Shown here in pieces: positions 1 through 64,000 of a DNA stretch of 64,000 bases. The stretch is from Bacillota bacterium. GTDB taxonomy: Bacteria > Bacillota > UBA994 > PWPR01. How positions within the stretch are numbered: the stretch's first letter is position 1; the number at the start of each line of letters is the position of its first letter. Made by a program: the position numbers and the translations under genes. The stretch spans positions 1-64,000 of the forward strand of contig JANQLZ010000090.1 in NCBI GenBank assembly GCA_028280325.1. Reading direction: 5' to 3'. Under the pieces are notes generated by a model that saw nothing but the letters and a program-made list of their open reading frames with translations, had not been told where the DNA came from and did no database searches.

Positions 1-165
1 ATACTACCTCGTATAGTTTTGCGCAGAACCTAGCGCCTTAAAAACATTTTCAACAACCTCCGAATATAGGTATATTGCGTCCTAGAAATACCATTATTAT
101 AGAATGATTTTTGGTACATAGTACTTTAAATTTACTTTCAGCGTTTTTCAATGCCCTGAATACTG
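1..165. repeat. Partial copy of a TIR-bearing repeat element
   Basis: Bases 1-62 nearly match 4580-4641, including the inverted-repeat end CAACAACCTCCG at 51-62. Weaker similarity continues through 90-157, where TTATTATAG, ATTTTT, GTACTTTAAATTT and AGCGTTTTTC align with 4668-4737. The left part of this copy lies outside the window. No coding sequence is visible. I read it as a small non-autonomous mobile or intergenic repeat, seen in two copies here. Confidence 0.6.
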
Positions 166-195
166 AAAGCTTGTCGGTTTACCACCAGATAAGAA

Positions 196-239
196 TGTCA
201 AGTATTTTTACTTGACATTTGTTTTTTTACTGATAAAAT
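196..239 (+). promoter_or_regulatory. Promoter overlapping a terminator-like hairpin, upstream of ylxM
   Basis: A -35 TTGACA at 212-217 and a -10 TAAAAT at 234-239 are separated by 16 bp. The -35 box sits in the right arm of a perfect 9-bp inverted repeat, TGTCAAGTA (196-204) and TACTTGACA (209-217), followed by TTTGTTTTTTT. The same DNA could therefore end transcription from an upstream gene and start the ylxM-ffh operon. An operator role for the palindrome is an alternative. Confidence 0.5.
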
Positions 240-264
240 ATATAACTGTGTTAGGAGGTCAGAT

Positions 265-600
265 ATGCTTAAACGCGTTACAGAATTGAATTTGCTGTTA
301 GATTTTTACAATTCTTTATTGACCTCTAAACAAAGATTCGCCTTAGAAATGCATTATTCTGAAGATTTATCATTAGGTGAAATAGCTGAGAATTTACAAG
401 TAAGTCGTCAGGCTGTTCACGATTTAATCCGGCGAGGAGAGAAGCTGTTGGATGACTACGAAAGTAAATTAGGATTAGTGAGTAAATATCTTAAGCAACA
501 GCAAATAGTTAAGCAGATAAAATCTTTTATTGACAGCAATACAGATCTGGTTAAATATCAGAAACATATTAATGCCCTGCTCAATCAAATTATTGAATAG
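265..600 (+). CDS. ylxM: YlxM family HTH protein (UPF0122)
   Basis: This 111-residue protein belongs to the YlxM/p13 family, usually encoded just before ffh and thought to act with the signal recognition particle. Residues about 18-65 resemble a sigma-70 region 4 helix-turn-helix: LTSKQRFALEMHYSEDLS is followed by EIAENLQVSRQAVHDLIRR. The rest is charged and helical. The start at 265 has the RBS TTAGGAGGTC. It lies 11 bp before ffh, so the two are probably cotranscribed. Family assignment is firm from sequence and position; the molecular role is only partly known. Confidence 0.9.
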   Translation: MLKRVTELNLLLDFYNSLLTSKQRFALEMHYSEDLSLGEIAENLQVSRQAVHDLIRRGEKLLDDYESKLGLVSKYLKQQQIVKQIKSFIDSNTDLVKYQKHINALLNQIIE

Positions 601-611
601 GAGGGATAGCC

Positions 612-1952
612 GTGGCATTTGAAGGTTTGGCAGAAAAACTACAGGAAACATTTAAAAAGCTGCGTGGTAAAGGTAAACTGACTGAAAAAGATGTCAAAGA
701 GGCTTTGCGCGAGGTTCGCATGGCGCTGCTACAGGCCGATGTTAACTATAAAATTGTCAAGGGATTTGTCAAAAATATTCAGGAAGCTGCTGTGGGCGGC
801 GATGTTCTCAAAAGCATTACTCCCGGGCAGCAGGTTATAAAAATTGTTCATGAAGAGCTGGTCAAACTCCTGGGATCTACAGTCAGCAAATTGGAACTTA
901 AAGGACCTAAACCCCAGGTTATTATGTTGATTGGCTTACAGGGAGCCGGTAAAACAACTACCGCTGGCAAGCTGGCCGCCCATTTGAGAAAATCAGGACG
1001 GAATCCACTGCTGGTAGCCTGTGATATTTATCGTCCGGCAGCTATCAAACAGCTGCAGATTGTTGGCAAGCAGATTGACATCGATGTTTTTGCTCTGGAT
1101 AATGAAAAGTCAGTTGTAAAAATTGCGGAACAGGCTCGTCATTATGCGGTTGAACAAGCCAATGACATTATTATCGTCGATACAGCTGGTCGTCTGCATA
1201 TTGATGATTTGTTAATGGAGGAACTGGAGGCTCTCAAAGGGCTGTTAAATCCGGATGAAACCCTGTTGGTTGTCGATGCCATGACCGGACAGGATGCCGT
1301 AAATGTAGCTGATACATTTAATAAACAGATTGGAATATCCGGGGTAATTATGACCAAGCTCGACAGCGACAGTCGAGGCGGTGCTGCCCTGTCGATTCGT
1401 GAGGTAACCGGTTGCCCAATAAAGTTTGTCGGAATGAGCGAAAAAATGAGCGGCCTGGAAACCTTTTATCCGGACCGCATGGCCTCAAGAATATTAGGTA
1501 TGGGGGATGTACTCACTTTAATTGAGAAGGCCCAGACAGCTCTGGATTTAGAAGAGATGCAAAAGCTGGAGGAACGCATCAGAAAAGACCGTTTCACATT
1601 CACTGATTTTTTAAGCCAGCTGGAGCAGATGAAAAACATGGGCCCTTTGGATCAGATGCTGGGAATGATACCAGGACTGGGCAATGCTAAACAGTTAAAG
1701 AATCTGCGGGTTGATGAGAAAGAACTAAAACACATTGAGGCTATAGTCAAATCAATGACTCCCGAAGAAAGGGATAAGCCGGAGATTATTAATGGCAGCA
1801 GAAGAAAGCGCATTGCCAGGGGAAGTGGCACCACTGTCCAGCATGTCAATCGTCTGTTAAAACAGTTTTCCCAAACTCGCCGGATGCTTAAGCAGGTTAA
1901 TCAGCTTGGGCGCGGTGGGAAAAGTAATAAGTTTAAATTTCCGTTTATGTAG
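612..1952 (+). CDS. ffh: Signal recognition particle GTPase Ffh (SRP54)
   Basis: Ffh binds signal peptides on ribosomes and, with 4.5S/6S RNA and FtsY, brings membrane and secreted proteins to the translocon. The 446 residues show the N domain, then the G domain with P loop GLQGAGKTTTAGKLAAH, DTAGR, TKLDSDSRGG and the G-domain end GMGDV. The methionine-rich M domain follows, with LEQMKNMGPLDQMLGMIPG and the RNA-binding part GSRRKRIARGSGTTVQHVNRL. The start is GTG at 612 with a GGAGG upstream. Length and motif order are normal for the family. Confidence 0.97.
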   Translation: MAFEGLAEKLQETFKKLRGKGKLTEKDVKEALREVRMALLQADVNYKIVKGFVKNIQEAAVGGDVLKSITPGQQVIKIVHEELVKLLGSTVSKLELKGPKPQVIMLIGLQGAGKTTTAGKLAAHLRKSGRNPLLVACDIYRPAAIKQLQIVGKQIDIDVFALDNEKSVVKIAEQARHYAVEQANDIIIVDTAGRLHIDDLLMEELEALKGLLNPDETLLVVDAMTGQDAVNVADTFNKQIGISGVIMTKLDSDSRGGAALSIREVTGCPIKFVGMSEKMSGLETFYPDRMASRILGMGDVLTLIEKAQTALDLEEMQKLEERIRKDRFTFTDFLSQLEQMKNMGPLDQMLGMIPGLGNAKQLKNLRVDEKELKHIEAIVKSMTPEERDKPEIINGSRRKRIARGSGTTVQHVNRLLKQFSQTRRMLKQVNQLGRGGKSNKFKFPFM

Positions 1953-1967
1953 GAAGGAGGTGTAATA

Positions 1968-2222
1968 ATGGCAACGAGAATTAGATTGAAAAGAATGGGT
2001 GCTAAAAAAGCTCCATTTTACAGAATTGTAGTGGCTGACTCCAGATCACCCCGTGATGGTCGATTTATTGAGGAAATAGGTTACTATAATCCAACACGTG
2101 AACCTGCCGAGTTAAATGTTAAGATAGACAGAGCACGGCATTGGTTGAGCACAGGTGCACAACCTTCTCAAACTGTCAAAACATTACTTAATAGTGCCGG
2201 AGTCTACGGTGAGGAGGCTTAA
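1968..2222 (+). CDS. rpsP: 30S ribosomal protein S16
   Basis: The 84 residues begin [20 protein letters not shown] and contain [20 protein letters not shown], the usual S16 signature. S16 is an assembly protein of the 30S body. The RBS AAGGAGG is strong, as expected for a ribosomal protein gene. The gene lies 15 bp after ffh and 2 bp before khpA in a tightly packed operon. Confidence 0.97.
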
Positions 2223-2224
2223 GT

Positions 2225-2461
2225 ATGAAAGATGTAGTTGAATTAATCGCCAAAGCCTTAGTGGATAATCCTGATGATATCAGTATTTTAGAAAAGGAAG
2301 ATGAGAAGGGATTGCTGGTGGAACTGCGAGTTCTGGAAGGCGATATGGGGCGTGTAATTGGTAAACAGGGTCGGACAGCAAAGGCTATTCGTACTATTGT
2401 CAAAGCTGCAGGCCTGAAGCAAGGCAAACATGTTTGGGTAGATATTGACGTTAAAAGCTAG
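2225..2461 (+). CDS. khpA: KH-domain RNA-binding protein KhpA
   Basis: This 78-residue protein is a single KH domain. The GxxG loop is in EGDMGRVIGKQGRTAKAIRT. KhpA (YlqC, formerly UPF0109) binds RNA, often together with KhpB/EloR, and in several Firmicutes affects cell-wall growth. Its place between rpsP and the ylqD-rimM pair is conserved. The RBS GAGGAGG lies inside the end of rpsP, so the two genes are likely translationally coupled. Confidence 0.93.
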   Translation: MKDVVELIAKALVDNPDDISILEKEDEKGLLVELRVLEGDMGRVIGKQGRTAKAIRTIVKAAGLKQGKHVWVDIDVKS

Positions 2462-2469
2462 GTAGAAAC

Positions 2470-2898
2470 ATGCAAAAGAACTCAATTACTGTTTTAACTA
2501 ATACCACAGTTAAAGCTATTGTCACCGACAGACTCAAGGAATCCACTCATCGGGCTCTGGTAGCAAAGCACCGTGAAATGGAGCAGCAGCTGGAACGACT
2601 GCTACTCCAAAAGCAGTATTTTGCTTCTAAATATCAAAATGATTCAGAGCAACTGAATAGTGCTCAGTTGAGATTTGATAAAGTTGAACAAGAGATCAAG
2701 GCTAAGCTGGCTCAATATCAGAGTCAGTTGCAGCAGGTTGTAAAGTGGGAGATTGGTAGCGAGATTATTCAAACCCAAATGCAAAGTCTGACAGAGATAA
2801 ATGAGGGAGATCTGTTTCCAGCTGTTTCCAAAGAAGTAATTGTCAAAGATGGTGTAGTAGTGGAAATTCGTAAAACCAGAGGATCCAGTCTTGGATAG
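2470..2898 (+). CDS. ylqD: YlqD family protein
   Basis: The 142-residue product matches YlqD in size and position (khpA-ylqD-rimM). It has an N-terminal beta part (NSITVLTNTTVKAIVTDRL), a long glutamine- and lysine-rich coiled coil at about residues 30-90, and a C-terminal part with EGDLFPAVSKEVIVKDGVVV. The function is not established. The last 8 bases overlap rimM. Only a weak RBS (GCTAGGTAG) is visible, which suggests coupling to khpA. Confidence 0.8.
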   Translation: MQKNSITVLTNTTVKAIVTDRLKESTHRALVAKHREMEQQLERLLLQKQYFASKYQNDSEQLNSAQLRFDKVEQEIKAKLAQYQSQLQQVVKWEIGSEIIQTQMQSLTEINEGDLFPAVSKEVIVKDGVVVEIRKTRGSSLG

Positions 2899-3409
2899 CA
2901 AATACATTACGGCAGCTAAAATAACTGCAACTCATGGGTTGAAAGGTGACGTAAAAATTTATCCGATTATCAGTCCTCCAGAGCTGCTACAACAGATTAA
3001 AAGCCTCTACTGCCCGACTGAGGATAATGGGTTTTGGATCAAAGTCAAACAGATTCGGGCCCATAGTAAGGGACTGTGGCTGTTAAGTACTGATCGATGG
3101 CAGTCAATTGAGGATGTTGAGGGCTTAAAAGGCCAGAGTCTGTATATTCTGGAAGAGCAATTGCCCCAACTTCCGGCTGATAGCTATTATATCGGTGATT
3201 TGATAGGCTGCTCTGTTAAAACTGCTGATGACAGGATAGTAGGTGAATTGACCGATGTCCTGGAACGTGGCGCCCATGATTTATATGTAATCAAAACCGT
3301 AGATCAGCAGGAGTTGCTTTTGCCGGCAGTAAAAGAGTTTATTTTAAGTGTTGATACCAGTAAAAAGATAATTACAGTTGCTATACCCCAGGGTTTAAGA
3401 GAATTGTAG
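2891..3409 (+). CDS. rimM: Ribosome maturation factor RimM
   Basis: RimM binds S19 in the 30S head and helps 16S rRNA processing. The 172 residues hold the N-terminal RimM barrel (AAKITATHGLKGDVKIYPI) and the C-terminal PRC-type barrel (YYIGDLIGCSV and ELLLPAVKEFILSVD). The start is taken as TTG at 2891, inside the end of ylqD. No ATG or GTG lies closer to the conserved N-terminus. It is the usual partner of trmD, which begins 12 bp downstream. Confidence 0.95.
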   Translation: MDSKYITAAKITATHGLKGDVKIYPIISPPELLQQIKSLYCPTEDNGFWIKVKQIRAHSKGLWLLSTDRWQSIEDVEGLKGQSLYILEEQLPQLPADSYYIGDLIGCSVKTADDRIVGELTDVLERGAHDLYVIKTVDQQELLLPAVKEFILSVDTSKKIITVAIPQGLREL

Positions 3410-3421
3410 GGTGAGTTATAA

Positions 3422-4096
3422 ATGCGGATTACCATTTTAACACTGTTTCCAGAAATGGTAAGTGAGCCCCTGAAGCACAGCATTATTGCTAAGGCTTTAG
3501 AAAAAAAAATATTTGAGATTGAAATAATAAATATCCGTGATTTTGCAATGGATAAGCATCGTACTGCTGATGATTACCCGTATGGTGGAGGGGCTGGCAT
3601 GGTTATGAAGCCAGAACCGATATTTGCTGCCTTTGACTTTTTGAAGCAACGAAGCAGGAATTTCGTGACCGTGTTTATGACACCTCAGGGAAAGGTTCTG
3701 ACTCAGAAAAAGGTTGAAGAGCTGGCCAAAATAGATAATTTAGTACTTTTATGCGGTCATTATGAAGGGGTCGACGAACGGGTCAGACAGGCCCTGGTAG
3801 ATGAAGAGCTGTCTATCGGGGATTATATACTGACTGGAGGCGAATTGCCGGCACTAGTCTTGGTTGATGCAGTTGCAAGGTGCCTGCCGGGGGTTTTGGG
3901 AAATGAAGACAGTTTAGTCACCGAGTCATTTTCCGATGAGTTGCTGGATTATCCGCAATATACCAGACCCAGTGAGTATCGCGGAATGAAGGTTCCAGAA
4001 GTGCTTTTATCAGGACATCATCAAAATATTGCAGAGTGGCGTAGAGAACAGGCCAAGCTGAGAACATTGGCAAGGCGTCCAGATTTGATAAAATGA
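3422..4096 (+). CDS. trmD: tRNA (guanine37-N1)-methyltransferase TrmD
   Basis: TrmD methylates G37 of tRNAs that read CNN codons, using S-adenosylmethionine, and so prevents frameshifting. The knotted SPOUT core is visible: [29 protein letters not shown] and the knot loop [15 protein letters not shown]. The C-terminal part ends [18 protein letters not shown]. At 224 residues it is a little shorter than the usual 240-250, but all motifs and the normal C-terminus are present. It lies between rimM and rplS, the standard order. Confidence 0.96.
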
Positions 4097-4130
4097 ATAA
4101 CAAAAAATACTGATAGAAAGGGTGAAAAAA

Positions 4131-4475
4131 ATGGATTTAATTCGCTCTATTGAACAGGCTCAATTGAAGAAAGATATTCCTTCATTTAAACCTGGTGATA
4201 CAGTAAAGGTTTATGTTAAAGTTGTTGAGGGAAACCGCGAAAGACTTCAGGCGTTTGAAGGCGTTGTCATCAAGCGCAAAGGTGGCGGTATTGCCGAAAC
4301 CTTTACTGTACGTCGTGTTTCTTTTGGGATAGGCACTGAACGTGTTTTTCCTTTACACTCTCCTCGTATCGACAGTATCAAGGTTGTCAGGCGGGGCCGG
4401 GTTCGTCGAGCAAAACTATATTATCTGCGTGAGCGAACAGGTAAAGCTGCCAGAATTAAAGAGCTGCGATCCTAA
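4131..4475 (+). CDS. rplS: 50S ribosomal protein L19
   Basis: L19 lies at the 30S-50S interface. The product begins [20 protein letters not shown] and carries [20 protein letters not shown] and the C-terminal [21 protein letters not shown] place the start at ATG 4131 (114 residues) rather than GTG 4122, because the RBS AAAGGGTGA overlaps that GTG and is well spaced for the ATG. The L19 N-terminus also begins at this Met. It is the last gene of the ylxM-rplS block; a repeat element begins 7 bp downstream. Confidence 0.96.
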
Positions 4476-4482
4476 CGCAAAT

Positions 4483-4737
4483 CGGAGACTGCTGAAAAAG
4501 TCCGCTCTCTGCGTTCTTTTTAGGTTTGCTTTTAAGGTAGCGATTATTGTCAAATCGCTCGGTTCTTTGCGCACTCGGCATACTACCCCGTATAGTTTTG
4601 CGCAGAACCTAGCGCCTTAAAAACATTTTCAACAGCCTCCGAAAATGTAGCCATTTTCTTTACTGAAAATGCTATTATAGTCAATTCATTTTTCGGTGCA
4701 ATATACTTTTAAATTTGCTTTAAGCTTTTTCTGTACC
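4483..4737. repeat. Intergenic repeat element with terminal inverted repeats
   Basis: The left end CGGAGACTGCTGAAAAAGT (4483-4501) and the right end ACATTTTCAACAGCCTCCG (4623-4641) are inverted copies with 3 mismatches in 19, giving a 159-bp core. The 3' half of the core and about 95 bp beyond it are similar to 1-157. The element encodes no convincing protein. Size and inverted ends suit a MITE-like element or a decayed insertion-sequence end. It sits directly after rplS. Confidence 0.65.
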
Positions 4738-4777
4738 ATCGTAAATCGTCTTGACTAGTATCTTGTTTTAAACCTGT

Positions 4778-4823
4778 AAAAGCCTAATTTCCTGAGTTTT
4801 GCTCAGTTATTAGGCTTTTTTTG
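4778..4823 (+). terminator. Rho-independent terminator before lepB
   Basis: AAAAGCCTAA at 4778-4787 pairs with TTAGGCTTTT at 4810-4819, and CTGAG at 4792-4796 pairs with CTCAG at 4802-4806. A run of T residues follows. It probably ends transcription from the ylxM-rplS operon. Confidence 0.8.
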
Positions 4824-4856
4824 GTATTAGATATGGGCTTTCCAGGATCTTTGGTT

Positions 4857-4862
4857 TATAAT
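4857..4862 (+). promoter_or_regulatory. Possible promoter -10 for lepB
   Basis: TATAAT at 4857-4862 lies after the terminator and 43 bp before the lepB start. No good -35 box is seen 17 bp upstream (TGGGCT), so this is tentative. Confidence 0.35.
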
Positions 4863-4904
4863 ACATTGAGGTAGAGTGCTTTAAAGAAAGTAAGGTAAAT
4901 AATT

Positions 4905-5426
4905 GTGAACAATAAGTCGAAACTCAGAGAATGGTTTAGTATAGTTGTCATAGCTATTCTTTTGTCCATCCTGGTTAGAACATTTTTATTTGAAATATAT
5001 GTTGTAGAAGGCATTTCAATGGTACCAACCCTTAATGACAAAGAACGTATTATTGTAACTAAAACCCATAATACGATTAGCGATTACAATCGGGGCGACA
5101 TTATAGTTATTGATTTCTCAAAAGACTATGGTAAAGATATCGTCAAGAGAATTATTGCTGTTGCCGGAGACACGATTGAAATTTGCGAAGGAAAAGTAGT
5201 GGTAAATGGCAATAACATCGCAGAGGACTATCTGAATCAGCTGACAGAAGGTAGATATGAGCTGACCACAGTTCCTGCCGGAGCTGTATTTGTGATGGGG
5301 GATAATCGCAGCCACAGTTTGGACAGCAGGGATACGCGCATAGGTTTTATTACAGAGACCCAGATTAAAGGTAAAGCGGTTTGGGCTATATGGCCGCCAA
5401 GAAGTTGGCACTCGCTTAAAAACTAG
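4905..5426 (+). CDS. lepB: Signal peptidase I
   Basis: Type I signal peptidase removes signal peptides on the outer face of the membrane. The 173 residues start with a charged N-terminus and one membrane helix (residues about 9-28). The catalytic serine lies in VEGISMVPTL and the lysine in DIVKRIIAVAGD. The conserved VMGDNRSHSLDSR and a final IWPPRS follow. The start is GTG at 4905 with a modest RBS (GTAAGGT). Its place between rplS and rbgA is common in Clostridia. Confidence 0.95.
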   Translation: MNNKSKLREWFSIVVIAILLSILVRTFLFEIYVVEGISMVPTLNDKERIIVTKTHNTISDYNRGDIIVIDFSKDYGKDIVKRIIAVAGDTIEICEGKVVVNGNNIAEDYLNQLTEGRYELTTVPAGAVFVMGDNRSHSLDSRDTRIGFITETQIKGKAVWAIWPPRSWHSLKN

Positions 5427-5437
5427 GGGGTAGGCGC

Positions 5438-6271
5438 ATGAAGCATGTACAGTGGTATCCGGGCCACATGACCAAAGCCAGGAGAAAAATTAAAGAACTG
5501 TTGAATAAGGTAGACGCAGTAATTGAGGTAAGAGATGCCAGAATTCCGATATCAAGTACCAACCCGGATATAGCTGAAATTATGGCCGGAAAGCCCCAAA
5601 TTATTGCCCTCAATAAAGCTGATTTAGCGGATAAAGCTGTTAATAATAAATGGCTGGAATATTTTGCACAAAAAGAGCAATTGGCTTTATTAATCAGCTG
5701 TAAGCAGGGACATGTTTCTAAAAAGGACAAGCAGGTTATTCAACAGTATGCCAGCAGCTACGTCCGAAAAAGCAAAATCACCGGTAAACCGATGAGGGTG
5801 CCGCGCCTGTTAGTAGTTGGCATACCCAATGTCGGGAAATCCTCTCTGATCAATGCGCTAGCCGGACGTAAGGCGGCCAGAATAGGAGCGAAACCAGGTT
5901 TAACCCGCGGGCAGCAGTTGATTAATATCAGCGGATATTTTCAGATTCTCGATACTCCGGGGGTATTATGGCCCAAAATTGAAGACAGGTTGGCCGGTTT
6001 AAAGTTAGCTGCTACCGGGGCGATCAGCGATGTCGGCTTTTCCCTTGATGATATCGTTGAGTTTATTGGCTCTAAATTACATGCTTTTGGTGTAATAGAA
6101 ACAGATACAGCTGATCATTTAACAGCCCTGGCTCAGAGCAGAGGTTTTTTGCTGGCAGGCAATAAACTGGACATAGAACGTGCTAAAAAGGTTTTAGCTG
6201 TAGAATTTAGGAATGGAAAATACGGAAGATTCAGCTTGGAGATGCCTCCGTCTGGTGAGAATAATGGCTAA
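5438..6271 (+). CDS. rbgA: Ribosome biogenesis GTPase RbgA (YlqF)
   Basis: RbgA is a circularly permuted GTPase needed for late 50S assembly. The permuted order is visible: G4 NKADL near residue 58 comes before G1 GIPNVGKSSLINAL near residue 130, then G2 PGLTRGQ and G3 DTPGVL. An ANTAR-like C-terminal domain follows. The N-terminus MKHVQWYPGHMTKARRKI is typical. The 277 residues are within the normal range. The RBS AGGGGGTAGG lies just after lepB, and the stop overlaps the rnhB start. Confidence 0.96.
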   Translation: MKHVQWYPGHMTKARRKIKELLNKVDAVIEVRDARIPISSTNPDIAEIMAGKPQIIALNKADLADKAVNNKWLEYFAQKEQLALLISCKQGHVSKKDKQVIQQYASSYVRKSKITGKPMRVPRLLVVGIPNVGKSSLINALAGRKAARIGAKPGLTRGQQLINISGYFQILDTPGVLWPKIEDRLAGLKLAATGAISDVGFSLDDIVEFIGSKLHAFGVIETDTADHLTALAQSRGFLLAGNKLDIERAKKVLAVEFRNGKYGRFSLEMPPSGENNG

Positions 6272-7052
6272 CAATAAAACCATAAAAGAGATATCCATGG
6301 AGTTGATTAAGGTTCGAGATAACCATACTCTGCACCAACAAACTGTACTGCTTTACCAACAGGACAGCAGAGCCGGGGTAAAAAAGTTAATTAAACGCGA
6401 AATAAACTATTTCAACAAGCAGCGGTGCCAGGCAGAAAGAATTAATCAACTGCTCAAAGAGGAGCGACAGCTGCAAAGTGAGGGCTATTCCTATATAGCA
6501 GGGGTTGATGAAGCAGGCAGAGGGCCCTTGGCCGGACCGGTGGTTGCTGCGGCAGTGATGCTTCCGCTTCACTTTAGGGCAAACCATTTGCTTGATGACT
6601 CCAAAAAGGTTCAGGAAACGACCCGGGAGATGTTGTACGAGGAGATAATAAGTCAGGCAATTGACGTTAAGGTAGCTTTCGTTACCCCGGCAGTCATCGA
6701 TAAAATCAATATCCTCCAGGCTGCCTTATTAGCTATGGCCATGGCGGTCAATAAACTGGACCCTAAACCCCAGATAGCCCTGGTTGATGGCAATAAAAAA
6801 ATTCCTGCTCTAAATTTGACACAACGTGCTATAATAAAGGGCGATGCAAAAGTAAGGGTTATTGCCGCCGCATCAATTGTCGCTAAAGTTTACCGGGACA
6901 GGTTGATGAGACATCTGAATGTCCCCTTTCACCAATACAAGTTTGATCTGAACAAAGGCTACCCCACCGCTGAGCATCGTCGTCTTTTAGAGAGGTTTGG
7001 TTTTACTGCTGTCCATAGAAGAACATTTAACTGGAGGGGCAATGAACAGTAA
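6264..7052 (+). CDS. rnhB: Ribonuclease HII
   Basis: RNase HII cuts RNA in RNA-DNA hybrids and starts removal of misincorporated ribonucleotides. The catalytic motifs are GVDEAGRGPLAGPV, LDDSKKV, ALVDGNK and AAASIVAKVYRD. I choose ATG 6264 (262 residues), which has GGTGAG upstream and overlaps the rbgA stop by 8 bases. The longer frame from 6213 would overlap rbgA by 59 bp without a good RBS. The roughly 85-residue N-terminal extension before the catalytic domain matches the Bacillus RnhB form. Confidence 0.95.
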   Translation: MANNKTIKEISMELIKVRDNHTLHQQTVLLYQQDSRAGVKKLIKREINYFNKQRCQAERINQLLKEERQLQSEGYSYIAGVDEAGRGPLAGPVVAAAVMLPLHFRANHLLDDSKKVQETTREMLYEEIISQAIDVKVAFVTPAVIDKINILQAALLAMAMAVNKLDPKPQIALVDGNKKIPALNLTQRAIIKGDAKVRVIAAASIVAKVYRDRLMRHLNVPFHQYKFDLNKGYPTAEHRRLLERFGFTAVHRRTFNWRGNEQ

Positions 7053-7413
7053 TATCAGGTTAGGAGAGGCAGGAGAAAGATACGCCTGTCAGTATCTCCA
7101 GAGAAATGGCTACGAAATTTTACAGGCAAATTTTCGCTGTAAGATCGGTGAGATTGACCTGATTGCCAGGGATAACGACACCTTAGTTTTTATCGAAGTT
7201 AAAACGCGCACCGGGGACAGATATGGCCTGCCTCAGGCCGCTGTGACCAGGCGTAAAAAGCATAAGCTTCGGAAAACAGCTCAACTCTACCTGCTCCAAC
7301 AGGGCTTAGACCTGCACGCATGTTTACTCAGGTTCGACTGTATAGCAATAGTAATGACTGCTGAACACCGAGAACCTCAGTATTTTAGCCATATAAAAAA
7401 TATTTTCTTATAG
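7042..7413 (+). CDS. yraN: YraN family protein (UPF0102, nuclease-like)
   Basis: The 123-residue product has the PD-(D/E)XK-like core GEIDLIARDNDTLVFIEVKT and an N-terminal GEAGERYACQYLQRNGYEIL. Proteins of this family look like Holliday-junction or endonuclease folds, but the role is not settled. ATG 7042 is chosen because GGAGGGG precedes it and it overlaps the rnhB stop. The rnhB-yraN pair is widely conserved next to yifB and dprA; here the rnf genes follow instead. Confidence 0.88.
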   Translation: MNSNIRLGEAGERYACQYLQRNGYEILQANFRCKIGEIDLIARDNDTLVFIEVKTRTGDRYGLPQAAVTRRKKHKLRKTAQLYLLQQGLDLHACLLRFDCIAIVMTAEHREPQYFSHIKNIFL

Positions 7414-7424
7414 GAGGTTAAAAA

Positions 7425-8744
7425 GTGACATCAGCAACTTTCAAGGGGGGTATTCATCCCCCGGAGTACAAGGGGAAGACCGAACATCTTGCCATTCAAA
7501 GAATGTCAGTGCCAGATAAAGTTTATGTTCCAATGGTTCAGCACATTGGGGCTCCCTGCAAACCTTTAGTAAAAGCAGGAGACCTTGTCTTAACTGGCCA
7601 GAAGATCGGTGAGATAGGCGGCTTTGTTTCCGCACCAGTTCATGCATCAATCTCTGGTAAGGTTAAAAGAGTAACTGAAAGAGATGTTGTCAGCGGCCAG
7701 ACTGCCGTATGTGTGGAGATTGAAAGTGATGGAGAGGATAAATGGGTTGAGGGCTGTGACCTGAATCGCAAGCTTGAAGATCTGGAGCCTGACCAAATAA
7801 TCGAGATTATCAAAGAAGCAGGTATCACTGGATTGGGCGGAGCAGGGTTCCCCACCTATGTCAAGCTGCTTCCTCCAAAAGACGTCAAGATAGATTCGGT
7901 GATTTTAAATGGAGCCGAATGCGAGCCATTTTTAACCTGTGATCATCGGTTAATGGTTGAAGAAAGCGCTAAGGTAGTCGATGGTTTAAGGGCCTTAATG
8001 AAAGCCCTGAAGGTCACCAGCGGCTATGTTGCCATTGAAGATAACAAGCCCGACGCAATTGCCAAAGTAAAAGAAGCCACCGCTGGTTTTGATAACATCC
8101 AGGTTGTATCTCTGCAGACCAAGTATCCGCAGGGCGGCGAAAAACAGATCATTGACGCTGTTTTAGGCCGAGAGGTACCCTCGGGTAAACTGTCGATGTA
8201 TGCTGGGGTGGTTGTCAACAATGTGCATACCGCTGTTGCAGTGGCAGAAGCTGTCAGAACCGGCCGGCCATTAATTGAACGGGTGTTGACAGTAAGCGGC
8301 AGTGGGGCCAATAAACCTCAAAATCTGTTGGTCAGAATCGGCACTTTAATGAGTGATGTGATTGAGTATGCCGGCGGGGTTTCCGAGAAAACGGCTAAAC
8401 TGGTCGTCAGTGCACCGATGACCGGCTTTGCCCAGTACCATTTGGATTTCCCGGTTGAAAAACGGATAGCAGGAATAGTTGCCTTTTTGGAAGGGGAAGT
8501 GGATCTTCTCCCCGAAAGCCCCTGTATCAGATGCGGGCGCTGTGTGGAGGCCTGTCCTATCCATCTGCTGCCCACCAAACTGGATAAACTGTCACGCTTG
8601 AAGCGCTATGAAGAGGCAGCTAAATATCATATCCTGGATTGCATATCCTGTGGAACCTGCACGTATGTATGTCCGGCAAGGAGACATTTAATACATTCAA
8701 TAGATATAGGAAAACAAGAGGTTAGAGCTCTAATGCGGGGTTAA
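7425..8744 (+). CDS. rnfC: Rnf electron transport complex subunit RnfC
   Basis: RnfC is the peripheral subunit that binds NADH and FMN in the ferredoxin:NAD+ oxidoreductase that pumps Na+ or H+. The 439 residues begin with the GGIHPPEYKG motif. They contain the nucleotide/FMN-binding core (GITGLGGAGFPTYVKL, NGAECEPFLTCDHRLM). Two [4Fe-4S] motifs follow: Cys367-370-373-377 (CIRCGRCVEACP) and Cys406-409-412-416 (CISCGTCTYVCP). The start is GTG 7425 with RBS TAGGAGG. It leads the operon rnfCDGEAB, the order seen in acetogenic and other clostridia. Confidence 0.96.
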   Translation: MTSATFKGGIHPPEYKGKTEHLAIQRMSVPDKVYVPMVQHIGAPCKPLVKAGDLVLTGQKIGEIGGFVSAPVHASISGKVKRVTERDVVSGQTAVCVEIESDGEDKWVEGCDLNRKLEDLEPDQIIEIIKEAGITGLGGAGFPTYVKLLPPKDVKIDSVILNGAECEPFLTCDHRLMVEESAKVVDGLRALMKALKVTSGYVAIEDNKPDAIAKVKEATAGFDNIQVVSLQTKYPQGGEKQIIDAVLGREVPSGKLSMYAGVVVNNVHTAVAVAEAVRTGRPLIERVLTVSGSGANKPQNLLVRIGTLMSDVIEYAGGVSEKTAKLVVSAPMTGFAQYHLDFPVEKRIAGIVAFLEGEVDLLPESPCIRCGRCVEACPIHLLPTKLDKLSRLKRYEEAAKYHILDCISCGTCTYVCPARRHLIHSIDIGKQEVRALMRG

Positions 8745-8760
8745 GGAGGGAGAACAAATA

Positions 8761-9681
8761 ATGAAATTAGTAGTTACGCACAGTCCGCATATCAAGACAC
8801 CGGACACTACCAAAAGAATAATGACTGATGTTTTGATAGCGCTAATCCCGGCGAGCATCTCTGCTGTTGTCAATTTTGGCTGGCGTGCATTCTTGTTAAT
8901 GGCGGTCTCCATATTGACAGCCATGCTCACTGAGAGTATTTTAAAGAACTATAAACATGGATTGGGGCATGCCCTGCAGCCAGGCAATATATTTGGGGAT
9001 GGAAGTTCAGCAGTAACCGGTTTAATTCTGGCTCATATCCTGACACCGCTGTTACCGCTCTGGATGGCAGTAATTGGGGCTTTTTTGGCAATTTTCGTCG
9101 GCAAGCACGTTTTCGGGGGAATTGGCCAAAACAGCTTTAACCCTGCTTTAGTGGGTAGAGCAGCATTATTGGCAGCTTTTCCACTTTATATGACCCAGTG
9201 GATCCTGCCCATTGACTCATTGGCAGGGGCTACTTCGCTGGTGACTGGCGAAGGGAGCTATTTAATGCTGTTCCTTGGAAGAATAGGTGGTTGTATCGGT
9301 GAAACGTCAGCACTTGCTATTATCCTGGGAGGATTATATCTGCTGTATCGGGGCCATATCTCCTGGCATATTCCTACAGCCTATTTGGGCAGTACGGCAT
9401 TGATCTCAGCCCTGTTGGGAACTGATCCGCTGTTTGCAGTGCTGGCTGGCGGCGTTGCCTATGGAGCCATCTTTATGGCTACTGATATGGTCACTACCCC
9501 AATGACTCCTAAAGGCCAGCTTGTATTTGGCCTGGGCTGTGGTCTGATTACGGTGATTATTCGGGAGTTCGGTGGCCTGCCAGAAGGTGTGATGTATTCC
9601 ATATTGATTATGAATGCCCTGACACCTTTGATCGATAAAATTATGCAACCTCGCTTGTTTGGAGGTGGTGTCAGTGCCTAA
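8761..9681 (+). CDS. rnfD: Rnf complex membrane subunit RnfD
   Basis: RnfD is an integral membrane subunit related to NqrB, and it carries covalent FMN. The 306 residues are mostly membrane helices. The flavinylation motif is AGATSL with Thr158 as the probable attachment site, which fits the apbE gene downstream. NSFNPALVGRAALLAAFP and the final TDMVTTPMTPKG region are family signatures. The RBS AAGGAGGGAG precedes ATG 8761. The end overlaps the start of rnfG. Confidence 0.95.
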   Translation: MKLVVTHSPHIKTPDTTKRIMTDVLIALIPASISAVVNFGWRAFLLMAVSILTAMLTESILKNYKHGLGHALQPGNIFGDGSSAVTGLILAHILTPLLPLWMAVIGAFLAIFVGKHVFGGIGQNSFNPALVGRAALLAAFPLYMTQWILPIDSLAGATSLVTGEGSYLMLFLGRIGGCIGETSALAIILGGLYLLYRGHISWHIPTAYLGSTALISALLGTDPLFAVLAGGVAYGAIFMATDMVTTPMTPKGQLVFGLGCGLITVIIREFGGLPEGVMYSILIMNALTPLIDKIMQPRLFGGGVSA

Positions 9682-10228
9682 GTCTTTGCGGCTAATCTTT
9701 GTATTGACGATAATATGTGTAGTTTCTGCCAGCTCTTTGTCTTATATATACAATAATATTGCCGGTCCGATAATTGAAGAAAGAAATACCGAGGCTGCCC
9801 TGAAGATTCTAAACGAGTATCTTCCCGGTGCCGATGACTATCAGTTTGTCAAAAACGAAGAAACCGGAAAAACTATGTATTATGCTGCGATCAAAAGCGG
9901 TGGGGTTTTTGGTGTTGCTCTGCCAACCAGCGCCATGGGCTTTGGCGGTCCTGTGGAGTTAATGGTGGTCAGTGATTCCAGTGGAACTATTACCAATGTC
10001 ATTGTACTGGGACAGACTGAAACCCCCGGATATGGAGATAAGATAATTACCCAGCCAGAGTTTGTCGAGCAGTTTGTTAATATGAATCTAATCTCTGATG
10101 AATTTGTGATCAACTCGACAGTTGATGCGATAGCTGGGGCCACAGTGACCTCAGAGGCTGCCACCAAGGCTGTGGAAAAAGCAGCTCAGTTTTATAAAAG
10201 CAATATCGCGAATGGAGGGAGCAAATAA
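9674..10228 (+). CDS. rnfG: Rnf complex flavoprotein subunit RnfG
   Basis: RnfG has one N-terminal membrane helix (residues about 7-28) and an extracytoplasmic FMN-binding domain. The FMN motif is DAIAGATVTS with Thr157 as the expected phosphoester site. I choose GTG 9674 (184 residues), which follows GGAGGTGG and overlaps the rnfD stop; the alternative TTG 9659 has no RBS. ApbE, encoded at 12438, is the enzyme that would attach the flavin. Confidence 0.94.
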   Translation: MPKSLRLIFVLTIICVVSASSLSYIYNNIAGPIIEERNTEAALKILNEYLPGADDYQFVKNEETGKTMYYAAIKSGGVFGVALPTSAMGFGGPVELMVVSDSSGTITNVIVLGQTETPGYGDKIITQPEFVEQFVNMNLISDEFVINSTVDAIAGATVTSEAATKAVEKAAQFYKSNIANGGSK

Positions 10229-10836
10229 TGAGATCATTCTGGCAGGATATTCGGAATGGAATATTTACTGAAAACCCTGTTTTCGTCATGCTGTTGGGGA
10301 TGTGCCCGGTATTGGGAGTAACTACCCAGGCGGTTAATGGTATTGGAATGGGATTAGCTACTACCTTCGTTTTGCTGGGCTCCAATTTAGTGGTGTCCTT
10401 ATTGAGGAAAGTGATACCGGGTGAAGTTAGAATTCCGTCTTTTATCGTAGTTATTGCTACCTTTGTAACCATGGTTGACCTGTTGATGCTGTCATATTTG
10501 CCCGATCTGCATAAGGTGTTGGGCATATTCATTCCTCTGATTGTAGTCAACTGCCTGATACTGCAGCGAGCTGAGGCCCTGGCCTCCAAGAACTCGTTAG
10601 GCAGAGCCCTGGGTGATGCTTTGGGAATGGGGATTGGCTTTACATTGGCTTTAACGCTGCTCGGTTCTATCCGTGAATTTCTGGGTTTTGGCACTTTGTT
10701 TAGCATTACAATTATTCCTAACTATATCCCGTTTAGTATCATGAGGGAATCAACCGGAGGCTTTATCACTCTGGGTCTGTTGCTGGCGTTTTTCCGTTGG
10801 TACAGCATTAGAAAGCAAAGGGGGAAACAGGCATGA
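10228..10836 (+). CDS. rnfE: Rnf complex membrane subunit RnfE
   Basis: RnfE is a six-helix membrane subunit of the Rnf core, paralogous to RnfA. The 202 residues include GIFTENPVFVMLLGMCPVLG and NCLILQRAEALASKN, both typical. The cysteine in GMCPVLG corresponds to the buried iron-cluster ligand known in RnfE/NqrD. ATG 10228 shares its A with the rnfG stop codon and is preceded by GGAGGGAG. Confidence 0.95.
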   Translation: MRSFWQDIRNGIFTENPVFVMLLGMCPVLGVTTQAVNGIGMGLATTFVLLGSNLVVSLLRKVIPGEVRIPSFIVVIATFVTMVDLLMLSYLPDLHKVLGIFIPLIVVNCLILQRAEALASKNSLGRALGDALGMGIGFTLALTLLGSIREFLGFGTLFSITIIPNYIPFSIMRESTGGFITLGLLLAFFRWYSIRKQRGKQA

Positions 10837-11411
10837 TCAGGTCTATCTTAGTTATAGTTGCCAGTGCTGCTATTGTCAATAATTTTGTCTTTAAACAAGT
10901 GCTTGGTATCTGTCCCTTTCTCGGAATATCAAACAAAGTAGAAACATCGCTGGGTATGGGTGCTGCTGTTACTTTTGTTATGGCCATGGCTTCGGCTGTG
11001 ACCTGGGCTTTGCAGAGATACCTGCTTATACCGCTTAAACTGGAGTATCTCCAGACCATCATGTTTATTTTGGTAATTGCTACTCTGGTTCAGTTAGTGG
11101 AGATGTTCATTAAGAAAAGCAGCCCGTCACTCTATCGAGCACTGGGTGTGTTTTTGCCTTTGATCACTACTAACTGTGCTGTACTGGGAGTTGCTCTGTT
11201 GAATATTCGCAGTGAATATAATTTGGCAGAATCTGTATTTAACGGGGTTGGAGCGGCGATCGGCTTCACGCTGGCCTTAGTTTTGCTGGCTGGAATCCGG
11301 GAGCGTTTAGATGAAAGTGAAGTTTCTCCGGTGTTTCAGGGCCTGCCGCTGGCTTTGATAGTGGCTGGCATTTTGGCACTGGCTTTCAGTGGTTTTCAAG
11401 GTGTTATCTAA
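10833..11411 (+). CDS. rnfA: Rnf complex membrane subunit RnfA
   Basis: RnfA is the second six-helix core subunit, inverted relative to RnfE. The 192 residues contain NNFVFKQVLGICPFLGIS and TNCAVLGVALLN, with cysteines that in the RnfA/NqrE family bind an iron cluster between RnfA and RnfE. It overlaps rnfE by 4 bases and is followed 13 bp later by rnfB. Confidence 0.95.
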   Translation: MIRSILVIVASAAIVNNFVFKQVLGICPFLGISNKVETSLGMGAAVTFVMAMASAVTWALQRYLLIPLKLEYLQTIMFILVIATLVQLVEMFIKKSSPSLYRALGVFLPLITTNCAVLGVALLNIRSEYNLAESVFNGVGAAIGFTLALVLLAGIRERLDESEVSPVFQGLPLALIVAGILALAFSGFQGVI

Positions 11412-11424
11412 GGGGGTGTAAGGG

Positions 11425-12219
11425 ATGACTGATGCTATATTAGGATTAGGTGCATTGGGGCTGATATTCAGCGGCCTGCTGGCCCTGGCCTCAAAGCTGT
11501 TAACTATTGAGGTTGACCCGCGCGAGGAAGAGATTATGGCAATGCTCCCCGGGGCTAACTGTGGTGCTTGCGGATATCCCGGCTGTGGCGGATATGCTGC
11601 GGCAATAGTTAAAGGAGAAGCTACGATAGATGCCTGCCCGGTAGGGGGCTCCGGTTTAGCCAACCAGATTGGTGTGGTTATGGGGCTTGAAGCTGAGGCT
11701 GGTGTTAAAAGAATAGCTGTTGTCAAATGCCGCGGAGACAAAGATATTGCCCCTGCAAGATTTAAATATGATGGTTTGAGAACCTGCCTGGCTGCCAATC
11801 AGGTAGCCAATGGCTTTAAGGGATGTACGTATGGTTGCCTGGGTTTGGGCGACTGTATGACAGCCTGCCCCTTTGATGCAATAGAAATGAGTGAAAAAAA
11901 CCTGCCCATAATCAATGCTGAAAAATGTGTTAGTTGTGGCAAGTGTGTTTTGGCCTGTCCCAGAAATATTATTGAATTACTGCCTGAGGATAAAAAGGTA
12001 CATGTTTTATGCAACTCCTACGCCAAAGGAGCTACCGTGCGCAAGGTCTGCCAGGAGGGCTGCATCGCCTGCCGTATCTGCATGAAGAGCTGTCCGGTGG
12101 ATGCCATTGTGATCGAGAATAATATTGCAGTTATCGACTATGATAAATGTATTAACTGTGGAATATGCGCTAATAAATGCCCAATGAACACGATAGAGAA
12201 TTTTAAGAAAAAGGTCTAG
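11425..12219 (+). CDS. rnfB: Rnf complex ferredoxin-oxidising subunit RnfB
   Basis: RnfB accepts electrons from ferredoxin. After an N-terminal membrane helix (residues about 4-26) comes the Fe-S domain with [21 protein letters not shown] cysteine-rich segment ([16 protein letters not shown]) and three further [4Fe-4S] motifs follow: [24 protein letters not shown] and [12 protein letters not shown]. Multiple ferredoxin-like clusters are usual for clostridial RnfB. The 264 residues are complete. A terminator follows immediately, closing the rnf operon. Confidence 0.95.
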
Positions 12220-12222
12220 TTC

Positions 12223-12262
12223 AAAGAGCCTGACTCCTGTAGGAAGTCAGGCTCTTTATTTT
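12223..12262 (+). terminator. Rho-independent terminator after rnfB
   Basis: AAAGAGCCTGACT at 12223-12235 pairs perfectly with AGTCAGGCTCTTT at 12245-12257, and a T-rich tail follows. It ends the rnfCDGEAB operon. Confidence 0.88.
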
Positions 12263-12437
12263 AAAAACCACCAGGGAAAAGATTTAAGTCGCAGATGCCA
12301 CAGCCAGGCCGGAGTGCTGGTTAAACCGGGAAAAGAACTCTGCATTTATGCTAAGCTATGCTGAATTTAGATAATGTTATTTGAAAACCTTCATTCGATG
12401 TTATAAAATTAAGTCGACAAAAATATGGAGAAAAATA

Positions 12438-13460
12438 ATGAATAAGAAGCTTCTATTAATCTGCTTGTCTTTGATGCTTCTCAGCGGCTGTGCCAGTAGA
12501 GAAATGCCGATCAGGACCAGGCAGATATTTGCCATGGATACTATAATTGAAATCAATGCTTATACAGATGATGAGCAGATTGTTGATCAGATCGAGCAAC
12601 GGGTTGTTGAGATAGAGAAACTGATGAGCAGAACCATTCCCAACAGTGAGGTTTCTCAAATCAATGATCTGGCCGGGACTGATGCTGTGAGGGTCAGTGA
12701 AGATACCTATGCCGTGCTAAAAGCTGCAGAAAAATACCACCAACTATCCAATGATGCCTTCCAGATAACGGTTTTGCCACTGGTTGAACTGTGGAACATC
12801 GGCTCTGACCAGCCGCAGGTTCCTGATGCCACCAGAATTGACGAGGTTAAGCAGTTCTGTAGTTCGAGGTACCTGGAATTAAATGAGGTTGAGAAAACGG
12901 CGTATTTAACGAACAGCCAGGCAGGTATAGAATTAGGCGGAATAGCTAAAGGCTATGTCGCTGACGAAGTAATAAAACTATTAAAAGAGGATGGGATAGA
13001 GCACGCCTTAGTCAGTGTAGGAGGGGGGATACAAGCCCTGGGAGGCAAATTAGATCATCAACCATGGGTAATAGGCCTGGAAAATCCAATAGATGCTACC
13101 AGAGGGTATTTTGCTACCTGTGAGATAACCGACGGGGCAATTGTTACCTCAGGGGACTATCAGCGGTTTATGATTGTTGATAATGAAAGGTATCATCATC
13201 TGATTGACTGTAAAACCGGCTACCCTGTTGATAATGGCCTGGCTTCAGTGACGATTTGGTCGTCGAACTCCATAGACGCTGATGCTCTGTCTACTGCCGT
13301 GTACGTCATGGGTATTGAAAAAGGCGCAGAGTTAATCAACTCTATTGAAGATACCGAGGCCCTGTTTGTGACCCACAATAAAGACCTGATTATTACACAG
13401 GGGTTAAAAGACAGATTAAATATAGTTGATAAGGGGTTCTCAATCAATGAGATCAGGTGA
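12438..13460 (+). CDS. apbE: FAD:protein FMN transferase ApbE (lipoprotein)
   Basis: ApbE transfers FMN from FAD to a threonine of target proteins outside the cytoplasm. The N-terminus MNKKLLLICLSLMLLSGCAS is a lipoprotein signal with lipobox LSGC. Family motifs are AMDTIIEINAY, ELGGIAKGYVADEV, ALVSVGGGIQALGG and ADALSTAVYVMG. I choose ATG 12438 (340 residues) with TGGAGA upstream; a longer frame starting TTG 12381 would bury the signal peptide. The nearby rnfG and rnfD are the obvious substrates. It begins a second unit separated from rnfB by a terminator. Confidence 0.94.
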   Translation: MNKKLLLICLSLMLLSGCASREMPIRTRQIFAMDTIIEINAYTDDEQIVDQIEQRVVEIEKLMSRTIPNSEVSQINDLAGTDAVRVSEDTYAVLKAAEKYHQLSNDAFQITVLPLVELWNIGSDQPQVPDATRIDEVKQFCSSRYLELNEVEKTAYLTNSQAGIELGGIAKGYVADEVIKLLKEDGIEHALVSVGGGIQALGGKLDHQPWVIGLENPIDATRGYFATCEITDGAIVTSGDYQRFMIVDNERYHHLIDCKTGYPVDNGLASVTIWSSNSIDADALSTAVYVMGIEKGAELINSIEDTEALFVTHNKDLIITQGLKDRLNIVDKGFSINEIR

Positions 13461-13815
13461 TAAGATTCTGATCGTTTTATTATTAATTGCAGCAGTAGTT
13501 TATCTTGCTTATGACTATTTTAAAACCCGCGAAGCCCAGCTAGTGGCAGTGGTTATTCAAAATGGCGAAGTGGTCCAGGAGATCCCTTTGACCGAGGACA
13601 ATGCCGGGGAATACACCTTTGAATGGAATGGTCATTATAACATTGTTAAAATTACCAGCAGTGGTGCAGAGATTTTAGCTGCAGATTGCCTTAATCAGAA
13701 TTGTGTGCATCAAGGTGAAATTAAGGCGGCCGGTGAGAGTATAGTATGTCTGCCTCATCGCTTTGTGGTCGAGATCAGGGCAGCTGAAAATGAGGTTGAT
13801 TTTATTGTCAAATAA
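13447..13815 (+). CDS. NusG domain II-containing protein
   Basis: This 122-residue protein has one N-terminal membrane helix (residues about 6-24). A small beta domain follows with DCLNQNCVHQGEI and IVCLPHRFVVEI, the two conserved parts of the NusG-domain-II-like family (DUF1312). The cysteines are conserved in that family. The gene is typically found between apbE and a Gx-transporter gene next to Rnf or other flavinylated systems. The function is unknown. ATG 13447 has AAGGGG upstream and overlaps the apbE end by 14 bp. Confidence 0.85.
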   Translation: MRSGDKILIVLLLIAAVVYLAYDYFKTREAQLVAVVIQNGEVVQEIPLTEDNAGEYTFEWNGHYNIVKITSSGAEILAADCLNQNCVHQGEIKAAGESIVCLPHRFVVEIRAAENEVDFIVK

Positions 13816-13825
13816 GGATTTAAGC

Positions 13826-14368
13826 ATGAACAGGACTAAGAAAATATCTATAATTGCATTTTATTTGGCGCTGGCCATTGTTTTGTACTTAATTGAGCGA
13901 ATATTACCTTTACCGACTAACATACCTGGTGTTAAAATGGGTTTGGCAAATATAATAACTATTGTTACAATATTTACATTGCCTCCTGTGGAGGTTGTTT
14001 TTTTGGCAATTGCCAGAACCTTTATTACCTCTTTTTTAGTAGCTGGCTTTACAGCATTTTGGTTCAGTTTAAGCGGAGCTTTGCTGAGCATGTTAGTTAT
14101 GTATGGTTTAATCTTCAGGGCTAACAGGTTTTTCAGTCTGCCGACAATTAGTGTCGTAGGGGCTCTGGCTCATAATATGGGCCAGCTGCTGATTGCCTCC
14201 TGGCTGGTAAAAACCTCTGGAATATTTTTTTATTTACCCATTTTAGCAATCTCTGCAGTTGCCAGTGGTTTCTTTGTGGGAATAACTGCTAAAAAAGTCT
14301 TAATTTTTTTGTACAAGAGAGGATATGTAACCTACATTAGCGAATTAAAAGCGTTGATGTCGAAATGA
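13826..14368 (+). CDS. Gx transporter family / HepS-I-like membrane protein
   Basis: The 180 residues form about five membrane helices. The opening has ILPLPTNIPGVKMGLANI, which matches the family annotated either as Gx transporter or as heptaprenyl diphosphate synthase component I. This membrane protein resembles ECF-type substrate-binding subunits, and the older prenyl-synthase label is doubtful. Its regular company is apbE and the NusG-II protein, which suggests a link to flavin or redox systems. ATG 13826 follows AAGGATTT. The end overlaps the methyltransferase start by 4 bp. Confidence 0.8.
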   Translation: MNRTKKISIIAFYLALAIVLYLIERILPLPTNIPGVKMGLANIITIVTIFTLPPVEVVFLAIARTFITSFLVAGFTAFWFSLSGALLSMLVMYGLIFRANRFFSLPTISVVGALAHNMGQLLIASWLVKTSGIFFYLPILAISAVASGFFVGITAKKVLIFLYKRGYVTYISELKALMSK

Positions 14369-15330
14369 TAACGAATTACGGAGTGTGGGAAATGGTAGAG
14401 CATCGTACCAGAAATAAAACAATTAGACTGAGCAGTGAAGAAATCGAACAGTTGGAATTAAGGCTTTTGAACTTAAATCATAATGTTGGCATTGAGGAGA
14501 TTACTAACCGTATAATCAACCAAAATATATTGGCAGTTACTCAATTTCTGCCGGAGAAAAGTGTTGATCTACTCTTTTTAGATCCCCCTTACAACCTCAC
14601 AAAAACATTTAACTCAAATGTTTTTCATTCACGCTCATATCAAAAATATCAGGAAATCTTTGAATTGTGGCTTAAGTCACTGGTTCCGCTGTTAAAAGAC
14701 ACAGCGTCGGTTTATATTTGCAGCGAATGGAGTACTTCAAATGCTATTTTTGAGGTTGCCAACAGATACCTGAAAATACAGAACAGGATAGTCTGGCAAC
14801 GAGAAAAAGGTAGAGGAGCCAAAAAAAACTGGAAGAATAACAGTGAGGATATCTGGTTCTGTACTGTTTCCAATAAGTATTACTTTAATGTCAATGCGGT
14901 AAAGCTGCGAAAAAAAGTGATTGCCCCGTATCGCACTGCTGCCGGTAAGCCCAAGGACTGGCAGGAAAACCATGCTGGAGACCGTTATAGAATGACCTGC
15001 CCTTCAAATATCTGGACAGATTTAACAGTGCCATTTTGGTCGATGTCTGAGAATACACCTCATCCAACCCAAAAGCCTGAAAAAATGTTGGCTAAAATCA
15101 TTTTGGCCAGCAGTAAAGTGGGGGATATCATTCTTGACCCTTTTTTAGGGTCAGGTACCACTGCTGTAGTAGCTAAAAAACTGGACAGAAAATTTATAGG
15201 GATCGAGTTAGACCCATATTACTGTTGCTTAGCTTTAAAAAGGCTTAACAATGCGGAGACTGATAAGCGTATCCAAGGATATGCAGATGGTCAGTTTTGG
15301 GAGAGGAATACTTTTGCTTATCAGAAGTAG
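14365..15330 (+). CDS. Site-specific DNA methyltransferase, beta class (N6-adenine or N4-cytosine)
   Basis: The catalytic motif IV (LDPPYNLTKTF, residues about 72-82) comes before the AdoMet motif I (DPFLGSGTTAVVA, residues about 255), the order of beta-class amino-methyltransferases. HPTQKPEKML is the typical motif X region. DPPY suits either adenine-N6 or cytosine-N4 methylation. No restriction endonuclease gene is adjacent, so it looks like an orphan. ATG 14392, with GGAGTGTGG upstream, is an alternative start giving 312 residues. The recognition site cannot be read from the sequence. Confidence 0.88.
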   Translation: MITNYGVWEMVEHRTRNKTIRLSSEEIEQLELRLLNLNHNVGIEEITNRIINQNILAVTQFLPEKSVDLLFLDPPYNLTKTFNSNVFHSRSYQKYQEIFELWLKSLVPLLKDTASVYICSEWSTSNAIFEVANRYLKIQNRIVWQREKGRGAKKNWKNNSEDIWFCTVSNKYYFNVNAVKLRKKVIAPYRTAAGKPKDWQENHAGDRYRMTCPSNIWTDLTVPFWSMSENTPHPTQKPEKMLAKIILASSKVGDIILDPFLGSGTTAVVAKKLDRKFIGIELDPYYCCLALKRLNNAETDKRIQGYADGQFWERNTFAYQK

Positions 15331-15348
15331 ATGCCAGGGAGGGAAGAG

Positions 15349-16860
15349 ATGTTAGCAATAGTTAATGGCTGTACGGTTGTCGGAATCGAAGGCTTTCCAG
15401 TAAAAGTTGAGGTAGATGTCTCCAGAGGCATGCCTGGTTTTGAGATTGTCGGGCTGCCCGATGCCGCAGTAAAAGAAGCGAGAGAACGAGTGAAGGCCGC
15501 CATCAAAAATTCCGGATATCAATACCCAGGCACTAAAATAACGGTTAATCTGGCTCCTGCTGATATAAAAAAAGAAGGACCCCTGTTTGACCTCTCCATA
15601 GCAATTGGTATTTTAGCGGCAACCGGACAGTGCCCGGTACCGGAAAGTTCAGCGATGATCATAGGTGAGCTGTCGTTGAACGGAGAGGTGCGGGCTGTCA
15701 AGGGCATGCTGTCTGCTGCCATGGCAGCTGCTAAAAGCGGTTATGCAGTGTTGTATTCGCCGGGTCAATCAGCTTGGGAGGCTGCTCTGATTGACAGTCT
15801 ACAAGTATACCCGGTAAAAACGCTGCGGCATTTGGTCAATGTGATACTTGGAGATGAGCTATTGGAACCCCTCCAGCCAGATCAGCTTCTCAGCTCTGAA
15901 AGCCAGGACAACTTGGATTTTTTAAATATTCAGGGCCAGGAGCACGTTAAAAGGGCTCTGGAAATAGCTGCAGCCGGAGGACACAACTGTTTGATGATTG
16001 GGCCTCCTGGCTCTGGCAAAACCCTGTTAGCTCGATCTTTACCAGGTATCCTGCCGCAAATGAGCATTGAGGAAGCGTTGGATGTTACCCGTATCCACAG
16101 TGTCGTAGACTACACCTCGCTCGACAGAGGCTTGGTAAGAGTGCGCCCTTTCCGATCTCCCCATCATTCTATATCTTTTGCCGGATTAATCGGGGGAGGC
16201 CACACGCCCCGTCCCGGCGAGGTGAGCATGGCTCATCATGGGGTATTGTTTTTAGACGAGCTGCCTGAGTTCTCAAGACATACTCTGGAGCATTTGCGGC
16301 AGCCATTGGAGGACGGGCATGTCACCATCAGCAGGGCCCGTTATTCATGCACTTTTCCGGCTCAGTTTATGATGATTGCCTCAATGAACCCCTGCCCGTG
16401 CGGATATTATGGCGATGACGAGAAGGAGTGTACCTGCAGTATGGGCCAGATTAGAAAATACCTGCAGAAACTTTCCGGCCCCCTGTTAGACAGAATTGAT
16501 ATCCACGTCAGTGTGCCCAGGGTTACTTACACTCAGCTTACGGGCGAGGCCACCGGAGAAGACAGCCAAACCATCAGGAGCAGAGTGGAACAAGCCCGAA
16601 CAACTCAGTTAAAAAGATTTGCGGAATATAATATCTACTGTAACAGCTCCATGGGCCGGCCTTTAGTTAAACAGTTCTGTCAAATGAGCGATGTTGCCGA
16701 ATCGCTGCTCAGGGATGCCTTTGAAAAATTAAAATTCAGTGCTCGTGCTTATGACCGTATCTTGAAAGTATCGAGAACGATTGCTGATTTAGCTCACTCC
16801 GAGATAATAAATGAGCGCCATATTGCCGAAGCTATTCAGTACCGCGAGGGAGTTATTTAG
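15349..16860 (+). CDS. yifB: YifB family Mg chelatase-like AAA ATPase (ComM-like)
   Basis: The family includes ComM, a hexameric helicase that promotes branch migration during natural transformation. The 503 residues have the N-terminal ChlI/Lon-like domain (MLAIVNGCTVVGIEGF), then the AAA domain with Walker A GPPGSGKTLLARSLPGIL, Walker B VLFLDELPEF and MNPCPCGYYGD, and a C-terminal ChlI domain. ATG 15349 is chosen because GGGAGGG precedes it and the family N-terminus starts there. Its normal neighbour dprA now lies 24 kb away. The final 57 bp are duplicated at 34275-34331. Confidence 0.94.
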   Translation: MLAIVNGCTVVGIEGFPVKVEVDVSRGMPGFEIVGLPDAAVKEARERVKAAIKNSGYQYPGTKITVNLAPADIKKEGPLFDLSIAIGILAATGQCPVPESSAMIIGELSLNGEVRAVKGMLSAAMAAAKSGYAVLYSPGQSAWEAALIDSLQVYPVKTLRHLVNVILGDELLEPLQPDQLLSSESQDNLDFLNIQGQEHVKRALEIAAAGGHNCLMIGPPGSGKTLLARSLPGILPQMSIEEALDVTRIHSVVDYTSLDRGLVRVRPFRSPHHSISFAGLIGGGHTPRPGEVSMAHHGVLFLDELPEFSRHTLEHLRQPLEDGHVTISRARYSCTFPAQFMMIASMNPCPCGYYGDDEKECTCSMGQIRKYLQKLSGPLLDRIDIHVSVPRVTYTQLTGEATGEDSQTIRSRVEQARTTQLKRFAEYNIYCNSSMGRPLVKQFCQMSDVAESLLRDAFEKLKFSARAYDRILKVSRTIADLAHSEIINERHIAEAIQYREGVI

Positions 16861-16874
16861 AAATGATTTAACAG
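16804..16874. repeat. Left copy of a ~71-bp direct repeat (yifB 3' end)
   Basis: Bases 16804-16860 are identical over 57 bp to 34275-34331. The next 14 bases differ at two positions (AAATGATTTAACAG against CAATGATTCAACAG). In this copy the ATG at 16863 runs into TAA after two codons. The pair flanks the 17.5-kb kinase to M29 segment. Confidence 0.9.
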
Positions 16875-17220
16875 TCATTCACCCGCAGAATTTAGCCCTC
16901 AACCCAACAGTAAGTAAGCTCCAGTACCAATAACAAGTGACTATTAGTTCCAATCCAAGCCACCTTTTTCAGTGTATAATAGATGTAAACGCAATATACT
17001 TCCAGCAAATCATATTAAAGCCGGCCAATTCTATTGAAGCTTATTCCAAACCAGCCTGTTCACAGTAAGCGTTCATACTTGAAAAAACTAGATTTATTAC
17101 TTTGGTTTAAATCATGCAAATATAACAAAAGAATAGGGTTGATTTGGGTAAGCACATCGTCAAGTTTCAGAGTAATGAGGACTGGTCAACTGTGGCTTAT
17201 TCTTGACGGGGGAATGAAAC
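16875..17220. other. Intergenic region upstream of the histidine kinase gene
   Basis: About 350 bp with no convincing gene. TATAAT occurs at 16975-16980, without a clear -35 box (TTCCAA at 16948-16953 is weak). An 85-codon frame at 17034-17291 overlaps the kinase start and has no family features. The kinase RBS GGGGGAA lies at 17208-17214. Confidence 0.4.
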
Positions 17221-19185
17221 GTGAAGAATTTTATAACGATTTTTCTAGCTGCTACTTTATTGATAATGATAGTTCTGATTTTCATCTTTAGCGTCCCAAA
17301 GACAGAAGTGGAGTACGCTAAACAGGGTGTTATTGATCTTTCAGAGACTAGTTATGGCGAGCATCAACTAATTAACTTAGATGGGGAGTGGGAGTTCTAC
17401 TGGAATCAGCTGCTGGAGCCAGCTGATTTTGGAAATGACCTTCTGAGTCAACCGACCTATATAAACGTGCCTGGGCATTGGCTGCATGATCAAAGTGGCA
17501 ATACGTATCAGCCAGAAGGATATGCAACTTATCGGCTAAGGATTGTAAATGTTCCATCAAAAACATCTTTAGGTCTTAGAAAGCAAAACATTCGCAGTGC
17601 CAGTAAAATATTTATTAACGGGAACTTGATACTCCAAGACGGTCAACCTACAAGCTCGGAAGAGACTGTTTTACTGGGAAATTCACCCCAAGTGAGCTAT
17701 TTTGAGATAGAAGGAACTACAGTAGAGCTGATTATCCAGGTGGCAAATTATCATTACTTAGTGGGTGGAATAGGAAAACCCCTAATCTTAGGGCAACAGC
17801 AGGATATCCAGGTACATAGTCACAAAAAGATTTTCTTTGAAGTGGTCATTATTACTATTATACTGGTAGTAGGCTTGATTTACCTTATTCTATACATCTC
17901 TATTGATGTCTACCGCAAAAGAGAGCCCGCCATCATGCCCTTTGCTTTTTGCTGCATTTCCCTGGCCTTACAAAGCTCTCTTTTAAGTGAAAGAGTACTA
18001 TATATTATTCTGCCAAATCTTTCTATGACATGGACATTTAAACTGAGATATATAGCATTATGTTCAATCAATATATTTTTAATATTGATGGTGAACAGAA
18101 TGGCAAAGATTTTACCCGAAAAATTATTCAAAATGATCGCAGCTGTTTTTGGGACATATATTTTGGTAATCATACTTTTTCCTGTCAGTGTTTTTTTAAC
18201 ATTTGCCAGAGCTCTCATTGGTTTTTCCTTTGTTTTAATAGTTAGTGTATCCTTTAGATCCTTATATGTCTATTTAAAGAGAAAAAGATTAGGGAATACC
18301 CCAAAAAGTGATAGTATTTTTGTATTGGTCATGTTTTCCAGCATTGTCTACCATGTTGATCATGCTTTGTATGCCTTTGGGGTTAGAAAGGATGCTACTA
18401 TTGGCTTTTTATGTTTAGTCTTTCATTGTCTGAGTTTTGTCTATTTATTAGCCATGCGCTACTCTGAAGCCTATAAAAAAAATGAAGAAATGTCAGCTAA
18501 ATTAGTGGAGGCCTTTTACAGCCTGGATAAAACCACTCAGAAAGCGCAGCGGAGTGAAATAGCTTTTTTACAGGCTCAGATAAAGCCCCATTTCCTCTTT
18601 AATGCGATGAGTAGTATTATAAGCCTTTGTTATACTGATGGTCACCGTGCAGGCAGAATTTTAACAGAGCTATCAAAGTACCTTAAAGACTCTTTTAATA
18701 TAGATTATGTATCTGACTATGTCACAATAGCAAGTGAAATAGAGCTGGTCAAAACCTTTGTTAATATTGAAAGGGAGAGATTTGGCGACAGGATAAAAAT
18801 GGAATATGAGATTGACCCAGCAGCTCTGTCAGCTAAAATTATCCCTCTTGTAATTGAGCCTTTGGTCGAAAATGCTCTCAGACATGGTATTCTGAAAAAC
18901 AAAAAGAATGGTAGGGCCAAGCTTACCATTAAAAAAGTTGCTGAAGGTATTAGTATAGCTGTTGAAGACAATGGAAAAGGCATAGAAGAGTATCAATTAG
19001 CCAAGATCAGGCAGAGTAAATTGAAGAGTGATGTGCTTAAAGGCAATGGGGTAAGCCTGATAAATATCAATAATCGGCTGAAAGAGTTTTATAATAAGCA
19101 GCTAAACTTTGAGACCAGTGAAGCAGGCACAAAAGTATTTTTTACAATTCCTATAAAAACAGAAAAGGGGGATGAAAATGCTTAA
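17221..19185 (+). CDS. Sensor histidine kinase with 7TMR-DISM sensor (LytS/YehU-type catalytic part)
   Basis: The 654 residues start with a membrane helix (about 5-22). An outside beta-sandwich follows (GEWEFYWNQLLEP, INVPGHW, YATYRLRI), like the carbohydrate-binding-type 7TMR-DISMED2 domain. About seven membrane helices occupy residues 205-410. The kinase part has the phospho-acceptor His in QAQIKPHFLFNAMSS, and the ATPase motifs PLVENALRHGI and VEDNGKGI. GTG 17221 has RBS GGGGGAATG. It overlaps the response regulator gene by a few bases, so the two form a signalling pair. The ligand is unknown; the fold suggests a carbohydrate or other small molecule. Confidence 0.92.
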   Translation: MKNFITIFLAATLLIMIVLIFIFSVPKTEVEYAKQGVIDLSETSYGEHQLINLDGEWEFYWNQLLEPADFGNDLLSQPTYINVPGHWLHDQSGNTYQPEGYATYRLRIVNVPSKTSLGLRKQNIRSASKIFINGNLILQDGQPTSSEETVLLGNSPQVSYFEIEGTTVELIIQVANYHYLVGGIGKPLILGQQQDIQVHSHKKIFFEVVIITIILVVGLIYLILYISIDVYRKREPAIMPFAFCCISLALQSSLLSERVLYIILPNLSMTWTFKLRYIALCSINIFLILMVNRMAKILPEKLFKMIAAVFGTYILVIILFPVSVFLTFARALIGFSFVLIVSVSFRSLYVYLKRKRLGNTPKSDSIFVLVMFSSIVYHVDHALYAFGVRKDATIGFLCLVFHCLSFVYLLAMRYSEAYKKNEEMSAKLVEAFYSLDKTTQKAQRSEIAFLQAQIKPHFLFNAMSSIISLCYTDGHRAGRILTELSKYLKDSFNIDYVSDYVTIASEIELVKTFVNIERERFGDRIKMEYEIDPAALSAKIIPLVIEPLVENALRHGILKNKKNGRAKLTIKKVAEGISIAVEDNGKGIEEYQLAKIRQSKLKSDVLKGNGVSLININNRLKEFYNKQLNFETSEAGTKVFFTIPIKTEKGDENA

Positions 19186-20164
19186 GGTTGTAATTGTCGA
19201 CGATGAAATTCTAGTGCTAAACCTCTTAGAAAGACTATTACTCCAAAGCGGCAAAGTGGAAATTATTGGTAAGTTCACTGACGCCAGTGAGGCCCTTGCA
19301 GAAATCCAGAGATTAAAGCCTGATGTTGTCTTTTTAGACGTTGAAATGCCCGAGCTAAACGGAATAGAGTTGGGAACAAGACTGGTAGAGTTTGATAATG
19401 ATCTGGATATTGTCTTTGTTACTGCCTACGAGCAATATTCAATCCATGCCTTTAGAATAAATGCTGTTAACTATATCTTAAAACCGGTTGACAGGGATAG
19501 TATTGCTGAGACTTTGCGCCGGTTATCCAGAATTAGCAAAAGAGGGAATCAACCCCAAAATAAAAGTGTTCGCATCAAGCTGTTGGGGGAGTTTAGCATC
19601 TATAACAAAGATAACAGTAAAGTTAAATGGACAACCTCTAAGGTTGAGGAACTGTTGGCATTACTGATTGTAAATAGAATAAAGGGAATATCTAAGTGGA
19701 AAATTATCGATATTCTGTGGGGAGAATCTGAGCTGGGGAAATCCCAGCAGAATTTATACACCACAATTTTTAGACTAAAGAAAACCCTGAGTGAAGCAGG
19801 GGTAAAGGTTAGTATCAATAATAAGCTGGGCACCTACTACCTGTCTTTAGAGGGTAGTTTCTGTGATTTGTACGAGTTTGAGGACTTTGTTAAGCAAAGG
19901 AAGCAGCTAAATGAAGCTACTTTAGCCAAGTTCGAAAGGGTTATCTCTCTCTACCAAGGAGATTTGTTTGGAGATAAATCGTATACCTGGAATATTGAGG
20001 AAAGAGAGTTTTGTTACAGTCATTACACCGATCTCGTAAAAAGAGTTATGGCTTATTATCTGGACAACAAGCTTATTGATAGATTGAAAAACCTGTATAG
20101 AGAAGTTAAGTATTATTTAAATGAGGATGACTTGCAGTATATAAAAAAACGGTTGGCTTTTTAG
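19178..20164 (+). CDS. Response regulator with SARP-type DNA-binding and BTAD domains
   Basis: The receiver domain (residues 1 to about 120) has the acidic pair VDDE, the phospho-acceptor Asp in VVFLDVEMPELNG, and the conserved TAYE and KPVD. A winged-helix domain follows (VRIKLLGEFSIYN, SKWKIIDILWGE, NLYTTIFRLKKTL), then a helical BTAD region. This layout is a SARP-like activator fused to a receiver. I prefer ATG 19178 (328 residues), correctly spaced from AAAGGGGG; ATG 19172 is possible. The giant gene lies 367 bp downstream on the same strand and is the natural candidate target, which is inference. Confidence 0.9.
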   Translation: MLKVVIVDDEILVLNLLERLLLQSGKVEIIGKFTDASEALAEIQRLKPDVVFLDVEMPELNGIELGTRLVEFDNDLDIVFVTAYEQYSIHAFRINAVNYILKPVDRDSIAETLRRLSRISKRGNQPQNKSVRIKLLGEFSIYNKDNSKVKWTTSKVEELLALLIVNRIKGISKWKIIDILWGESELGKSQQNLYTTIFRLKKTLSEAGVKVSINNKLGTYYLSLEGSFCDLYEFEDFVKQRKQLNEATLAKFERVISLYQGDLFGDKSYTWNIEEREFCYSHYTDLVKRVMAYYLDNKLIDRLKNLYREVKYYLNEDDLQYIKKRLAF

Positions 20165-20531
20165 CACGATATCAGATAACTTGGTAATAATCTACAACAA
20201 GCTATTTCACTTGGCCAGATAACAAACCGCTCTGCTTTAATCGTTATAACCCTAAGCCTGAAGCTCTTGAACCTCCAAGAGCTTCAGGTTTTTTTACTAA
20301 ATCCATATACAAGATTCGCAATTGAGTTAAGTGAAAAAGTTTAAGAGTCTATTAATCAAACTGACGATAATGGTCTGATTTTACCTTTTAAACCAGCGTA
20401 ACGATTACCCAAGTGCAGCGCAGCGCAACGACTAACCTCTTTCACTGTTAAATGTAAGAAATTTGTAAGGCTGGTTCGCTACAATAAACTATAACTAAAT
20501 CGCTTTAAATGATTATGAAAGGATCTGTAAA
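20165..20531. other. Intergenic region between regulator and giant gene
   Basis: This stretch holds a terminator (20257-20296) and then about 230 bp of likely promoter and leader for the giant gene. AT-rich -10-like boxes occur near 20480-20495 (TACAAT, TATAAC), but no well-spaced -35 is clear. The RBS of the giant gene is AAAGGA at 20518-20523. I see no known riboswitch. Confidence 0.45.
20257..20296 (+). terminator. Rho-independent terminator after the response regulator
   Basis: CCTGAAGCTCTTG at 20257-20269 pairs perfectly with CAAGAGCTTCAGG at 20276-20288, followed by TTTTTTT. It ends the kinase-regulator operon. Confidence 0.9.
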
Positions 20532-23500
20532 ATGAAGTCGAAATCAATTAATAATATTTTAAAAATAGCGGTGTTCTTTCTGGCTGTAGCAGCCACTTTT
20601 AGCAGCCTAATTTCTCCCTTAGCAATGGCCGAGCCAGCTATTACTAACCTGGGATCTGGGTTTGTTAACCCTAAAAGTGTGGCTGTGGATAATAGTGGAA
20701 ATATCTATGTTTTGGATGGTAATTCATCGTCCATCATTAAAAAAATGGATGCAAGTGGAGATAATATATCAACCCTGTTTACATACAATGAATCACTAAA
20801 TAGTATCGCATTAGATAGCAGTGGAAATATTTACGCAACAGTATCTAGAACTGATTCTTATGTAATTAAACTAGATAAGAACGGTACTTTTTTAACAGCG
20901 TTAGGCCTTGGTTTAAAAAATCCTGAAGGCCTGGCTGTGGATAGTAGTGGTAATATCTATGTGGCAGATACCGGTAATAATGCAGTTAAAAAAATAGCTA
21001 AAGACAGCATCAATGCTCAAACTATTTTCTTTTGTTACCAGCCTTTCGGTATAACAGTAGCTAGTGGCAAGATCTATGTTGTAAGTTTAGATGTAGAACG
21101 TACCCTTAAAATATTGAATTTAGATGGCAGTGAGCTTATAACCTTTAGCACGCGTTTTAATGCTCCCAAAAGTGTAGCTGTAGACAGTAACGGATATATT
21201 TATGTGGCTGATTCTGCTAATGATGTTATTCAAATAATGAATGCCAGTGGAGGGCATGTATTGACCTTAAGCTCAGGTTTTGCCAGTCCATATGGTCTGG
21301 CAATAGATAATAACGACAGTCTCTATGTAACAAACTACAATGGTAATGTCGTAATGAAAATGGGTAAAGAGGTGGATGTAGCAGCTACTACTGTGGTACC
21401 AACTGTGGGGACCGACAATACCGTTACCTTAACAGTTAAGAGTCTGGTGAATGAGACCGATACCAGCATTAACGGAACTAAGAATGTCATCATATCGGGG
21501 GTACTGGCGGCCCCTGACGGTTCCTATGGCAGCTTCAATGGGGTGGATTTAGATGCCAGTTCAGAAACCGGGCAAAGTATCAGTGTTTCCTTTACTGATG
21601 GAGTAGCTAATGCTGCTTTAAGCCTGAACAGTGCAAAAGCTCAAACTATCGCTTTCAATATAGAGGGCGTAAGCACCTCTCCCAACAATGTTTTGAGCAT
21701 TACCCCAGTCCATGAATCAGCAGCTTCACTGGCTATAGCTCAGAATATCGATAATCCTTCGGTCAATGGCGGCGTTTTTGCTCAGCAACCTATAGTTAAT
21801 TTACTGGACAAATATGGTAACTTATGTACCAACGACAACAGTACTGAAATCACTGCCTCCAAAAAAGACACCGGCGACTGGCTCCTGGACGGTACTGTAA
21901 CTATCACAGCAGTAGCTGGAGAAGCTAGCTTTACCGACCTGAGGGCCATCAATAATCCTCAGGTAATTAATGCCCAACTGGCCTTTAATGCCTTGGATTT
22001 ACCAGAAGTAAAAAGTAAAACAGTCACCTTGCCGATAGCAGAGTATAAAGTATCCTACTATCAGGGCGACCATGGCACGATAAGCAACAATTCAGAAACT
22101 GTAAACTATGAAAGCTCACCGGCAGCTGTTCCCACCGTGACGGCAGATGCTGGCTATGCATTTGACTATTGGAGCAGCGATGGCGGGGTGTCTAAGTTGA
22201 CACCCGCAGAGGTAGCTTCAGAGACGATTATCGCAGATATTAGCTATACAGCTTATTATTATCAGGTGGCTACAGCAGTGGCTGCTTCCAACACTCCCCT
22301 GGCAGGTGCTGACAATACCATTACCTTAACAGTTCTAGATCCCTCCGGTGCTATTGATACCAGCTTTAGTGGAGCAAAGAATGTTACTATAGCTGGTGTT
22401 CAGGCGGCTCCTAACCATACATATGGACGCTTTAACACGATAGATTTGGCTGCCAGCTCAGAGACTGGGCAAGTTATTTCTGTCACTTTTACAGAAGGGG
22501 TAGCGCATCCGGCATTAAGCCTTAACAAGGCTGGAGCTCAAGCTATCGCCTTTGATATTGAAGGGTTAAGCACCCCTTCTACCAGTCTTTTGAGCATCAC
22601 ACCAACTCCTGAAAAAGTAGATTATCTGGAAATAACACAAAATATAACAGTGCCGTTGTCCAATGGCGGTAATTTTAACAGTCAACCCCAAGTCACCTTA
22701 AAGGATGCCTATAGCAATATCTGTACCAATGACAGCAGCACTGAAATCACTGCCTCTAAAAATGATTCGGGTGACTGGTCCCTGGCTGGTACCACAACTA
22801 TAACAGCAGTAGCTGGAGAAGCCAGCTTTACCGACCTGAGAGCCATTAATAATCCTCAGGTAACCAATGCCCGGCTGGCCTTTAAGGCCTTAGATTTAGA
22901 GGAAGTAGCAGAAGTAATGAGCACAACGATTACCTTACCGATAGCAGAGTATACAGTAACCTATAATGAGGGCGACCATGGCACAGTCAACAGCAATTCC
23001 GAAACAGTAGAATATCTGGGCTCACCGGCATCTGTTCCCACCGTAACAGCAGCTGCTGGTTATGAATTTGCCTACTGGAGCAGCGATGGGGGGGTAAATA
23101 CCTTAACATCAACAGACCTGGCTTCAGAGGTGATTACCGCTGATATCACCTATACGGCCTATTACGTCAAGCTCGCAGTTATGGCTACAGCAGAAGCCGA
23201 TACCCTGGAACCTGCTGTAGGAGCAGACATTACCACTACATTGACCGTTAAGAATTCTTTTAATATGACAGATACCAGCTTTAGTGGCTTAAAGAATGTA
23301 ACCATATCCGGTGTACTAGCCGCACCGAACGGTACATACGGAGGTTTTAATGGGATAGAGTTGAATGTCAACTCGACAATAGGACAGACAATCAGTGTTT
23401 CTTTTACAGATGGAGTAGCCCGTCCGACTTTAAGGCTGAACAAGGCAGGAGCACAAACCATAGCCTTCAGTATAGCAGGGCTAATTACAGCAAATACAAA

Positions 23501-26500
23501 TAACCTAAGCCTTACACCAACCCCTGAAACAGCAGATTTCATGGAAATCAGCCAGGATATAACTTCCGAGGGAGGTAGTTTTGACAGGCAGCCAATAGTA
23601 TTCTTAAAGGATATATATGGCAACATAGCTACCGATGACAGTAGCACTCAAGTCACTGCTTCAAAAAAAGATCCCGACGTTGGTTATTGGTTACTGACAG
23701 GCACATCAACCATAACAGCAGTAAATGGGGTCATAACCTTTACAGACCTTGCCGCCGTAAATGGTCCTCAGATAGAAGGCGCCCAGATTGCCTTTAAGGC
23801 AACAGGTTTAGCAGAAGTATTAAGTGCAATGGTTACCTTACCGGTAAATACGGATTTTGAGGTAGATAACTATCTCTTTGCCTGGGGCAGCAATGGTAGC
23901 GCAGAAAGTCAGTTTGATAAGCCAAACAAAATGGCAGTGGATACTGCGGGTAATGTGTATGTAGCAGATACGAATAACAATCGAATCCAGAAGTTTAGTA
24001 CAGAAGGAGCTTATCTTACGCAGTGGGGAAGTGCTGGTAGTGCAGACGGTGAGTTTAGTACCCCACATGGAGTGGCAGTGGATGGTAAAGGTAATGTGTA
24101 TGTAGCAGATACAGGTAACAATCGAATTCAGAAGTTTAGTACAGAAGGAGTTTATCTTACGCAGTGGGGAAGTGCTGGCAGTGGAGATGGTCAGTTTGAT
24201 ACCCCTCTTGCAGTAGCAGTAGATGTTACAGGAAATGTGTATGTAGTCGATGCACGTAACTATCGAATCCAAAAGTTTGATTCAAGTGGAGCTTATCTTA
24301 CCCAGTGGGGTAGCGAAGGTAGTGCAGACGGTGAGTTAAATTACCCATCTGGAGTTGCAGTAGACGCTGTAGGAAATGTTTATGTGGCAGAAGTGGGCAA
24401 CCATCGAGTCCAAAAGTTTGATTCAAGTGGAAAATTTGATAAGAAGTGGGGCAGCTATGGAATCGGAAACGGTGAGTTCTATAGTCCATCTGGAGTTGGA
24501 GTAGATGTTGCCGGAAATGTTTATGTAACAGATCGTAATAATCATCGAATCCAAAAGTTTGATTCAAATAGAACTTATCTTACCCAGTGGGGTAGCCCTG
24601 GGAGCGGAGAGGGTCAGTTCAACAACCCAAACGGAATAGGAGTGGATACTGCAGGTAATGTTTATGTAGCAGAAGAAGATAACCAGCGAATTCAAAAGTT
24701 TGTTCCCTATATACCCCCAGAATATACAGCAGGTTACCCCAAGGTAGATTCGCCTGTAACAGAAGGGTTTGTTATAAGGGCCAGTATAAACGAAGCAGGA
24801 ACAGCCTACTATGTGATATTAGCAGATGGATCAGCTATGCCCAGTGTAAAGCAGGTAAAGGCTGGGCAGGACAGTGTGGGAGCCGGTGCGCTCAAAAGCG
24901 GAAACATGGCCCTGGAAGCAGATACAGAAAAAGCAGTAGTGGTGAATGGGCTGAGTGAAAACACAAACTATGATATATATATCGTTTGTGAGGACAGCAG
25001 TGGGGCAATACAGGAGGAAGCAGTGCAAAGAGATATTAAAACACTGGATAGCACAGCTTTTGCAGTAAAAAGCTATGTTTTTGATTCGGCATGGGGAAGT
25101 GAAGGCAATGCAAACGGCCAGTTCAAATACCCAACCTCAGTAGCGCTGGATGCTGCCGGAAATACATATGTAGTAGGCAGGAATAATCATCGAATTCAGA
25201 AATTTGATTCAAATGGGAACTTTATAAAGCAGTGGGGCAGCCATGGGAGCGGTAACGGCCAGTTCAAATACCCAACTTCAGTAGCACTGGATGCTGCCGG
25301 AAATACATATGTAGTAGATAGGAGTAATCATCGAATCCAGAAATTTGATTCAAATGGGGACTTTATGAAGCAGTGGGGAAGTGAAGGTAGTACAGACGGT
25401 CAGTTTGATGCCCCATTTGGAGTAGCAGTGGATGCTGTAGGAAATGTATATGTGTCAGAAATGGGCAACCATCGAATCCAAAAGTTTGATTCAAATGGAG
25501 ACTTTATTATGAAGTGGGGAGGCTATGGTAGTGCAGACGGTCAGTTTAGTTACCCATCTGGAGTAGCAGTGGATGCTGTAGGAAATGTGTATGTGGCCGA
25601 GTTTGATAATCGAGTCCAAAAGTTTGATTCAAATGGAATATTTATTACGAAGTGGGGAAGTGGTTCTACTGGTAGTGGGAATGGTCAGTTCAGTCACCCT
25701 CATGGAGTAGCAGTGGATGCTGCAGGCAATGTGTATGTGGCAGATTCATTTAACAACCGAATCCAAAAGTTTGATTCAAATGGAAATTATCTGATGAAGT
25801 GGGGAAGTGAAGGCAATGGAGAGGGTCAGTTCAATAGCCCAAATGGAGTAGCAGTGGACGTTACAGGAAATGTGTATGTGGCAGATGCCAATAACCATCG
25901 AATCCAAAAGTTTATTCCAAATCTACCGCCAGCATATACAGCAGATTACCCCAAGGTAGATACGCCAATAACAGAAGGATTTGTAATAAGGGCCAGTATA
26001 AACGAAGCAGGAACGGCCTACTATGTGGTATTAGCAGCTGGATCGACTATGCCAAGTGTACAGCAGGTAATGGCTGGGCAGGACAGTATGGGAGCCGGTG
26101 CAGTCAAAAGCGGAAACATTACCCTGGAAGCAGATACAGAAAAATCAGTGGTAGTGACCGGGTTGAGTGAAAATACAAACTATAATATATATATGGTTTG
26201 TGAGGACAGCAATGGGGCAATACAAGAGGAAGTAACGCAAAGAGATATTAAAACACTGGATACCGCAGTTTTTGCAGCACGTAGCTATATCTTTGATTCA
26301 GCATGGGGAAGCAATGGTAGTGCAGACGGTCAGTTCAATAACCCAAGTAGTATAGCAGTGGACGGTGCAGGAAATGTGTATATAGCAGATACCAATAAAT
26401 ATCGAATCCAAAAGTTTGATTTAGAGGGGAGATATCTAACTAGATGGGGAAGTGCTGGTAGTGGAGATGGTCAGTTTGATCAACCACACGGAATAGCAGT

Positions 26501-29500
26501 GGATGCTGGAGGAAATGTGTATGTAGCTGATACAGATAACTACCGAATTCAGAAATTTGATTCAAATGGAGCTTATCTTACGCAGTGGGGTAGCCATGGT
26601 AGTGGAGATGGTCAGTTTAATCTCCCAATTGCAGTAGCGGTAGACACTGCCGGAAATGTTTATGTATTAGATTCGAAAAACATCCGAATCCAAAAGTTTG
26701 ATTCAGAAGGTAATTATTTAACTAAATGGGGAGAATTTGGTGATGAGGATGGTCAGTTTAAGCTTCCACACGGAATAGCAGTGGATATTGTAGGAAATGT
26801 ATATGTGGCAGAATGGGAAAACCATCGAATCCAAAAGTTTGATTCAGAGGGAAAATATTTAACTAAATTGGGAAGTAAAGGCATAGAAGACGGTGAGTTC
26901 AGATACCCAAAGGGAGTTGGAGTGGATGCTGCCGGGAATGTTTATGTAGCAGATACACATAACAACCGAATCCAAAAGTTTGCTTCAGATCGGACTTTTA
27001 TTGCCAAGTGGGGTAGCCACGGTAGCGGAGATGGTCAGTTCGATTACCTAAATGGAATAGCAGTGGATACTGCCGGAAATGTGTATGTGGCAGATGGAGC
27101 TGCTAACCATCGAGTCCAAAGGTTTATTCCAAATCTACCTCCAGAATATACAGAAGGTTACCCCAAGGTAGATACGCCTACGCCAGAAGGTTTTACAATA
27201 AGGGTGAAAATAGACGAAGCAGGAACAGCCTACTATGTAGTATTAGTAGATGGAGCAGCTATGCCAAGTGTAGAGCAGGTAATGGCTGGGCAAGACAGTA
27301 CGGGAGCCGACGCAGTCAAAAGTGGAAATATGGCGCTGGAAGCAGTTACAGAAAAATCAGTGGTAGTTACCGGGCTGATCGAGGACACAGAATATGATGT
27401 ATATCTGGTTTGCGAAGGCAGCAGTGGAAATACCCAACATGACATAAGCCTGTATGATATAAAAACAGCTTTAAGTGATGGGGAAGCAGTAGTACGAGAT
27501 AAAGCAGCCCTTACAGAGGCGGTAATCAGGGGTAGTAACAGCTCAATAAATAACATAACTACCAACCTAAACCTTATCACAGCAGGAAGCAATGGAACAG
27601 CAATAAGCTGGTCCAGCAGCGAAGAAATATATGTGACAGTGTCAGGGGCTGTAAATAGACCAGCCTATGGAATAGGCGATAAAGAAATTTCCTTAACAGC
27701 AACAATAACAAAGGGAGCAGCCAGTGACACGAAAGCATTTGTAGTAACAGTAAAAGAACAGCTTCAGAGTGATGCACAGGCGGTAGCTGCGGATAAAGCA
27801 ACCCTTACAGAGACAGTTATCAGGGGTAGCAACAGCTCATTAAACAATATAACTACCAACCTAAACCTTGTTACAGCAGGAAGCAATGGAACAGCAATAA
27901 GCTGGTCCAGTAGTGAAGAAATATATGTGACACCATTAGGAGAGGTAAATAGACCAACCTATGGAGAAGGTGACAAAGAAATTACTCTAATAGCAACAAT
28001 AACAAAGGGAGCAGCCAGTGACACGAAGGCATTTGTAGTAACAGTAAAAGAAATGATTGACGACACACTTATGGCTACAGCAGAAGCCGATACACTGGAA
28101 CCTACTGTTGGAGCAGCCAATACCATCATATTGACCGTTAAGGATTCATTTGGTATGACAGATATAAGCTTTAGTGGGTCAAAGAATGTAATCATATCAG
28201 GTATTGAGGCAGCACCTAATGACACCTATGGACGTTTTAATGACATAGAGTTGGATGTAAACTCGAGGACAGGGCAGGCAATCAGTGTTACTTTTACAGA
28301 TGGTGTAGCCACTCCGTCCCTAAGCTTGAACAAAGCAGGTGCTCAAATTGTAGCCTTTAGTATAGAAGGGGTGACCCCGCCTGAAACCAATAATCTGAGT
28401 ATCACACCAACTCCTGGTACAGTAGATTTCATGGAACTGACTCAAAACATAACAGCACCGTTATCCAATGGGGGTAATTTTGATAGTCAACCCAAAGTCA
28501 CCTTAAAGGATGCCTATGGCAATATCTGCATTAATGACAGTAGCACTCAAATTACTGCTTCCAAAGAAGATACAGGAGATTGGGCATTGACTGGCTCCAC
28601 AACTGTAATAGCTGAGGATGGAGTGGCAAGTTTTACAGACCTTAGGGCCATCAATAATCCTCAGATAGACGATGCCCAGTTGGCCTTTAACGTAGGACTT
28701 ATAAAAGTAACAAGTGTTAAGGTGAGCTTACCGGCAGCAAATAGCTACACGGTGTCTTATCAACAAGGTGCCCATGGCAGCCTTAGCAGTAGCTCAGAAG
28801 TGGTCTATCATAATAGTTCTCCTGTTAATATTCCGACAGTGACTGCCGATGCTGGTTATGGATTTGCCTACTGGAGTAGCGATGGTGGGGAAAACAAGCT
28901 AACATCAACAGAACTGGCTTCAGAGACGATTACTGCTGATATCACTTTTACGGCCTATTACACCCAGGTACCAGTTATCGAATCAGCCGTTGCTGGTAGC
29001 AGAACTGTTGATTTGCACTGGAGTGGGGGAGAAGGGGCTACAGAATATAAGATATACCAGTCAACAGTATCAGGCTCCTATGGCGAAGTGCTGGCAAATG
29101 TAAATAGATCAGTACTTACCTATCAGGTAGCGGAATTGACCAATGGCACGACCTATTACTATGCAGTAACAGCTGTCACTTCCGAGGGTGAAACTCCGAA
29201 ATCTGTGGTAGTCAGTGCCATGCCGCTAGCTGGCGATCCGATAATGGCTTATCCTAAAATCACAACATTTGATTATGATTTTACTGGTATCAGGAGTATG
29301 GGAGTTGACAGCGAGGGTAACATCTATGCAGTTGATGGTGATAATGATCGTGTTATTATACTAGATTCAGAGGGCAATCATTCCATAACCTGGGACAATA
29401 CAACTTTGGAAGATTTAGATTTGCAGACCCCAATGGATATTGCCATAGATAATAACGACAATGTTTATATAGCAGATACCGTCAATAAAAAAATAAAAAT

Positions 29501-32500
29501 GATCAATAACGAGGGAGTGGTTAGCACAATCTGGGGTCCGGGAGAAGGGTATTATAACAATGTTGCAGTTAACCCCGATGGCAGCTATGTTTATTTTACA
29601 GAGTCCGGTAATAATGCTATCCAAAGAATAGATGCTAACGATGGAACTATCACGGAGATAGGGGCAGGCAAGTTTAGCAATCCGGGAGCAGTCGCCTTAG
29701 ACAGTGACGGAAATATTTATGTAGCAGAATGGAACAATAGTCAGCTTAAAAAAATTGATACAAATGGTAATGTAGTAACTGTGGGATCGGGTTTTAACAA
29801 CATTGCGGGGATAGTAGTAGACAGCAGCGGGAATATTTTTGTTACAGAAAGATTTACTGATAGAGTGAAAATGATAGTGGGAGGCCAGGGAGATATTGTA
29901 ATCTTGGGCTCAGGTTTTAGTTCTCCCAGAGGAATAGACCTGGACAGTAGTGGAAATATTTATGTAGCCAACAACATCGGTGGTTCCATCCAAAAAATCT
30001 TGACAGAGGATGCAACCAGCGCTACCGCAAAAGCCACTACCATGCTACCCACAGTTGGTGCAGATAATAGTATTACCTTAACCGTTAAAAACAGCTTTGG
30101 CTTAACTGATACCAGTTTTGCAGGTTCCAGGAATGTGACCATATCTGGTGTTCGAGCAGCACCTAATGGTACATATGGTTACTTTAATGGGGTAGATTTG
30201 GATGCCAACTCGGTTACAGGACAGACCATCAGCGTTTCCTTTACAGATGGGGTAGCAAGTGTAGCTCTAAGCCTTAATAAGGCTGGTCCTCGAGTTATAG
30301 CTTTCGATATTGAGGGAGTTAGCACCCCTGCTACCAATGACTTAATCTTTACCTTAGATCATGGAGACATAGCTTCGATAGCTATTTATGAGGATATCGA
30401 GCCTCCCTCTTTTAATGGAGGTCCTTTCCACAAGCAGCCAGCAGTGTCTCTTCTGGATTATTATGGCAATTACTGTACTAAGGACAATAGCACTCAAATT
30501 ACTGCCTCTAAACATGATAAAGGTCTTTGGTCTTTGATTGGCAATACAACTCTAACAGCAGAATATGGAGTAGTTAGCTTTTTAGACCTTAGAGCCATCA
30601 ATAATTCTAAGGTATCCGGGGCCCAATTGGCCTTTAATGCATCGGGCTTAACAGGAGATGCAGAAATTACTAGTGCCATAGTGACCTTACCTGAAGCAAA
30701 TAGCTATACGGTAACCTATCAACAAGGCGACCATGGCACCCTTAGCAGTAGCTCAGAAGTGGTTTATCATAATAGTTCTCCTATTAATATTCCGACAGTG
30801 ACAGCCGATGCTGGCTACGTGTTTGCCTATTGGAGCAGTGATGGTGGGGCTACCCAGCTGACATCAGATCAACTAGCTTTAGAGATGATTACCGCAGATA
30901 CTACCTATACAGCCTATTATACGGATGCTTTACTTCCAGGAGCACCGACAGCTGTCACGGCAACTGCTGGTAATCGTCGCGCAACAATCAGGTTTTCCCC
31001 ACCTGCAGATGATGGAGGCGCTTCCATTACCAGCTATCTTGTTACCGCAAGTCCTGGTGGGGTAATAGGGTCTGGCGCAAGTAGTCCTATAGCTGTAACC
31101 GGATTAACTAATGGCACAGCCTATACTTTTACGGTAAAAGCGGTCAATGTTAATGGAGAAGGTCTGGTATCAGAGCCTTCAAACCGGGTGACGCCCTATA
31201 AGCCAACATCGTCTTCACCGTCAACTAAGCCCTCACAGCCCGCAGAAGTGGAAGAGCCTGCGGCCGTCCTAGTAAACGGCGAGACCCAAAACTTAGCAAC
31301 AGAAGTGATTACCCAAGAGGGCCCTAAAACGGTTGTTACAGTTACTTTAGATAAGGAAAAAGTACAGGACGTACTGCAGGAAGAGGGTAGTAATCCTACG
31401 GTAACAGTAGCCGTTAATGATGCAAGTGATACGGTAATTACCCAGCTAACTGGCGAAACAGTTCAAAACATGGCTGAAAACGAAGCTGTTTTAGAGATTA
31501 AGACCCAAAATGTTGTGTATACTGTGCCGGTAGCGGCCATAAATATGGAGAATATCGTCCAGGAACTGGGTTCTCCGGAGGCAGAGATTGTTTTAGATAT
31601 TCAAGTATCAGAGCCAACTGTAGAGATCAACAGGATAATTGAAGATAAAGTAAAGAAACACAATTATCAGCTAATCGTCCAGCCAGTGGAGTTTAATATT
31701 TCTGCCACAGAGGATGGTAAGACGGTCGTAGTTGCTAAGTACAACAGCTACGTAGAGCGCATGATTGCCTTACCGGATGTTTTAGACCCCAATACAGTGT
31801 ATACAGCACTGGTTCTTCATGCAGATGGCAGCTTCTCACCTGTGCCCATGGCTATCATCACCCTTGATGGTAAAAACTATGCCAGGATAAGTAGCTTAAC
31901 AAACAGTGTATATACGGTGATCGGGAATAAGGTAGCTTTTAGTGATGTCCAAAACCACTGGGCGCAGGAAACCATTAATAACTTGGGATCCAGGCTCATT
32001 GTTAGCGGTATTGGGGATAATCGATTTGAGCCCAACAGGGATGTAACCAGGGCCGAATTTGTAACCATGGTGGTGAGAGCGCTGGGCCTCAGGGGCTCAG
32101 ATTCAGATAAGGACCTCTTCCAAGATGTTCCCTCTACTGCCTGGTATTATAATACTCTTGCTGCTGCCTATGAGCACGAGATAATATCCGGTTATCTCAA
32201 TAGTGAGTTTAGGCCTGTGGATAAAATAACTCGGGAACAGGCCATGACCATTATTGCCAGAGCCATGAAAATAACTGAGATGGAATTAGACCTGAACAGT
32301 GATGAGGTTGAAGAGCTGCTGTCCAGCTTTGAGGATGGAGAGCGGGTAGCAGATTATGCCAGAAACAGCGTGGCAGCCTGTGTCAAAGCAGGTATTGTAA
32401 CCGGCCGCAATGGTAAGCTGCTGGCACCTAAGGATAATATTACCCGCGCGGAAGCAGCCAGTATGATAACTCGCTTGTTAGAAAAGTCAGATTTGATATA

Positions 32501-32501
32501 G
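20532..32501 (+). CDS. Giant secreted NHL-propeller / Ig-like / SLH surface protein (3989 aa)
   Basis: A Sec signal peptide (residues 1-33, cleavage after LAMA) leads five NHL beta-propellers of six blades each, at about residues 36-280, 1110-1394, 1510-1796, 1914-2199 and 2905-3158. Five copies of a Big-1-like two-sandwich unit lie at about 280-503, 580-808, 878-1106, 2509-2735 and 3158-3390. Four InlB-B-type repeats lie at about 504-579, 809-877, 2736-2812 and 3391-3465. Two atrophied-Ig-like repeats (2316-2508), two fibronectin-III-like domains (about 2813-2900 and 3466-3555), a Ser/Pro linker and a beta stalk precede three SLH domains (about 3802-3989). SLH domains bind secondary cell-wall polymer, so the protein should cover the cell surface. 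It may act in adhesion or carbohydrate binding; no enzyme motif is visible. Confidence 0.93.
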   Translation: MKSKSINNILKIAVFFLAVAATFSSLISPLAMAEPAITNLGSGFVNPKSVAVDNSGNIYVLDGNSSSIIKKMDASGDNISTLFTYNESLNSIALDSSGNIYATVSRTDSYVIKLDKNGTFLTALGLGLKNPEGLAVDSSGNIYVADTGNNAVKKIAKDSINAQTIFFCYQPFGITVASGKIYVVSLDVERTLKILNLDGSELITFSTRFNAPKSVAVDSNGYIYVADSANDVIQIMNASGGHVLTLSSGFASPYGLAIDNNDSLYVTNYNGNVVMKMGKEVDVAATTVVPTVGTDNTVTLTVKSLVNETDTSINGTKNVIISGVLAAPDGSYGSFNGVDLDASSETGQSISVSFTDGVANAALSLNSAKAQTIAFNIEGVSTSPNNVLSITPVHESAASLAIAQNIDNPSVNGGVFAQQPIVNLLDKYGNLCTNDNSTEITASKKDTGDWLLDGTVTITAVAGEASFTDLRAINNPQVINAQLAFNALDLPEVKSKTVTLPIAEYKVSYYQGDHGTISNNSETVNYESSPAAVPTVTADAGYAFDYWSSDGGVSKLTPAEVASETIIADISYTAYYYQVATAVAASNTPLAGADNTITLTVLDPSGAIDTSFSGAKNVTIAGVQAAPNHTYGRFNTIDLAASSETGQVISVTFTEGVAHPALSLNKAGAQAIAFDIEGLSTPSTSLLSITPTPEKVDYLEITQNITVPLSNGGNFNSQPQVTLKDAYSNICTNDSSTEITASKNDSGDWSLAGTTTITAVAGEASFTDLRAINNPQVTNARLAFKALDLEEVAEVMSTTITLPIAEYTVTYNEGDHGTVNSNSETVEYLGSPASVPTVTAAAGYEFAYWSSDGGVNTLTSTDLASEVITADITYTAYYVKLAVMATAEADTLEPAVGADITTTLTVKNSFNMTDTSFSGLKNVTISGVLAAPNGTYGGFNGIELNVNSTIGQTISVSFTDGVARPTLRLNKAGAQTIAFSIAGLITANTNNLSLTPTPETADFMEISQDITSEGGSFDRQPIVFLKDIYGNIATDDSSTQVTASKKDPDVGYWLLTGTSTITAVNGVITFTDLAAVNGPQIEGAQIAFKATGLAEVLSAMVTLPVNTDFEVDNYLFAWGSNGSAESQFDKPNKMAVDTAGNVYVADTNNNRIQKFSTEGAYLTQWGSAGSADGEFSTPHGVAVDGKGNVYVADTGNNRIQKFSTEGVYLTQWGSAGSGDGQFDTPLAVAVDVTGNVYVVDARNYRIQKFDSSGAYLTQWGSEGSADGELNYPSGVAVDAVGNVYVAEVGNHRVQKFDSSGKFDKKWGSYGIGNGEFYSPSGVGVDVAGNVYVTDRNNHRIQKFDSNRTYLTQWGSPGSGEGQFNNPNGIGVDTAGNVYVAEEDNQRIQKFVPYIPPEYTAGYPKVDSPVTEGFVIRASINEAGTAYYVILADGSAMPSVKQVKAGQDSVGAGALKSGNMALEADTEKAVVVNGLSENTNYDIYIVCEDSSGAIQEEAVQRDIKTLDSTAFAVKSYVFDSAWGSEGNANGQFKYPTSVALDAAGNTYVVGRNNHRIQKFDSNGNFIKQWGSHGSGNGQFKYPTSVALDAAGNTYVVDRSNHRIQKFDSNGDFMKQWGSEGSTDGQFDAPFGVAVDAVGNVYVSEMGNHRIQKFDSNGDFIMKWGGYGSADGQFSYPSGVAVDAVGNVYVAEFDNRVQKFDSNGIFITKWGSGSTGSGNGQFSHPHGVAVDAAGNVYVADSFNNRIQKFDSNGNYLMKWGSEGNGEGQFNSPNGVAVDVTGNVYVADANNHRIQKFIPNLPPAYTADYPKVDTPITEGFVIRASINEAGTAYYVVLAAGSTMPSVQQVMAGQDSMGAGAVKSGNITLEADTEKSVVVTGLSENTNYNIYMVCEDSNGAIQEEVTQRDIKTLDTAVFAARSYIFDSAWGSNGSADGQFNNPSSIAVDGAGNVYIADTNKYRIQKFDLEGRYLTRWGSAGSGDGQFDQPHGIAVDAGGNVYVADTDNYRIQKFDSNGAYLTQWGSHGSGDGQFNLPIAVAVDTAGNVYVLDSKNIRIQKFDSEGNYLTKWGEFGDEDGQFKLPHGIAVDIVGNVYVAEWENHRIQKFDSEGKYLTKLGSKGIEDGEFRYPKGVGVDAAGNVYVADTHNNRIQKFASDRTFIAKWGSHGSGDGQFDYLNGIAVDTAGNVYVADGAANHRVQRFIPNLPPEYTEGYPKVDTPTPEGFTIRVKIDEAGTAYYVVLVDGAAMPSVEQVMAGQDSTGADAVKSGNMALEAVTEKSVVVTGLIEDTEYDVYLVCEGSSGNTQHDISLYDIKTALSDGEAVVRDKAALTEAVIRGSNSSINNITTNLNLITAGSNGTAISWSSSEEIYVTVSGAVNRPAYGIGDKEISLTATITKGAASDTKAFVVTVKEQLQSDAQAVAADKATLTETVIRGSNSSLNNITTNLNLVTAGSNGTAISWSSSEEIYVTPLGEVNRPTYGEGDKEITLIATITKGAASDTKAFVVTVKEMIDDTLMATAEADTLEPTVGAANTIILTVKDSFGMTDISFSGSKNVIISGIEAAPNDTYGRFNDIELDVNSRTGQAISVTFTDGVATPSLSLNKAGAQIVAFSIEGVTPPETNNLSITPTPGTVDFMELTQNITAPLSNGGNFDSQPKVTLKDAYGNICINDSSTQITASKEDTGDWALTGSTTVIAEDGVASFTDLRAINNPQIDDAQLAFNVGLIKVTSVKVSLPAANSYTVSYQQGAHGSLSSSSEVVYHNSSPVNIPTVTADAGYGFAYWSSDGGENKLTSTELASETITADITFTAYYTQVPVIESAVAGSRTVDLHWSGGEGATEYKIYQSTVSGSYGEVLANVNRSVLTYQVAELTNGTTYYYAVTAVTSEGETPKSVVVSAMPLAGDPIMAYPKITTFDYDFTGIRSMGVDSEGNIYAVDGDNDRVIILDSEGNHSITWDNTTLEDLDLQTPMDIAIDNNDNVYIADTVNKKIKMINNEGVVSTIWGPGEGYYNNVAVNPDGSYVYFTESGNNAIQRIDANDGTITEIGAGKFSNPGAVALDSDGNIYVAEWNNSQLKKIDTNGNVVTVGSGFNNIAGIVVDSSGNIFVTERFTDRVKMIVGGQGDIVILGSGFSSPRGIDLDSSGNIYVANNIGGSIQKILTEDATSATAKATTMLPTVGADNSITLTVKNSFGLTDTSFAGSRNVTISGVRAAPNGTYGYFNGVDLDANSVTGQTISVSFTDGVASVALSLNKAGPRVIAFDIEGVSTPATNDLIFTLDHGDIASIAIYEDIEPPSFNGGPFHKQPAVSLLDYYGNYCTKDNSTQITASKHDKGLWSLIGNTTLTAEYGVVSFLDLRAINNSKVSGAQLAFNASGLTGDAEITSAIVTLPEANSYTVTYQQGDHGTLSSSSEVVYHNSSPINIPTVTADAGYVFAYWSSDGGATQLTSDQLALEMITADTTYTAYYTDALLPGAPTAVTATAGNRRATIRFSPPADDGGASITSYLVTASPGGVIGSGASSPIAVTGLTNGTAYTFTVKAVNVNGEGLVSEPSNRVTPYKPTSSSPSTKPSQPAEVEEPAAVLVNGETQNLATEVITQEGPKTVVTVTLDKEKVQDVLQEEGSNPTVTVAVNDASDTVITQLTGETVQNMAENEAVLEIKTQNVVYTVPVAAINMENIVQELGSPEAEIVLDIQVSEPTVEINRIIEDKVKKHNYQLIVQPVEFNISATEDGKTVVVAKYNSYVERMIALPDVLDPNTVYTALVLHADGSFSPVPMAIITLDGKNYARISSLTNSVYTVIGNKVAFSDVQNHWAQETINNLGSRLIVSGIGDNRFEPNRDVTRAEFVTMVVRALGLRGSDSDKDLFQDVPSTAWYYNTLAAAYEHEIISGYLNSEFRPVDKITREQAMTIIARAMKITEMELDLNSDEVEELLSSFEDGERVADYARNSVAACVKAGIVTGRNGKLLAPKDNITRAEAASMITRLLEKSDLI
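23856..25058 (+). repeat. Coding supermodule 1 (six NHL blades + linker domain)
   Basis: First of three consecutive units of about 1.2 kb in the giant gene. Each has six blades of about 47 codons, with cores such as AVDAAGNVYVADT and NHRIQKFDSNG, then a domain of about 115 residues beginning YPKVD and containing INEAGTAYYV and PSVKQV. Blades are similar at the base level, showing internal duplication. Confidence 0.85.
25059..26270 (+). repeat. Coding supermodule 2 (six NHL blades + linker domain)
   Basis: Second unit, 1212 bp, starting at the Phe before SYVFDSAWG. Its fourth blade is one residue short (AEFDNRVQKF) and its fifth has a two-residue insertion (WGSGSTGSGNG), so blades drift in length while keeping frame. 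The first two blades share FKYPTSVALDAAGNTYVV, a recent duplication. Confidence 0.85.
26271..27474 (+). repeat. Coding supermodule 3 (six NHL blades + linker domain)
   Basis: Third unit of about 1.2 kb, starting at the Phe before AARSYIFDSAWG. The linker domain here is more diverged at its end (CEGSSGNTQHDISLYDIKT). It is followed by the two atrophied-Ig-like repeats that share GSNSS and ITTNLNL motifs. Confidence 0.85.
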
Positions 32502-32802
32502 TAGATGATCATTGGTTAGATTTTTAGGACTGGTAAATAAAATTTCTACAACTCGTTAAAGGTTTATGCTCAAATAAGAAAGATTAAGGGGCTGCGGCGC
32601 TAGAAAAATAGTGCGCAGTTTCTTTTTTGTACTAAAGGCGATACATCAAAAAGGCCAGAGAAAATCAGTCAGTTTAAGCTTGATGACTATTTTAATAATA
32701 ACATTAAAAATATTGATATAATAGCTTAGCAAAAAAGGGCTTGGCTTTAGTTATAGTGTATAATAGGCAATAGAGTTTTAAAATACCTGAGGAGACGATT
32801 AA
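32502..32802. other. Intergenic region before the M29 aminopeptidase
   Basis: About 300 bp. It holds a terminator-like hairpin for the giant gene (32591-32629) and a TATAAT at 32759-32764, 39 bp before the next start, without a clear -35. I see no other feature. Confidence 0.5.
32591..32629 (+). terminator. Terminator after the giant gene
   Basis: CTGCGGCGCTA (32592-32602) pairs imperfectly with TAGTGCGCAG (32609-32618) and is followed by TTTCTTTTTT. It is weaker than the other terminators here because of an internal mismatch. Confidence 0.65.
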
Positions 32803-34032
32803 ATGAATAAAAAAACAATACAAGATTATGCCAAACTTATTGTAGAATTTGCTGTGAATGTCAGTACAGGCCAGACAGTTGTGATTTATTCGCCTGTTGA
32901 ATGTGCTGAATTTGCCAGGCAAATTGCCACCTTAGCCTATCAGCGCCAGGCCAAAGAAGTTGAGATTAAATACAGTGACGACAAGTTTAGTAAAATAAGA
33001 TTAGATAACACTGCTGAAGAAGTTTTAACAGATATACCTGACTACAAGATAGCTTCTCGGGAGTATTATGCCCAAAAGAATGCCACAATGATCAGCATCG
33101 CTTCAATAGACCCAGATCTTTATCAAGGGTCAGATCTTAAGAAGATGGGAGAGGTTCAAAAAGCAACCAGTAAAGCATTTAAAAACTATATGGATATAGT
33201 TATGAAAGGAAAATGCCCCTGGGTTGTTGTAGCTTATCCATCGATAAACTGGGCTCGTAAAGTATTTCCTGATTTAGAGGAGGCCAAAGCGTTAAAGGAA
33301 TTATGGAAACTGGTAATAAAGGCGATTCGCTTAGATCAGAAAGACCCAGTTGGCGCATGGAATACCCATAAAGAAAAGATTGAAATCAGAAAAGACTTTT
33401 TAAATAAAAAGCAGTTTAAGCAAATAAAATTCACTAATAGCTTAGGAACAAACTTAACAATAGGGATGCCAGAAAACCATATCTGGGTAGGTGTCTCGAG
33501 TAAGACCCCGGATGGATTTGAGTTTATCCCCAACTTACCGACAGAAGAAATTTTTAGTACACCCCACAAATATCAGGTAGACGGTACCTTAGTCAGTTCG
33601 ATGCCCCTTAACCATAGTGGTCAATTAGTTGAAGACTTTAAGTTTGAGTTCAAAAATGGCAAGGTAGTTAATTATTCTGCAAAAACAGGAAAGGGTGTTT
33701 TGGATAATATTTTTAATATTGACGAAGGTGCAAGCTTTTTAGGTGAGGTCGCTTTGGTTCCCCATAGCTCTCCGATTTCTGAGATGGGAGTAATGTTTTA
33801 CAGCACTTTATATGATGAAAATGCCAGCTGCCATTTTGCCCTGGGCAGAGCTTACCCAGACTGTGTTGAAAACGGAAAATCACTCAGCGATACTCAAATG
33901 GAAGCTAGGGGTGTTAACAACTCCATGACTCATGTTGACTTTATGATTGGCTCAAAAGACCTGAGTATAATAGGTGTTGAAAAAGACGGCAGTGAAGTAC
34001 ATATCTTTAAGCATGGAGACTGGGCTTTTTAG
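32803..34032 (+). CDS. M29 family aminopeptidase (AmpS/PepS-like)
   Basis: The 409 residues match the M29 family of two-metal, cobalt- or zinc-dependent aminopeptidases of the cytoplasm. Recognisable parts are IGMPENHIWVGVSSKTPDG, LPTEEIFSTPHKYQVDG, FLGEVALVPHSSPIS, YDENASCHFALGRAYPDCVE, and the C-terminal MTHVDFMIGSKDLSIIGV. The glutamates, histidines and aspartate in these stretches are the expected metal ligands. ATG 32803 has RBS GAGGAGACG. It is a single gene between the giant gene and the YifB remnant. A 31-codon open stretch follows its TAG in the same frame. Confidence 0.92.
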   Translation: MNKKTIQDYAKLIVEFAVNVSTGQTVVIYSPVECAEFARQIATLAYQRQAKEVEIKYSDDKFSKIRLDNTAEEVLTDIPDYKIASREYYAQKNATMISIASIDPDLYQGSDLKKMGEVQKATSKAFKNYMDIVMKGKCPWVVVAYPSINWARKVFPDLEEAKALKELWKLVIKAIRLDQKDPVGAWNTHKEKIEIRKDFLNKKQFKQIKFTNSLGTNLTIGMPENHIWVGVSSKTPDGFEFIPNLPTEEIFSTPHKYQVDGTLVSSMPLNHSGQLVEDFKFEFKNGKVVNYSAKTGKGVLDNIFNIDEGASFLGEVALVPHSSPISEMGVMFYSTLYDENASCHFALGRAYPDCVENGKSLSDTQMEARGVNNSMTHVDFMIGSKDLSIIGVEKDGSEVHIFKHGDWAF

Positions 34033-34128
34033 TTTGGGCAAGAAACAGTAAAAGAAATCATTTTTGAAATGGACAAAGACAAGCAGGCTATGGAGGTATT
34101 AAATACGTCAATGCCAATAACTGATTAA
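34033..34128 (+). pseudogene. In-frame coding-like remnant after the M29 stop
   Basis: After the TAG at 34030-34032 the same frame stays open for 31 codons to TAA at 34126-34128. It reads like a real C-terminus (KEIIFEMDKDKQAMEVLNTS). M29 proteins normally end near the preceding WAF, so this is probably the tail of another lost gene. Loose similarity to ends of substrate-binding proteins is not enough to name it. Confidence 0.3.
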
Positions 34129-34213
34129 AGATAATATTGTAGGAGATAGAAAAGCTGAAAATAGAGCAGGGAAAGGTAGGGAACCAATAGAATAAGTCAT
34201 TTGGTTGTGGACC

Positions 34214-34331
34214 GCCAGAGGGCTTATGCTATCATTTAAAAGTTTCAGCTATTGCCGATTTAACCGACTCTGATATAATAAATGAGCGCCATATTGCCGA
34301 AGCTATTCAGTACCGCGAGGGAGTTATTTAG
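34214..34331 (+). pseudogene. Remnant of a second yifB 3' end
   Basis: Bases 34275-34331 are identical to the last 57 bp of yifB, including its stop codon. Upstream, 34214-34274 is still recognisably similar (AGAGGGCTTATG, ATTGCCGATTTA) but has small indels that break the frame. No start codon or AAA domain is present. It is a dead fragment, and it provides the upstream DNA for the SpoIIE-like gene. Confidence 0.8.
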
Positions 34332-34345
34332 CAATGATTCAACAG
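34275..34345. repeat. Right copy of the ~71-bp direct repeat
   Basis: Partner of 16804-16874. It contains the yifB stop and, two bases later, the ATG of the SpoIIE-like gene, with GAGGGAG upstream serving as its only visible RBS. The arrangement implies that yifB and the SpoIIE-like gene were once adjacent and translationally coupled. Confidence 0.9.
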
Positions 34346-35659
34346 CAAAAGAAGTTTTTTCTAATTTTTATCATTTTAATCCTCAGTTTGCCAATAATCG
34401 ATTACAGTGATCAGAATTTATTTAATTTTGTCATTGTCAACATAACCGAGGCTTTTTATATTACCCTGTTTATTTTTGCGGTATCTGTTTATTATGCCAG
34501 TAATAAAAAAGTCTATTTTGCTTTAGCAGGTTCCTGTATCAGCGCCTACGCCATAATTTTATTCTTTGAGCATCGGGAAAGAGCCATTTTAGGATTTTTA
34601 TTAGCAGCTGCGCTACAGCTCATTATCTGGCCTTTTTTCTTTTTTTCAACCTACAGGCATCACAGCAGTGATTTAAGACTACTCTCAATTATTGGCTTCG
34701 GCTTTCATATCTTTTCTCTGGGGTCTTATCTAATTTCCAAAGAGTTCTACAATTTGTATGGACTATATTTTGACTTATATTATTTTGTCACCCTAACCTA
34801 TGTTTTGTATGTTGCTAACTGGAGTCGCTTAATCGAACGACTGCAGTCAGAGTTGATTCAAGCCACTGAGATTAACGAAAAAAGAGAAATGGAATTAGAG
34901 CATCAGCTCCAAATTGCCAGGCAGATTCAAGCTCGAACTCTGCCTAACGGTAATGAGATTAAAAACGTTGACATTGCATTTAAATATGAACCTTTATGGC
35001 AGTTGGGAGGAGATTTCTGCAGTATTATTTTACCAGGCACCACATTTTTTCATAAAAGGGCTCGTGAAATAACCGACCTTAGCCACTGTGGTCTTTTGGT
35101 TGGAGATGTTGTCGGCAAGGGTCCGGCTGCTGCATTGATTATGAGCGATATTATAGCCAGCACTCAAATGATGGGCTTTGGTCGTATCAAGCCCTCAGAA
35201 ACACTGGAAACCCTCAACGAGCGCTTGTGTGAAAAAGAAGGAACTAATCTGCCCTATTTAGCTACCGCCTGCTATCTGGCTATTGATGTCGATTTACAGG
35301 AAATAATCTTTGCCAATGCGGGCCATGAGCCGCCACTAATGTACCATTTAAAGACAGAAGAAGTTGTACCGGTTAAAACCCGAGGGGTGATGTTAGGAGT
35401 AGATATCGATGTTACTAAATATGAGGAGAAAGCGTTAAGATACGAAATCGGGGATAAGCTGGTACTTTATACAGACGGCCTGTTAGACATGATGCCTTCT
35501 GAATTTAATCTACCAGAACTGGTTAAGAAATATGGAAAACTCCCGGCCCAAGATATGTTAGACAGTATTATTCCATATGTAACTAATCAGAATAATGCCA
35601 AGGTTCATTACGATGATTATCTGATTTTAATACTTGATTTTAAGGGAGAAGAGCAATGA
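34334..35659 (+). CDS. Membrane PP2C / SpoIIE-type serine phosphatase
   Basis: The 441 residues have about six hydrophobic helices in residues 1-165, a short coiled coil (EKREMELEHQLQIARQIQ), then a PP2C domain of the RsbU/SpoIIE type. Metal-binding aspartates appear in QLGGDFCSI, LVGDVVGKGPAAAL, YTDGLLD and YDDYLILIL. Such enzymes usually dephosphorylate an anti-anti-sigma protein. No STAS or anti-sigma gene is adjacent. The start lies in the duplicated yifB tail. It overlaps the next gene by 4 bases. Confidence 0.9.
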   Translation: MIQQQKKFFLIFIILILSLPIIDYSDQNLFNFVIVNITEAFYITLFIFAVSVYYASNKKVYFALAGSCISAYAIILFFEHRERAILGFLLAAALQLIIWPFFFFSTYRHHSSDLRLLSIIGFGFHIFSLGSYLISKEFYNLYGLYFDLYYFVTLTYVLYVANWSRLIERLQSELIQATEINEKREMELEHQLQIARQIQARTLPNGNEIKNVDIAFKYEPLWQLGGDFCSIILPGTTFFHKRAREITDLSHCGLLVGDVVGKGPAAALIMSDIIASTQMMGFGRIKPSETLETLNERLCEKEGTNLPYLATACYLAIDVDLQEIIFANAGHEPPLMYHLKTEEVVPVKTRGVMLGVDIDVTKYEEKALRYEIGDKLVLYTDGLLDMMPSEFNLPELVKKYGKLPAQDMLDSIIPYVTNQNNAKVHYDDYLILILDFKGEEQ

Positions 35660-36876
35660 TTATTCGTTTGAAAACACTCTTGTCAGAGATTCATGATAAG
35701 GAGTTTATCAATAAAACCTTATCAGAGTTCAATAACCAACTGGAGTCCGCAGCATTACACAGGGGCATCAGGTTTGTCAGTGAAAAATCTAAAAAACAAG
35801 CTGATCTTGAGGTGTGGTATGTAAAATCGGGAGGAGTAGAAAACTACTTCGCAGAGCAGTTTGATAAAGAACAGAGATTTTATTTTTTACTGACCACTGA
35901 TAAACACAATTCCCTGCCAGCTGCCCTGGAAATGCATTCTTACATAACTCAGCAGGGCAGCAAGGCTGAAGTACTGCATGGTAGTGCTGAGGACATAGCT
36001 GATAGACTGTATCAGATCACTAAAGTAAAAATGACCCTTGAGAAACTGAAAGATACGAGAATAGGGGTGATTGGCCGGCCTTCAGACTGGCTCATCGCTT
36101 CTGAGGTAGATTATCAGAAAGTAGAGCAGCGTTTGGGGATAGAACTGATTGATATTGATCTGAATGAGGTATACAGCATTTGGAAAGAAATAGATGAGGC
36201 TACTGTAAAAACAGCTTATAATAAGCACAGAGCGATTAAAGCCTATAACCAGCAAGAAGTGACCAGAGCCAATACAGTTTATAAAGTGCTGAAAATTATC
36301 ATTAACAAATACAATTTGCAGGCCTTAACCATTCGTTGTTTTGATCTGGTGGTCAATAATTATGGTACCGGATGTTTAGCACTGTCTTTTCTCAACTCTG
36401 AAAACATAGTAGCTGGATGTGAAGGAGACATACCTGCTGTAATTTCTATGCTGCTACTCAACAAATTATCTGATCAGCCGGTATTCATGGCAAACCCTGC
36501 CAGAATTAATGCCGATAAAAATGAGGTGGTCATGGCCCATTGTACACTCCCTTGGAATATGGCTGCCAATGTTGAGCTGGATACCCATTTTGAAACCCGA
36601 CAGGGGATCGGTGTTCGAGGGCAGATACCTTTGGGGCAGGCCACGGTATTTAAAATGAGCAATAATATGGACGACTACTTTATTTCTCCGGCCTCAATCT
36701 TGAGCAACGGTCAGGAAAACAGTCTGTGTCGGACCCAAATCACCATGAAGCTGGCTGAAAGTACCGACTACTTTTTGAAAAACCCTTATGGAAATCACCA
36801 TTTAATATGCTGTGGTGATTATACCGAGATGGTTAAACTGTTTTTTGAAATGAAAGGTGATAGAGAGATTGGCTAA
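35656..36876 (+). CDS. L-fucose/L-arabinose isomerase-fold protein
   Basis: The 406 residues look like the fucose isomerase-like family. The N-terminal part has a Rossmann-like RIGVIGRPSDWLIASEVDY. The C-terminal part has AGCEGDIPAVISMLLLNKL and PVFMANPARI, then VMAHCTLP, where the glutamate, aspartate and histidine would be metal ligands. An enzymatic role on a sugar is plausible but unproven. The 4-base overlap with a SpoIIE-type phosphatase is unusual and suggests that the two act together. No sugar transport or kinase genes are nearby. Confidence 0.72.
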   Translation: MIIRLKTLLSEIHDKEFINKTLSEFNNQLESAALHRGIRFVSEKSKKQADLEVWYVKSGGVENYFAEQFDKEQRFYFLLTTDKHNSLPAALEMHSYITQQGSKAEVLHGSAEDIADRLYQITKVKMTLEKLKDTRIGVIGRPSDWLIASEVDYQKVEQRLGIELIDIDLNEVYSIWKEIDEATVKTAYNKHRAIKAYNQQEVTRANTVYKVLKIIINKYNLQALTIRCFDLVVNNYGTGCLALSFLNSENIVAGCEGDIPAVISMLLLNKLSDQPVFMANPARINADKNEVVMAHCTLPWNMAANVELDTHFETRQGIGVRGQIPLGQATVFKMSNNMDDYFISPASILSNGQENSLCRTQITMKLAESTDYFLKNPYGNHHLICCGDYTEMVKLFFEMKGDREIG

Positions 36877-36903
36877 AACAAAATCGCTAATAGAATTAAA
36901 ACT

Positions 36904-36930
36904 AAACGCTCATAGATGAGCGTTTTTCTT
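36904..36930 (+). terminator. Rho-independent terminator
   Basis: AAACGCTCAT at 36904-36913 pairs with ATGAGCGTTT at 36916-36925, then TTCTTTT. It ends the phosphatase-isomerase pair. Confidence 0.82.
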
Positions 36931-36967
36931 TTAGAAGAAACTGGCACTTAATGGCATTAAAATTACA

Positions 36968-36996
36968 TTGACACACATAGTAATATGTGTTATATT
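36968..36996 (+). promoter_or_regulatory. Sigma-A promoter with palindromic operator, upstream of padR
   Basis: TTGACA (36968-36973), a 17-bp spacer and TATATT (36991-36996) make a near-consensus promoter. ACACATA (36973-36979) and TATGTGT (36984-36990) are perfect 7-bp inverted arms that fill the spacer. PadR regulators bind palindromes of the ATGT/ACAT type, so this is a likely autorepression site. Confidence 0.75.
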
Positions 36997-37020
36997 GTAG
37001 TGGCCGAAGGGGGTAAAACT

Positions 37021-37365
37021 GTGGGCTCACTTATCAGCAGCAATTTAATTCGTGGCAATATTGATACTATAATCTTGAGGGTGTTAATGAGTGGTGACAG
37101 CTATGGTTATCAGATTATTAAAACCATATATCAGGACAGTGACCAAAAGTATCAGCTAAAAGAGCCGTCATTATATACAAGCCTGAGGCGTTTGGAAAAG
37201 CAGAATTATATCAAATCGTATTGGGGAGATGAAAGCCAGGGAGGTCGAAGGAAATACTACAAGATTACAGCAGCCGGCCAAAAGGCCTATCGGAGTTATT
37301 TAGCTGAATGGAACGTAGCCAGGCAGTTGATCAATAAACTTATTGAACTGAAAAAGGAGGATTAG
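37021..37365 (+). CDS. PadR family transcriptional regulator
   Basis: The 114-residue protein has the PadR winged helix: LRVLMSGDSYGYQIIKTIYQ, then EPSLYTSLRRLEKQNYIKS and SQGGRRKYYKITAAGQ. I choose GTG 37021 with RBS AAGGGGG. The ATG at 36985 lies inside the promoter spacer and cannot be the start. PadR proteins often repress a neighbouring membrane or efflux gene. Here the next two genes encode membrane proteins and follow within 2 bp or overlap. Confidence 0.92.
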   Translation: MGSLISSNLIRGNIDTIILRVLMSGDSYGYQIIKTIYQDSDQKYQLKEPSLYTSLRRLEKQNYIKSYWGDESQGGRRKYYKITAAGQKAYRSYLAEWNVARQLINKLIELKKED

Positions 37366-37367
37366 GG

Positions 37368-38042
37368 TTGAGAGATTTAACAAAATACGTAAATGCATTG
37401 TTCAAAAACTATCCTCTGACCCCACAGGTAAAAGACGCAAAAGAAGAAATACTCAGTAATTTAGAGGAAAAAGTTGCTGACCTGACCGCCAGCGGCATGA
37501 ATGATAAACAGGCAGTTGCCAGGGCAGTTGAAGATATCAGCGGCATTAATATTGAAGTTGAAGGTTATATTAAAGTTGACTTCGATAGATATCCGTTGGA
37601 GCTGTCTCAGCAAAACTTAATAAATTGCTTGATTGTCTGGATTTTGACAATTCCTTTCATGATAGTAGCTGCCGGAAGATATGTCAGCTATAGTATGCTG
37701 GCTGCAGCAATTTTATTGGGCATTTATTATTTCAGACTGCGGGCTAAAAGCCAGGGGCGGCCAGTTCCCACGGTTGTCAATCTGAGAAAAATAAATCGGA
37801 CTAAAAAGATAATCTGGATTCTCTGGACCATGTTAGTTGTCGCTCAGATTGTAACAGTTACTGCCGGGCAGTTTGGCAGCAATGTGTGGTTTGGCAGACC
37901 GATTATACTTAATGGCCCATATGCGCTGGCGTTATTGGTGGAAAGATATTTATTGCCGTTTTCTACAATTGTCATTCCATTGCATGCCAGTGCCTCAGCC
38001 AGGCTTGCCAAAAAACATCAGATAGGTGAAGATCATGAATAA
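37368..38042 (+). CDS. Membrane protein with N-terminal HAAS / permease-prefix domain
   Basis: The 224 residues start with a helical prefix (YVNALFKNYPLTPQVKDAKE, NDKQAVARAVEDISGIN). It is like the HAAS or DUF1700 domain commonly encoded next to PadR regulators. About four membrane helices follow. TTG 37368 is used with the strong RBS AAAGGAGG, 2 bp after padR. PadR-HAAS pairs are known, but their biochemical role is unclear. Confidence 0.78.
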   Translation: MRDLTKYVNALFKNYPLTPQVKDAKEEILSNLEEKVADLTASGMNDKQAVARAVEDISGINIEVEGYIKVDFDRYPLELSQQNLINCLIVWILTIPFMIVAAGRYVSYSMLAAAILLGIYYFRLRAKSQGRPVPTVVNLRKINRTKKIIWILWTMLVVAQIVTVTAGQFGSNVWFGRPIILNGPYALALLVERYLLPFSTIVIPLHASASARLAKKHQIGEDHE

Positions 38043-38598
38043 CAAACATAAAATTATCATCTCTTTAATTCTCATTGGAGTTATCGTCTTCAGTGCAGTT
38101 CAGTTAATAGTAGTGCCACGCTTGGAGAGAGAAAGAGAAGAATATGCCAAAAATCAACTGTCTCCAGCTTTGCATAGTTTGGAAAGTATACTCAATTACC
38201 AAAATAAATACATGGGTAACGCCTCAAATCTAAGCAATCTGTTTAACACCCTGCCGCTTAGCAATATTGATATGTCATTTCAGCTTTACCCGGATACCTT
38301 CAAGGCTGATGTCTACTACAAAGAAGCTACCGGGGCAATTGACAGTGATTTACTGAAGGGCTCACTGATCTATAATGCTACTGCAGCCTTTGCCTTAATC
38401 GATAACCTGCAAACAATTGACTTTATTTTTACAGGTAATAATTACTCAATAGACCGCAAGGTTGTTGAAGAATGGTATAAGTCAGCTGCCAGTTTATCTG
38501 ATTTGCTGACAGAAGAAGAGTGGACGTCTACTGTTCAGAAAAATCTAAACGATAATGAATATCTAAATAAGCTGTTTGCTGATTTTATTGGCGATTAG
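38035..38598 (+). CDS. Hypothetical single-pass membrane protein
   Basis: The 187-residue product has one N-terminal membrane helix (IIISLILIGVIVFSAVQLIV) and an extracytoplasmic alpha/beta part. I do not recognise a family. ATG 38035 follows GGTGAAG and overlaps the previous stop by 8 bases; GTG 38026 is an alternative. By position it is the third gene of the padR operon and is likely under the same control. Confidence 0.75.
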   Translation: MNNKHKIIISLILIGVIVFSAVQLIVVPRLEREREEYAKNQLSPALHSLESILNYQNKYMGNASNLSNLFNTLPLSNIDMSFQLYPDTFKADVYYKEATGAIDSDLLKGSLIYNATAAFALIDNLQTIDFIFTGNNYSIDRKVVEEWYKSAASLSDLLTEEEWTSTVQKNLNDNEYLNKLFADFIGD

Positions 38599-38644
38599 GG
38601 TTTATTTCTGATTACAGCAGAAGTGGGTTTACTTCGTAAACAGG

Positions 38645-38699
38645 TTAGCAATGGTTTGGCAATTGTAGGGCGATTGTAGGGCAATAGTTTGGCAGTTGT
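38645..38699. repeat. 11-bp tandem array A (5 units)
   Basis: Five contiguous 11-bp units: TTAGCAATGGT, TTGGCAATTGT, AGGGCGATTGT, AGGGCAATAGT, TTGGCAGTTGT. The period is exact and bases 4-9 are best conserved. A hairpin module follows directly. Confidence 0.8.
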
Positions 38700-38786
38700 G
38701 GGTTTACTTCGCAAGCGGGGTGGAATTGCTACGCAATTGGATTGGGCTTGCTTGTCAGCAAGCGGGGTGAATGTTACTTCGTAACA
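38700..38786. repeat. Hairpin module copy 1
   Basis: A series of short perfect hairpins joined by GGGGTG: AATTGC-TAC-GCAATT, GCTTGCT-TGTC-AGCAAGC (38747-38764) and ATGTTAC-TTC-GTAACAT (38769-38785). The block from GTGGGTTTAC to AGCAAGCGGGGTG recurs at 39401-39472. Confidence 0.75.
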
Positions 38787-38859
38787 TTGTTTATATACCG
38801 AGAAAAATGTAGTATTTACAACATAAAACCCCCAATGTTTCACTCCATTACAAGACTAT

Positions 38860-38980
38860 TGCGCCAAGCAGCCAAATACCCCAGGAAAAAACAATAATTC
38901 AGCTATCGTTCAAGCAATCGTTTAAACTATTGTTCAGCTATTGCAATAAACAATCGCCAAACTCTTGCAAGCAATCTAAG
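38860..38980. repeat. 11-12-bp degenerate array B
   Basis: Units include CAGCTATCGTT, CAAGCAATCGTT, TAAACTATTGTT, CAGCTATTGCA, ATAAACAATCGC and CAAACTCTTGCA. The period is 11 or 12 bp, with a core of the CWATYG type. It is less regular than arrays A and C. Confidence 0.6.
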
Positions 38981-39338
38981 TTGTAACATGGATCAATAGA
39001 AGTTTCAGGAGTTATCAAATGGGATTTATAAGCAAATCTATTTCGCAAGCCCTGTCTGGCAGGACTTGCTGATTCTTTGTTAACCTACAGTTGCGAGTGC
39101 CGATTCTTTGACGGAACAGGTCATTCGAGTTCTAGCTACTACCACTCTCAGATTTAATTATTATCTTGTATGCTTTTATGCTTTCAGTCTAAAGTCAAGA
39201 ACTGTCCCATCCTTGGAGGTATAATGGTACTTTATTTCCCGGTGGTTTTTATAGGTTGCTGGAGCTATGCTACGCTTGTTAAGGAGTTAGGTCTGCGTTA
39301 TTGTACGAGTCAATGTTGATATTTTGCTCCCACCCCGA

Positions 39339-39393
39339 TACAATTGCCAAACAACTGCCCAACAATCGCCAGCCTATTGCCCTACAATTGTTG
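39339..39393. repeat. 11-bp tandem array C (5 units, opposite orientation)
   Basis: Units TACAATTGCCA, AACAACTGCCC, AACAATCGCCA, GCCTATTGCCC, TACAATTGTTG. They are the reverse complement of the array A type (ACAATTGCCAA against TTGGCAATTGT). The second hairpin module follows 8 bp later. Confidence 0.8.
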
Positions 39394-39400
39394 TATGAAT

Positions 39401-39472
39401 GTGGGTTTACTGTGTAAACGGGGTGGAATTGCTACGCAATTGGTTTGGGCTTGCTTGTCAGCAAGCGGGGTG
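39401..39472. repeat. Hairpin module copy 2
   Basis: Near copy of 38698-38771. The first hairpin here is GTTTAC-TGT-GTAAAC, a true palindrome. In copy 1 the same place reads TTTAC-TTC-GCAAGC, a mismatched mix of two arm types. The GCTTGCT/AGCAAGC hairpin is unchanged. Confidence 0.75.
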
Positions 39473-39484
39473 CAGTTGGGCTTT

Positions 39485-39551
39485 ACGATTGCTGAACAAT
39501 AGCTGTAACAATGGTTTAACAATTGCTGGAACGATTGTTTTCTAATTGCAA
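39485..39551. repeat. 11-bp tandem array D (about 6 units)
   Basis: Units ACGATTGCTGA, ACAATAGCTGT, AACAATGGTTT, AACAATTGCTGG, AACGATTGTTT, TCTAATTGCAA. It has the same AACAATTG core as array C and directly follows hairpin module copy 2. Confidence 0.7.
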
Positions 39552-39726
39552 CCTTCATGAAATAAACAACGAATTGTATCATTAAGTCGAGGATCACAGA
39601 ATTGAGCCTATATCAAGGAATAGAAGAAATTTTCAGCAAGGATAATACGACTAGTATATCTTTGAGAAAATTTCTTCGTGTGACGCAGGAATAGGCTTAA
39701 TTATGGGAGTTCAGTAAGTTCGAAGC

Positions 39727-40770
39727 CTACTTACTAACGAGGTAGTAAAAAAGTAGCTGTGCAGTCTGCAACACACCTTCCCGGTGGGTACGCTCCATGG
39801 AATGAGAAGCGTGAACGCCCGGGCCGATTAAGGCATGCTTAATATTTGATCCGCTTCTAAGCGCTGCACTGGCATCAGAACCATAATGGGGAAAGATATC
39901 GACACAAAAATCAATATTGTGCTCCTTGGCAATTCCTTGTAGTTTTTTTCGCAGCTCATAGTCATAAGGTCCGCTGGAATCTTTAGCGCAGATTGTAACT
40001 TTTTCTTCGCTGCCTTTTAGCCCCTCTCCGATACAGCCCATATCTACTGCAACAAACTCCACTGTTTTTTCTGGGGTCCCATATGAAGCGCCGTGGCCAA
40101 CCTCTTCATAATTAGTGATAAAAATATTGACAGTATAGGGTAAGGTAATATTGGCTTCCTTAAGGTATTTGACTACCCCCAAGATGGTAGCGACATTAAC
40201 TTTGTCATCTAAATGACGTGATTTAATAAAACCGGAGTCTGTGACAACACAACGTGGGTCAAAAGCAACAAAATTTCCATTCTCAATACCCAAGGCCCGT
40301 ACTTCATCCGCTGATTTTACATTTTCATCTATTCTAACTTCCATGTTCTTTTCTTCACGAGCCAAAGTTCGTCCGTCTCTGGTGACATGGGTGCTTGGTT
40401 TGGTCAATAAAATCGTCCCGGTGTATTCCTGACTGTCATCAGTTATAATTGTACAATATTCGCCTTCAACAGAGTTCCACATGTAGCCGCCTATTGGAGT
40501 AAGCCGTAAATAGCCGTTGGACTTTATTTCTCTAACCATAGCTCCAAGGGTATCGATGTGGCCGGAAATTGTGCGCTGCTCTTCCTCATTAGTACCTTTT
40601 ATCGTGGCTATTAATCCACCCTTATTAGTAGTGAAAGACTCAACTCCTAAAGCTTTTAATTCATTTCTTACTAAATCAATAGCATTTTTGGTATAGCCGG
40701 TAACACTGGGGGTGTTTAATAGTTTTTCCATAAAATTAATAGTATATTGGGAATCAAATTCAAATTTCAT
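39727..40770 (-). CDS. M42 family metallopeptidase (glutamyl aminopeptidase/endoglucanase-like)
   Basis: This is the only minus-strand gene in the window. The 347 residues show the M42 metal-binding set: TISGHIDTLGAMV, SRHLDDKVNVATIL, NYEEVGHGASYG, AVDMGCIGEG, HYGSDASAAL and a final HASHSMERTHREGV. M42 enzymes form large tetrahedral aminopeptidase particles in the cytoplasm. The start has RBS AAAGGAG on the minus strand. It is divergent from dprA across 89 bp of AT-rich DNA that must hold both promoters. Confidence 0.93.
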   Translation of the reverse strand: MKFEFDSQYTINFMEKLLNTPSVTGYTKNAIDLVRNELKALGVESFTTNKGGLIATIKGTNEEEQRTISGHIDTLGAMVREIKSNGYLRLTPIGGYMWNSVEGEYCTIITDDSQEYTGTILLTKPSTHVTRDGRTLAREEKNMEVRIDENVKSADEVRALGIENGNFVAFDPRCVVTDSGFIKSRHLDDKVNVATILGVVKYLKEANITLPYTVNIFITNYEEVGHGASYGTPEKTVEFVAVDMGCIGEGLKGSEEKVTICAKDSSGPYDYELRKKLQGIAKEHNIDFCVDIFPHYGSDASAALRSGSNIKHALIGPGVHASHSMERTHREGVLQTAQLLFYYLVSK

Positions 40771-40859
40771 ATAGTATGCTCCTTTACTAAATTCTGTATG
40801 TATTTTATTATAAGCTTATACTTAAAACAAGATATTTTTATAAAAAGGAAAATAAATTA

Positions 40860-41951
40860 ATGAGATTGAATGAACAACACGCTTTGTGGGCTTTGTCGGC
40901 TATTGGGCTTTTGGCACCGATTAAAATCCATGCTTTAATTAAGCAAGTTGGTTCCGCAGCTGGCTTATGGGAGACACCGGTAAAAGACTGGCCCCATATC
41001 GGCATGGGCCAGGCACTTAAAGACCATATTGCCAGGCTGCAGCGTAATTTTGACCCTGTTAAATGGGAAACTGGACTAAAGGAACAGGGTATTGCTGCTG
41101 TCAGTATGCTTGATAAAAATTATCCTGCCCATTTAAAAAACTTGCATGACCCCCCATTAGTCCTTTATGTCAAAGGCGAATTGCGAATCAGCGATAGTTA
41201 TAGCTATTTAGGTGTGGTGGGCAGCAGAAAAAGGAAAGTATACGGGCAAAAAGCCATCAAAGATTTATTGCCCCCACTTATAGGTCAGGGTTTAATTATT
41301 GTCAGTGGTATGGCTTATGGAATAGACTCTGATGCTCATCAGTGTTCAATAGACCATAATGGTTACACCATAGCTGTTTTGGGAGCTGGCATAACTGTGT
41401 CTCTTAACTCCGGCAGACAGTTCTTTGCCAAGAAAATACTGGAGAACGGAGCTCTTGTCAGCGAGTATCCACCGGCTTTCACGGCAAAAAAATGGACATT
41501 TCCAGCCAGAAATCGTATTATTGCAGGTATAAGTGATGCAATACTGGTTGTTGAAGCCAGCAAAAAAAGCGGAGCCCTGATTACTGCGGACTTTGCTACT
41601 CAGCTCGGTAAAGAGGTATTCGCAGTGCCAGGCAGTATTTTAAGTACTACCAGTGTGGGGACAAATACGCTCATTCAGAATGGAGCTAAACTGATTATGA
41701 ACAGTTCCGATTTGGCAGAAGAGTTTAAAAGCTTGGGAATTGATTTATCAAAACACGATCAAAAGCCTAAACTAGTAAATGAACTGGAGGAGAGAATATA
41801 CAAATTGCTCTGTAGAGAACCAGTACCGGTTGATGTAATTATTAGTCAGTTGGGCGAGAATGCAGCAGATATCCAGGTTACGCTGACAATGATGTCTATC
41901 AGAGGATTAGTCGAAGAATCACCAGGTCGACTTTTCTCAATTAAAAAATAA
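40860..41951 (+). CDS. dprA: DNA-processing protein DprA
   Basis: DprA loads RecA on incoming single-stranded DNA during transformation. The 363 residues have an N-terminal SAM-like region, the Rossmann core (VVGSRKRKVYG, SGMAYGIDSDAHQ, FPARNRIIAGISDAILVVEA, SGALITADFA, VFAVPGSIL) and a C-terminal winged helix. ATG 40860 has RBS AAAGGAAA. It is usually next to yifB; here an accessory region separates them. It starts the dprA-topA-trmFO run. Confidence 0.95.
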   Translation: MRLNEQHALWALSAIGLLAPIKIHALIKQVGSAAGLWETPVKDWPHIGMGQALKDHIARLQRNFDPVKWETGLKEQGIAAVSMLDKNYPAHLKNLHDPPLVLYVKGELRISDSYSYLGVVGSRKRKVYGQKAIKDLLPPLIGQGLIIVSGMAYGIDSDAHQCSIDHNGYTIAVLGAGITVSLNSGRQFFAKKILENGALVSEYPPAFTAKKWTFPARNRIIAGISDAILVVEASKKSGALITADFATQLGKEVFAVPGSILSTTSVGTNTLIQNGAKLIMNSSDLAEEFKSLGIDLSKHDQKPKLVNELEERIYKLLCREPVPVDVIISQLGENAADIQVTLTMMSIRGLVEESPGRLFSIKK

Positions 41952-41992
41952 TGTATAATAGTCTAGGCGCAAGTTAAGCAGGAGGAATAAAT

Positions 41993-44065
41993 GTGGCTAA
42001 AACATTAGTGATAGTAGAATCACCAACAAAGGCAAGAACGATAAAGAGCATTTTAAAAAGTAGCAAATATATAGTAAAAGCTTCTAAAGGGCATATCAGG
42101 GATCTGCCAAAAAGCAAAATTGGGGTCGATATTGAGAATAACTTCGAACCCAGTTATATAACTATCAGAGGAAAAGGCGATGTAATTTCCACCCTTAAAG
42201 AATCTGTGAAGAAGGCCGACCAGGTTATTTTGGCGACTGACCCTGATCGTGAAGGAGAGGCTATATCCTGGCATTTGGCTGAGCTGTTACGTTTAAACAA
42301 GAGTGAGCCGCTAAGGGTGGAGTTTCATGAAATAACTACTGAAGCGGTTAAGAAGGCTTTTGCCAACCCCAGGCATATCGACACGAATTTAGTTAATGCC
42401 CAGCAGGCTCGTCGGGTACTGGATCGAATTGTCGGTTACAAACTTAGTCCGCTGCTATGGAAGAAAGTTTCGAGAGGGTTGAGTGCCGGCCGGGTACAGT
42501 CGGTAGCAGTTAAATTAATAGTTGACAGGGAAAAAGAGCGGGACGAGTTTAAATCTGAAGAATATTGGTCAATAGATGCCAAATTTAATGATACTGAGGA
42601 TAAAGAGTTCTGGGCCAGCTTAAACAAGATAGAAGGCAAAAAAGTAAGTAAACTATCAGCCAAAGATGCCGAGAATATAATTGCTGAGGTTAAAAATAAA
42701 GTCGGCAATGTTCAGGACATAACTGAAAGTGAGCGCAAACGCAACCCCTATCCACCGTTTATTACCAGCACTTTACAGCAGGAGGCGGCGCGAAGGTATA
42801 AGTTCCCGGCTCGCAGAACCATGTTAATAGCTCAGCAGCTGTACGAGGGAATTAAGATTGGAAAAAGCAGCACTGGACTGATTACTTATATGAGGACAGA
42901 TTCTGTTCAGCTCAGCAGTGAGGCAATGGACAGCTCTCACAGGTATATCCTCAATAACTTTGGAGATATTTATTATCAAAAAAGGTTTTTTAAGAATAAG
43001 AAGAATTCCCAGGGGGCTCATGAAGCTATCCGGCCAACCGATGTCAATCTGACACCGGACAGCATCAAGGAGAGCCTCTCAGCCGATCAGTATAAAGTAT
43101 ACAAGCTGATTTGGAATCGTTTTATTTCTTCGCAAATGGCTTCAGCAGTCTATGCCGTAAAAAATGCAAATATCTTAGTAGAAAACTATAATTTTAGGGT
43201 GACAGGTTCGAAGCTGGTTTTCAATGGCTTTTTAAAAGTTTACTCAGATGAGAAGGAAGAAAAGGATAAGGAATTCCCCAGTTTAGAACTTTATTCTAAG
43301 CTCCCTGTTATTGATATCAATGGTAAGCAGCATTTTACAGAGCCACCTCCCCGATTTACTGAGGCAACTTTAATCAAAGAATTAGAGGATAAGGGAATCG
43401 GGCGGCCCAGTACCTATGCCCCAATACTGGACACGATTGTTAAACGCCGGTATATCGAGAAGGAAAAGGGAAGATTAGCTCCGACCTCTTTAGCCAAGGG
43501 CGTAAATGGACTGCTTGAAGAGTATTTTACTACAATAATAAACATCGAATTTACAGCCAATATGGAAGATGATTTAGATAAGGTTGCTAGTGGCCAGGTT
43601 GACTGGCACCAAGCTGTAAACAAGTTTTATGGCACCTTCGCTGAGCAGTTATCAACAGCAGAAGAAAAGGCTGAGCGAGTAAAAATTGAGAAAAAAATCG
43701 AAATAACTGATATTATCTGTGAGAAATGTGGTAAAAACATGGTGATACGTGAAGGCAGATACGGCAAGTTTTTAGCTTGTTCAGGCTTTCCAGATTGTAA
43801 AAACACTCAACCGATATTAAATAAAATTGGTGTGGCCTGTGCTAAATGTGGAGGTGATCTGGTTCAAAAAAAGAGCAAACGAGGAAAGATATTTTATGGA
43901 TGCAGTAACTATCCAGACTGTGATTATGTCTCCTGGGATAAACCTATCAAACAGTTATGCCCGGAGTGTGCATCCAATCTGGTTGAAAAACAGAAAAAAG
44001 ACGGTAGTGTGCTGATCAAGTGCAGTAACACTGAATGCAGCTATCAGGAGGTAAAAAGCCAGTAA
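41993..44065 (+). CDS. topA: DNA topoisomerase I
   Basis: Type IA topoisomerase that relaxes negative supercoils. The 690 residues have the Toprim domain (LVIVESPTKARTIKSIL, ATDPDREGEAISWHL), the catalytic tyrosine in GLITYMRTDSVQLS, and KGIGRPSTYAPIL. Three C-terminal zinc ribbons follow (CEKCGKNMV, CAKCGGDLV, CPECASNLV). GTG 41993 has RBS GGAGGAATAA; the overlapping ATG 41991 is out of frame. A TATAAT at 41954-41959 may give it its own promoter. Confidence 0.97.
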   Translation: MAKTLVIVESPTKARTIKSILKSSKYIVKASKGHIRDLPKSKIGVDIENNFEPSYITIRGKGDVISTLKESVKKADQVILATDPDREGEAISWHLAELLRLNKSEPLRVEFHEITTEAVKKAFANPRHIDTNLVNAQQARRVLDRIVGYKLSPLLWKKVSRGLSAGRVQSVAVKLIVDREKERDEFKSEEYWSIDAKFNDTEDKEFWASLNKIEGKKVSKLSAKDAENIIAEVKNKVGNVQDITESERKRNPYPPFITSTLQQEAARRYKFPARRTMLIAQQLYEGIKIGKSSTGLITYMRTDSVQLSSEAMDSSHRYILNNFGDIYYQKRFFKNKKNSQGAHEAIRPTDVNLTPDSIKESLSADQYKVYKLIWNRFISSQMASAVYAVKNANILVENYNFRVTGSKLVFNGFLKVYSDEKEEKDKEFPSLELYSKLPVIDINGKQHFTEPPPRFTEATLIKELEDKGIGRPSTYAPILDTIVKRRYIEKEKGRLAPTSLAKGVNGLLEEYFTTIINIEFTANMEDDLDKVASGQVDWHQAVNKFYGTFAEQLSTAEEKAERVKIEKKIEITDIICEKCGKNMVIREGRYGKFLACSGFPDCKNTQPILNKIGVACAKCGGDLVQKKSKRGKIFYGCSNYPDCDYVSWDKPIKQLCPECASNLVEKQKKDGSVLIKCSNTECSYQEVKSQ

Positions 44066-45372
44066 TGGAAAAACAGGTAACCATAATTGGCGCCGGATTG
44101 GCGGGAACAGAGGCAGCCTGGCAGTTAGCCAGTAGAGGAATAAATGTCAATCTTTATGAAATGAGGCCATTTACAAAAACCCCTGCCCATAAGACCAGCA
44201 TGTTTGCTGAGCTTGTCTGCAGTAACTCTTTCCGGGCTAAAGGGCTGGCCAATGCTGTGGGGCTGTTAAAAGAGGAGCTGCGGCTACAGGGATCACTGAT
44301 AATTGAAGCAGCAGATAAATACAGTTTACCAGCTGGTGGAGCTTTGGCAGTTGATAGGGATTTATTCTCTGAATATATTACAAAAAAAATTTCCAGTCAC
44401 CCTCAGATAAATGTCATTAATGAGGAAATGAAACATATAAATACTGGTGAGCTTTGTATTATTGCCGCCGGCCCCTTATGTTCTGACAGTTTAGCTCGGC
44501 ATATCTCAGAACTGATAAATGAACATAATCTTCATTTTTTTGATGCCGCTGCCCCAATAGTCAGCAAAGATTCAATCAATTTTGATTTGGCATTTTGGGG
44601 GTCACGTTATGATAAAGGGGGTAAGGACTATATTAATTGCCCACTTAATCAAGAGCAGTATCAGGCTTTTTATGATCAGCTGATCGCTGCCCAGGTCCAG
44701 CCTTTACACGAGTTCGAAGATGAGAATTATTTTGAAGGCTGTATGCCAATTGAAGTATTGGCCGGAAGAGGGATAAAAACTTTGTTGTTTGGCCCGTTAA
44801 AACCGGTAGGGTTGACTGATAAGCAGGGGGAGCAGCCATATGCTGTTGTCCAGTTGCGGCAGGATAACCTTGCAGGCACTCTATATAATATGGTAGGGTT
44901 TCAAACCCGCCTGAAGTGGCCAGAGCAAAAGAGGGTATTTCGAATGATACCTGGTCTGGAAAAAGCTGAGTTTGAGAGGTTTGGAGTAATGCACAGGAAT
45001 ACCTTTCTAAACTCTCCCCGGGTATTGTTGGCTACAGGGCAGTTAAAAGAGTATCCGAAGCTGTTTATTGCAGGACAGCTGTCAGGTGTTGAAGGTTATG
45101 TGGAATCAACAGCAAGTGGTTTAATATGTGGCATTAATGCCGCACGTATAGCAAAAGGTTCTGCACCATTAGTTTGGCCTCAGGAAACAGCACATGGTGC
45201 ATTGATGAATTATATAACTACAACCCCCACTAAAGGATTTCAGCCGATGAATATAACTTTTGGTCTGATTCCTGCCCTAAAAACCAAAATTAGAGCAAAA
45301 AAAGCAAGAAAACAGGCAATTAGTGAACGAGCTTTAAATACGTTAAAAGCTTTTTCTGATGTCCATCGATAA
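44065..45372 (+). CDS. trmFO: Folate/FAD-dependent tRNA uridine-54 C5-methyltransferase TrmFO
   Basis: TrmFO makes ribothymidine at position 54 of tRNA using methylenetetrahydrofolate. The 435 residues open with the FAD-binding GAGLAGTEAAWQLASRG. Conserved LVCSNSFRAKGLANAVGLLK, YFEGCMPIEVLAGRG, GLTDKQGEQPYAVVQLRQDN and GQLSGVEGYVESTASGL follow. ATG 44065 shares a base with the topA stop and has AGGAGG upstream. In many Firmicutes xerC follows; here hslV does. Confidence 0.96.
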   Translation: MEKQVTIIGAGLAGTEAAWQLASRGINVNLYEMRPFTKTPAHKTSMFAELVCSNSFRAKGLANAVGLLKEELRLQGSLIIEAADKYSLPAGGALAVDRDLFSEYITKKISSHPQINVINEEMKHINTGELCIIAAGPLCSDSLARHISELINEHNLHFFDAAAPIVSKDSINFDLAFWGSRYDKGGKDYINCPLNQEQYQAFYDQLIAAQVQPLHEFEDENYFEGCMPIEVLAGRGIKTLLFGPLKPVGLTDKQGEQPYAVVQLRQDNLAGTLYNMVGFQTRLKWPEQKRVFRMIPGLEKAEFERFGVMHRNTFLNSPRVLLATGQLKEYPKLFIAGQLSGVEGYVESTASGLICGINAARIAKGSAPLVWPQETAHGALMNYITTTPTKGFQPMNITFGLIPALKTKIRAKKARKQAISERALNTLKAFSDVHR

Positions 45373-45391
45373 ATTTTTATCGCAAGTTTAT

Positions 45392-45420
45392 TTGAAGAAT
45401 TAAGATTATTTTGTTATATT
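45392..45420 (+). promoter_or_regulatory. Promoter of hslVU-codY
   Basis: TTGAAG (45392-45397) and TATATT (45415-45420) are separated by 17 bp, 23 bp before the hslV start. Confidence 0.6.
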
Positions 45421-45442
45421 AGTTCAGAGTGGGAGTGGTTAT

Positions 45443-45979
45443 ATGTATAAAGGCACGACAATAGTAGCGGTGAAAAGAGATAAAAAAATCGCAATAGCAG
45501 GAGATGGGCAGGTAACATTTGGGGAAAAAACAGTTATCAAGCACACTGCTAAAAAGGTTAGAAGAATTTACAATGGCGAGGTGGTTGTCGGTTTTGCTGG
45601 AGCAGTAGCTGATGCGTTTGCACTGGAAGAGCGTTTTGAAGCTACCCTAAGCAAATTCTCCGGCAATTTAGTCCGAGCCTCTGTTGAATTAGCCAAGGAG
45701 TGGAGAACAGATAGGGCTTTAAGGCAGCTTGAAGCACTACTATTAGTTGCAGATAAAGATACCCTGTTGTTAATCTCTGGAACAGGTGATGTGATTGAGC
45801 CTGAAGACGGAGTAATGGCGATAGGTTCAGGCGGTAACTATGCCTTGTCGGCAGCAAGGGCGTTGTACAGACATACAGAGCTTGAGGCCGCCGAAGTTGC
45901 TAAAGCAGCATTGAAAATTGCAGCAGAAATTTGTGTTTACACCAACGGCAATATCATTTGCGAAACTATCGGAGGTTGA
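45443..45979 (+). CDS. hslV: ATP-dependent protease subunit HslV (ClpQ)
   Basis: HslV is the proteolytic double hexamer of the HslUV protease. The 178 residues begin [20 protein letters not shown]. The first Thr after MYKG would be the N-terminal nucleophile after removal of the propeptide. [22 protein letters not shown] and [16 protein letters not shown] are family signatures. It lies 4 bp before hslU, its obligate partner. Confidence 0.95.
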
Positions 45980-45983
45980 TTAA

Positions 45984-47375
45984 ATGGAAAGTTTAACACC
46001 CAAGCAAATTGTATCTCAGCTTGATGAATATATCGTTGGTCAAGATGATGCCAAAAAAGCTGTTGCAATAGCATTAAGAAATAGATATCGGCGTCGCTTG
46101 TTGATGCCTGAGTTACAAGAAGAAATAATGCCTAAAAATATAATTATGATAGGACCCACAGGGGTTGGTAAGACTGAAGTTGCCAGAAGATTAGCCAGAT
46201 TAGTTGAGGCCCCGCTGATAAAAGTAGAGGCCACAAAATTTACCGAAGTTGGTTATGTTGGTCGCGATGCCGAGTCGATGATTAGAGAGTTGCTGGAGAT
46301 TTCAATCCGGATGGAAAAAAGCAAGCGGATGAAAAAGGCTGAAGTAGACGCAGTAGACCTTGCTAATAACCGCATCCTCGATTTAATAATCAATCCTAAT
46401 CAAAAGACCCAGAACAGCAATCCGTTAGGTATGATTTTTTCCAGCAGTTTTGGCAGCAGTTCAAATCAGAGTAATCCCGTGGAAACAGAAGAACAGATAA
46501 AAAAAAGAGAGAGAATGCGAGAACGTTTGTTAAACGGTGAGCTGGAAAATAGGGTGATTGAAATTGAAGTCACTGAAAAATCTACCTCGATTCAGTTTAT
46601 CGGGAATTCCGGCTTAGAAGAAATGGGCGTCAATATGGGTGATTTATTTGGAAATTTACTGCCCAGCAAGAAGAAAAACAGGAGAGTGACGATTGCTGAG
46701 GCCCGCCGTGTTTTTATTCAGGAAGAAGCAGAGAATCTAGTGGATATGGATGATGTAGTCAAAGTAGCAATCGATAAGACGGAGCAGAGCGGCATTGTCT
46801 TTTTGGACGAGATAGACAAAATTGCGGTAAAATCAGCTGGCAGTCATGGGCCGGATGTTTCCCGAGAAGGTGTGCAAAGAGATATTTTGCCGATAGTTGA
46901 AGGCACAACTGTCAATACTAAGTATGGACCAGTTCGGACGGACTATATCTTATTTATTGCAGCAGGAGCTTTTCATATTGCCAGTCCATCTGATTTAATA
47001 CCTGAACTACAGGGCAGGTTTCCGATCAGGGTCGAACTGCAGAGTTTGACCGAAGATGATATGAAGCGTATTCTGATTGAGCCCAAACACTCTTTAATCA
47101 AGCAGTACATCGCGCTTTTGGGAACTGAACACATTGAGATAGTTTTTGCGGATGAGGCTATTTCAGAGTTAGCAGCGATTGCCTGCAGAATTAATACTTC
47201 AAATGAGGATATTGGAGCCAGAAGATTGCATACAATTATGGAAAAACTGCTGGAAGAAATATCATTTACAGCATCAGATTTAGAGAATAAAAAGATTGTA
47301 ATAGATGCAAAATATGTAAGAAAACAATTGAGCTCAATAATGGACAATGATAATCTTCATAAATATATAATTTAA
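45984..47375 (+). CDS. hslU: ATP-dependent protease ATPase subunit HslU (ClpY)
   Basis: HslU unfolds substrates and feeds them to HslV. The 463 residues have the AAA motifs: Walker A GPTGVGKTEVARRLA, the pore motif in KFTEVGYVGRDAESMIREL, the inserted I domain (about 110-230), Walker B GIVFLDEIDKIA, and sensor elements in ELQGRFPIRVEL and NEDIGARRLHTIME. It is followed 10 bp later by codY, an arrangement shared with Bacillus. Confidence 0.96.
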   Translation: MESLTPKQIVSQLDEYIVGQDDAKKAVAIALRNRYRRRLLMPELQEEIMPKNIIMIGPTGVGKTEVARRLARLVEAPLIKVEATKFTEVGYVGRDAESMIRELLEISIRMEKSKRMKKAEVDAVDLANNRILDLIINPNQKTQNSNPLGMIFSSSFGSSSNQSNPVETEEQIKKRERMRERLLNGELENRVIEIEVTEKSTSIQFIGNSGLEEMGVNMGDLFGNLLPSKKKNRRVTIAEARRVFIQEEAENLVDMDDVVKVAIDKTEQSGIVFLDEIDKIAVKSAGSHGPDVSREGVQRDILPIVEGTTVNTKYGPVRTDYILFIAAGAFHIASPSDLIPELQGRFPIRVELQSLTEDDMKRILIEPKHSLIKQYIALLGTEHIEIVFADEAISELAAIACRINTSNEDIGARRLHTIMEKLLEEISFTASDLENKKIVIDAKYVRKQLSSIMDNDNLHKYII

Positions 47376-47385
47376 GGAGAGGAAA

Positions 47386-48150
47386 ATGGGGCTTCTTGAA
47401 AAAGTTAAAATAATCACAAATTACATTAGGGAGAATATAGGAAAAGTTAAGCTGAAGGATCTCAGCCCGGTTTTGGCTACCCTTATGACAGCCAATGTCA
47501 TTGCTTTGAACAGTAAGAATGAGATTGTGGCTAAAGCCTATGTCAATCAACAGGATTCGGAGCTGTTAGACAAAGAACTGGATTCCAATAGTATTTTCCT
47601 GGAGAACAGATATTATTTCAATACAACTATGGGAGTAACAATTAAAGAGTTTGATGAAAGTGAGTGTACACTTAGCTCGGATGACTGCAGTAATACTGCT
47701 GTAAGCATCATGACTATTCCACTGGTTAACAAGAGAAACGAGGTTATCAGGATAGTGTTGATCAGGCTCAATAATCGGTTTGCCGAGGTTGATCAGATTC
47801 TAGGTGAAGTACTGTGTAGTATTCTGACCATGGAACTGCTTTACCGAGAAGTTGAGTATAAAGAGAAGGAATTGAGAAAAAATGTCATGGTGGAGATTGC
47901 TCTCGACGCTTTGTCATATTCAGAGGTTGAAGCTGCAAGAAATATATTCCATGAGTTAGGCAATACTGAAGGTTTCTTAGTTGCCAGCAAGGTTGCTGAT
48001 AAGGTAGGTATTACCAGGTCAGTAATAGTAAACGCTTTACGCAAGCTGGAAAGCGCCGGGGTTATTGAATCTCGCTCGCTGGGAATGAAAGGCACATATA
48101 TTAAAGTATTAAATGACCGGTTGCTTGAACAATTGAATATAGAAAAGTAA
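47386..48150 (+). CDS. codY: GTP-sensing transcriptional repressor CodY
   Basis: CodY represses nutrient-starvation genes when GTP and branched-chain amino acids are plentiful. The 254 residues show an N-terminal GAF domain (to about 160), a linker, and a C-terminal winged helix with ASKVADKVGITRSVIVNALR, matching the highly conserved CodY recognition helix. RBS AAGGAGAGG precedes ATG 47386. A strong terminator follows. Confidence 0.95.
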   Translation: MGLLEKVKIITNYIRENIGKVKLKDLSPVLATLMTANVIALNSKNEIVAKAYVNQQDSELLDKELDSNSIFLENRYYFNTTMGVTIKEFDESECTLSSDDCSNTAVSIMTIPLVNKRNEVIRIVLIRLNNRFAEVDQILGEVLCSILTMELLYREVEYKEKELRKNVMVEIALDALSYSEVEAARNIFHELGNTEGFLVASKVADKVGITRSVIVNALRKLESAGVIESRSLGMKGTYIKVLNDRLLEQLNIEK

Positions 48151-48155
48151 GCAAA

Positions 48156-48195
48156 ATTACTCAGCCGGTATCCAATTGGCTGAGTAATTATTATT
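48156..48195 (+). terminator. Rho-independent terminator after codY
   Basis: ATTACTCAGCC at 48156-48166 pairs with GGCTGAGTAAT at 48178-48188, followed by an AT-rich tail (TATTATTTTAT). Confidence 0.8.
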
Positions 48196-48251
48196 TTATG
48201 ATTGTCAAGGTTACACTGCTGTTATCACGGTACTATCAGCCATAAAAAATC

Positions 48252-48280
48252 TTGCACGGGCAATAAAGATATGCTATACT
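48252..48280 (+). promoter_or_regulatory. Promoter of rpsB-tsf
   Basis: TTGCAC (48252-48257), a 17-bp spacer and TATACT (48275-48280). The leader that follows is about 100 nt and contains TGATAGTTTTGACGG and two SD-like runs, GGCGGAGG and AAGGAGG. A structured r-protein leader is possible, but I cannot assign it to a known class. Confidence 0.7.
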
Positions 48281-48384
48281 TGTTCGGGTATCATTACACA
48301 CGCCTTGTGATAGTTTTGACGGTGCTTTCTTAAGTATCAAAGCTAAAAGACCAGGGCGGAGGTTTAAACCAAGGAGGAAATTAA

Positions 48385-49125
48385 ATGTCAGTTGTCGCTA
48401 TGAAACAGTTATTAGAGTCGGGTGTTCACTTTGGACATCAAACTCGCCGTTGGAACCCCAAAATGGCGCCTTATATTTTTACGGAGCGCAATGGAATCTA
48501 CATTATAGATTTACAGAAAACAGTACGTATGATTGAAGAGGCGTACAATTTTATCCGTGATATTTCAGCCAGTGGTGGTTCTGTCTTATTTGTCGGCACC
48601 AAGAAACAGGCTGCAGAAAGCGTAGCAGAAGAAGCTATTCGCTGTGGTATGCCTTATGTCAATCAACGATGGCTTGGTGGCACTTTAACGAATTTCCAGA
48701 CTATCAACAAGCGAATTAAACGGCTGCTTCTTTTAGAAGAAATGGAGCAGGACGGCAGCTTCGATATTTTGCTGAAAAAAGAAGTTGTAGCTTTGAGAAA
48801 AGAAAAAGAACGCCTGGAGAAGTTCCTGGGCGGGATTAAGGATATGAAAAAAATGCCTAATGCATTGTTTATTGTAGATCCTCGCAAAGAGAAGATAGCT
48901 GTTGCAGAGGCCAATAAACTTAAAATTCCGATAGTTTCTGTAGTTGATACTAACTGTGATCCGGATCTAATCGATTACGTTATTCCCGGCAATGATGATG
49001 CTATCAGAGCCGTTAAGCTTTTATCTTCAGTGATCGCCGACGCCATATTGGAAGGCAATCAGGGTGCTGTTGCTGATTTGTCAGATGAAAGCAGCGAGGA
49101 AGATTCAGAAGCAGAAAACAACTAA
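48385..49125 (+). CDS. rpsB: 30S ribosomal protein S2
   Basis: S2 joins the 30S subunit late and helps bind S1. The 246 residues start [20 protein letters not shown] and include [32 protein letters not shown] and [13 protein letters not shown]. The C-terminal tail is acidic ([13 protein letters not shown]), as in many homologues. RBS AAGGAGG. It pairs with tsf in the usual order. Confidence 0.97.
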
Positions 49126-49158
49126 CTGGAACCAATGAAGCGTATGGAGGTATTTAAT

Positions 49159-49809
49159 GTGATAACTACGGATATGATTAAAGAAGTACGAGTTCGCTCT
49201 GGTGCTGGGGTATTGGCTTGCCGGAATGCTCTGAAAGAAACCAATGGTGAAATTGAGAAAGCAATTGAGTTGCTTCGCAAAAAAGGCTTAGCATCTGCAG
49301 CCAAAAAAGCAGGGCGGATTGCCTCGGAAGGTATTGTGTATTCCTATATTCATGGCAATGGCAAGATTGGTGTTTTACTGGAACTCAATTGTGAAACCGA
49401 TTTTGTTGCTAAAACAGATTCGTTTAAGGCTTTAGCCAAAGATATTGCCATGCATATCGCTGCATCCAGGCCCGAGTATGTCAGTAGAGATGATGTTCCT
49501 GCCAGTATCGTGGCGAAAGAAAGAGAGATTATTGCAGCTCAAACAGAAAATGAAGGCAAAAAGAAGCCGGCTAATATAGTTGAAAAAATTGTTGAGGGCC
49601 GGTTGAACAAATATTACAATGGCGTCTGCCTCCTGGAGCAGCCTTTTATTAAGGAAACAGATAAAAGTGTTGAGCAGTTATTAAAAGAAAAGATTGCTAC
49701 CACTGGGGAGAATATCAGGATTCGCCGCTTTGTCCGCTATGAAATGGGCGAGGGACTAGAAAAAAAATCAAACGACTTCGCAGATGAAGTTGCCCAAATG
49801 GTTCAATAA
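49159..49809 (+). CDS. tsf: Elongation factor Ts
   Basis: EF-Ts exchanges nucleotide on EF-Tu. The 216-residue product begins MITTDMIKEVRVRSGAGVLA, followed by the UBA-like helix and VLLELNCETDFVAKTDSFKA, the family signature. GTG 49159 is chosen, with GGAGG at 49146-49150. An upstream ATG at 49135 would add eight residues absent from the family. At about 216 residues it belongs to the short type with one core domain. Two hairpin terminators follow. Confidence 0.95.
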   Translation: MITTDMIKEVRVRSGAGVLACRNALKETNGEIEKAIELLRKKGLASAAKKAGRIASEGIVYSYIHGNGKIGVLLELNCETDFVAKTDSFKALAKDIAMHIAASRPEYVSRDDVPASIVAKEREIIAAQTENEGKKKPANIVEKIVEGRLNKYYNGVCLLEQPFIKETDKSVEQLLKEKIATTGENIRIRRFVRYEMGEGLEKKSNDFADEVAQMVQ

Positions 49810-49832
49810 GGAACACGTTAGTGTTCCTTTTT
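49809..49832 (+). terminator. Terminator 1 after tsf
   Basis: AGGAACAC (49809-49816), loop GTTA, GTGTTCCT (49821-49828), then TTTT. The stem begins at the tsf stop codon. Confidence 0.85.
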
Positions 49833-49892
49833 AAACGAGGACACTGAAGTTTTTAGTAGATATTATGGATTCAACGACACAAAATGGGTCAG

Positions 49893-49915
49893 GGAACACG
49901 GAAGTGTTCCTTTTT
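49893..49915 (+). terminator. Terminator 2 before pyrH
   Basis: GGAACAC (49893-49899), loop GGAA, GTGTTCC (49904-49910), then TTTTT. The arms are the same as in the hairpin 84 bp upstream. Confidence 0.85.
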
Positions 49916-49974
49916 GCCAACAGGCAGGAATTATAATATTGTTGTCGAATGACAAATGAGCAGGAGGTCGGGTA

Positions 49975-50697
49975 ATGGTTTCGAGTAAATACAAGCGAGT
50001 AGTATTGAAACTTAGTGGTGAGGCTTTAGCAGGTGATAATGGTTTTGGCATTGACCATAATATAGTCGCTGATATTGCCAATCAGGTCAAAGATGTTGTA
50101 GCTTTAGGTGTTGAAGTAGCGGTAGTAGTAGGTGGCGGCAATATTTGGCGGGGAGCAACCGGAAGTGCCAGTGGTATGGACCGGGCAACTGCCGATTATA
50201 TGGGCATGCTGGCGACCTGTATCAATGCACTGGCATTGCAGGATGCCTTCGAAGACGCTGAAGTTATGACCAGAGTTCAAACAGCAATAGAAATGAGAGA
50301 AGTCGCTGAACCCTATATCAGAAGGCGGGCAATAAGACATTTAGAAAAGGGCCGGGTGGTTATATTTGCCGCTGGGACTGGCAATCCTTATTTTACAACA
50401 GACACAACTGCAGCATTACGAGCTGCTGAAATTGAAGCTGATGCCATATTACTGGCCAAAGGCAAGGTAGACGGCGTATATGATTCTGATCCACTATTAA
50501 ACTCAGATGCAATTATTTTTACTGAATTATCCTATATTGAAGTATTACGCCGTGGTTTGGGAGTTATGGATTCGACAGCTACCTCACTGTGTATGGACAA
50601 TAATATACCAATTATTGTTTTTGGACTAAGAGCTTCAGGAAATATTAAAAGGGTACTACAAGGCCAAAAGATTGGCACAATAATAAAGGGGGACTAA
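49975..50697 (+). CDS. pyrH: Uridylate kinase
   Basis: PyrH phosphorylates UMP to UDP with ATP and is allosterically controlled by GTP and UTP in many bacteria. The 240 residues have [50 protein letters not shown] and [18 protein letters not shown], all standard. RBS AGGAGGTCGG precedes ATG 49975. A TATAAT at 49932-49937 may serve it after the double terminator. frr follows after 2 bp. Confidence 0.96.
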
Positions 50698-50699
50698 AA

Positions 50700-51257
50700 A
50701 TGGTCAAAGAGGTTTTAACCGATTGCGAAAACCGCATGAAAAAAACAGTCAGTATTTTTGAGGATGACTTAAAAACTATTAGGGCAGGGAGGGCTACTCC
50801 AGCCTTATTGGACAAAATAAATGTAGAATATTACGGTAGTAATGTGCCTATTAAGCAGGTTGGAAACGTCTCCGCACCTGAACCCAGACTGCTTGTTATT
50901 CAGCCCTGGGATAAAACTGTACTGCCCCAGATTGAGAAGGCCATCATGAAGTCTGACCTGGGTTTGATGCCCAATAGCGATGGGTCGATAATCAGGCTCA
51001 ATATACCACAGTTAACTGCTGAGAGAAGGAAGCAACTGCTCAAAGTTGTACGTCAAATGGCTGAGGACTGTAAGGTTGCCATTCGCAATATTAGAAGGGA
51101 TGGCAATGATGAGATTAAAATGCTGGAAAGTGACAGTGAAATCACTGAAGATGATGCCCACCGAGGCTTAGACAAGGTTCAGGACTTAACAAATAAATAT
51201 GTAAAAGAGGTAGACGTAGTATTAAAGAGAAAAGAAGAAGAGATTCTGGAAGTTTAA
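50700..51257 (+). CDS. frr: Ribosome recycling factor
   Basis: RRF splits post-termination ribosomes with EF-G. The 185 residues show the three-helix and beta layout: TIRAGRATPALLDKINVEYYG, QVGNVSAPEPRLLVIQPWD, SDLGLMPNSDGSIIRLNIPQ and LTAERRKQLLKVVR. RBS GGGGGACTAAAA lies in the pyrH end. Its length and C-terminus (KRKEEEILEV) are normal, so the open stretch that follows in another frame is not part of it. Confidence 0.97.
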   Translation: MVKEVLTDCENRMKKTVSIFEDDLKTIRAGRATPALLDKINVEYYGSNVPIKQVGNVSAPEPRLLVIQPWDKTVLPQIEKAIMKSDLGLMPNSDGSIIRLNIPQLTAERRKQLLKVVRQMAEDCKVAIRNIRRDGNDEIKMLESDSEITEDDAHRGLDKVQDLTNKYVKEVDVVLKRKEEEILEV

Positions 51258-51463
51258 AGGATTATCAAATCTATATTTGTAGTTTATGGAGCGAGTTTAA
51301 AGCTATACTTAATAAAGAAGAAATAAAATATCAACAGCTAATCTATCAGCCTGACCAGCCGCGATTTGGTTTGAGCAATGATTTACGTGTTATTGATGTA
51401 TTTTTTCAGGATCAATGCCTTACTGTTCTGGTTTCACCAGAGCAACAGAGTAGTTTGAAGTAG
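51254..51463 (+). pseudogene. Short coding-like frame after frr without a normal start
   Basis: A 69-codon frame begins within the frr stop and ends at TAG 51461-51463. The composition looks like protein (YQIYICSLWSEFKAIL, FGLSNDLRVIDVFF, CLTVLVSPEQ). It has no ATG, GTG or TTG before codon 40, so as written it cannot be translated normally. It may be the tail of a decayed gene. I do not recognise a family. Confidence 0.35.
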
Positions 51464-51518
51464 GTTGGCGAGTAGAGAGCCTTAACGATTTGCCTTAGCA
51501 GATCATTTAATCATTAAA

Positions 51519-51628
51519 CAACTTTCGTGCTGTTTTTTTAGGTAGCAACTTTCACAAGACCTAAAAAGTTTTTCGTTTTGTGAAAGGATCTGAAGTATTG
51601 CTACTATTTTAATCTGGTGCGAAAGTTG
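51519..51628. other. Nested inverted repeat in the frr-uppS gap
   Basis: Three concentric perfect arm pairs: CAACTTTCG (51519-51527) with CGAAAGTTG (51620-51628), GTAGCAA (51542-51548) with TTGCTAC (51598-51604), and CTTTCACAA (51549-51557) with TTGTGAAAG (51578-51586). The whole is 110 bp. No T-box motif (AGGGTGGNACCGCG) or other known leader signature is visible. It may be a decayed small mobile element or a structured RNA. Confidence 0.6.
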
Positions 51629-51684
51629 AGTTATTAATAAAACATTATATCTTCTATCGGAAGTGACATACGGAGAGAATATAA

Positions 51685-52377
51685 ATGAAAAAAATCCCAA
51701 GACATATAGCAATAATTATGGATGGAAACGGCAGATGGGCTAAAAGAAGAAATCGTCCAAGGACTTATGGGCATCAAATTGGTGCTGAAAACATTTTTAC
51801 AATTGCCAAGCATTGTGATCAGCTGGGAATAGAATATTTAACGGTTTTTGCGTTTTCTACTGAGAACTGGAATCGTCCACAGGGCGAAGTTAATTTCTTG
51901 GTAAAGGAATTGCCGTTCTTAATATACAACAAGTTCAGGTCGAAGCTAAAAGATCATGATATGAAATTTCAGCTTTGTGGACGGAGCGAGGGGGTACCAC
52001 TTAAATCTATGGAACTGCTTAGGGAACTTGAAGCAGACTCCAGCGATAATAAAGGGCTAAAAATTGTATTTGCTTTTAATTACGGCGGCAAGGCAGAAAT
52101 AGTAGACGCCTGCAAGAAAATTGTCCAGGAAAACTCAACATTAGAGCATCTTAACGAAGACAGTTTTCGGGAATACCTGTATCTTCCAGAGGTCCCGGAT
52201 GTAGATCTGTTAGTACGAGCGGGAGATGAGCGACGGGTGTCCAATTTCCTGTTATGGCAGGTTTCTTATGCAGAGATCTATTTTACTGATAAATTCTGGC
52301 CTGATTTTAAAGAAGACGATATTGATAAGGCCATAGAATTTTACAATAGCAGAAAACGTAGATTTGGAAAGGTATAG
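51685..52377 (+). CDS. uppS: Undecaprenyl diphosphate synthase
   Basis: UppS builds the C55 lipid carrier for cell-wall synthesis by adding isopentenyl units to farnesyl diphosphate. The 230 residues have the catalytic Asp in IAIIMDGNGRWAKRRNRPR, FAFSTENWNRP, FAFNYGGKAEI and the C-terminal GDERRVSNFLLWQVSYAEIY. The usual RTSGE reads RAGDERR here, a small change. RBS CGGAGAG. It begins the uppS-cdsA-dxr-rseP-ispG lipid cluster. Confidence 0.95.
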   Translation: MKKIPRHIAIIMDGNGRWAKRRNRPRTYGHQIGAENIFTIAKHCDQLGIEYLTVFAFSTENWNRPQGEVNFLVKELPFLIYNKFRSKLKDHDMKFQLCGRSEGVPLKSMELLRELEADSSDNKGLKIVFAFNYGGKAEIVDACKKIVQENSTLEHLNEDSFREYLYLPEVPDVDLLVRAGDERRVSNFLLWQVSYAEIYFTDKFWPDFKEDDIDKAIEFYNSRKRRFGKV

Positions 52378-52379
52378 TT

Positions 52380-53156
52380 ATGAGAAAGAGGATTATAAGC
52401 TCAATCATAGCTGCTCCGGTATTAATATATGTAGTGATCAAAGGTGGCCTGGTGCTTGCTCTGGCTTGGTACATAACTATTGCTATTTCTTTGTTTGAAT
52501 TAAATCGGATGGTTTTGGGCAAATTTGATGTCCGGGTCTATTTTCCTTCTATATTATTTTTAACTGCCCTTTTCTTGAACAATATCTACAGCTACGGTTA
52601 TGCTGAAGTCATTGTTTCATTTTACATATTAATAATGTTTATCGTCAATATCATAGTTGTCCGATATTACAGCCTCAGCAAGATCAGCCTGGCTACTATC
52701 GGATCTCTCTACATTGTCCATTTGGCAAATTATCTGATAAATTTAGCACAAGTAAACTTTTCTGTTTTAATCGTCAGTTTTGTGGTGGCCTGGTCTTACG
52801 ATGCTTTTGCCTTTTTTTCCGGCGTGAAATGGGGTAGAATAAGACCGTGGCCAGAATTAAGCCCCAAGAAGTCAGTAGAAGGGGTAATTGGTGGAGCGAT
52901 TGGTTGTTTATTTATTACTTTAATTTTTGCAGCATTTAACAATTGGGATTTAGGTATAGTGGCTGTTTATACTATCATAGGGATAGTCTTGGCTCAGAGT
53001 GGCGATTTGATTGAGTCATCAATCAAGAGATTCTGTGATGTAAAAGACTCCGGGAACATATTGCCGGGGCACGGAGGCATTCTGGACAGATTTGACAGTG
53101 TGCTGCCGGTCCTGCCTTTAACCTATATCGTGTTCATTGTGTTAAAACTTCAGTGA
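52380..53156 (+). CDS. cdsA: Phosphatidate cytidylyltransferase
   Basis: CdsA makes CDP-diacylglycerol from phosphatidic acid and CTP, the branch point of phospholipid synthesis. The 258 residues contain about seven membrane helices. The family signature near the end has LSPKKSVEGVIGGAIG and KDSGNILPGHGGILDRFDS. It starts 2 bp after uppS and ends at the dxr RBS. Confidence 0.95.
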   Translation: MRKRIISSIIAAPVLIYVVIKGGLVLALAWYITIAISLFELNRMVLGKFDVRVYFPSILFLTALFLNNIYSYGYAEVIVSFYILIMFIVNIIVVRYYSLSKISLATIGSLYIVHLANYLINLAQVNFSVLIVSFVVAWSYDAFAFFSGVKWGRIRPWPELSPKKSVEGVIGGAIGCLFITLIFAAFNNWDLGIVAVYTIIGIVLAQSGDLIESSIKRFCDVKDSGNILPGHGGILDRFDSVLPVLPLTYIVFIVLKLQ

Positions 53157-53164
53157 GGAGTACT

Positions 53165-54310
53165 ATGAGAAAAAAGATTGCCATATTAGGAAGTACGGGT
53201 TCAATCGGTACCCAGACCATAAAAATTATTAAAGAATTTGCAGATGATTTGGAGCTGGTAGGAATTACTGCTTATCAAAATCATAAGCTGCTCAGTCAGC
53301 AGGTTCAAGAATTCAGTCCCAAATTTGCGGGTATAAAAGACAGGGAGCATGCCGGTCGAATCAGGGATTTAGGCTCTGGTACAAGAGTGTTTTACGGCGA
53401 TAACTATATTGAAGAATTTATTGACCAGTGCGAATGTGATATCTTTGTCAACTCGATAAGCGGCATATATGGCTTGAAGGCCACCCATCAAATATTGTTG
53501 TCAGGAAAAGATATTGCCCTGGCCAACAAGGAATCAATAGTCAGTGCCGGAGAGCTGTTAAAATCTGTGGCAAAGAGAACCGGGAGCAGAATTTTGCCCA
53601 TTGACAGTGAGCACTCAGCAATCTGGCAGTGTTTACAGGGGGAAGATCATGATCACGTTGAGAGGCTCATTTTAACAGCATCAGGAGGGCCTTTTTTTGG
53701 TTTTACCAGAAAACAATTGGAGCAGATAACGCCCAAAGAGGCTTTGAAACATCCGACCTGGAAAATGGGCAGCAAAATCTCTATAGATTCAGCTACTTTA
53801 ATGAATAAGGGGCTGGAAGTAATTGAAGCTTCTGTACTTTTTGATATACCGATGAATAAAATCGATGTGCTGGTTCATCCCCAAAGTATTGTTCATTCTT
53901 TAGTAGAGTATCAGGATGGCGCTCTGATAGCTCAGCTCGGAGTACCGGATATGGGACAGCCAATTCAATACGCCTTATTCAATAAGCAGCGAAAAAAAAC
54001 TGCCAGAACCAGCCTGGAATTAGCTAAAATAAATAAATTGACTTTTTTTGAACCGGATCAAAGTACTTTTAAATGTTTGAGCTTAGCCTATCAGGCTGGC
54101 AGGGCCGGTGGAGTCTGGCCAGCGGTGCTGAACGCAGCTAATCAGGTTGCTGTTGACCGGTTTTTAAAAGGCGAAATAAAATTCTTGCAAATTCCTGAAT
54201 TAATATCTATAGTAATGTCTATCCACAGCAATACTAGCATTAATGATATTGATGAGATAATTCAATATCAGAACTTGGCAAAAAGGACAGCGCTTAATGT
54301 TAAGCTGTAG
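53165..54310 (+). CDS. dxr: 1-deoxy-D-xylulose 5-phosphate reductoisomerase
   Basis: Dxr makes 2-C-methylerythritol 4-phosphate with NADPH, the committed step of the MEP isoprenoid pathway. The 381 residues have the NADPH motif ILGSTGSIGTQT, LANKESIVSAGELL, the metal and substrate loop LPIDSEHSAIWQCLQG, and DSATLMNKGLEVIEA. ATG 53165 has GAGGAG upstream and is preferred to GTG 53153, which overlaps the cdsA stop. Confidence 0.96.
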   Translation: MRKKIAILGSTGSIGTQTIKIIKEFADDLELVGITAYQNHKLLSQQVQEFSPKFAGIKDREHAGRIRDLGSGTRVFYGDNYIEEFIDQCECDIFVNSISGIYGLKATHQILLSGKDIALANKESIVSAGELLKSVAKRTGSRILPIDSEHSAIWQCLQGEDHDHVERLILTASGGPFFGFTRKQLEQITPKEALKHPTWKMGSKISIDSATLMNKGLEVIEASVLFDIPMNKIDVLVHPQSIVHSLVEYQDGALIAQLGVPDMGQPIQYALFNKQRKKTARTSLELAKINKLTFFEPDQSTFKCLSLAYQAGRAGGVWPAVLNAANQVAVDRFLKGEIKFLQIPELISIVMSIHSNTSINDIDEIIQYQNLAKRTALNVKL

Positions 54311-54324
54311 TTTGGAGGTAAATA

Positions 54325-55341
54325 GTGTTAACGACTATTATATTGACTTTAATCGTCTTAGGCATAATGATACTGTTTCACGAAGTTGGACATTTCGTAG
54401 CAGCTAAGTTATCGGATGTCCATGTATATGAGTTTGCCCTGGGCATGGGACCAAAACTGATCTCAACAACCAGAGGGGAGACTACTTACAGTTTAAGGAT
54501 GATACCAATAGGTGGCTTTGTGCGGATGGCTGGAGAAGATCCTGAAGATGGAGAAGACCCTCGAGGCTTAAATAAAAAAAGCTATTTGGCCAGGTTAATA
54601 ATCTCTTTTGCGGGAGCTTTTATGAACTTTGTACTGGCCGTTTTACTGTTTTCAGTTATTATCTTTTTTCAGGGGGTTCCAGATCAAACGGCGGTGATAG
54701 GGGAGATATTTCCGGACACCCCAGCTGCAGAAATCGGATTGCAGACTGGAGACAGGTTTGTAGAGATCAACGGTGTAGCGATTACCGGCTGGAGTGATAT
54801 CACTGCTCAGATAAAATCGCGACCGAATCAGAGTATTACCATTACGATAGATCGTCAGGGAGAACAGCAGAGTTTTGAAGTAGTTACCAAACAGGATGAG
54901 CTCAGCAAGGATGGCTATATTGGGATCGGGCCGGTTTTAAAGCGGGGTTCGATATTTCAGGCAGTTGGCAGCGGTATAAGGCAAACGCTGCTGATGATTC
55001 AAATGATTATCATGGCCTTTGTGTCGATTATCACTGGCCAGACAGGTGCCCAGGGTGCCGGGCCATTAGGTATTGCCCAAATGGTGGGAGAGGTGTCCAA
55101 AACAGGTGTTTTAAACACCCTGTCTTTTACCGCTATGTTAAGCATTAATGTCGGTATATTCAACCTGCTTCCTGTACCTCCATTGGACGGTAGCAGAATA
55201 CTGCTGATATTGATTGAAGCTGTGCGTGGCAAACCCATTGATCCTAAAAAAGAGAATCTAATATTCTTCATCGGCTTTGCTTTACTGATTATGTTTGCAG
55301 TTTTTGTCACTTATCAAGACATATTGCGTCTGGGATTTTAA
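54325..55341 (+). CDS. rseP: Site-2 protease RseP
   Basis: RseP is an intramembrane zinc protease that cleaves anti-sigma factors and remnant signal peptides. The 338 residues carry the HExxH motif in ILFHEVGHFVAAKLSD within the first helix. A PDZ domain follows (GEIFPDTPAAEIGLQTGDRF), then the third zinc ligand region NLLPVPPLDGSRIL. GTG 54325 has RBS TTGGAGG. The position between dxr and ispG is conserved. Confidence 0.95.
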   Translation: MLTTIILTLIVLGIMILFHEVGHFVAAKLSDVHVYEFALGMGPKLISTTRGETTYSLRMIPIGGFVRMAGEDPEDGEDPRGLNKKSYLARLIISFAGAFMNFVLAVLLFSVIIFFQGVPDQTAVIGEIFPDTPAAEIGLQTGDRFVEINGVAITGWSDITAQIKSRPNQSITITIDRQGEQQSFEVVTKQDELSKDGYIGIGPVLKRGSIFQAVGSGIRQTLLMIQMIIMAFVSIITGQTGAQGAGPLGIAQMVGEVSKTGVLNTLSFTAMLSINVGIFNLLPVPPLDGSRILLILIEAVRGKPIDPKKENLIFFIGFALLIMFAVFVTYQDILRLGF

Positions 55342-55359
55342 ATATCAGGGAGAAAAATA

Positions 55360-56421
55360 ATGTATAAAAAAACACGTGAGGTAAGAGTTGGTTCAGTATG
55401 TATCGGCGGTGACAGTCGGGTTAGTATTCAGTCAATGACCAGTACTAAGACCACAGATATTGAAAAAACTGTTAACCAGATTAAACAGCTCTATACTGCT
55501 GGAGCTGATTTAGTCAGGGTTGCCGTGCCCAGTCCAGCAGCGTTAGACGCCTTCAGCGCCATTAGAAAGCAAATATCCAAACCCTTAATAGCAGACATTC
55601 ATTTTGACTATAAACTGGCTTTGGGCGCTTTGCGGCAGGGTGCTGATAAAGTAAGAATAAATCCCGGAAATATTAAAGACTGGTCTAAGGTTAAACTGAT
55701 AATTGATGAAGCCCAAAAAAGCCAAGCAGCGATTAGGATTGGTGTCAACAGCGGTTCATTGGAGTCGGGTTTAAAGCGTAAATATGGTGGGCCAACGATC
55801 GAAGCACTTGTGGAATCTGCTATTAACCATAACAATATGTTTTTGGATTATGGTTTTGATAATTTTGTGGTATCAATTAAATCGTCTCGGGTTAAAACGA
55901 CGATTGCTGCCAACAGGCTATTTGCTCAGGCGTCGGATACCCCGCTTCACCTGGGGGTTACCGAAGCAGGCACTCCCAACTTGGGAGAGGTTAAGGCAGC
56001 GATTGGAATAGGATCATTACTTAATGATGGAATAGGCGATACCTTTAGAGTAACATTAACCGCAGATCCTGTTGTTGAGGTCGCTTTGGCCTTGAAAATA
56101 TGCAAGGCACTGGGTTTAAGAAAAGAGGGGTTGGAAATTATTTCGTGCCCGACATGCGGCCGCACCCATTCAGACTTAATCAGCATTGTCAATGAGGTAG
56201 AGCAAAAAACAAAACATATCAAAACCCCCCTCACAGTCGCTATTATGGGCTGTGTTGTGAACGGGCCGGGGGAAGCTGAGGAAGCGGACTTGGGTTTAGC
56301 TCTGGGTAAAGGCCGAGCTGCATTATTCCGAAACGGAAAAGTGATTCGAACTATTGAGGAAGAGGATTATGTGCAAATTCTATTGCAGGAAATAGCCAAT
56401 ATGGCAGCAAAAAATAATTAA
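55360..56421 (+). CDS. ispG: 4-hydroxy-3-methylbut-2-enyl diphosphate synthase (IspG/GcpE)
   Basis: IspG is a [4Fe-4S] enzyme that carries out the penultimate MEP-pathway step. The 353 residues have IQSMTSTKTTDIEKTV, PLIADIHFDYKLAL, VRINPGNI, and the cluster ligands in ISCPTCGRTHSDL and IMGCVVNGPGEAEEAD. Together with dxr in this operon it shows that the organism uses the MEP pathway. A terminator follows. Confidence 0.96.
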   Translation: MYKKTREVRVGSVCIGGDSRVSIQSMTSTKTTDIEKTVNQIKQLYTAGADLVRVAVPSPAALDAFSAIRKQISKPLIADIHFDYKLALGALRQGADKVRINPGNIKDWSKVKLIIDEAQKSQAAIRIGVNSGSLESGLKRKYGGPTIEALVESAINHNNMFLDYGFDNFVVSIKSSRVKTTIAANRLFAQASDTPLHLGVTEAGTPNLGEVKAAIGIGSLLNDGIGDTFRVTLTADPVVEVALALKICKALGLRKEGLEIISCPTCGRTHSDLISIVNEVEQKTKHIKTPLTVAIMGCVVNGPGEAEEADLGLALGKGRAALFRNGKVIRTIEEEDYVQILLQEIANMAAKNN

Positions 56422-56477
56422 CTTGCATCCTAAGTAAGAATTTGTTAATATTAAGCTAGTTGATTATAGGTTTTGCG

Positions 56478-56515
56478 AAAGAGTGGGTCTGCCCACTCTT
56501 TTACTATTATTGTTT
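56478..56515 (+). terminator. Rho-independent terminator after ispG
   Basis: AAAGAGTGGG (56478-56487), loop TCTG, CCCACTCTTT (56492-56501), then a T-rich tail. Confidence 0.85.
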
Positions 56516-56578
56516 TAGTTGAGGTTGCGATTTACTTCGTTAATCTTCTAATTAATATATTGATAAGGTGGGTCCACT

Positions 56579-57043
56579 TTGAAACGCAAAGATCTCTTGA
56601 CTATGTTAACCAGTGAAGCTGAAAAACTAGCCCGAAAACACAATTTGGAATTATTTGATGTAGAAGTAGAGAGCAAAGGAGGAAGCACCGTATTGGCAGT
56701 GAAATTGACCAGTGATGATCAAATCAGTGTAGATGACTGCCATAAAGTTCACGTTGAACTGAGCGACTTTCTTGACAAAGAGGATCCGATACCGGAGAGT
56801 TATTTTTTGGAGGTTTCATCTCCGGGCTTAGATGCCAGCCTTAAATCAGATCTGGCGTTATCCAAGAGTATAGGCCAAGAGGTGTATGTAAAAACATATG
56901 CTGCTACAGATAAATGGCCCAAAACCTTAGTGGGCATCCTTAAATCCTATACTGAGGAAGAAGTGGAAATAGAGAGTGAACAAAAAATATACAATATAAG
57001 CAGAAAAATGATCTCGACGATCAGGTTGCATTTTCGGTTTTAG
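56579..57043 (+). CDS. rimP: Ribosome maturation factor RimP
   Basis: RimP is needed for 30S assembly. The 154 residues have an N-terminal alpha/beta domain (EAEKLARKHNLELFDVEVE, DDCHKVHVELSDFLDKED) with the family motif YFLEVSSPGLDASLKS, and a C-terminal SH3-like barrel. The start is TTG 56579 with RBS AAGGTGGG. It starts the rimP-nusA-rnpM-ylxQ-infB operon. Confidence 0.95.
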   Translation: MKRKDLLTMLTSEAEKLARKHNLELFDVEVESKGGSTVLAVKLTSDDQISVDDCHKVHVELSDFLDKEDPIPESYFLEVSSPGLDASLKSDLALSKSIGQEVYVKTYAATDKWPKTLVGILKSYTEEEVEIESEQKIYNISRKMISTIRLHFRF

Positions 57044-57054
57044 GGGGAGTAAAG

Positions 57055-58116
57055 TTGAACAAGGAATTTATTAAAGCTGTAAAAGATTTGGGGCAGGAAA
57101 AAGGTATTGACCAGGAGATTTTATTTGACGCAGTTGAAGCGGCGCTGAAAACGAGCTATAAGAACCAGCTGGGGAGTGCTGCCGATATTAAGGTCGATAT
57201 CAATCGTGAAACAGGCGAGGTTAAAGTGTATCGGCTTTATCAGGTTGTCGAAGAGATAACCTTCGAGAATACCCAAATGCTGTTAGAAGATGCCCTTGAG
57301 CACGACAGGCATGTTGAGACAGGAGATATCGTTGAGGTTTTAGTGACAACCAAAGAATTTGGGCGCAAGGCTGCTCAAAATGCCAAGCAAATGGTAGTAC
57401 AGCGTATCCGTGAAGCTGAAAGGAATGTTATCTACGATCGATATATCGACAAGACCGACGATATCGTAACGGCCTTGCTTCATCGCAGCGATGGTAAAAA
57501 CTATTATATAGATTTAGGCAATACTGAGGCTATTCTTCCGCCGGCTGAACAGGTTTCTGCTGAGAATTATCAGGTCGGAAGCAGAATAAAAGTGTTTGTG
57601 ACAGAGGTTCGCAAAACAAGCAAGGGACCGCAGATAGTGGTTTCACGTACTCATCCCGGGCTAATCAAAAGATTGTTTGAGATAGAGGTGCCGGAAATTT
57701 TTAACGGAGTAGTGGAGATAAAATCTATTGCCCGGGAAGCAGGCAGCAGAACCAAAATAGCTGTTTATGCCGGAGATAAAAATGTTGATCCGGTTGGGGC
57801 TTGTGTCGGCCCTAAGGGGATTAGGGTGCAAACGATTGTTCAGGAAATCAATGGTGAAAAAATAGATATAGTTGAATGGAGCGAAGACCCGGTTGTCTAC
57901 GTAAAAAATGCTCTTTGTCCTTCAAAGGTGTTAAATGTTACCGTTGAAGATGAAGAGGAGCATAAAGTTAAAGCTATAGTTCCTGATCATCAGCTATCCC
58001 TAGCCATTGGCAGGGAAGGTCAGAATGCCCGTTTGGCTGCACGACTGACCTCCTGGAAAATAGATATCAAGAGTGCTACACAAGCTGGCTTTATTGAAGA
58101 TAATGATCTGAGGTGA
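57055..58116 (+). CDS. nusA: Transcription termination/antitermination factor NusA
   Basis: NusA binds RNA polymerase and nascent RNA, and modulates pausing and termination. The 353 residues cover the N-terminal domain, an S1 domain (about 135-200) and two KH domains, with VDPVGACVGPKGIRVQTIV and LAIGREGQNARLAARLT. The acidic repeats of the E. coli form are absent, as usual for Firmicutes. The start is TTG 57055 with RBS GGGGGAG. Confidence 0.96.
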   Translation: MNKEFIKAVKDLGQEKGIDQEILFDAVEAALKTSYKNQLGSAADIKVDINRETGEVKVYRLYQVVEEITFENTQMLLEDALEHDRHVETGDIVEVLVTTKEFGRKAAQNAKQMVVQRIREAERNVIYDRYIDKTDDIVTALLHRSDGKNYYIDLGNTEAILPPAEQVSAENYQVGSRIKVFVTEVRKTSKGPQIVVSRTHPGLIKRLFEIEVPEIFNGVVEIKSIAREAGSRTKIAVYAGDKNVDPVGACVGPKGIRVQTIVQEINGEKIDIVEWSEDPVVYVKNALCPSKVLNVTVEDEEEHKVKAIVPDHQLSLAIGREGQNARLAARLTSWKIDIKSATQAGFIEDNDLR

Positions 58117-58121
58117 TAGAT

Positions 58122-58400
58122 TTGAAAAAAAAAAGAAAGATTCCTTTGCGGATGTGTGTATCCTGTCGTGAGATGCAGGACAAGAGATCTCTGGTAAGAA
58201 TAGTAAAAGCCCCAGAGGGCGATATCAGGGTAGATACAACCGGTAAAGCAAAAGGAAGAGGAGCCTATTTGTGCAGATCTATGGAATGCATCGAACAGGC
58301 TGAAAAAAGGAAAGCATTAAACAGAGCCTTTAATGTGGATATTCCTGACAGCATTTATGAGGAGTTACGTGAGCTTGCAGAAAAAAATATTAGAAAATAG
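58122..58400 (+). CDS. rnpM: RNase P modulator RnpM (YlxR)
   Basis: This 92-residue protein is the YlxR/RnpM family, which binds RNase P RNA and lowers its activity. Motifs: KIPLRMCVSCREMQDKRSLV, TGKAKGRGAYLC and KALNRAFNV. TTG 58122 is chosen because GAGGTGA lies at a good distance and the family N-terminus is short and basic (MKKKRKIPLR); GTG 58113 overlaps the nusA stop. Confidence 0.9.
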   Translation: MKKKRKIPLRMCVSCREMQDKRSLVRIVKAPEGDIRVDTTGKAKGRGAYLCRSMECIEQAEKRKALNRAFNVDIPDSIYEELRELAEKNIRK

Positions 58401-58722
58401 ATATTATAATTTTTTAGGGATTGCCAAAAGGGCTGGTAAAATTGTTGCAGGCCATGCCATTGTCGTGGAAAACATCAGCTCGGCAGCTTTAGTTATTCTG
58501 GCTGACAATGCTTCAGAAAGAACGAAGAGAAAAATTATAAAATTATGTCAGGATCAGCAGAAAGAACTTGTCTGCTATGGTAAAAGTGGAGATTATGCAC
58601 AGGCGCTGGGAAGTAAGGCCCCTGTTGTATTAGCTATATTGGATAAAAGTTTTAGTAATGCTTTAATGAATAAATTTGGTTTTGGAGTACTATTCGGAGG
58701 TGAACGTATTGGAGAAAGTTAG
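58375..58722 (+). CDS. ylxQ: YlxQ family L7Ae/L30e-like RNA-binding protein
   Basis: The protein belongs to the L7Ae/L30e fold and probably binds kink-turn RNA; its target is not known. Conserved parts are FLGIAKRAGKIVAGHAIVVE and ALVILADNASERTKRKII. TTG 58375 (115 residues) has GAGGAG upstream; GTG 58369 is an alternative. It overlaps rnpM at its start and infB at its end, so the three genes are coupled. Confidence 0.87.
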   Translation: MQKKILENRYYNFLGIAKRAGKIVAGHAIVVENISSAALVILADNASERTKRKIIKLCQDQQKELVCYGKSGDYAQALGSKAPVVLAILDKSFSNALMNKFGFGVLFGGERIGES

Positions 58723-61012
58723 AGTATATGAAATTGCAAAAGAATTAAATATCTCAAGCAAGAAATTAGTTGCAGCGTTAAAACAGGTTGGCATCAATGT
58801 AAGCAGTCACATGAGTACTTTGGAACCTGAGGTAACAAACCAGATTCGCGCTATGTTACTGGGACACGCAGAAGCGGCTAAAGAAAGCAAGCCAGTCAGA
58901 ACTGAAAAACAAGTTGCTGAAAAAAAACCAGCATCAAATAAAACAGAAAGCCAACAAGAAATGCAAAATATTAAAAAGCCGAGTAAAAAACAGCATGTTA
59001 AAGATACTGCAAGGCCAAAAAAGGAAGAAACAACAAAAGAGAAGCGCATTCTCAAGATGGATGCCAATGAAAATATGTATGAAGGTATTCCAAATGACCT
59101 GCAAAGCGATTACACCATTATCAAGCACAGCAAAAGTGTTGAAGAGGTTTGGGAAGATGAAATTTCCAAGGAGAAATTCAAGCCTTCACGCCGTAAAAAG
59201 AAGAAATCTAATAGAAGGCGTAAAGATGAGCAGCGGGAGAACAAAGAAAGAAGAGCAAAGTATATTGAGATTCCGGCCCTGATCACGGTGGGTGAATTGG
59301 CCAAACTGATGAGAGTCAGCCCTACTCAGCTTATCGGTAAACTGATGCAGCTGGGGATGATGGCCACTGTCAATCAGGCCATTGAATCAGACATCGCTAT
59401 GCTGGTTGGCGAGGAGTATGGTATAAAAGTAGTTCTGGAGCAGGATCGAACAGACTTTACTGTAGATATTCCCGATGATCCTTCGTTGATGGTAGAGCGA
59501 CCACCTATAGTGACAGTCATGGGACATGTTGATCATGGAAAGACCTCTTTATTGGATAGAATTCGCAACACCCGGGTTTTAGAAACCGAGTCTGGCGGTA
59601 TCACCCAGCATATTGGCGCTTACCAGACTGAGATCAACAACAAAAAAATCACCTTTTTAGATACACCGGGGCATGCCGCGTTTACGGCAATGCGGGCTCG
59701 CGGTGCGCAGGTGACTGACATAGTTATTTTGGTTGTTGCTGCAGATGATGGCATAATGCCTCAAACGATTGAAGCGATTAACCATTCCAAGGCAGCCCAG
59801 GTGCCAATTATAGTGGCCATCAATAAATGTGATAAACCGGATGCCAATCCCGAAAGGATCAAGCAGGAGCTTACCCAATATGAGCTGGTTCCTGAAGAAT
59901 GGGGCGGAAACACGATTTGTGTCAATATTTCAGCTTTAACAGGAGAAAATATCTCTGACCTGTTAGAGGCAGTGCTGTTGGTGGCCGAGATGGCCGAATT
60001 TAAAGCCAACCCGGATCGAATGGCCCGCGGTACAGTAATAGAATCGAGAATTGAAAAAGGGCAGGGGCGGGTAGCAACAATAATTGTTCAAACTGGAACC
60101 CTGAAAAAGGGCGAACCCTTTGTCATAGGCAACTACTACGGTAAAGTAAAAACCCTGACTAATGATAAAGGTCAAGTGATAAATGAAGCAGGTCCGTCAT
60201 CACCGGTATTAGTATCGGGTTTAGATGGGCTACCGGAGCCGGGAGACTTAATTGTCGGCTTTACCGATGAAAAAGAAGCACATACTGTTGCCAATGCCAG
60301 ATTAGAAGCAGCACGACAGCTGGAATTAAAATCTAAGAGTAATTCCAGATTGTCTCTGGAAGATCTCTTTGCCAAAATGAAGAATGAAAATGAGACCCAC
60401 ACTTTAAATATTATCATCAAGGCAGATGTTCAAGGCTCTTTCGAGGCGATCAAAGGTTCTATCGGTATCCTTAATGAAAAAGATACCAGAATAAAGTTTG
60501 AAGTAATCCATTCTGGTGTAGGTGCGATAAATGAAACTGATATTATGCTGGCTTCAGCATCACAGGCTTTTGTATTTGGATTTAATGTCAACACCGATTC
60601 AGAGGTGCGCAGATTCGCTGAAGAGAGCAGAGTTGAGATTCGTTTTTACTCGATTATATACAACCTGCTTGAGGATTTGGAGCAGCTGGGCAAGGGAATG
60701 CTGGAGCCGGAGTATGAAGAAATACTCGTAGGTTCGGCTAAGGTTAGAGCTATATTCAAGGTGCCAAGGATTGGTACAATTGCAGGTTGTTACGTGAACG
60801 AAGGGGTCATCAAGCGCAATGCCACGATACGGTTGTTCAGGCAGGGTGTAAAAATATACGAGGGCACAATTTCATCCTTAAAACGCTTTAAGGACGATGT
60901 TCGGGAGGTAACTGCCGGCTACGAATGTGGTATCGGCCTGGAAAGGTACAATGATCTCAAAGAAGAAGATGTCATTGAGGCCTATGAAATGAAAGAAAAA
61001 CCTGTCAAATAA
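58709..61012 (+). CDS. infB: Translation initiation factor IF-2
   Basis: IF-2 brings initiator tRNA to the 30S subunit and promotes subunit joining. The N-terminus [20 protein letters not shown] is the IF2_N module. A lysine-rich, low-complexity linker runs to about residue 185. A second IF2_N region follows, then the GTPase domain ([44 protein letters not shown]) and the C-terminal domains. TTG 58709 has RBS CGGAGGTG. The total of 767 residues is normal for Firmicutes. Confidence 0.96.
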
Positions 61013-61014
61013 CC

Positions 61015-61284
61015 ATGTATAAAATTGTGAAAATGAAAATGCTCTTGAGCGACTGCAGGTCATTAAAAGATAAAAGACAGATTCTTCAAAGCTTAATTGA
61101 CAGGTGTAAGAGGTTTAATGTGTCTATCGCCGAAACTGCAGCGCTTGATACATGGAATTTTTCAGAGATAACATTTGCAGTAGTCAGCAATAGTGAGAGC
61201 TATAATCAGAACATTGTAGACAAAGTTATAAATCAATTTGAGAATGACTTTCGGCTAACTATTGTAGATATTGAACTGCAGTAG
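61015..61284 (+). CDS. ylxP: DUF503 family protein YlxP
   Basis: The 89 residues match the DUF503/YlxP family: LLSDCRSLKDKRQILQSLID and RFNVSIAETAALDTWN. The small alpha/beta protein is always near infB and rbfA and probably has a role in ribosome assembly, which is not well defined. It starts 2 bp after infB with no separate RBS, so translation is probably coupled. Confidence 0.88.
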   Translation: MYKIVKMKMLLSDCRSLKDKRQILQSLIDRCKRFNVSIAETAALDTWNFSEITFAVVSNSESYNQNIVDKVINQFENDFRLTIVDIELQ

Positions 61285-61298
61285 CAAGGGGGCATAAC

Positions 61299-61649
61299 AT
61301 GTCTGGATATCGTCTAAACCAAATGCAGGCCCGCATTAAACTGGTAATAAGCCATTTAATCCAAAACGAAATAAAAGATCCACGGCTGGGTTTTGTTTCT
61401 GTCACTGATGTTCGACTAACCCGTGATCTGGCCCAGTGTAAGGTTTATATCAGTGTATTGGGGTCAGATGAGCAGAAAAAAGAATCTTTGACTGCCTTAA
61501 AATCGGCCAGTGGCTATCTGAGAAAAGAGATGAGCCGCCGGGCTAATTTGCGTCGTGCTCCGGAATTAATATTTGAGTATGATGATTCGATGGAATACGG
61601 TGCTCGAATTAATAAGCTGTTAAAAAAGGTAGAAAAGGATGAAAAGTAA
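61299..61649 (+). CDS. rbfA: 30S ribosome-binding factor RbfA
   Basis: RbfA binds the 5' end of 16S rRNA in immature 30S subunits. The 116 residues show the KH-like fold: LNQMQARIKLVISHLIQNEI, KDPRLGFVSVTDVRLTRDL and a C-terminal basic part with ELIFEYDDSMEYGARI. The RBS is AAGGGGGC. The end overlaps nrnA by 11 bases. Confidence 0.95.
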   Translation: MSGYRLNQMQARIKLVISHLIQNEIKDPRLGFVSVTDVRLTRDLAQCKVYISVLGSDEQKKESLTALKSASGYLRKEMSRRANLRRAPELIFEYDDSMEYGARINKLLKKVEKDEK

Positions 61650-62613
61650 CGACATCTTCCATCGCTTTTTAAATGCATATAGCTCATTTACCCTGACCTC
61701 ACACCTTAATCCAGATGCTGATGCAATTGGTTCAGTTGCAGCCATGTACAGGTATTTGAAAATGAAAGGCAAGCAGGTAAGGGTGGCTTTGGATGTCCAA
61801 GTACCACTTAATTTGCGGTTTTTACTGCAGGGGATACCCGTTATACATTTGGGAACCCAGAACTATCAGGAGCAGTCTCAGGCTGTTATTGTACTCGACT
61901 GCAGTAATAAGCGCCGTACATTTTTTGAAGAGAACTGCGAGATATGGCAGAAGAAAGTTCTGAATATTGATCATCATCAGGATAACACCCGGTTTGGCCA
62001 TGAAAACATTCTGGATTTTAACGCCTCATCAACCGGGGAAATGCTTTTTGACTTATGCTATGAAGGGCGAGAAAGTTTTACTGCCGAAATAGCAGAGGCA
62101 ATTTATGCAGCTGTAATCGGCGATACTGGTGGTTTCAGGTACGCCAATACCTCGGCCAAAGTACTTAACTCGGCGGCTTTGCTGTTGGATTACGGCCTTG
62201 ATGTTTCATTTTTAAATAAGCAAGTATTAGAGAAAACCACAAAAAAAGCATTGGGCCTAATCTCTGAAGCCCTGAGTACGGTGAAGTTTTATCAGGATAT
62301 AGCAACAATGCAAGTTGACCACACCATGCTTCAAAGGCATCAAATAGAGCCCAAAGAATTACCCGAGCTGGTCAACTATATTCGCTCCATTGAAGGTGTG
62401 GATATAGCTGTGCTGTACCTGGAGCCAGAGCAGGGATTGACTAAAGTAAGTTTGAGAAGTCAGCCTCACCTGGACATAAGTACTGTCGCCAGATATTTTG
62501 GGGGTGGCGGCCATAAGAATGCAGCCGGCTGTAAAATCACCGGAGAATTTTTGGAAAATATCAGCAAAGTTAACCAACAGCTAAGTACCCTTGAAAGAGC
62601 TGATAAAACATAA
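61639..62613 (+). CDS. nrnA: DHH-family oligoribonuclease NrnA (pAp phosphatase)
   Basis: NrnA degrades nanoRNAs and dephosphorylates pAp. The 324 residues contain the DHH-family motifs: LNPDADAIGSVAAM, VIVLDCSN, VLNIDHHQDNTRFGH and GDTGGFRYANTS. The DHHA1 domain includes YFGGGGHKNAAGC. RBS AAAAAGG lies inside rbfA. The rbfA-nrnA-truB order is typical of Firmicutes. Confidence 0.93.
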   Translation: MKSNDIFHRFLNAYSSFTLTSHLNPDADAIGSVAAMYRYLKMKGKQVRVALDVQVPLNLRFLLQGIPVIHLGTQNYQEQSQAVIVLDCSNKRRTFFEENCEIWQKKVLNIDHHQDNTRFGHENILDFNASSTGEMLFDLCYEGRESFTAEIAEAIYAAVIGDTGGFRYANTSAKVLNSAALLLDYGLDVSFLNKQVLEKTTKKALGLISEALSTVKFYQDIATMQVDHTMLQRHQIEPKELPELVNYIRSIEGVDIAVLYLEPEQGLTKVSLRSQPHLDISTVARYFGGGGHKNAAGCKITGEFLENISKVNQQLSTLERADKT

Positions 62614-63467
62614 TGGATGGGATTATATCTGTTATCAAACCGGCTGGAATAAGCTCTCATGATGTCGTCAACTGGGCCAGGAGAGTATATCGTATCCGCA
62701 AAGTTGGACATGCAGGAACCCTGGACCCGGGCGCTGTTGGAGTACTTGTGTTAGCTATGGGTAAGGGAACTCGTCTGATACCTTACTTGCAAAAACAGAA
62801 AAAACAATATCGGGCAGAAATAAGCCTGGGATTTACCACGGAAAGCCTCGATTTGTTCAGCCCGGTCACAGAACAGAGAGCAGTACCTGAAATGACAGAA
62901 TCAGCATGGCAGAAGATATTGCAGAGTTTTATCGGTAAGCTGGAACAGGTGCCGCCAATGACTTCAGCCTTAAAAGTAAATGGCCAGGCATTGTATAAGT
63001 TGGCCAGAGAAGGAATAACAGTTGAGCGGGAAAGCCGGGAAATAACAATATATGACTGTAGTCTGGTAAGGTACAACCCCCAGAACAAAAAATTGATTAT
63101 TGACATCAGCTGTTCTGCCGGCACATATATCAGAACACTGGGCAATCAGATTGCAGAAAGGGCAGGGACCTGTGGGTGTATGTCTTTTTTGATTAGAACA
63201 GCTGTCGGCAGTTTTACACTGCAAAACAGCTCTCTGATGTCAGAGAGACAGGAGATTCCTGCGCCGCTAATCAGTGCTGTCGCAAACTGGCAAAAAATAT
63301 ATTGTGATCATTCCCTGTTGAAAGACATTAAGAATGGAAAGATAATTGAGGTTACTGACCCTATTACCAACCAGGAAATAGCATTAATCGGGGAGAACAA
63401 TAGCCTGCTGGCATTGGCCAAAAAAATATCAGACCGCAAATGTCATCCCTTTAAAGTGTTTATATAA
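62613..63467 (+). CDS. truB: tRNA pseudouridine-55 synthase TruB
   Basis: TruB makes pseudouridine 55 in the T loop of tRNAs. The 284 residues have ISVIKPAGISSHDVV, the catalytic Asp in VGHAGTLDPGAVGVL, YRAEISLGFTTESLD, QVPPMTSALKVNGQALYKLA and SCSAGTYIRTLGNQIA. The ATG shares its first base with the nrnA stop. ribF follows after about 130 bp. Confidence 0.96.
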   Translation: MDGIISVIKPAGISSHDVVNWARRVYRIRKVGHAGTLDPGAVGVLVLAMGKGTRLIPYLQKQKKQYRAEISLGFTTESLDLFSPVTEQRAVPEMTESAWQKILQSFIGKLEQVPPMTSALKVNGQALYKLAREGITVERESREITIYDCSLVRYNPQNKKLIIDISCSAGTYIRTLGNQIAERAGTCGCMSFLIRTAVGSFTLQNSSLMSERQEIPAPLISAVANWQKIYCDHSLLKDIKNGKIIEVTDPITNQEIALIGENNSLLALAKKISDRKCHPFKVFI

Positions 63468-63599
63468 ATAATTGTTTGTTTAAAAATATTTTGCCCCTGT
63501 TAAGTAAGTAGCCTGGCGGAGAAAATTTTTAATAATACATGTGCACTATAGAAAATAAAATTTACAATTAGCGAAGATAAAAAAATGGTGGTACCAGAT

Positions 63600-64000
63600 A
63601 TGAAAATCATCACAGCTTGGGAAGGGCTGGAAACAATAAAGCAGCAATTGACCTTGATAATAGGAAACTTCGATGGAGTGCATTTAGGGCATCAAAAGCT
63701 GATAGAAACTGCAGATAATATCAGCAAGGGCTCTTGCCAAACAGCCTTGTTAACTTTTGACCCTCATCCGATGGAGTTTTTGAAGAAAGAGACTTTTCTG
63801 CGGTTGACACCCCTGGAAGAAATGAAGGAGAGGCTTAGAAAATATCCGCTGAATTACTGGCTGTGCCTGCCCTTTAACAGCCAGGTTGCCGGCTTAGAAC
63901 CCGAACAGTTTATTGAACGGGTAAACCGGCACTGCAATATAGCCAATATTGTTGTGGGGTTTAATTTTAAATTTGGCAAAAATGCTGCAGGAACAGTGGA
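63600..64000 (+). CDS. ribF: Riboflavin kinase / FAD synthetase RibF (partial)
   Basis: The first about 133 residues are seen and the gene runs off the window. The FMN adenylyltransferase domain is recognised from LTLIIGNFDGVHLGHQKL and LLTFDPHPMEFLK, the nucleotidyltransferase HxGH-type motif region. RibF makes FMN and FAD, the flavins needed by the Rnf-ApbE system encoded upstream. ATG 63600 is chosen; ATG 63585 is in frame and possible. truB-ribF is the standard order. Confidence 0.93.
   Translation, partial: MKIITAWEGLETIKQQLTLIIGNFDGVHLGHQKLIETADNISKGSCQTALLTFDPHPMEFLKKETFLRLTPLEEMKERLRKYPLNYWLCLPFNSQVAGLEPEQFIERVNRHCNIANIVVGFNFKFGKNAAGTV

Follow-up and report, generated by a model that had tools for sequence, protein, structure and literature searches.

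Unrelated DNA between yifB and a SpoIIE-like gene in two Bacillota congeners: a candidate insertion hotspot without a recognised integrase

Many of the hotspots at which bacteria acquire genes contain no recognisable mobile element, and the mechanism that fills them is debated. Insertion-duplication is familiar mainly from laboratory constructs, and the islands at comM, the yifB homolog of Acinetobacter baumannii, are transposons inside the gene. Hotspots that lack mobility genes and are flanked by recombining core genes have been described by Oliveira et al. 2017 (PMC5635113). Tandem accretion and CIMEs at the 3′ ends of genes are represented by ICESt1-type elements and by the ssrA islands of Dehalococcoides (PMC3146451, PMC5704250). 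Insertion-duplication of the Campbell type and homology-facilitated illegitimate recombination (PMC3240628) both predict a full gene and a 5′-truncated 3′ copy around the insert, with donor-recipient divergence between the copies.

The locus considered here lies in a window of 64,000 nt, the whole stretch of DNA analysed, which belongs to one of the 155 contigs of a draft assembly (genome G000). In this window 17.5 kb separate a full-length yifB from a SpoIIE-like gene (Table 1). The target belongs to the same gene family as that of the A. baumannii comM islands; unlike the latter, yifB is intact and the segment carries no transposase. Searching the literature for integration at yifB gave nothing relevant. 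As in the hotspots of PMC5635113, the genes that fill one interval are unrelated between two species, mobility genes are not seen and recombination of a flanking gene is suspected, but yifB leaves a visible truncated duplicate, which is not expected of replacement between intact core genes. With CIMEs and ssrA islands the locus shares an intact target gene and 3′-end repeats that bound segments, several of them in tandem and many without an integrase; the yifB repeats, in contrast, are long and gene-like with variable 5′ ends, and no integrase-bearing member was found. The arrangement of a full gene and a 5′-truncated copy is also the one predicted by the recombination routes of PMC3240628.

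Table 1. Features of the window around the yifB and SpoIIE-like genes
Feature	Position	Strand	Basis or remark
N6/N4 DNA methyltransferase gene, left flank	14365..15330	+	PF01555; NCBIfam adenine-specific methyltransferase models below cut-off
Full-length yifB, ComM-type Mg-chelatase-like AAA ATPase, 509 aa	15331..16860	+	PF01078/PF13541/PF13335; 75% aa identical to G001 yifB
Left 57-nt exact block	16804..16860	+	Repeat comparison
Left copy of 95-nt repeat, 14 nt beyond yifB stop	16780..16874	+	Holds ATG ATT TAA matching SpoIIE start
LytS-type histidine kinase	17221..19185	+	7TMR-DISM, His_kinase, HATPase_c
Response regulator, Trans_reg_C-like output domain	19172..20164	+	Domain search
3989-aa repeat protein, probably secreted	20532..32501	+	NHL propellers, aBig_2, Flg_new_2, fn3, three C-terminal SLH domains
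M29 aminopeptidase	32803..34032	+	PF02073; ortholog elsewhere in G001
Right copy: 5′-truncated, partly decayed yifB 3′ end	34212..34331	+	Similarity match 34236-34328; exact block 34275-34331
Right copy of 95-nt repeat, overlaps SpoIIE start codon	34251..34345	+	Repeat comparison
SpoIIE-type PP2C phosphatase gene, N-terminal membrane part	34334..35659	+	PF07228; 69% in G001, same placement beside yifB remnant
Conserved 406-aa gene beside SpoIIE	35656..36876	+	Syntenic in G001; NCBIfam NF048012 match far below cut-off
dprA, then topA and trmFO	40860..41951 (dprA)	+	dprA/trmFO by profile; topA read from sequence

The repeat pair and the DNA it encloses

The preliminary description reported 57 identical bases, followed by 14 with two differences, at the end of yifB and again at 34275-34345, and direct comparison reproduces this pattern, the exact block closing with the yifB stop codon TAG. 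An identical stretch of this length within 64 kb is far beyond chance, and the repeat sequence occurs at two sites only among the 155 contigs searched, both of them in the window. The duplication of about 71 bp that had been proposed is real but not uniform. The block is enclosed by a 95-nt repeat (family D11, 92% identity), and directly to its left the copies mismatch at 6 of 24 nt, so that only the last 57 nt of the gene are identical. Anchored extension detects a weaker yifB-like signal reaching leftward to ~34212 (p 0.01 against the window's own yifB; 0/100 shuffles against the remnant in the congener G001) and no likeness between the copies past 16874/34345. A remnant stretching further, across 34033-34212, was rejected as the similarity is not significant. 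By its sequence, the right copy is a 5′-truncated, partly decayed yifB 3′ end adjoining the SpoIIE-like gene. As had been noted, its stop codon (TAG, 34329-34331) is followed after two bases by the SpoIIE ATG at 34334, and the counterpart ATG of the left copy, at 16864, reads ATG ATT TAA and ends after two codons, within 14 nt that resemble the SpoIIE start.

Under a uniform divergence of 16%, a run of 57 identical bases would arise at about 5 in 100,000 by our arithmetic, and the exact block therefore reflects more than the gradual decay of an ancient duplicate. Searches of the window detected neither a tRNA or tmRNA nor any Rfam family, and a known RNA gene of any of these kinds was rejected as the att site. 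Could the repeat instead have joined the wrong flanks during assembly, the true chromosome running from yifB directly into SpoIIE? A 57-bp exact repeat can mislead short-word assemblers, and the genome is divided among 155 contigs. Such an artefact is nevertheless very improbable, given that the single-contig genome G001 displays the same architecture with decayed remnants, that a yifB-like left flank is present at both copies, and that any other join demands a separate 17.5-kb circle.

The segment contains four genes, for the kinase, the regulator, the giant protein and the M29 peptidase, and the earlier statement that no integrase or transposase is among them is confirmed. These genes include none for conjugation or mobilisation, and no inverted repeats of at least 25 nt lie at the segment ends. 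The segment thus shows neither the features of an ICE or IME (an integrase at one end, conjugation or mobilisation genes) nor those of a transposon or IS (transposase, terminal inverted repeats, short target duplication); the direct repeats from a target gene 3′ end that characterise CIMEs are found at yifB. GC content marks no clear foreign block, being 37% across the kinase and regulator genes, 43-45% within the giant gene and about 40% near M29, against 47% around yifB and 39% around SpoIIE. Because M29 has an ortholog at another locus of G001 (G001:C1:1166142-1167449; 66% aa, 70.8% DNA), the segment is not one foreign island. The DNA similarity at that locus ends at the gene edges, and for the kinase and regulator G001 offers no more than distant paralogs (best 39% and 32%). 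It appears likely that the segment is composite, or that M29 was relocated in one lineage.

An entirely internal origin, in which native DNA was tandemly duplicated or relocated, the yifB tail was duplicated with it, and replacement and decay followed with nothing external entering, would agree with M29 being a gene of the genus and with the overlap between segment GC (37-45%) and flank GC. It is less easily reconciled with the persistence of only the first 12 bases of the SpoIIE gene after the left copy, with the want of close G001 orthologs of the kinase and regulator, or with the third-position bias in other genomes described below, and we consider it unlikely.

The NHL repeats of the giant protein number about 17 and form several propeller blocks; larger units recur at ~0.9, 1.2 and 1.9 kb, and the product is probably a modular cell-surface protein. 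Elsewhere in the window, a 67-nt direct repeat (96% identical, 1-67 and 4580-4646) bounds about 4.5 kb at the left edge. Beyond SpoIIE and its neighbour gene come an M42 peptidase and then dprA, topA and trmFO; short direct and inverted repeats cluster at 38617-39472, in the gap that precedes the M42 gene.

The same interval in the congener, and yifB fragments across the phylum

G001, a complete single-contig genome, is the sole congener compared, and the genus is represented here by two species. Its gene order runs from a full yifB through two further yifB 3′ ends to SpoIIE and the syntenic neighbour. The first remnant (185 bp, 84% to its own yifB) stays in frame for about 65 codons; the second, which is the third yifB 3′ end, is decayed and has its TAG directly before the SpoIIE ATG. 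The DNA between the yifB copies encodes a two-component system, ABC transporters and an AraC-type regulator; its content is unrelated to the segment of the window, so that the kinase-giant segment is not a fixture of this interval in all relatives. Gene content therefore varies at one conserved interval, the full yifB sitting 8-17 kb upstream of the SpoIIE-abutting yifB 3′ end across both species. G001 repeats the pattern of the window: its yifB copies 1 and 2 are almost the same over the final ~60 nt and have diverged in the part upstream. The two G001 segments have a common non-yifB right end of about 120-200 bp and unrelated left ends; the right end of the G000 segment is dissimilar. A conserved motif upstream of the G001 remnants was considered as a promoter or element end and dismissed, as it consists partly of decayed yifB interior and otherwise of this common right-end region.

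Since the yifB tail abuts SpoIIE in both species, we infer that yifB-SpoIIE was probably the ancestral junction of the genus, which each lineage filled independently. The former adjacency suggested in the preliminary description is retained to this extent, although the proposed search of relatives for a direct junction found none in any genome examined, G001 being interrupted too. The suggestion that a segment entered between the two genes likewise gains from the unrelated DNA of the congener, but entry as one foreign block is not required, given the M29 ortholog.

Among 300 genomes of the phylum surveyed, 253 match the yifB C-terminus, and 10 of these have more than one match, comprising three full paralogs and seven truncated pieces. 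Truncated extra 3′ ends are thus present in about 7/253 genomes, the piece in G167 being weak. The same search with the control gene ispG returned second matches in 0/293 genomes; with the window's genome left out, the comparison is 6/252 vs 0/292 (about p = 0.01 by our arithmetic, with a single clean control gene). A second control, dprA, was discarded because second matches are common and full paralogs likely. In distant families the remnants lie downstream of yifB on the same strand and vary in length: 468 bp at 96.8% identity, 32 kb away, in G123; 401 bp at 97.5% plus 108 bp, 2 and 9 kb away, in G195; and 218 bp at 95.4%, 7 kb away, in G199.

Differences between the copies fall largely at third codon positions in G123 (12/15), G199 (8/10) and G001 (20/29), as if two functional alleles had diverged and then met. 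There is no such bias in G195 (5/10), and the window copies offer six scorable coding differences, 4 of them at third positions, a number too small to demonstrate two alleles. The claim that entry duplicated the yifB 3′ end holds as far as the presence of a second 3′ end is concerned; it is no plain duplication, because the copies diverge to the left of the exact block and those of other genomes show mostly third-position differences.

The resident yifB of G199 is host-like up to and including its own tail, and the remnant there is cut at both ends; G074, considered as its empty-site reference, has a rearranged gene order and no clean empty site. A scan of further genome contigs gave distant yifB genes only and no nearer relative, and the phage and plasmid records with yifB 3′ ends, being unannotated faecal virome contigs or very large, probably chromosomal records, were uninformative. 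The 32-kb interval from yifB to the remnant in G123 (G123:C58) contains genes for radical-SAM-like proteins, synthetase-like genes and ABC transporter genes, which may together form a biosynthetic cluster. G034 has, some 350 kb from yifB, a stand-alone 73-aa ORF like the YifB C-terminus with its own ATG (9586-9807 of its locus), which may be a maintained small protein.

In none of the segments of the window, G001, G123, G195 and G199 was an integrase recognised, no large serine recombinase or tyrosine integrase was found adjoining them, and no related integrase element adjoins the 3′ remnants in the loci read. G000 yields a single match each to PF00589 and PF07508, on contigs other than that of the window; the former, on contig C92, is the sole tyrosine recombinase match in the genome. 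Several relatives have PF00589 near yifB, for example at G123:C58:35123 and G245:C1:1195147. In G195, a 71-aa, serine-recombinase-like ORF starting GIWIRVSTEDQ (6515-6730 of the locus, minus strand) comes right after a yifB 3′ remnant; with no Pfam hit, it is unconfirmed as a resolvase.

The 5′ end of yifB is also duplicated in some genomes. Upstream of the full gene, G245 (three times), G197 and G268 carry a further copy of the promoter region with the first ~36 codons, and all these repeats stop at the same codon. This looks like site-specific insertion with a replacement 5′ end, a phenomenon separate from the 3′ remnants. In G060 (G060:C16:167420-245533), yifB codons 1-36 sit 78 kb from the remainder, which begins at about codon 27; this suggests a large insertion at the same 5′ site.

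Possible origin of the second yifB 3′ end

What could have placed a second yifB 3′ end beside the SpoIIE-like gene? Starting from an ancestor in which, to judge from the two species, yifB adjoined that gene, DNA would have come to lie between them through recombination that drew on a second yifB 3′ end. The likeliest step would be a RecA-type insertion-duplication in which the resident yifB recombined with DNA bearing a 3′ fragment of the yifB of a related lineage, whether by a Campbell-like single crossover or in the variant with one homologous end that is familiar from transformation. The products would be a full-length yifB on the left and, beside SpoIIE, a 5′-truncated yifB 3′ end that later decayed. 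In place of the single insertion first envisaged, the site would have been reused, with at least one insertion in G000 and two in G001, each bringing unrelated cargo; the insertion reading itself is kept. Such a route would explain the intact gene with its truncated copy, the lack of recognised integrases, the differing 5′ ends of the remnants and, in other genomes, the allele-like divergence. It is weakened by the 57-60-nt identity block, whose end falls in one and the same codon region in the two species and which would also fit a site-specific core, by the G199 remnant, which is no clean insertion-duplication, and by the unbiased differences in G195. No donor genome for an incoming yifB allele was found. 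We judge an integrase-less insertion hotspot made by RecA-type recombination via a second yifB 3′ end to have about an even chance of being correct.

The identity block, which both species have at the 3′ end of yifB, could also be the mark of a decayed, CIME-like integrative element, whose repeats would represent attL and attR, whose tandem copies in G001 would reflect accretion, and whose integrase would have been lost or would act in trans. CIMEs and ssrA-island arrays offer precedents, and the tandem array of G001, in which both segments carry the related right end beside truncated yifB copies, is in keeping with such an origin, as are the short resolvase-like ORF adjoining the G195 remnant and the elements elsewhere in the phylum that appear to insert at one fixed yifB 5′ codon. 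Yet the recombinase matches of G000 lie outside the segment, where no integrase is recognised, the remnants span 120-470 bp with differing 5′ ends, the G195 ORF has no Pfam hit, and the right end of the G000 segment is unlike that of G001. Because no integrase stands beside any 3′ remnant examined, we give this explanation, possible but doubtful, half the weight of the RecA route, and we prefer a homologous single crossover to a decayed integrase element.

A broader extrapolation would make yifB a phylum-wide address for integrase-less islands that carry a slice of yifB along with them and are inserted at that slice by homologous recombination, repeatedly and in tandem, with yifB kept intact; we regard this as decidedly unlikely. 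Our conclusions draw on two species of the genus, a draft genome, six scorable coding differences and a single clean control gene. Within this scope, the interval is probably a recurrent gene-addition spot that operates by ordinary recombination rather than through an element with its own enzyme. The kinship of YifB with ComM and the proximity of the gene to dprA, a DNA uptake gene, invite the conjecture of a link to transformation. A site that keeps a truncated scar of its flanking gene after each event would expose the donor allele, the crossover point and the order of events in sequence.

Follow-up and report, generated by a model that had tools for sequence, protein, structure and literature searches.

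A mosaic of degenerate tandem arrays and hairpin modules between convergent genes of a Bacillota bacterium, probably belonging to a lineage-specific interspersed repeat family

The intergenic stretch 38599-39726 of the window (the whole stretch of DNA that was analysed, 64,000 nucleotides of contig JANQLZ010000090.1, assembly GCA_028280325.1) is probably best understood as a mosaic of five modules, here called T1, T2, H, S and R, in which arrays of degenerate units form the variable-number tandem module of a lineage-specific interspersed repeat family. A function of the arrays in the host is not required by the data. The original prediction had placed arrays in both orientations in this region, which was borne out and is read here as a module mosaic inside a convergent gap. 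Its further suggestion of a single bent or nucleoid-binding locus was not sustained; instead, about 150 copies are dispersed across the sampled loci, in gene-end gaps and as part of mosaics with hairpin modules. The host genome measures 3.16 Mb, and the sampled loci are about 70 stretches taken around pattern matches.

Arrays and modules of the convergent gap

The gap spans 1128 bp between the convergent DUF4825 and M42 aminopeptidase genes, and all four predicted arrays, A to D, are present in it (Table 1). They are built from two types of unit, T1 in A and C (AACAATTGCC[A/C]) and T2 in B and D (GAACAATTGCTG, 11/12 bp), which do share the proposed core CAATTG, mostly with at most one substitution (CAACTG, CAATCG, CTATTG, CCATTG and others). 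In A and C, described as five exact 11-bp units, it is the spacing that is exact and not the sequence, the units being about 60-75% alike; identity at lag 11 amounts to 33/44 in array A and 27/44 in array C. These two are inverted copies of a single type (51 nt, 78% complementary), as had been noticed, and B and D, rightly seen as related, represent the second type and are also mutually inverted (52 nt, 71%), with a mixed spacing of 11, 12 and 13 bp. In array D, which begins right after H and in which up to seven cores can be counted from 39473, the clearer period is 23 (11+12), with an identity of 32/46. The + strand of array A is the G/T-rich, folding strand, and its unit is read on the - strand.

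Table 1. Features of the convergent gap and its flanking genes (window coordinates)
Feature	Coordinates	Strand	Description
DUF4825 protein gene	38026..38598	+	convergent flank (context)
Array A	38646..38701	-	T1 module, 5 units AACAATTGCC[A/C], exact 11-bp spacing
H module	38699..38771	+	three small hairpins
Array B	38889..38959	-	T2 module, ~6 units, 11-13-bp spacing
S module	39193..39330	+	~146 bp, AGTCAAGATCTGTCCC...
Array C	39338..39393	+	T1 module, 5 units, exact 11-bp spacing
H module, copy 2	39402..39478	+	
Array D	39483..39540	+	T2 module, 5-7 units, alternating 11/12-bp spacing
R module	39562..39714	+	~155-nt long hairpin, conserved internal-loop motifs
M42 glutamyl aminopeptidase gene	39727..40770	-	convergent flank

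The periodicity withstood the control with shuffled sequences: out of 1000 dinucleotide shuffles, none reached the maximum of the region at lag 11 or at lag 23. Taken by itself, lag 12 fell short of significance, being reached by 104 of 1000. Chains of at least four units, as recognised by a unit model whose training arrays include A-D themselves, arose in none of 200 shuffles.

The modules H, S (~146 bp) and R (~155 bp) were delimited by the BLAST coverage profile of the gap together with alignments. The three hairpins of H are of the types TTTAC-TTCG-TAAA, GGAATTGC-TA-CGCAATTGG and GGGCTTGC-N4-GCAAGCGGGG, while in this gap 12 bp separate the end of R from the M42 peptidase stop codon. A terminator and promoter scan of the gap gave results at chance level, and an Rfam search of the window and the gap returned no match above the gathering score, with only chance matches (E 3-4) in the gap.

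Other repeats were observed elsewhere in the window. At 23883-28052 a 141-bp unit is repeated in tandem about 6 times in each of three arrays, accompanied by a 294-bp duplication, and positions 4482-4708 and 1-76 carry a further dispersed repeat, intergenic and about 190-230 bp long (CTGCTGAAAAAGTCCGCTCTCTGCG ... CAACAGCCTCC); the latter has about 10 copies in the sampled loci, and a similar-looking sequence occurs in the congener (L137).

Dispersal, module junctions and distribution among genomes

Mapping the unit across the genome, as had been recommended, proved worthwhile: a two-unit pattern allowing at most 2 mismatches gave 157 matches, and the reversed pattern gave 0. In the sampled loci, which are biased in having been picked for carrying arrays or R and in which genes are plain ORF calls, we counted 82 T1 arrays, 68 T2 arrays, 46 H, 13 S and 133 R modules, and a reversed-sequence control yielded 7 small chains against 141 arrays. 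Arrays comprise 3-12 units, and the spacing from core to core peaks at 11, 12, 22-24, 33-36 and 44-48 bp.

The modules follow one another in a regular manner. S is succeeded by a T1 array within 4-11 bp in 8/11 cases, T1 abuts R at -3 to +1 bp in 11/24, with the T1/R junctions aligned, and H is followed by T2 or by reversed T1, either overlapping by about 9 bp or lying 5 bp apart; moreover, 47 of 48 R-R tandems share the same orientation. Within the arrays, unit variants recur in one order across many copies (e.g. CAACTG-CTATTG-CAATCG), which points to the copying of ancestral arrays more than to independent expansions. Once T1, T2, H, S and R had been masked, other hairpin repeats were still found in the same gaps. 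Contigs of this assembly (G000) frequently end at or close to repeat modules (e.g. C4, C7, C24, C52 and C115), so that the assembly appears to break at the repeats, whose copy number is likely underestimated.

In the sampled loci, arrays are present in 25 of 38 gaps between convergent genes, 24 of 144 between tandem genes and 4 of 54 between divergent genes (convergent versus divergent, Fisher p 5e-9). Selecting loci for arrays or R inflates these fractions in absolute terms, and it is the contrast between gap classes that is informative.

The distribution among genomes is narrow. The congener has no T1-like two-unit sites, and nearly all of 60 relatives lack them as well, three such sites in total being found in two distant genomes. 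S together with T1 occurs in this genome only among 15 genomes of the class, S being absent from the other 14. A strict three-unit pattern was likewise confined to this genome among 300 genomes of the phylum, with the reservation that it matches just 7 sites here, so that diverged arrays elsewhere could be missed. A looser three-unit pattern matches many unrelated genomes and is not specific; in viral contigs, 32 stretches matched it. Phage and plasmid searches gave no match, and the R pattern was not found in viral contigs.

R is more widely shared, with at least 55 copies in this genome and none in 59 other genomes, while the congener has 38 matches, a few of which are the opposite strand of the palindrome. 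Four other gene ends of the congener carry R or a fragment of it, and in each case the homologous gene here also has R nearby; this agreement is suggestive rather than proof, as R is enriched in the sampled loci. In the single syntenic gap that was compared end to end, where the DUF4825 and M42 orthologues keep the same gene order, the congener has 343 bp against the 1128 bp found here, and in these 343 bp a profile search found neither S nor H nor R, and visual inspection showed no array. R occurs in both species of the genus, while T1, T2, S and H turned up in this genome alone and therefore appear younger than R. The congener has different intergenic repeats of its own, of the GTAGGGGACGACC... 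and GGAACGCATGCAATGCGTTCCC types (L131, L139, L141), which suggests that repeat families turn over between species.

Folding of the modules and alternative explanations

Arrays outfold shuffled sequences on one strand, the reverse of T1 and the forward strand of T2. This is the starting point of a rather unlikely alternative, according to which the arrays are functional RNA hairpins of 3'-UTRs, rods of 11-nt units involved in RNA decay, termination or protein binding. Folding is clearly strand-specific, with a mean z of -2.98 +/- 0.20 (n=75) for the G/T-rich strand of T1 and +0.52 for its other strand, and with z of -2.2 and -1.9 for T2. The units would pair through their CAATTG cores and G.U linkers, long mixed arrays fold into near-perfect rods (L082 4634, L081 354), and inspection shows the T2 unit GCTGAACAATTG pairing with the reversed T1 unit CAATTGTTTGGC, two of the pairs being G.U. 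Furthermore, core variants on the folding strand are more often A-to-G changes, by which a wobble is kept, than T-to-C changes, and the natural order of T1 units folds slightly better than permuted orders (z -0.84 +/- 0.19).

Against this, the order of T2 units is unfavourable (+0.53), and exchanging arms between copies gave mostly null results: the arms of a copy pair no better with each other than with those of other copies in an aligned subfamily (z 0.15, p 0.55) or in T2 (p 0.32), and in T1 and T2 pooled they pair worse than permuted arms (z +3.1). The test was positive only for T1 split at midpoints (p 0.002), and complementarity between adjacent cores is mostly null. In tandem gene pairs the strand of the arrays shows no clear preference relative to gene direction (16:12 for T1, 6:13 for T2), and a palindromic core with G/T linkers accounts for much of the folding without selection. 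The mostly negative arm swaps thus indicate that foldability stems largely from the unit consensus, and a function as RNA keeps the standing of a hypothesis. Strand-specific folding of T1 and the modest effect of unit order do give a hint that the arrays may act as RNA and have not just accumulated passively.

A more specific proposal, which we regard as doubtful, is that the arrays encode a modular RNA in which each 11-nt unit makes one A-form turn and T2 pairs with reversed T1 by G.U wobbles. Judged by its length, the 11-nt unit would be a better match to one turn of A-form RNA than to B-DNA. If the proposal were true, the number of units would determine how long a handle of double-stranded RNA stands at the ends of genes, beside the strongly compensated R hairpin.

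Results for R are of another kind. Its arms pair at -46.5 kcal/mol with their own partners and at -28.7 when swapped (z -24.6), 32 of 45 consensus pairs have changes on both sides, and its loop motifs are nearly invariant. The distance from the end of R to a stop codon of the other strand is often 10-20 bp. It is a candidate genus-specific structured element, absent from Rfam, and possibly the more interesting element of the two when set beside the arrays. The fold-back of R, and perhaps that of the arrays, might instead reflect correction of quasi-palindromes by template switching during replication, and not selection on RNA. By such a process perfect hairpins can be both generated and preserved, with changes that look compensatory (PMC8794818), and the arms of R do fit their own partner far better than those of other copies. 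We nevertheless hold this explanation to be improbable, since template switching alone does not predict the near-invariant loop motifs, nor the presence of R near the same gene ends of two species in the four places compared, and it leaves the dispersal of the arrays unexplained.

Far less can be said for the arrays as DNA sites for a nucleoid or regulatory protein, bound once per helical turn between convergent genes. The constant core, the near-helical spacing and the scatter over gene-end gaps of the whole genome would agree with it, yet this reading is very unlikely. A spacing of 11 or 11/12 bp drifts from the 10.5 bp of B-DNA, T2 most, and the idea that a protein binds along one face of the helix, put forward originally, fits T2 poorly because its 11/12 alternation would drift round B-DNA. 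In addition, the company of hairpin modules and the ordered succession of units resemble copied elements, and arrays are absent from the congener, with which a housekeeping protein would probably be shared. CRISPR was also rejected, as the prediction had done, since it needs identical repeats and unique spacers and these arrays are degenerate, head-to-tail and without spacers. Chance periodicity or decayed coding repeats, to which the degeneracy of single units might lend some appeal, are refuted by the shuffled and reversed controls and by the intergenic location, and are practically negligible.

Relation to known repeats, spread and significance

The interspersed mosaic family that we favour, accreted in the gene-end gaps of this lineage, is closest in organisation to the BOX elements of Streptococcus pneumoniae, small intergenic interspersed repeats of the form boxA-boxB(n)-boxC (PMC3049150). 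In both, the modules include a tandem array whose copy number varies, boxB being the counterpart of the arrays; BOX elements have predicted stem-loops, cluster with other repeat families, and some copies lie at gene 3' ends (PMC3049150). As in BOX, module order is regular and the tandem module varies (the junction grammar and the 3-12 units per array described above). Differences are the tandem unit of 11-12 bp, the five module types and the strong preference for convergent gaps; moreover, no insertion-sequence terminal repeats were recognised here, short of a systematic search for termini or a matching insertion sequence.

REP/BIME and REPIN elements (GTAG/CGTC REPs, PMC3733652; REPINs, PMC3116915) are also dispersed, high-copy extragenic palindromic units or mosaics, and genes of the associated RAYT family exist in this genome. 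Four Y1/RAYT-family transposase genes were observed, at L142 (C109), L143 (C138), L144 (C149) and L087 (C75). However, none of them is flanked by T, H, S or R, three having no module in the fetched stretch and the fourth lying about 3 kb from the nearest one, and RAYT was rejected as the mobiliser. This genome has a REP-like motif, GGGGTCAGGCC, elsewhere in the sampled loci, and its sequence is a different one. STAR elements of Staphylococcus resemble the arrays as interspersed intergenic direct repeats that are numerous in some species and sparse in relatives, with loci that differ between species; they consist of 14-bp GC-rich motifs with 40-44-bp spacers (PMC3532100), whereas the arrays run head-to-tail at 11/12 bp. 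R recalls in kind the bcr1-bcr18 repeats of the Bacillus cereus group, which are likewise intergenic and limited to a narrow lineage; a predicted structure is conserved in some bcr families, and about half of the copies are transcribed (PMC3446304). Unlike them, R tends to occupy the strand opposite to that of the gene end closest to it, and it is seen near the same gene ends in two species.

From the observed dispersal, module grammar and location we infer how the family may spread and persist. Modules would spread by copying, through transposition by an enzyme acting in trans or through recombination between repeats, the number of units would shift through slippage or unequal exchange, and copies would survive chiefly at gene 3' ends, where genes and promoters are spared. 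Hairpins would form in any transcripts of the G/T-rich array strand, of H and of R, and may affect mRNA decay or read-through. Among the genes between or beside modules, ten were considered as mobilisers and rejected, being ordinary or unassigned, with no transposase. The congener does offer a syntenic gap free of modules, but no target-site duplication, terminal inverted repeat or mobilising gene has so far been recognised, and mobility is presumed.

A species-specific repeat family occupies most convergent gaps of the sampled loci; its module grammar is defined and a syntenic control is available, and it therefore offers a clean system for studying how bacterial mosaic repeats originate and how they spread when no transposase is evident. 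RNA hypotheses that can be tested come from the strand-specific folding of its tandem arrays and from the heavily compensated R hairpin next to them.
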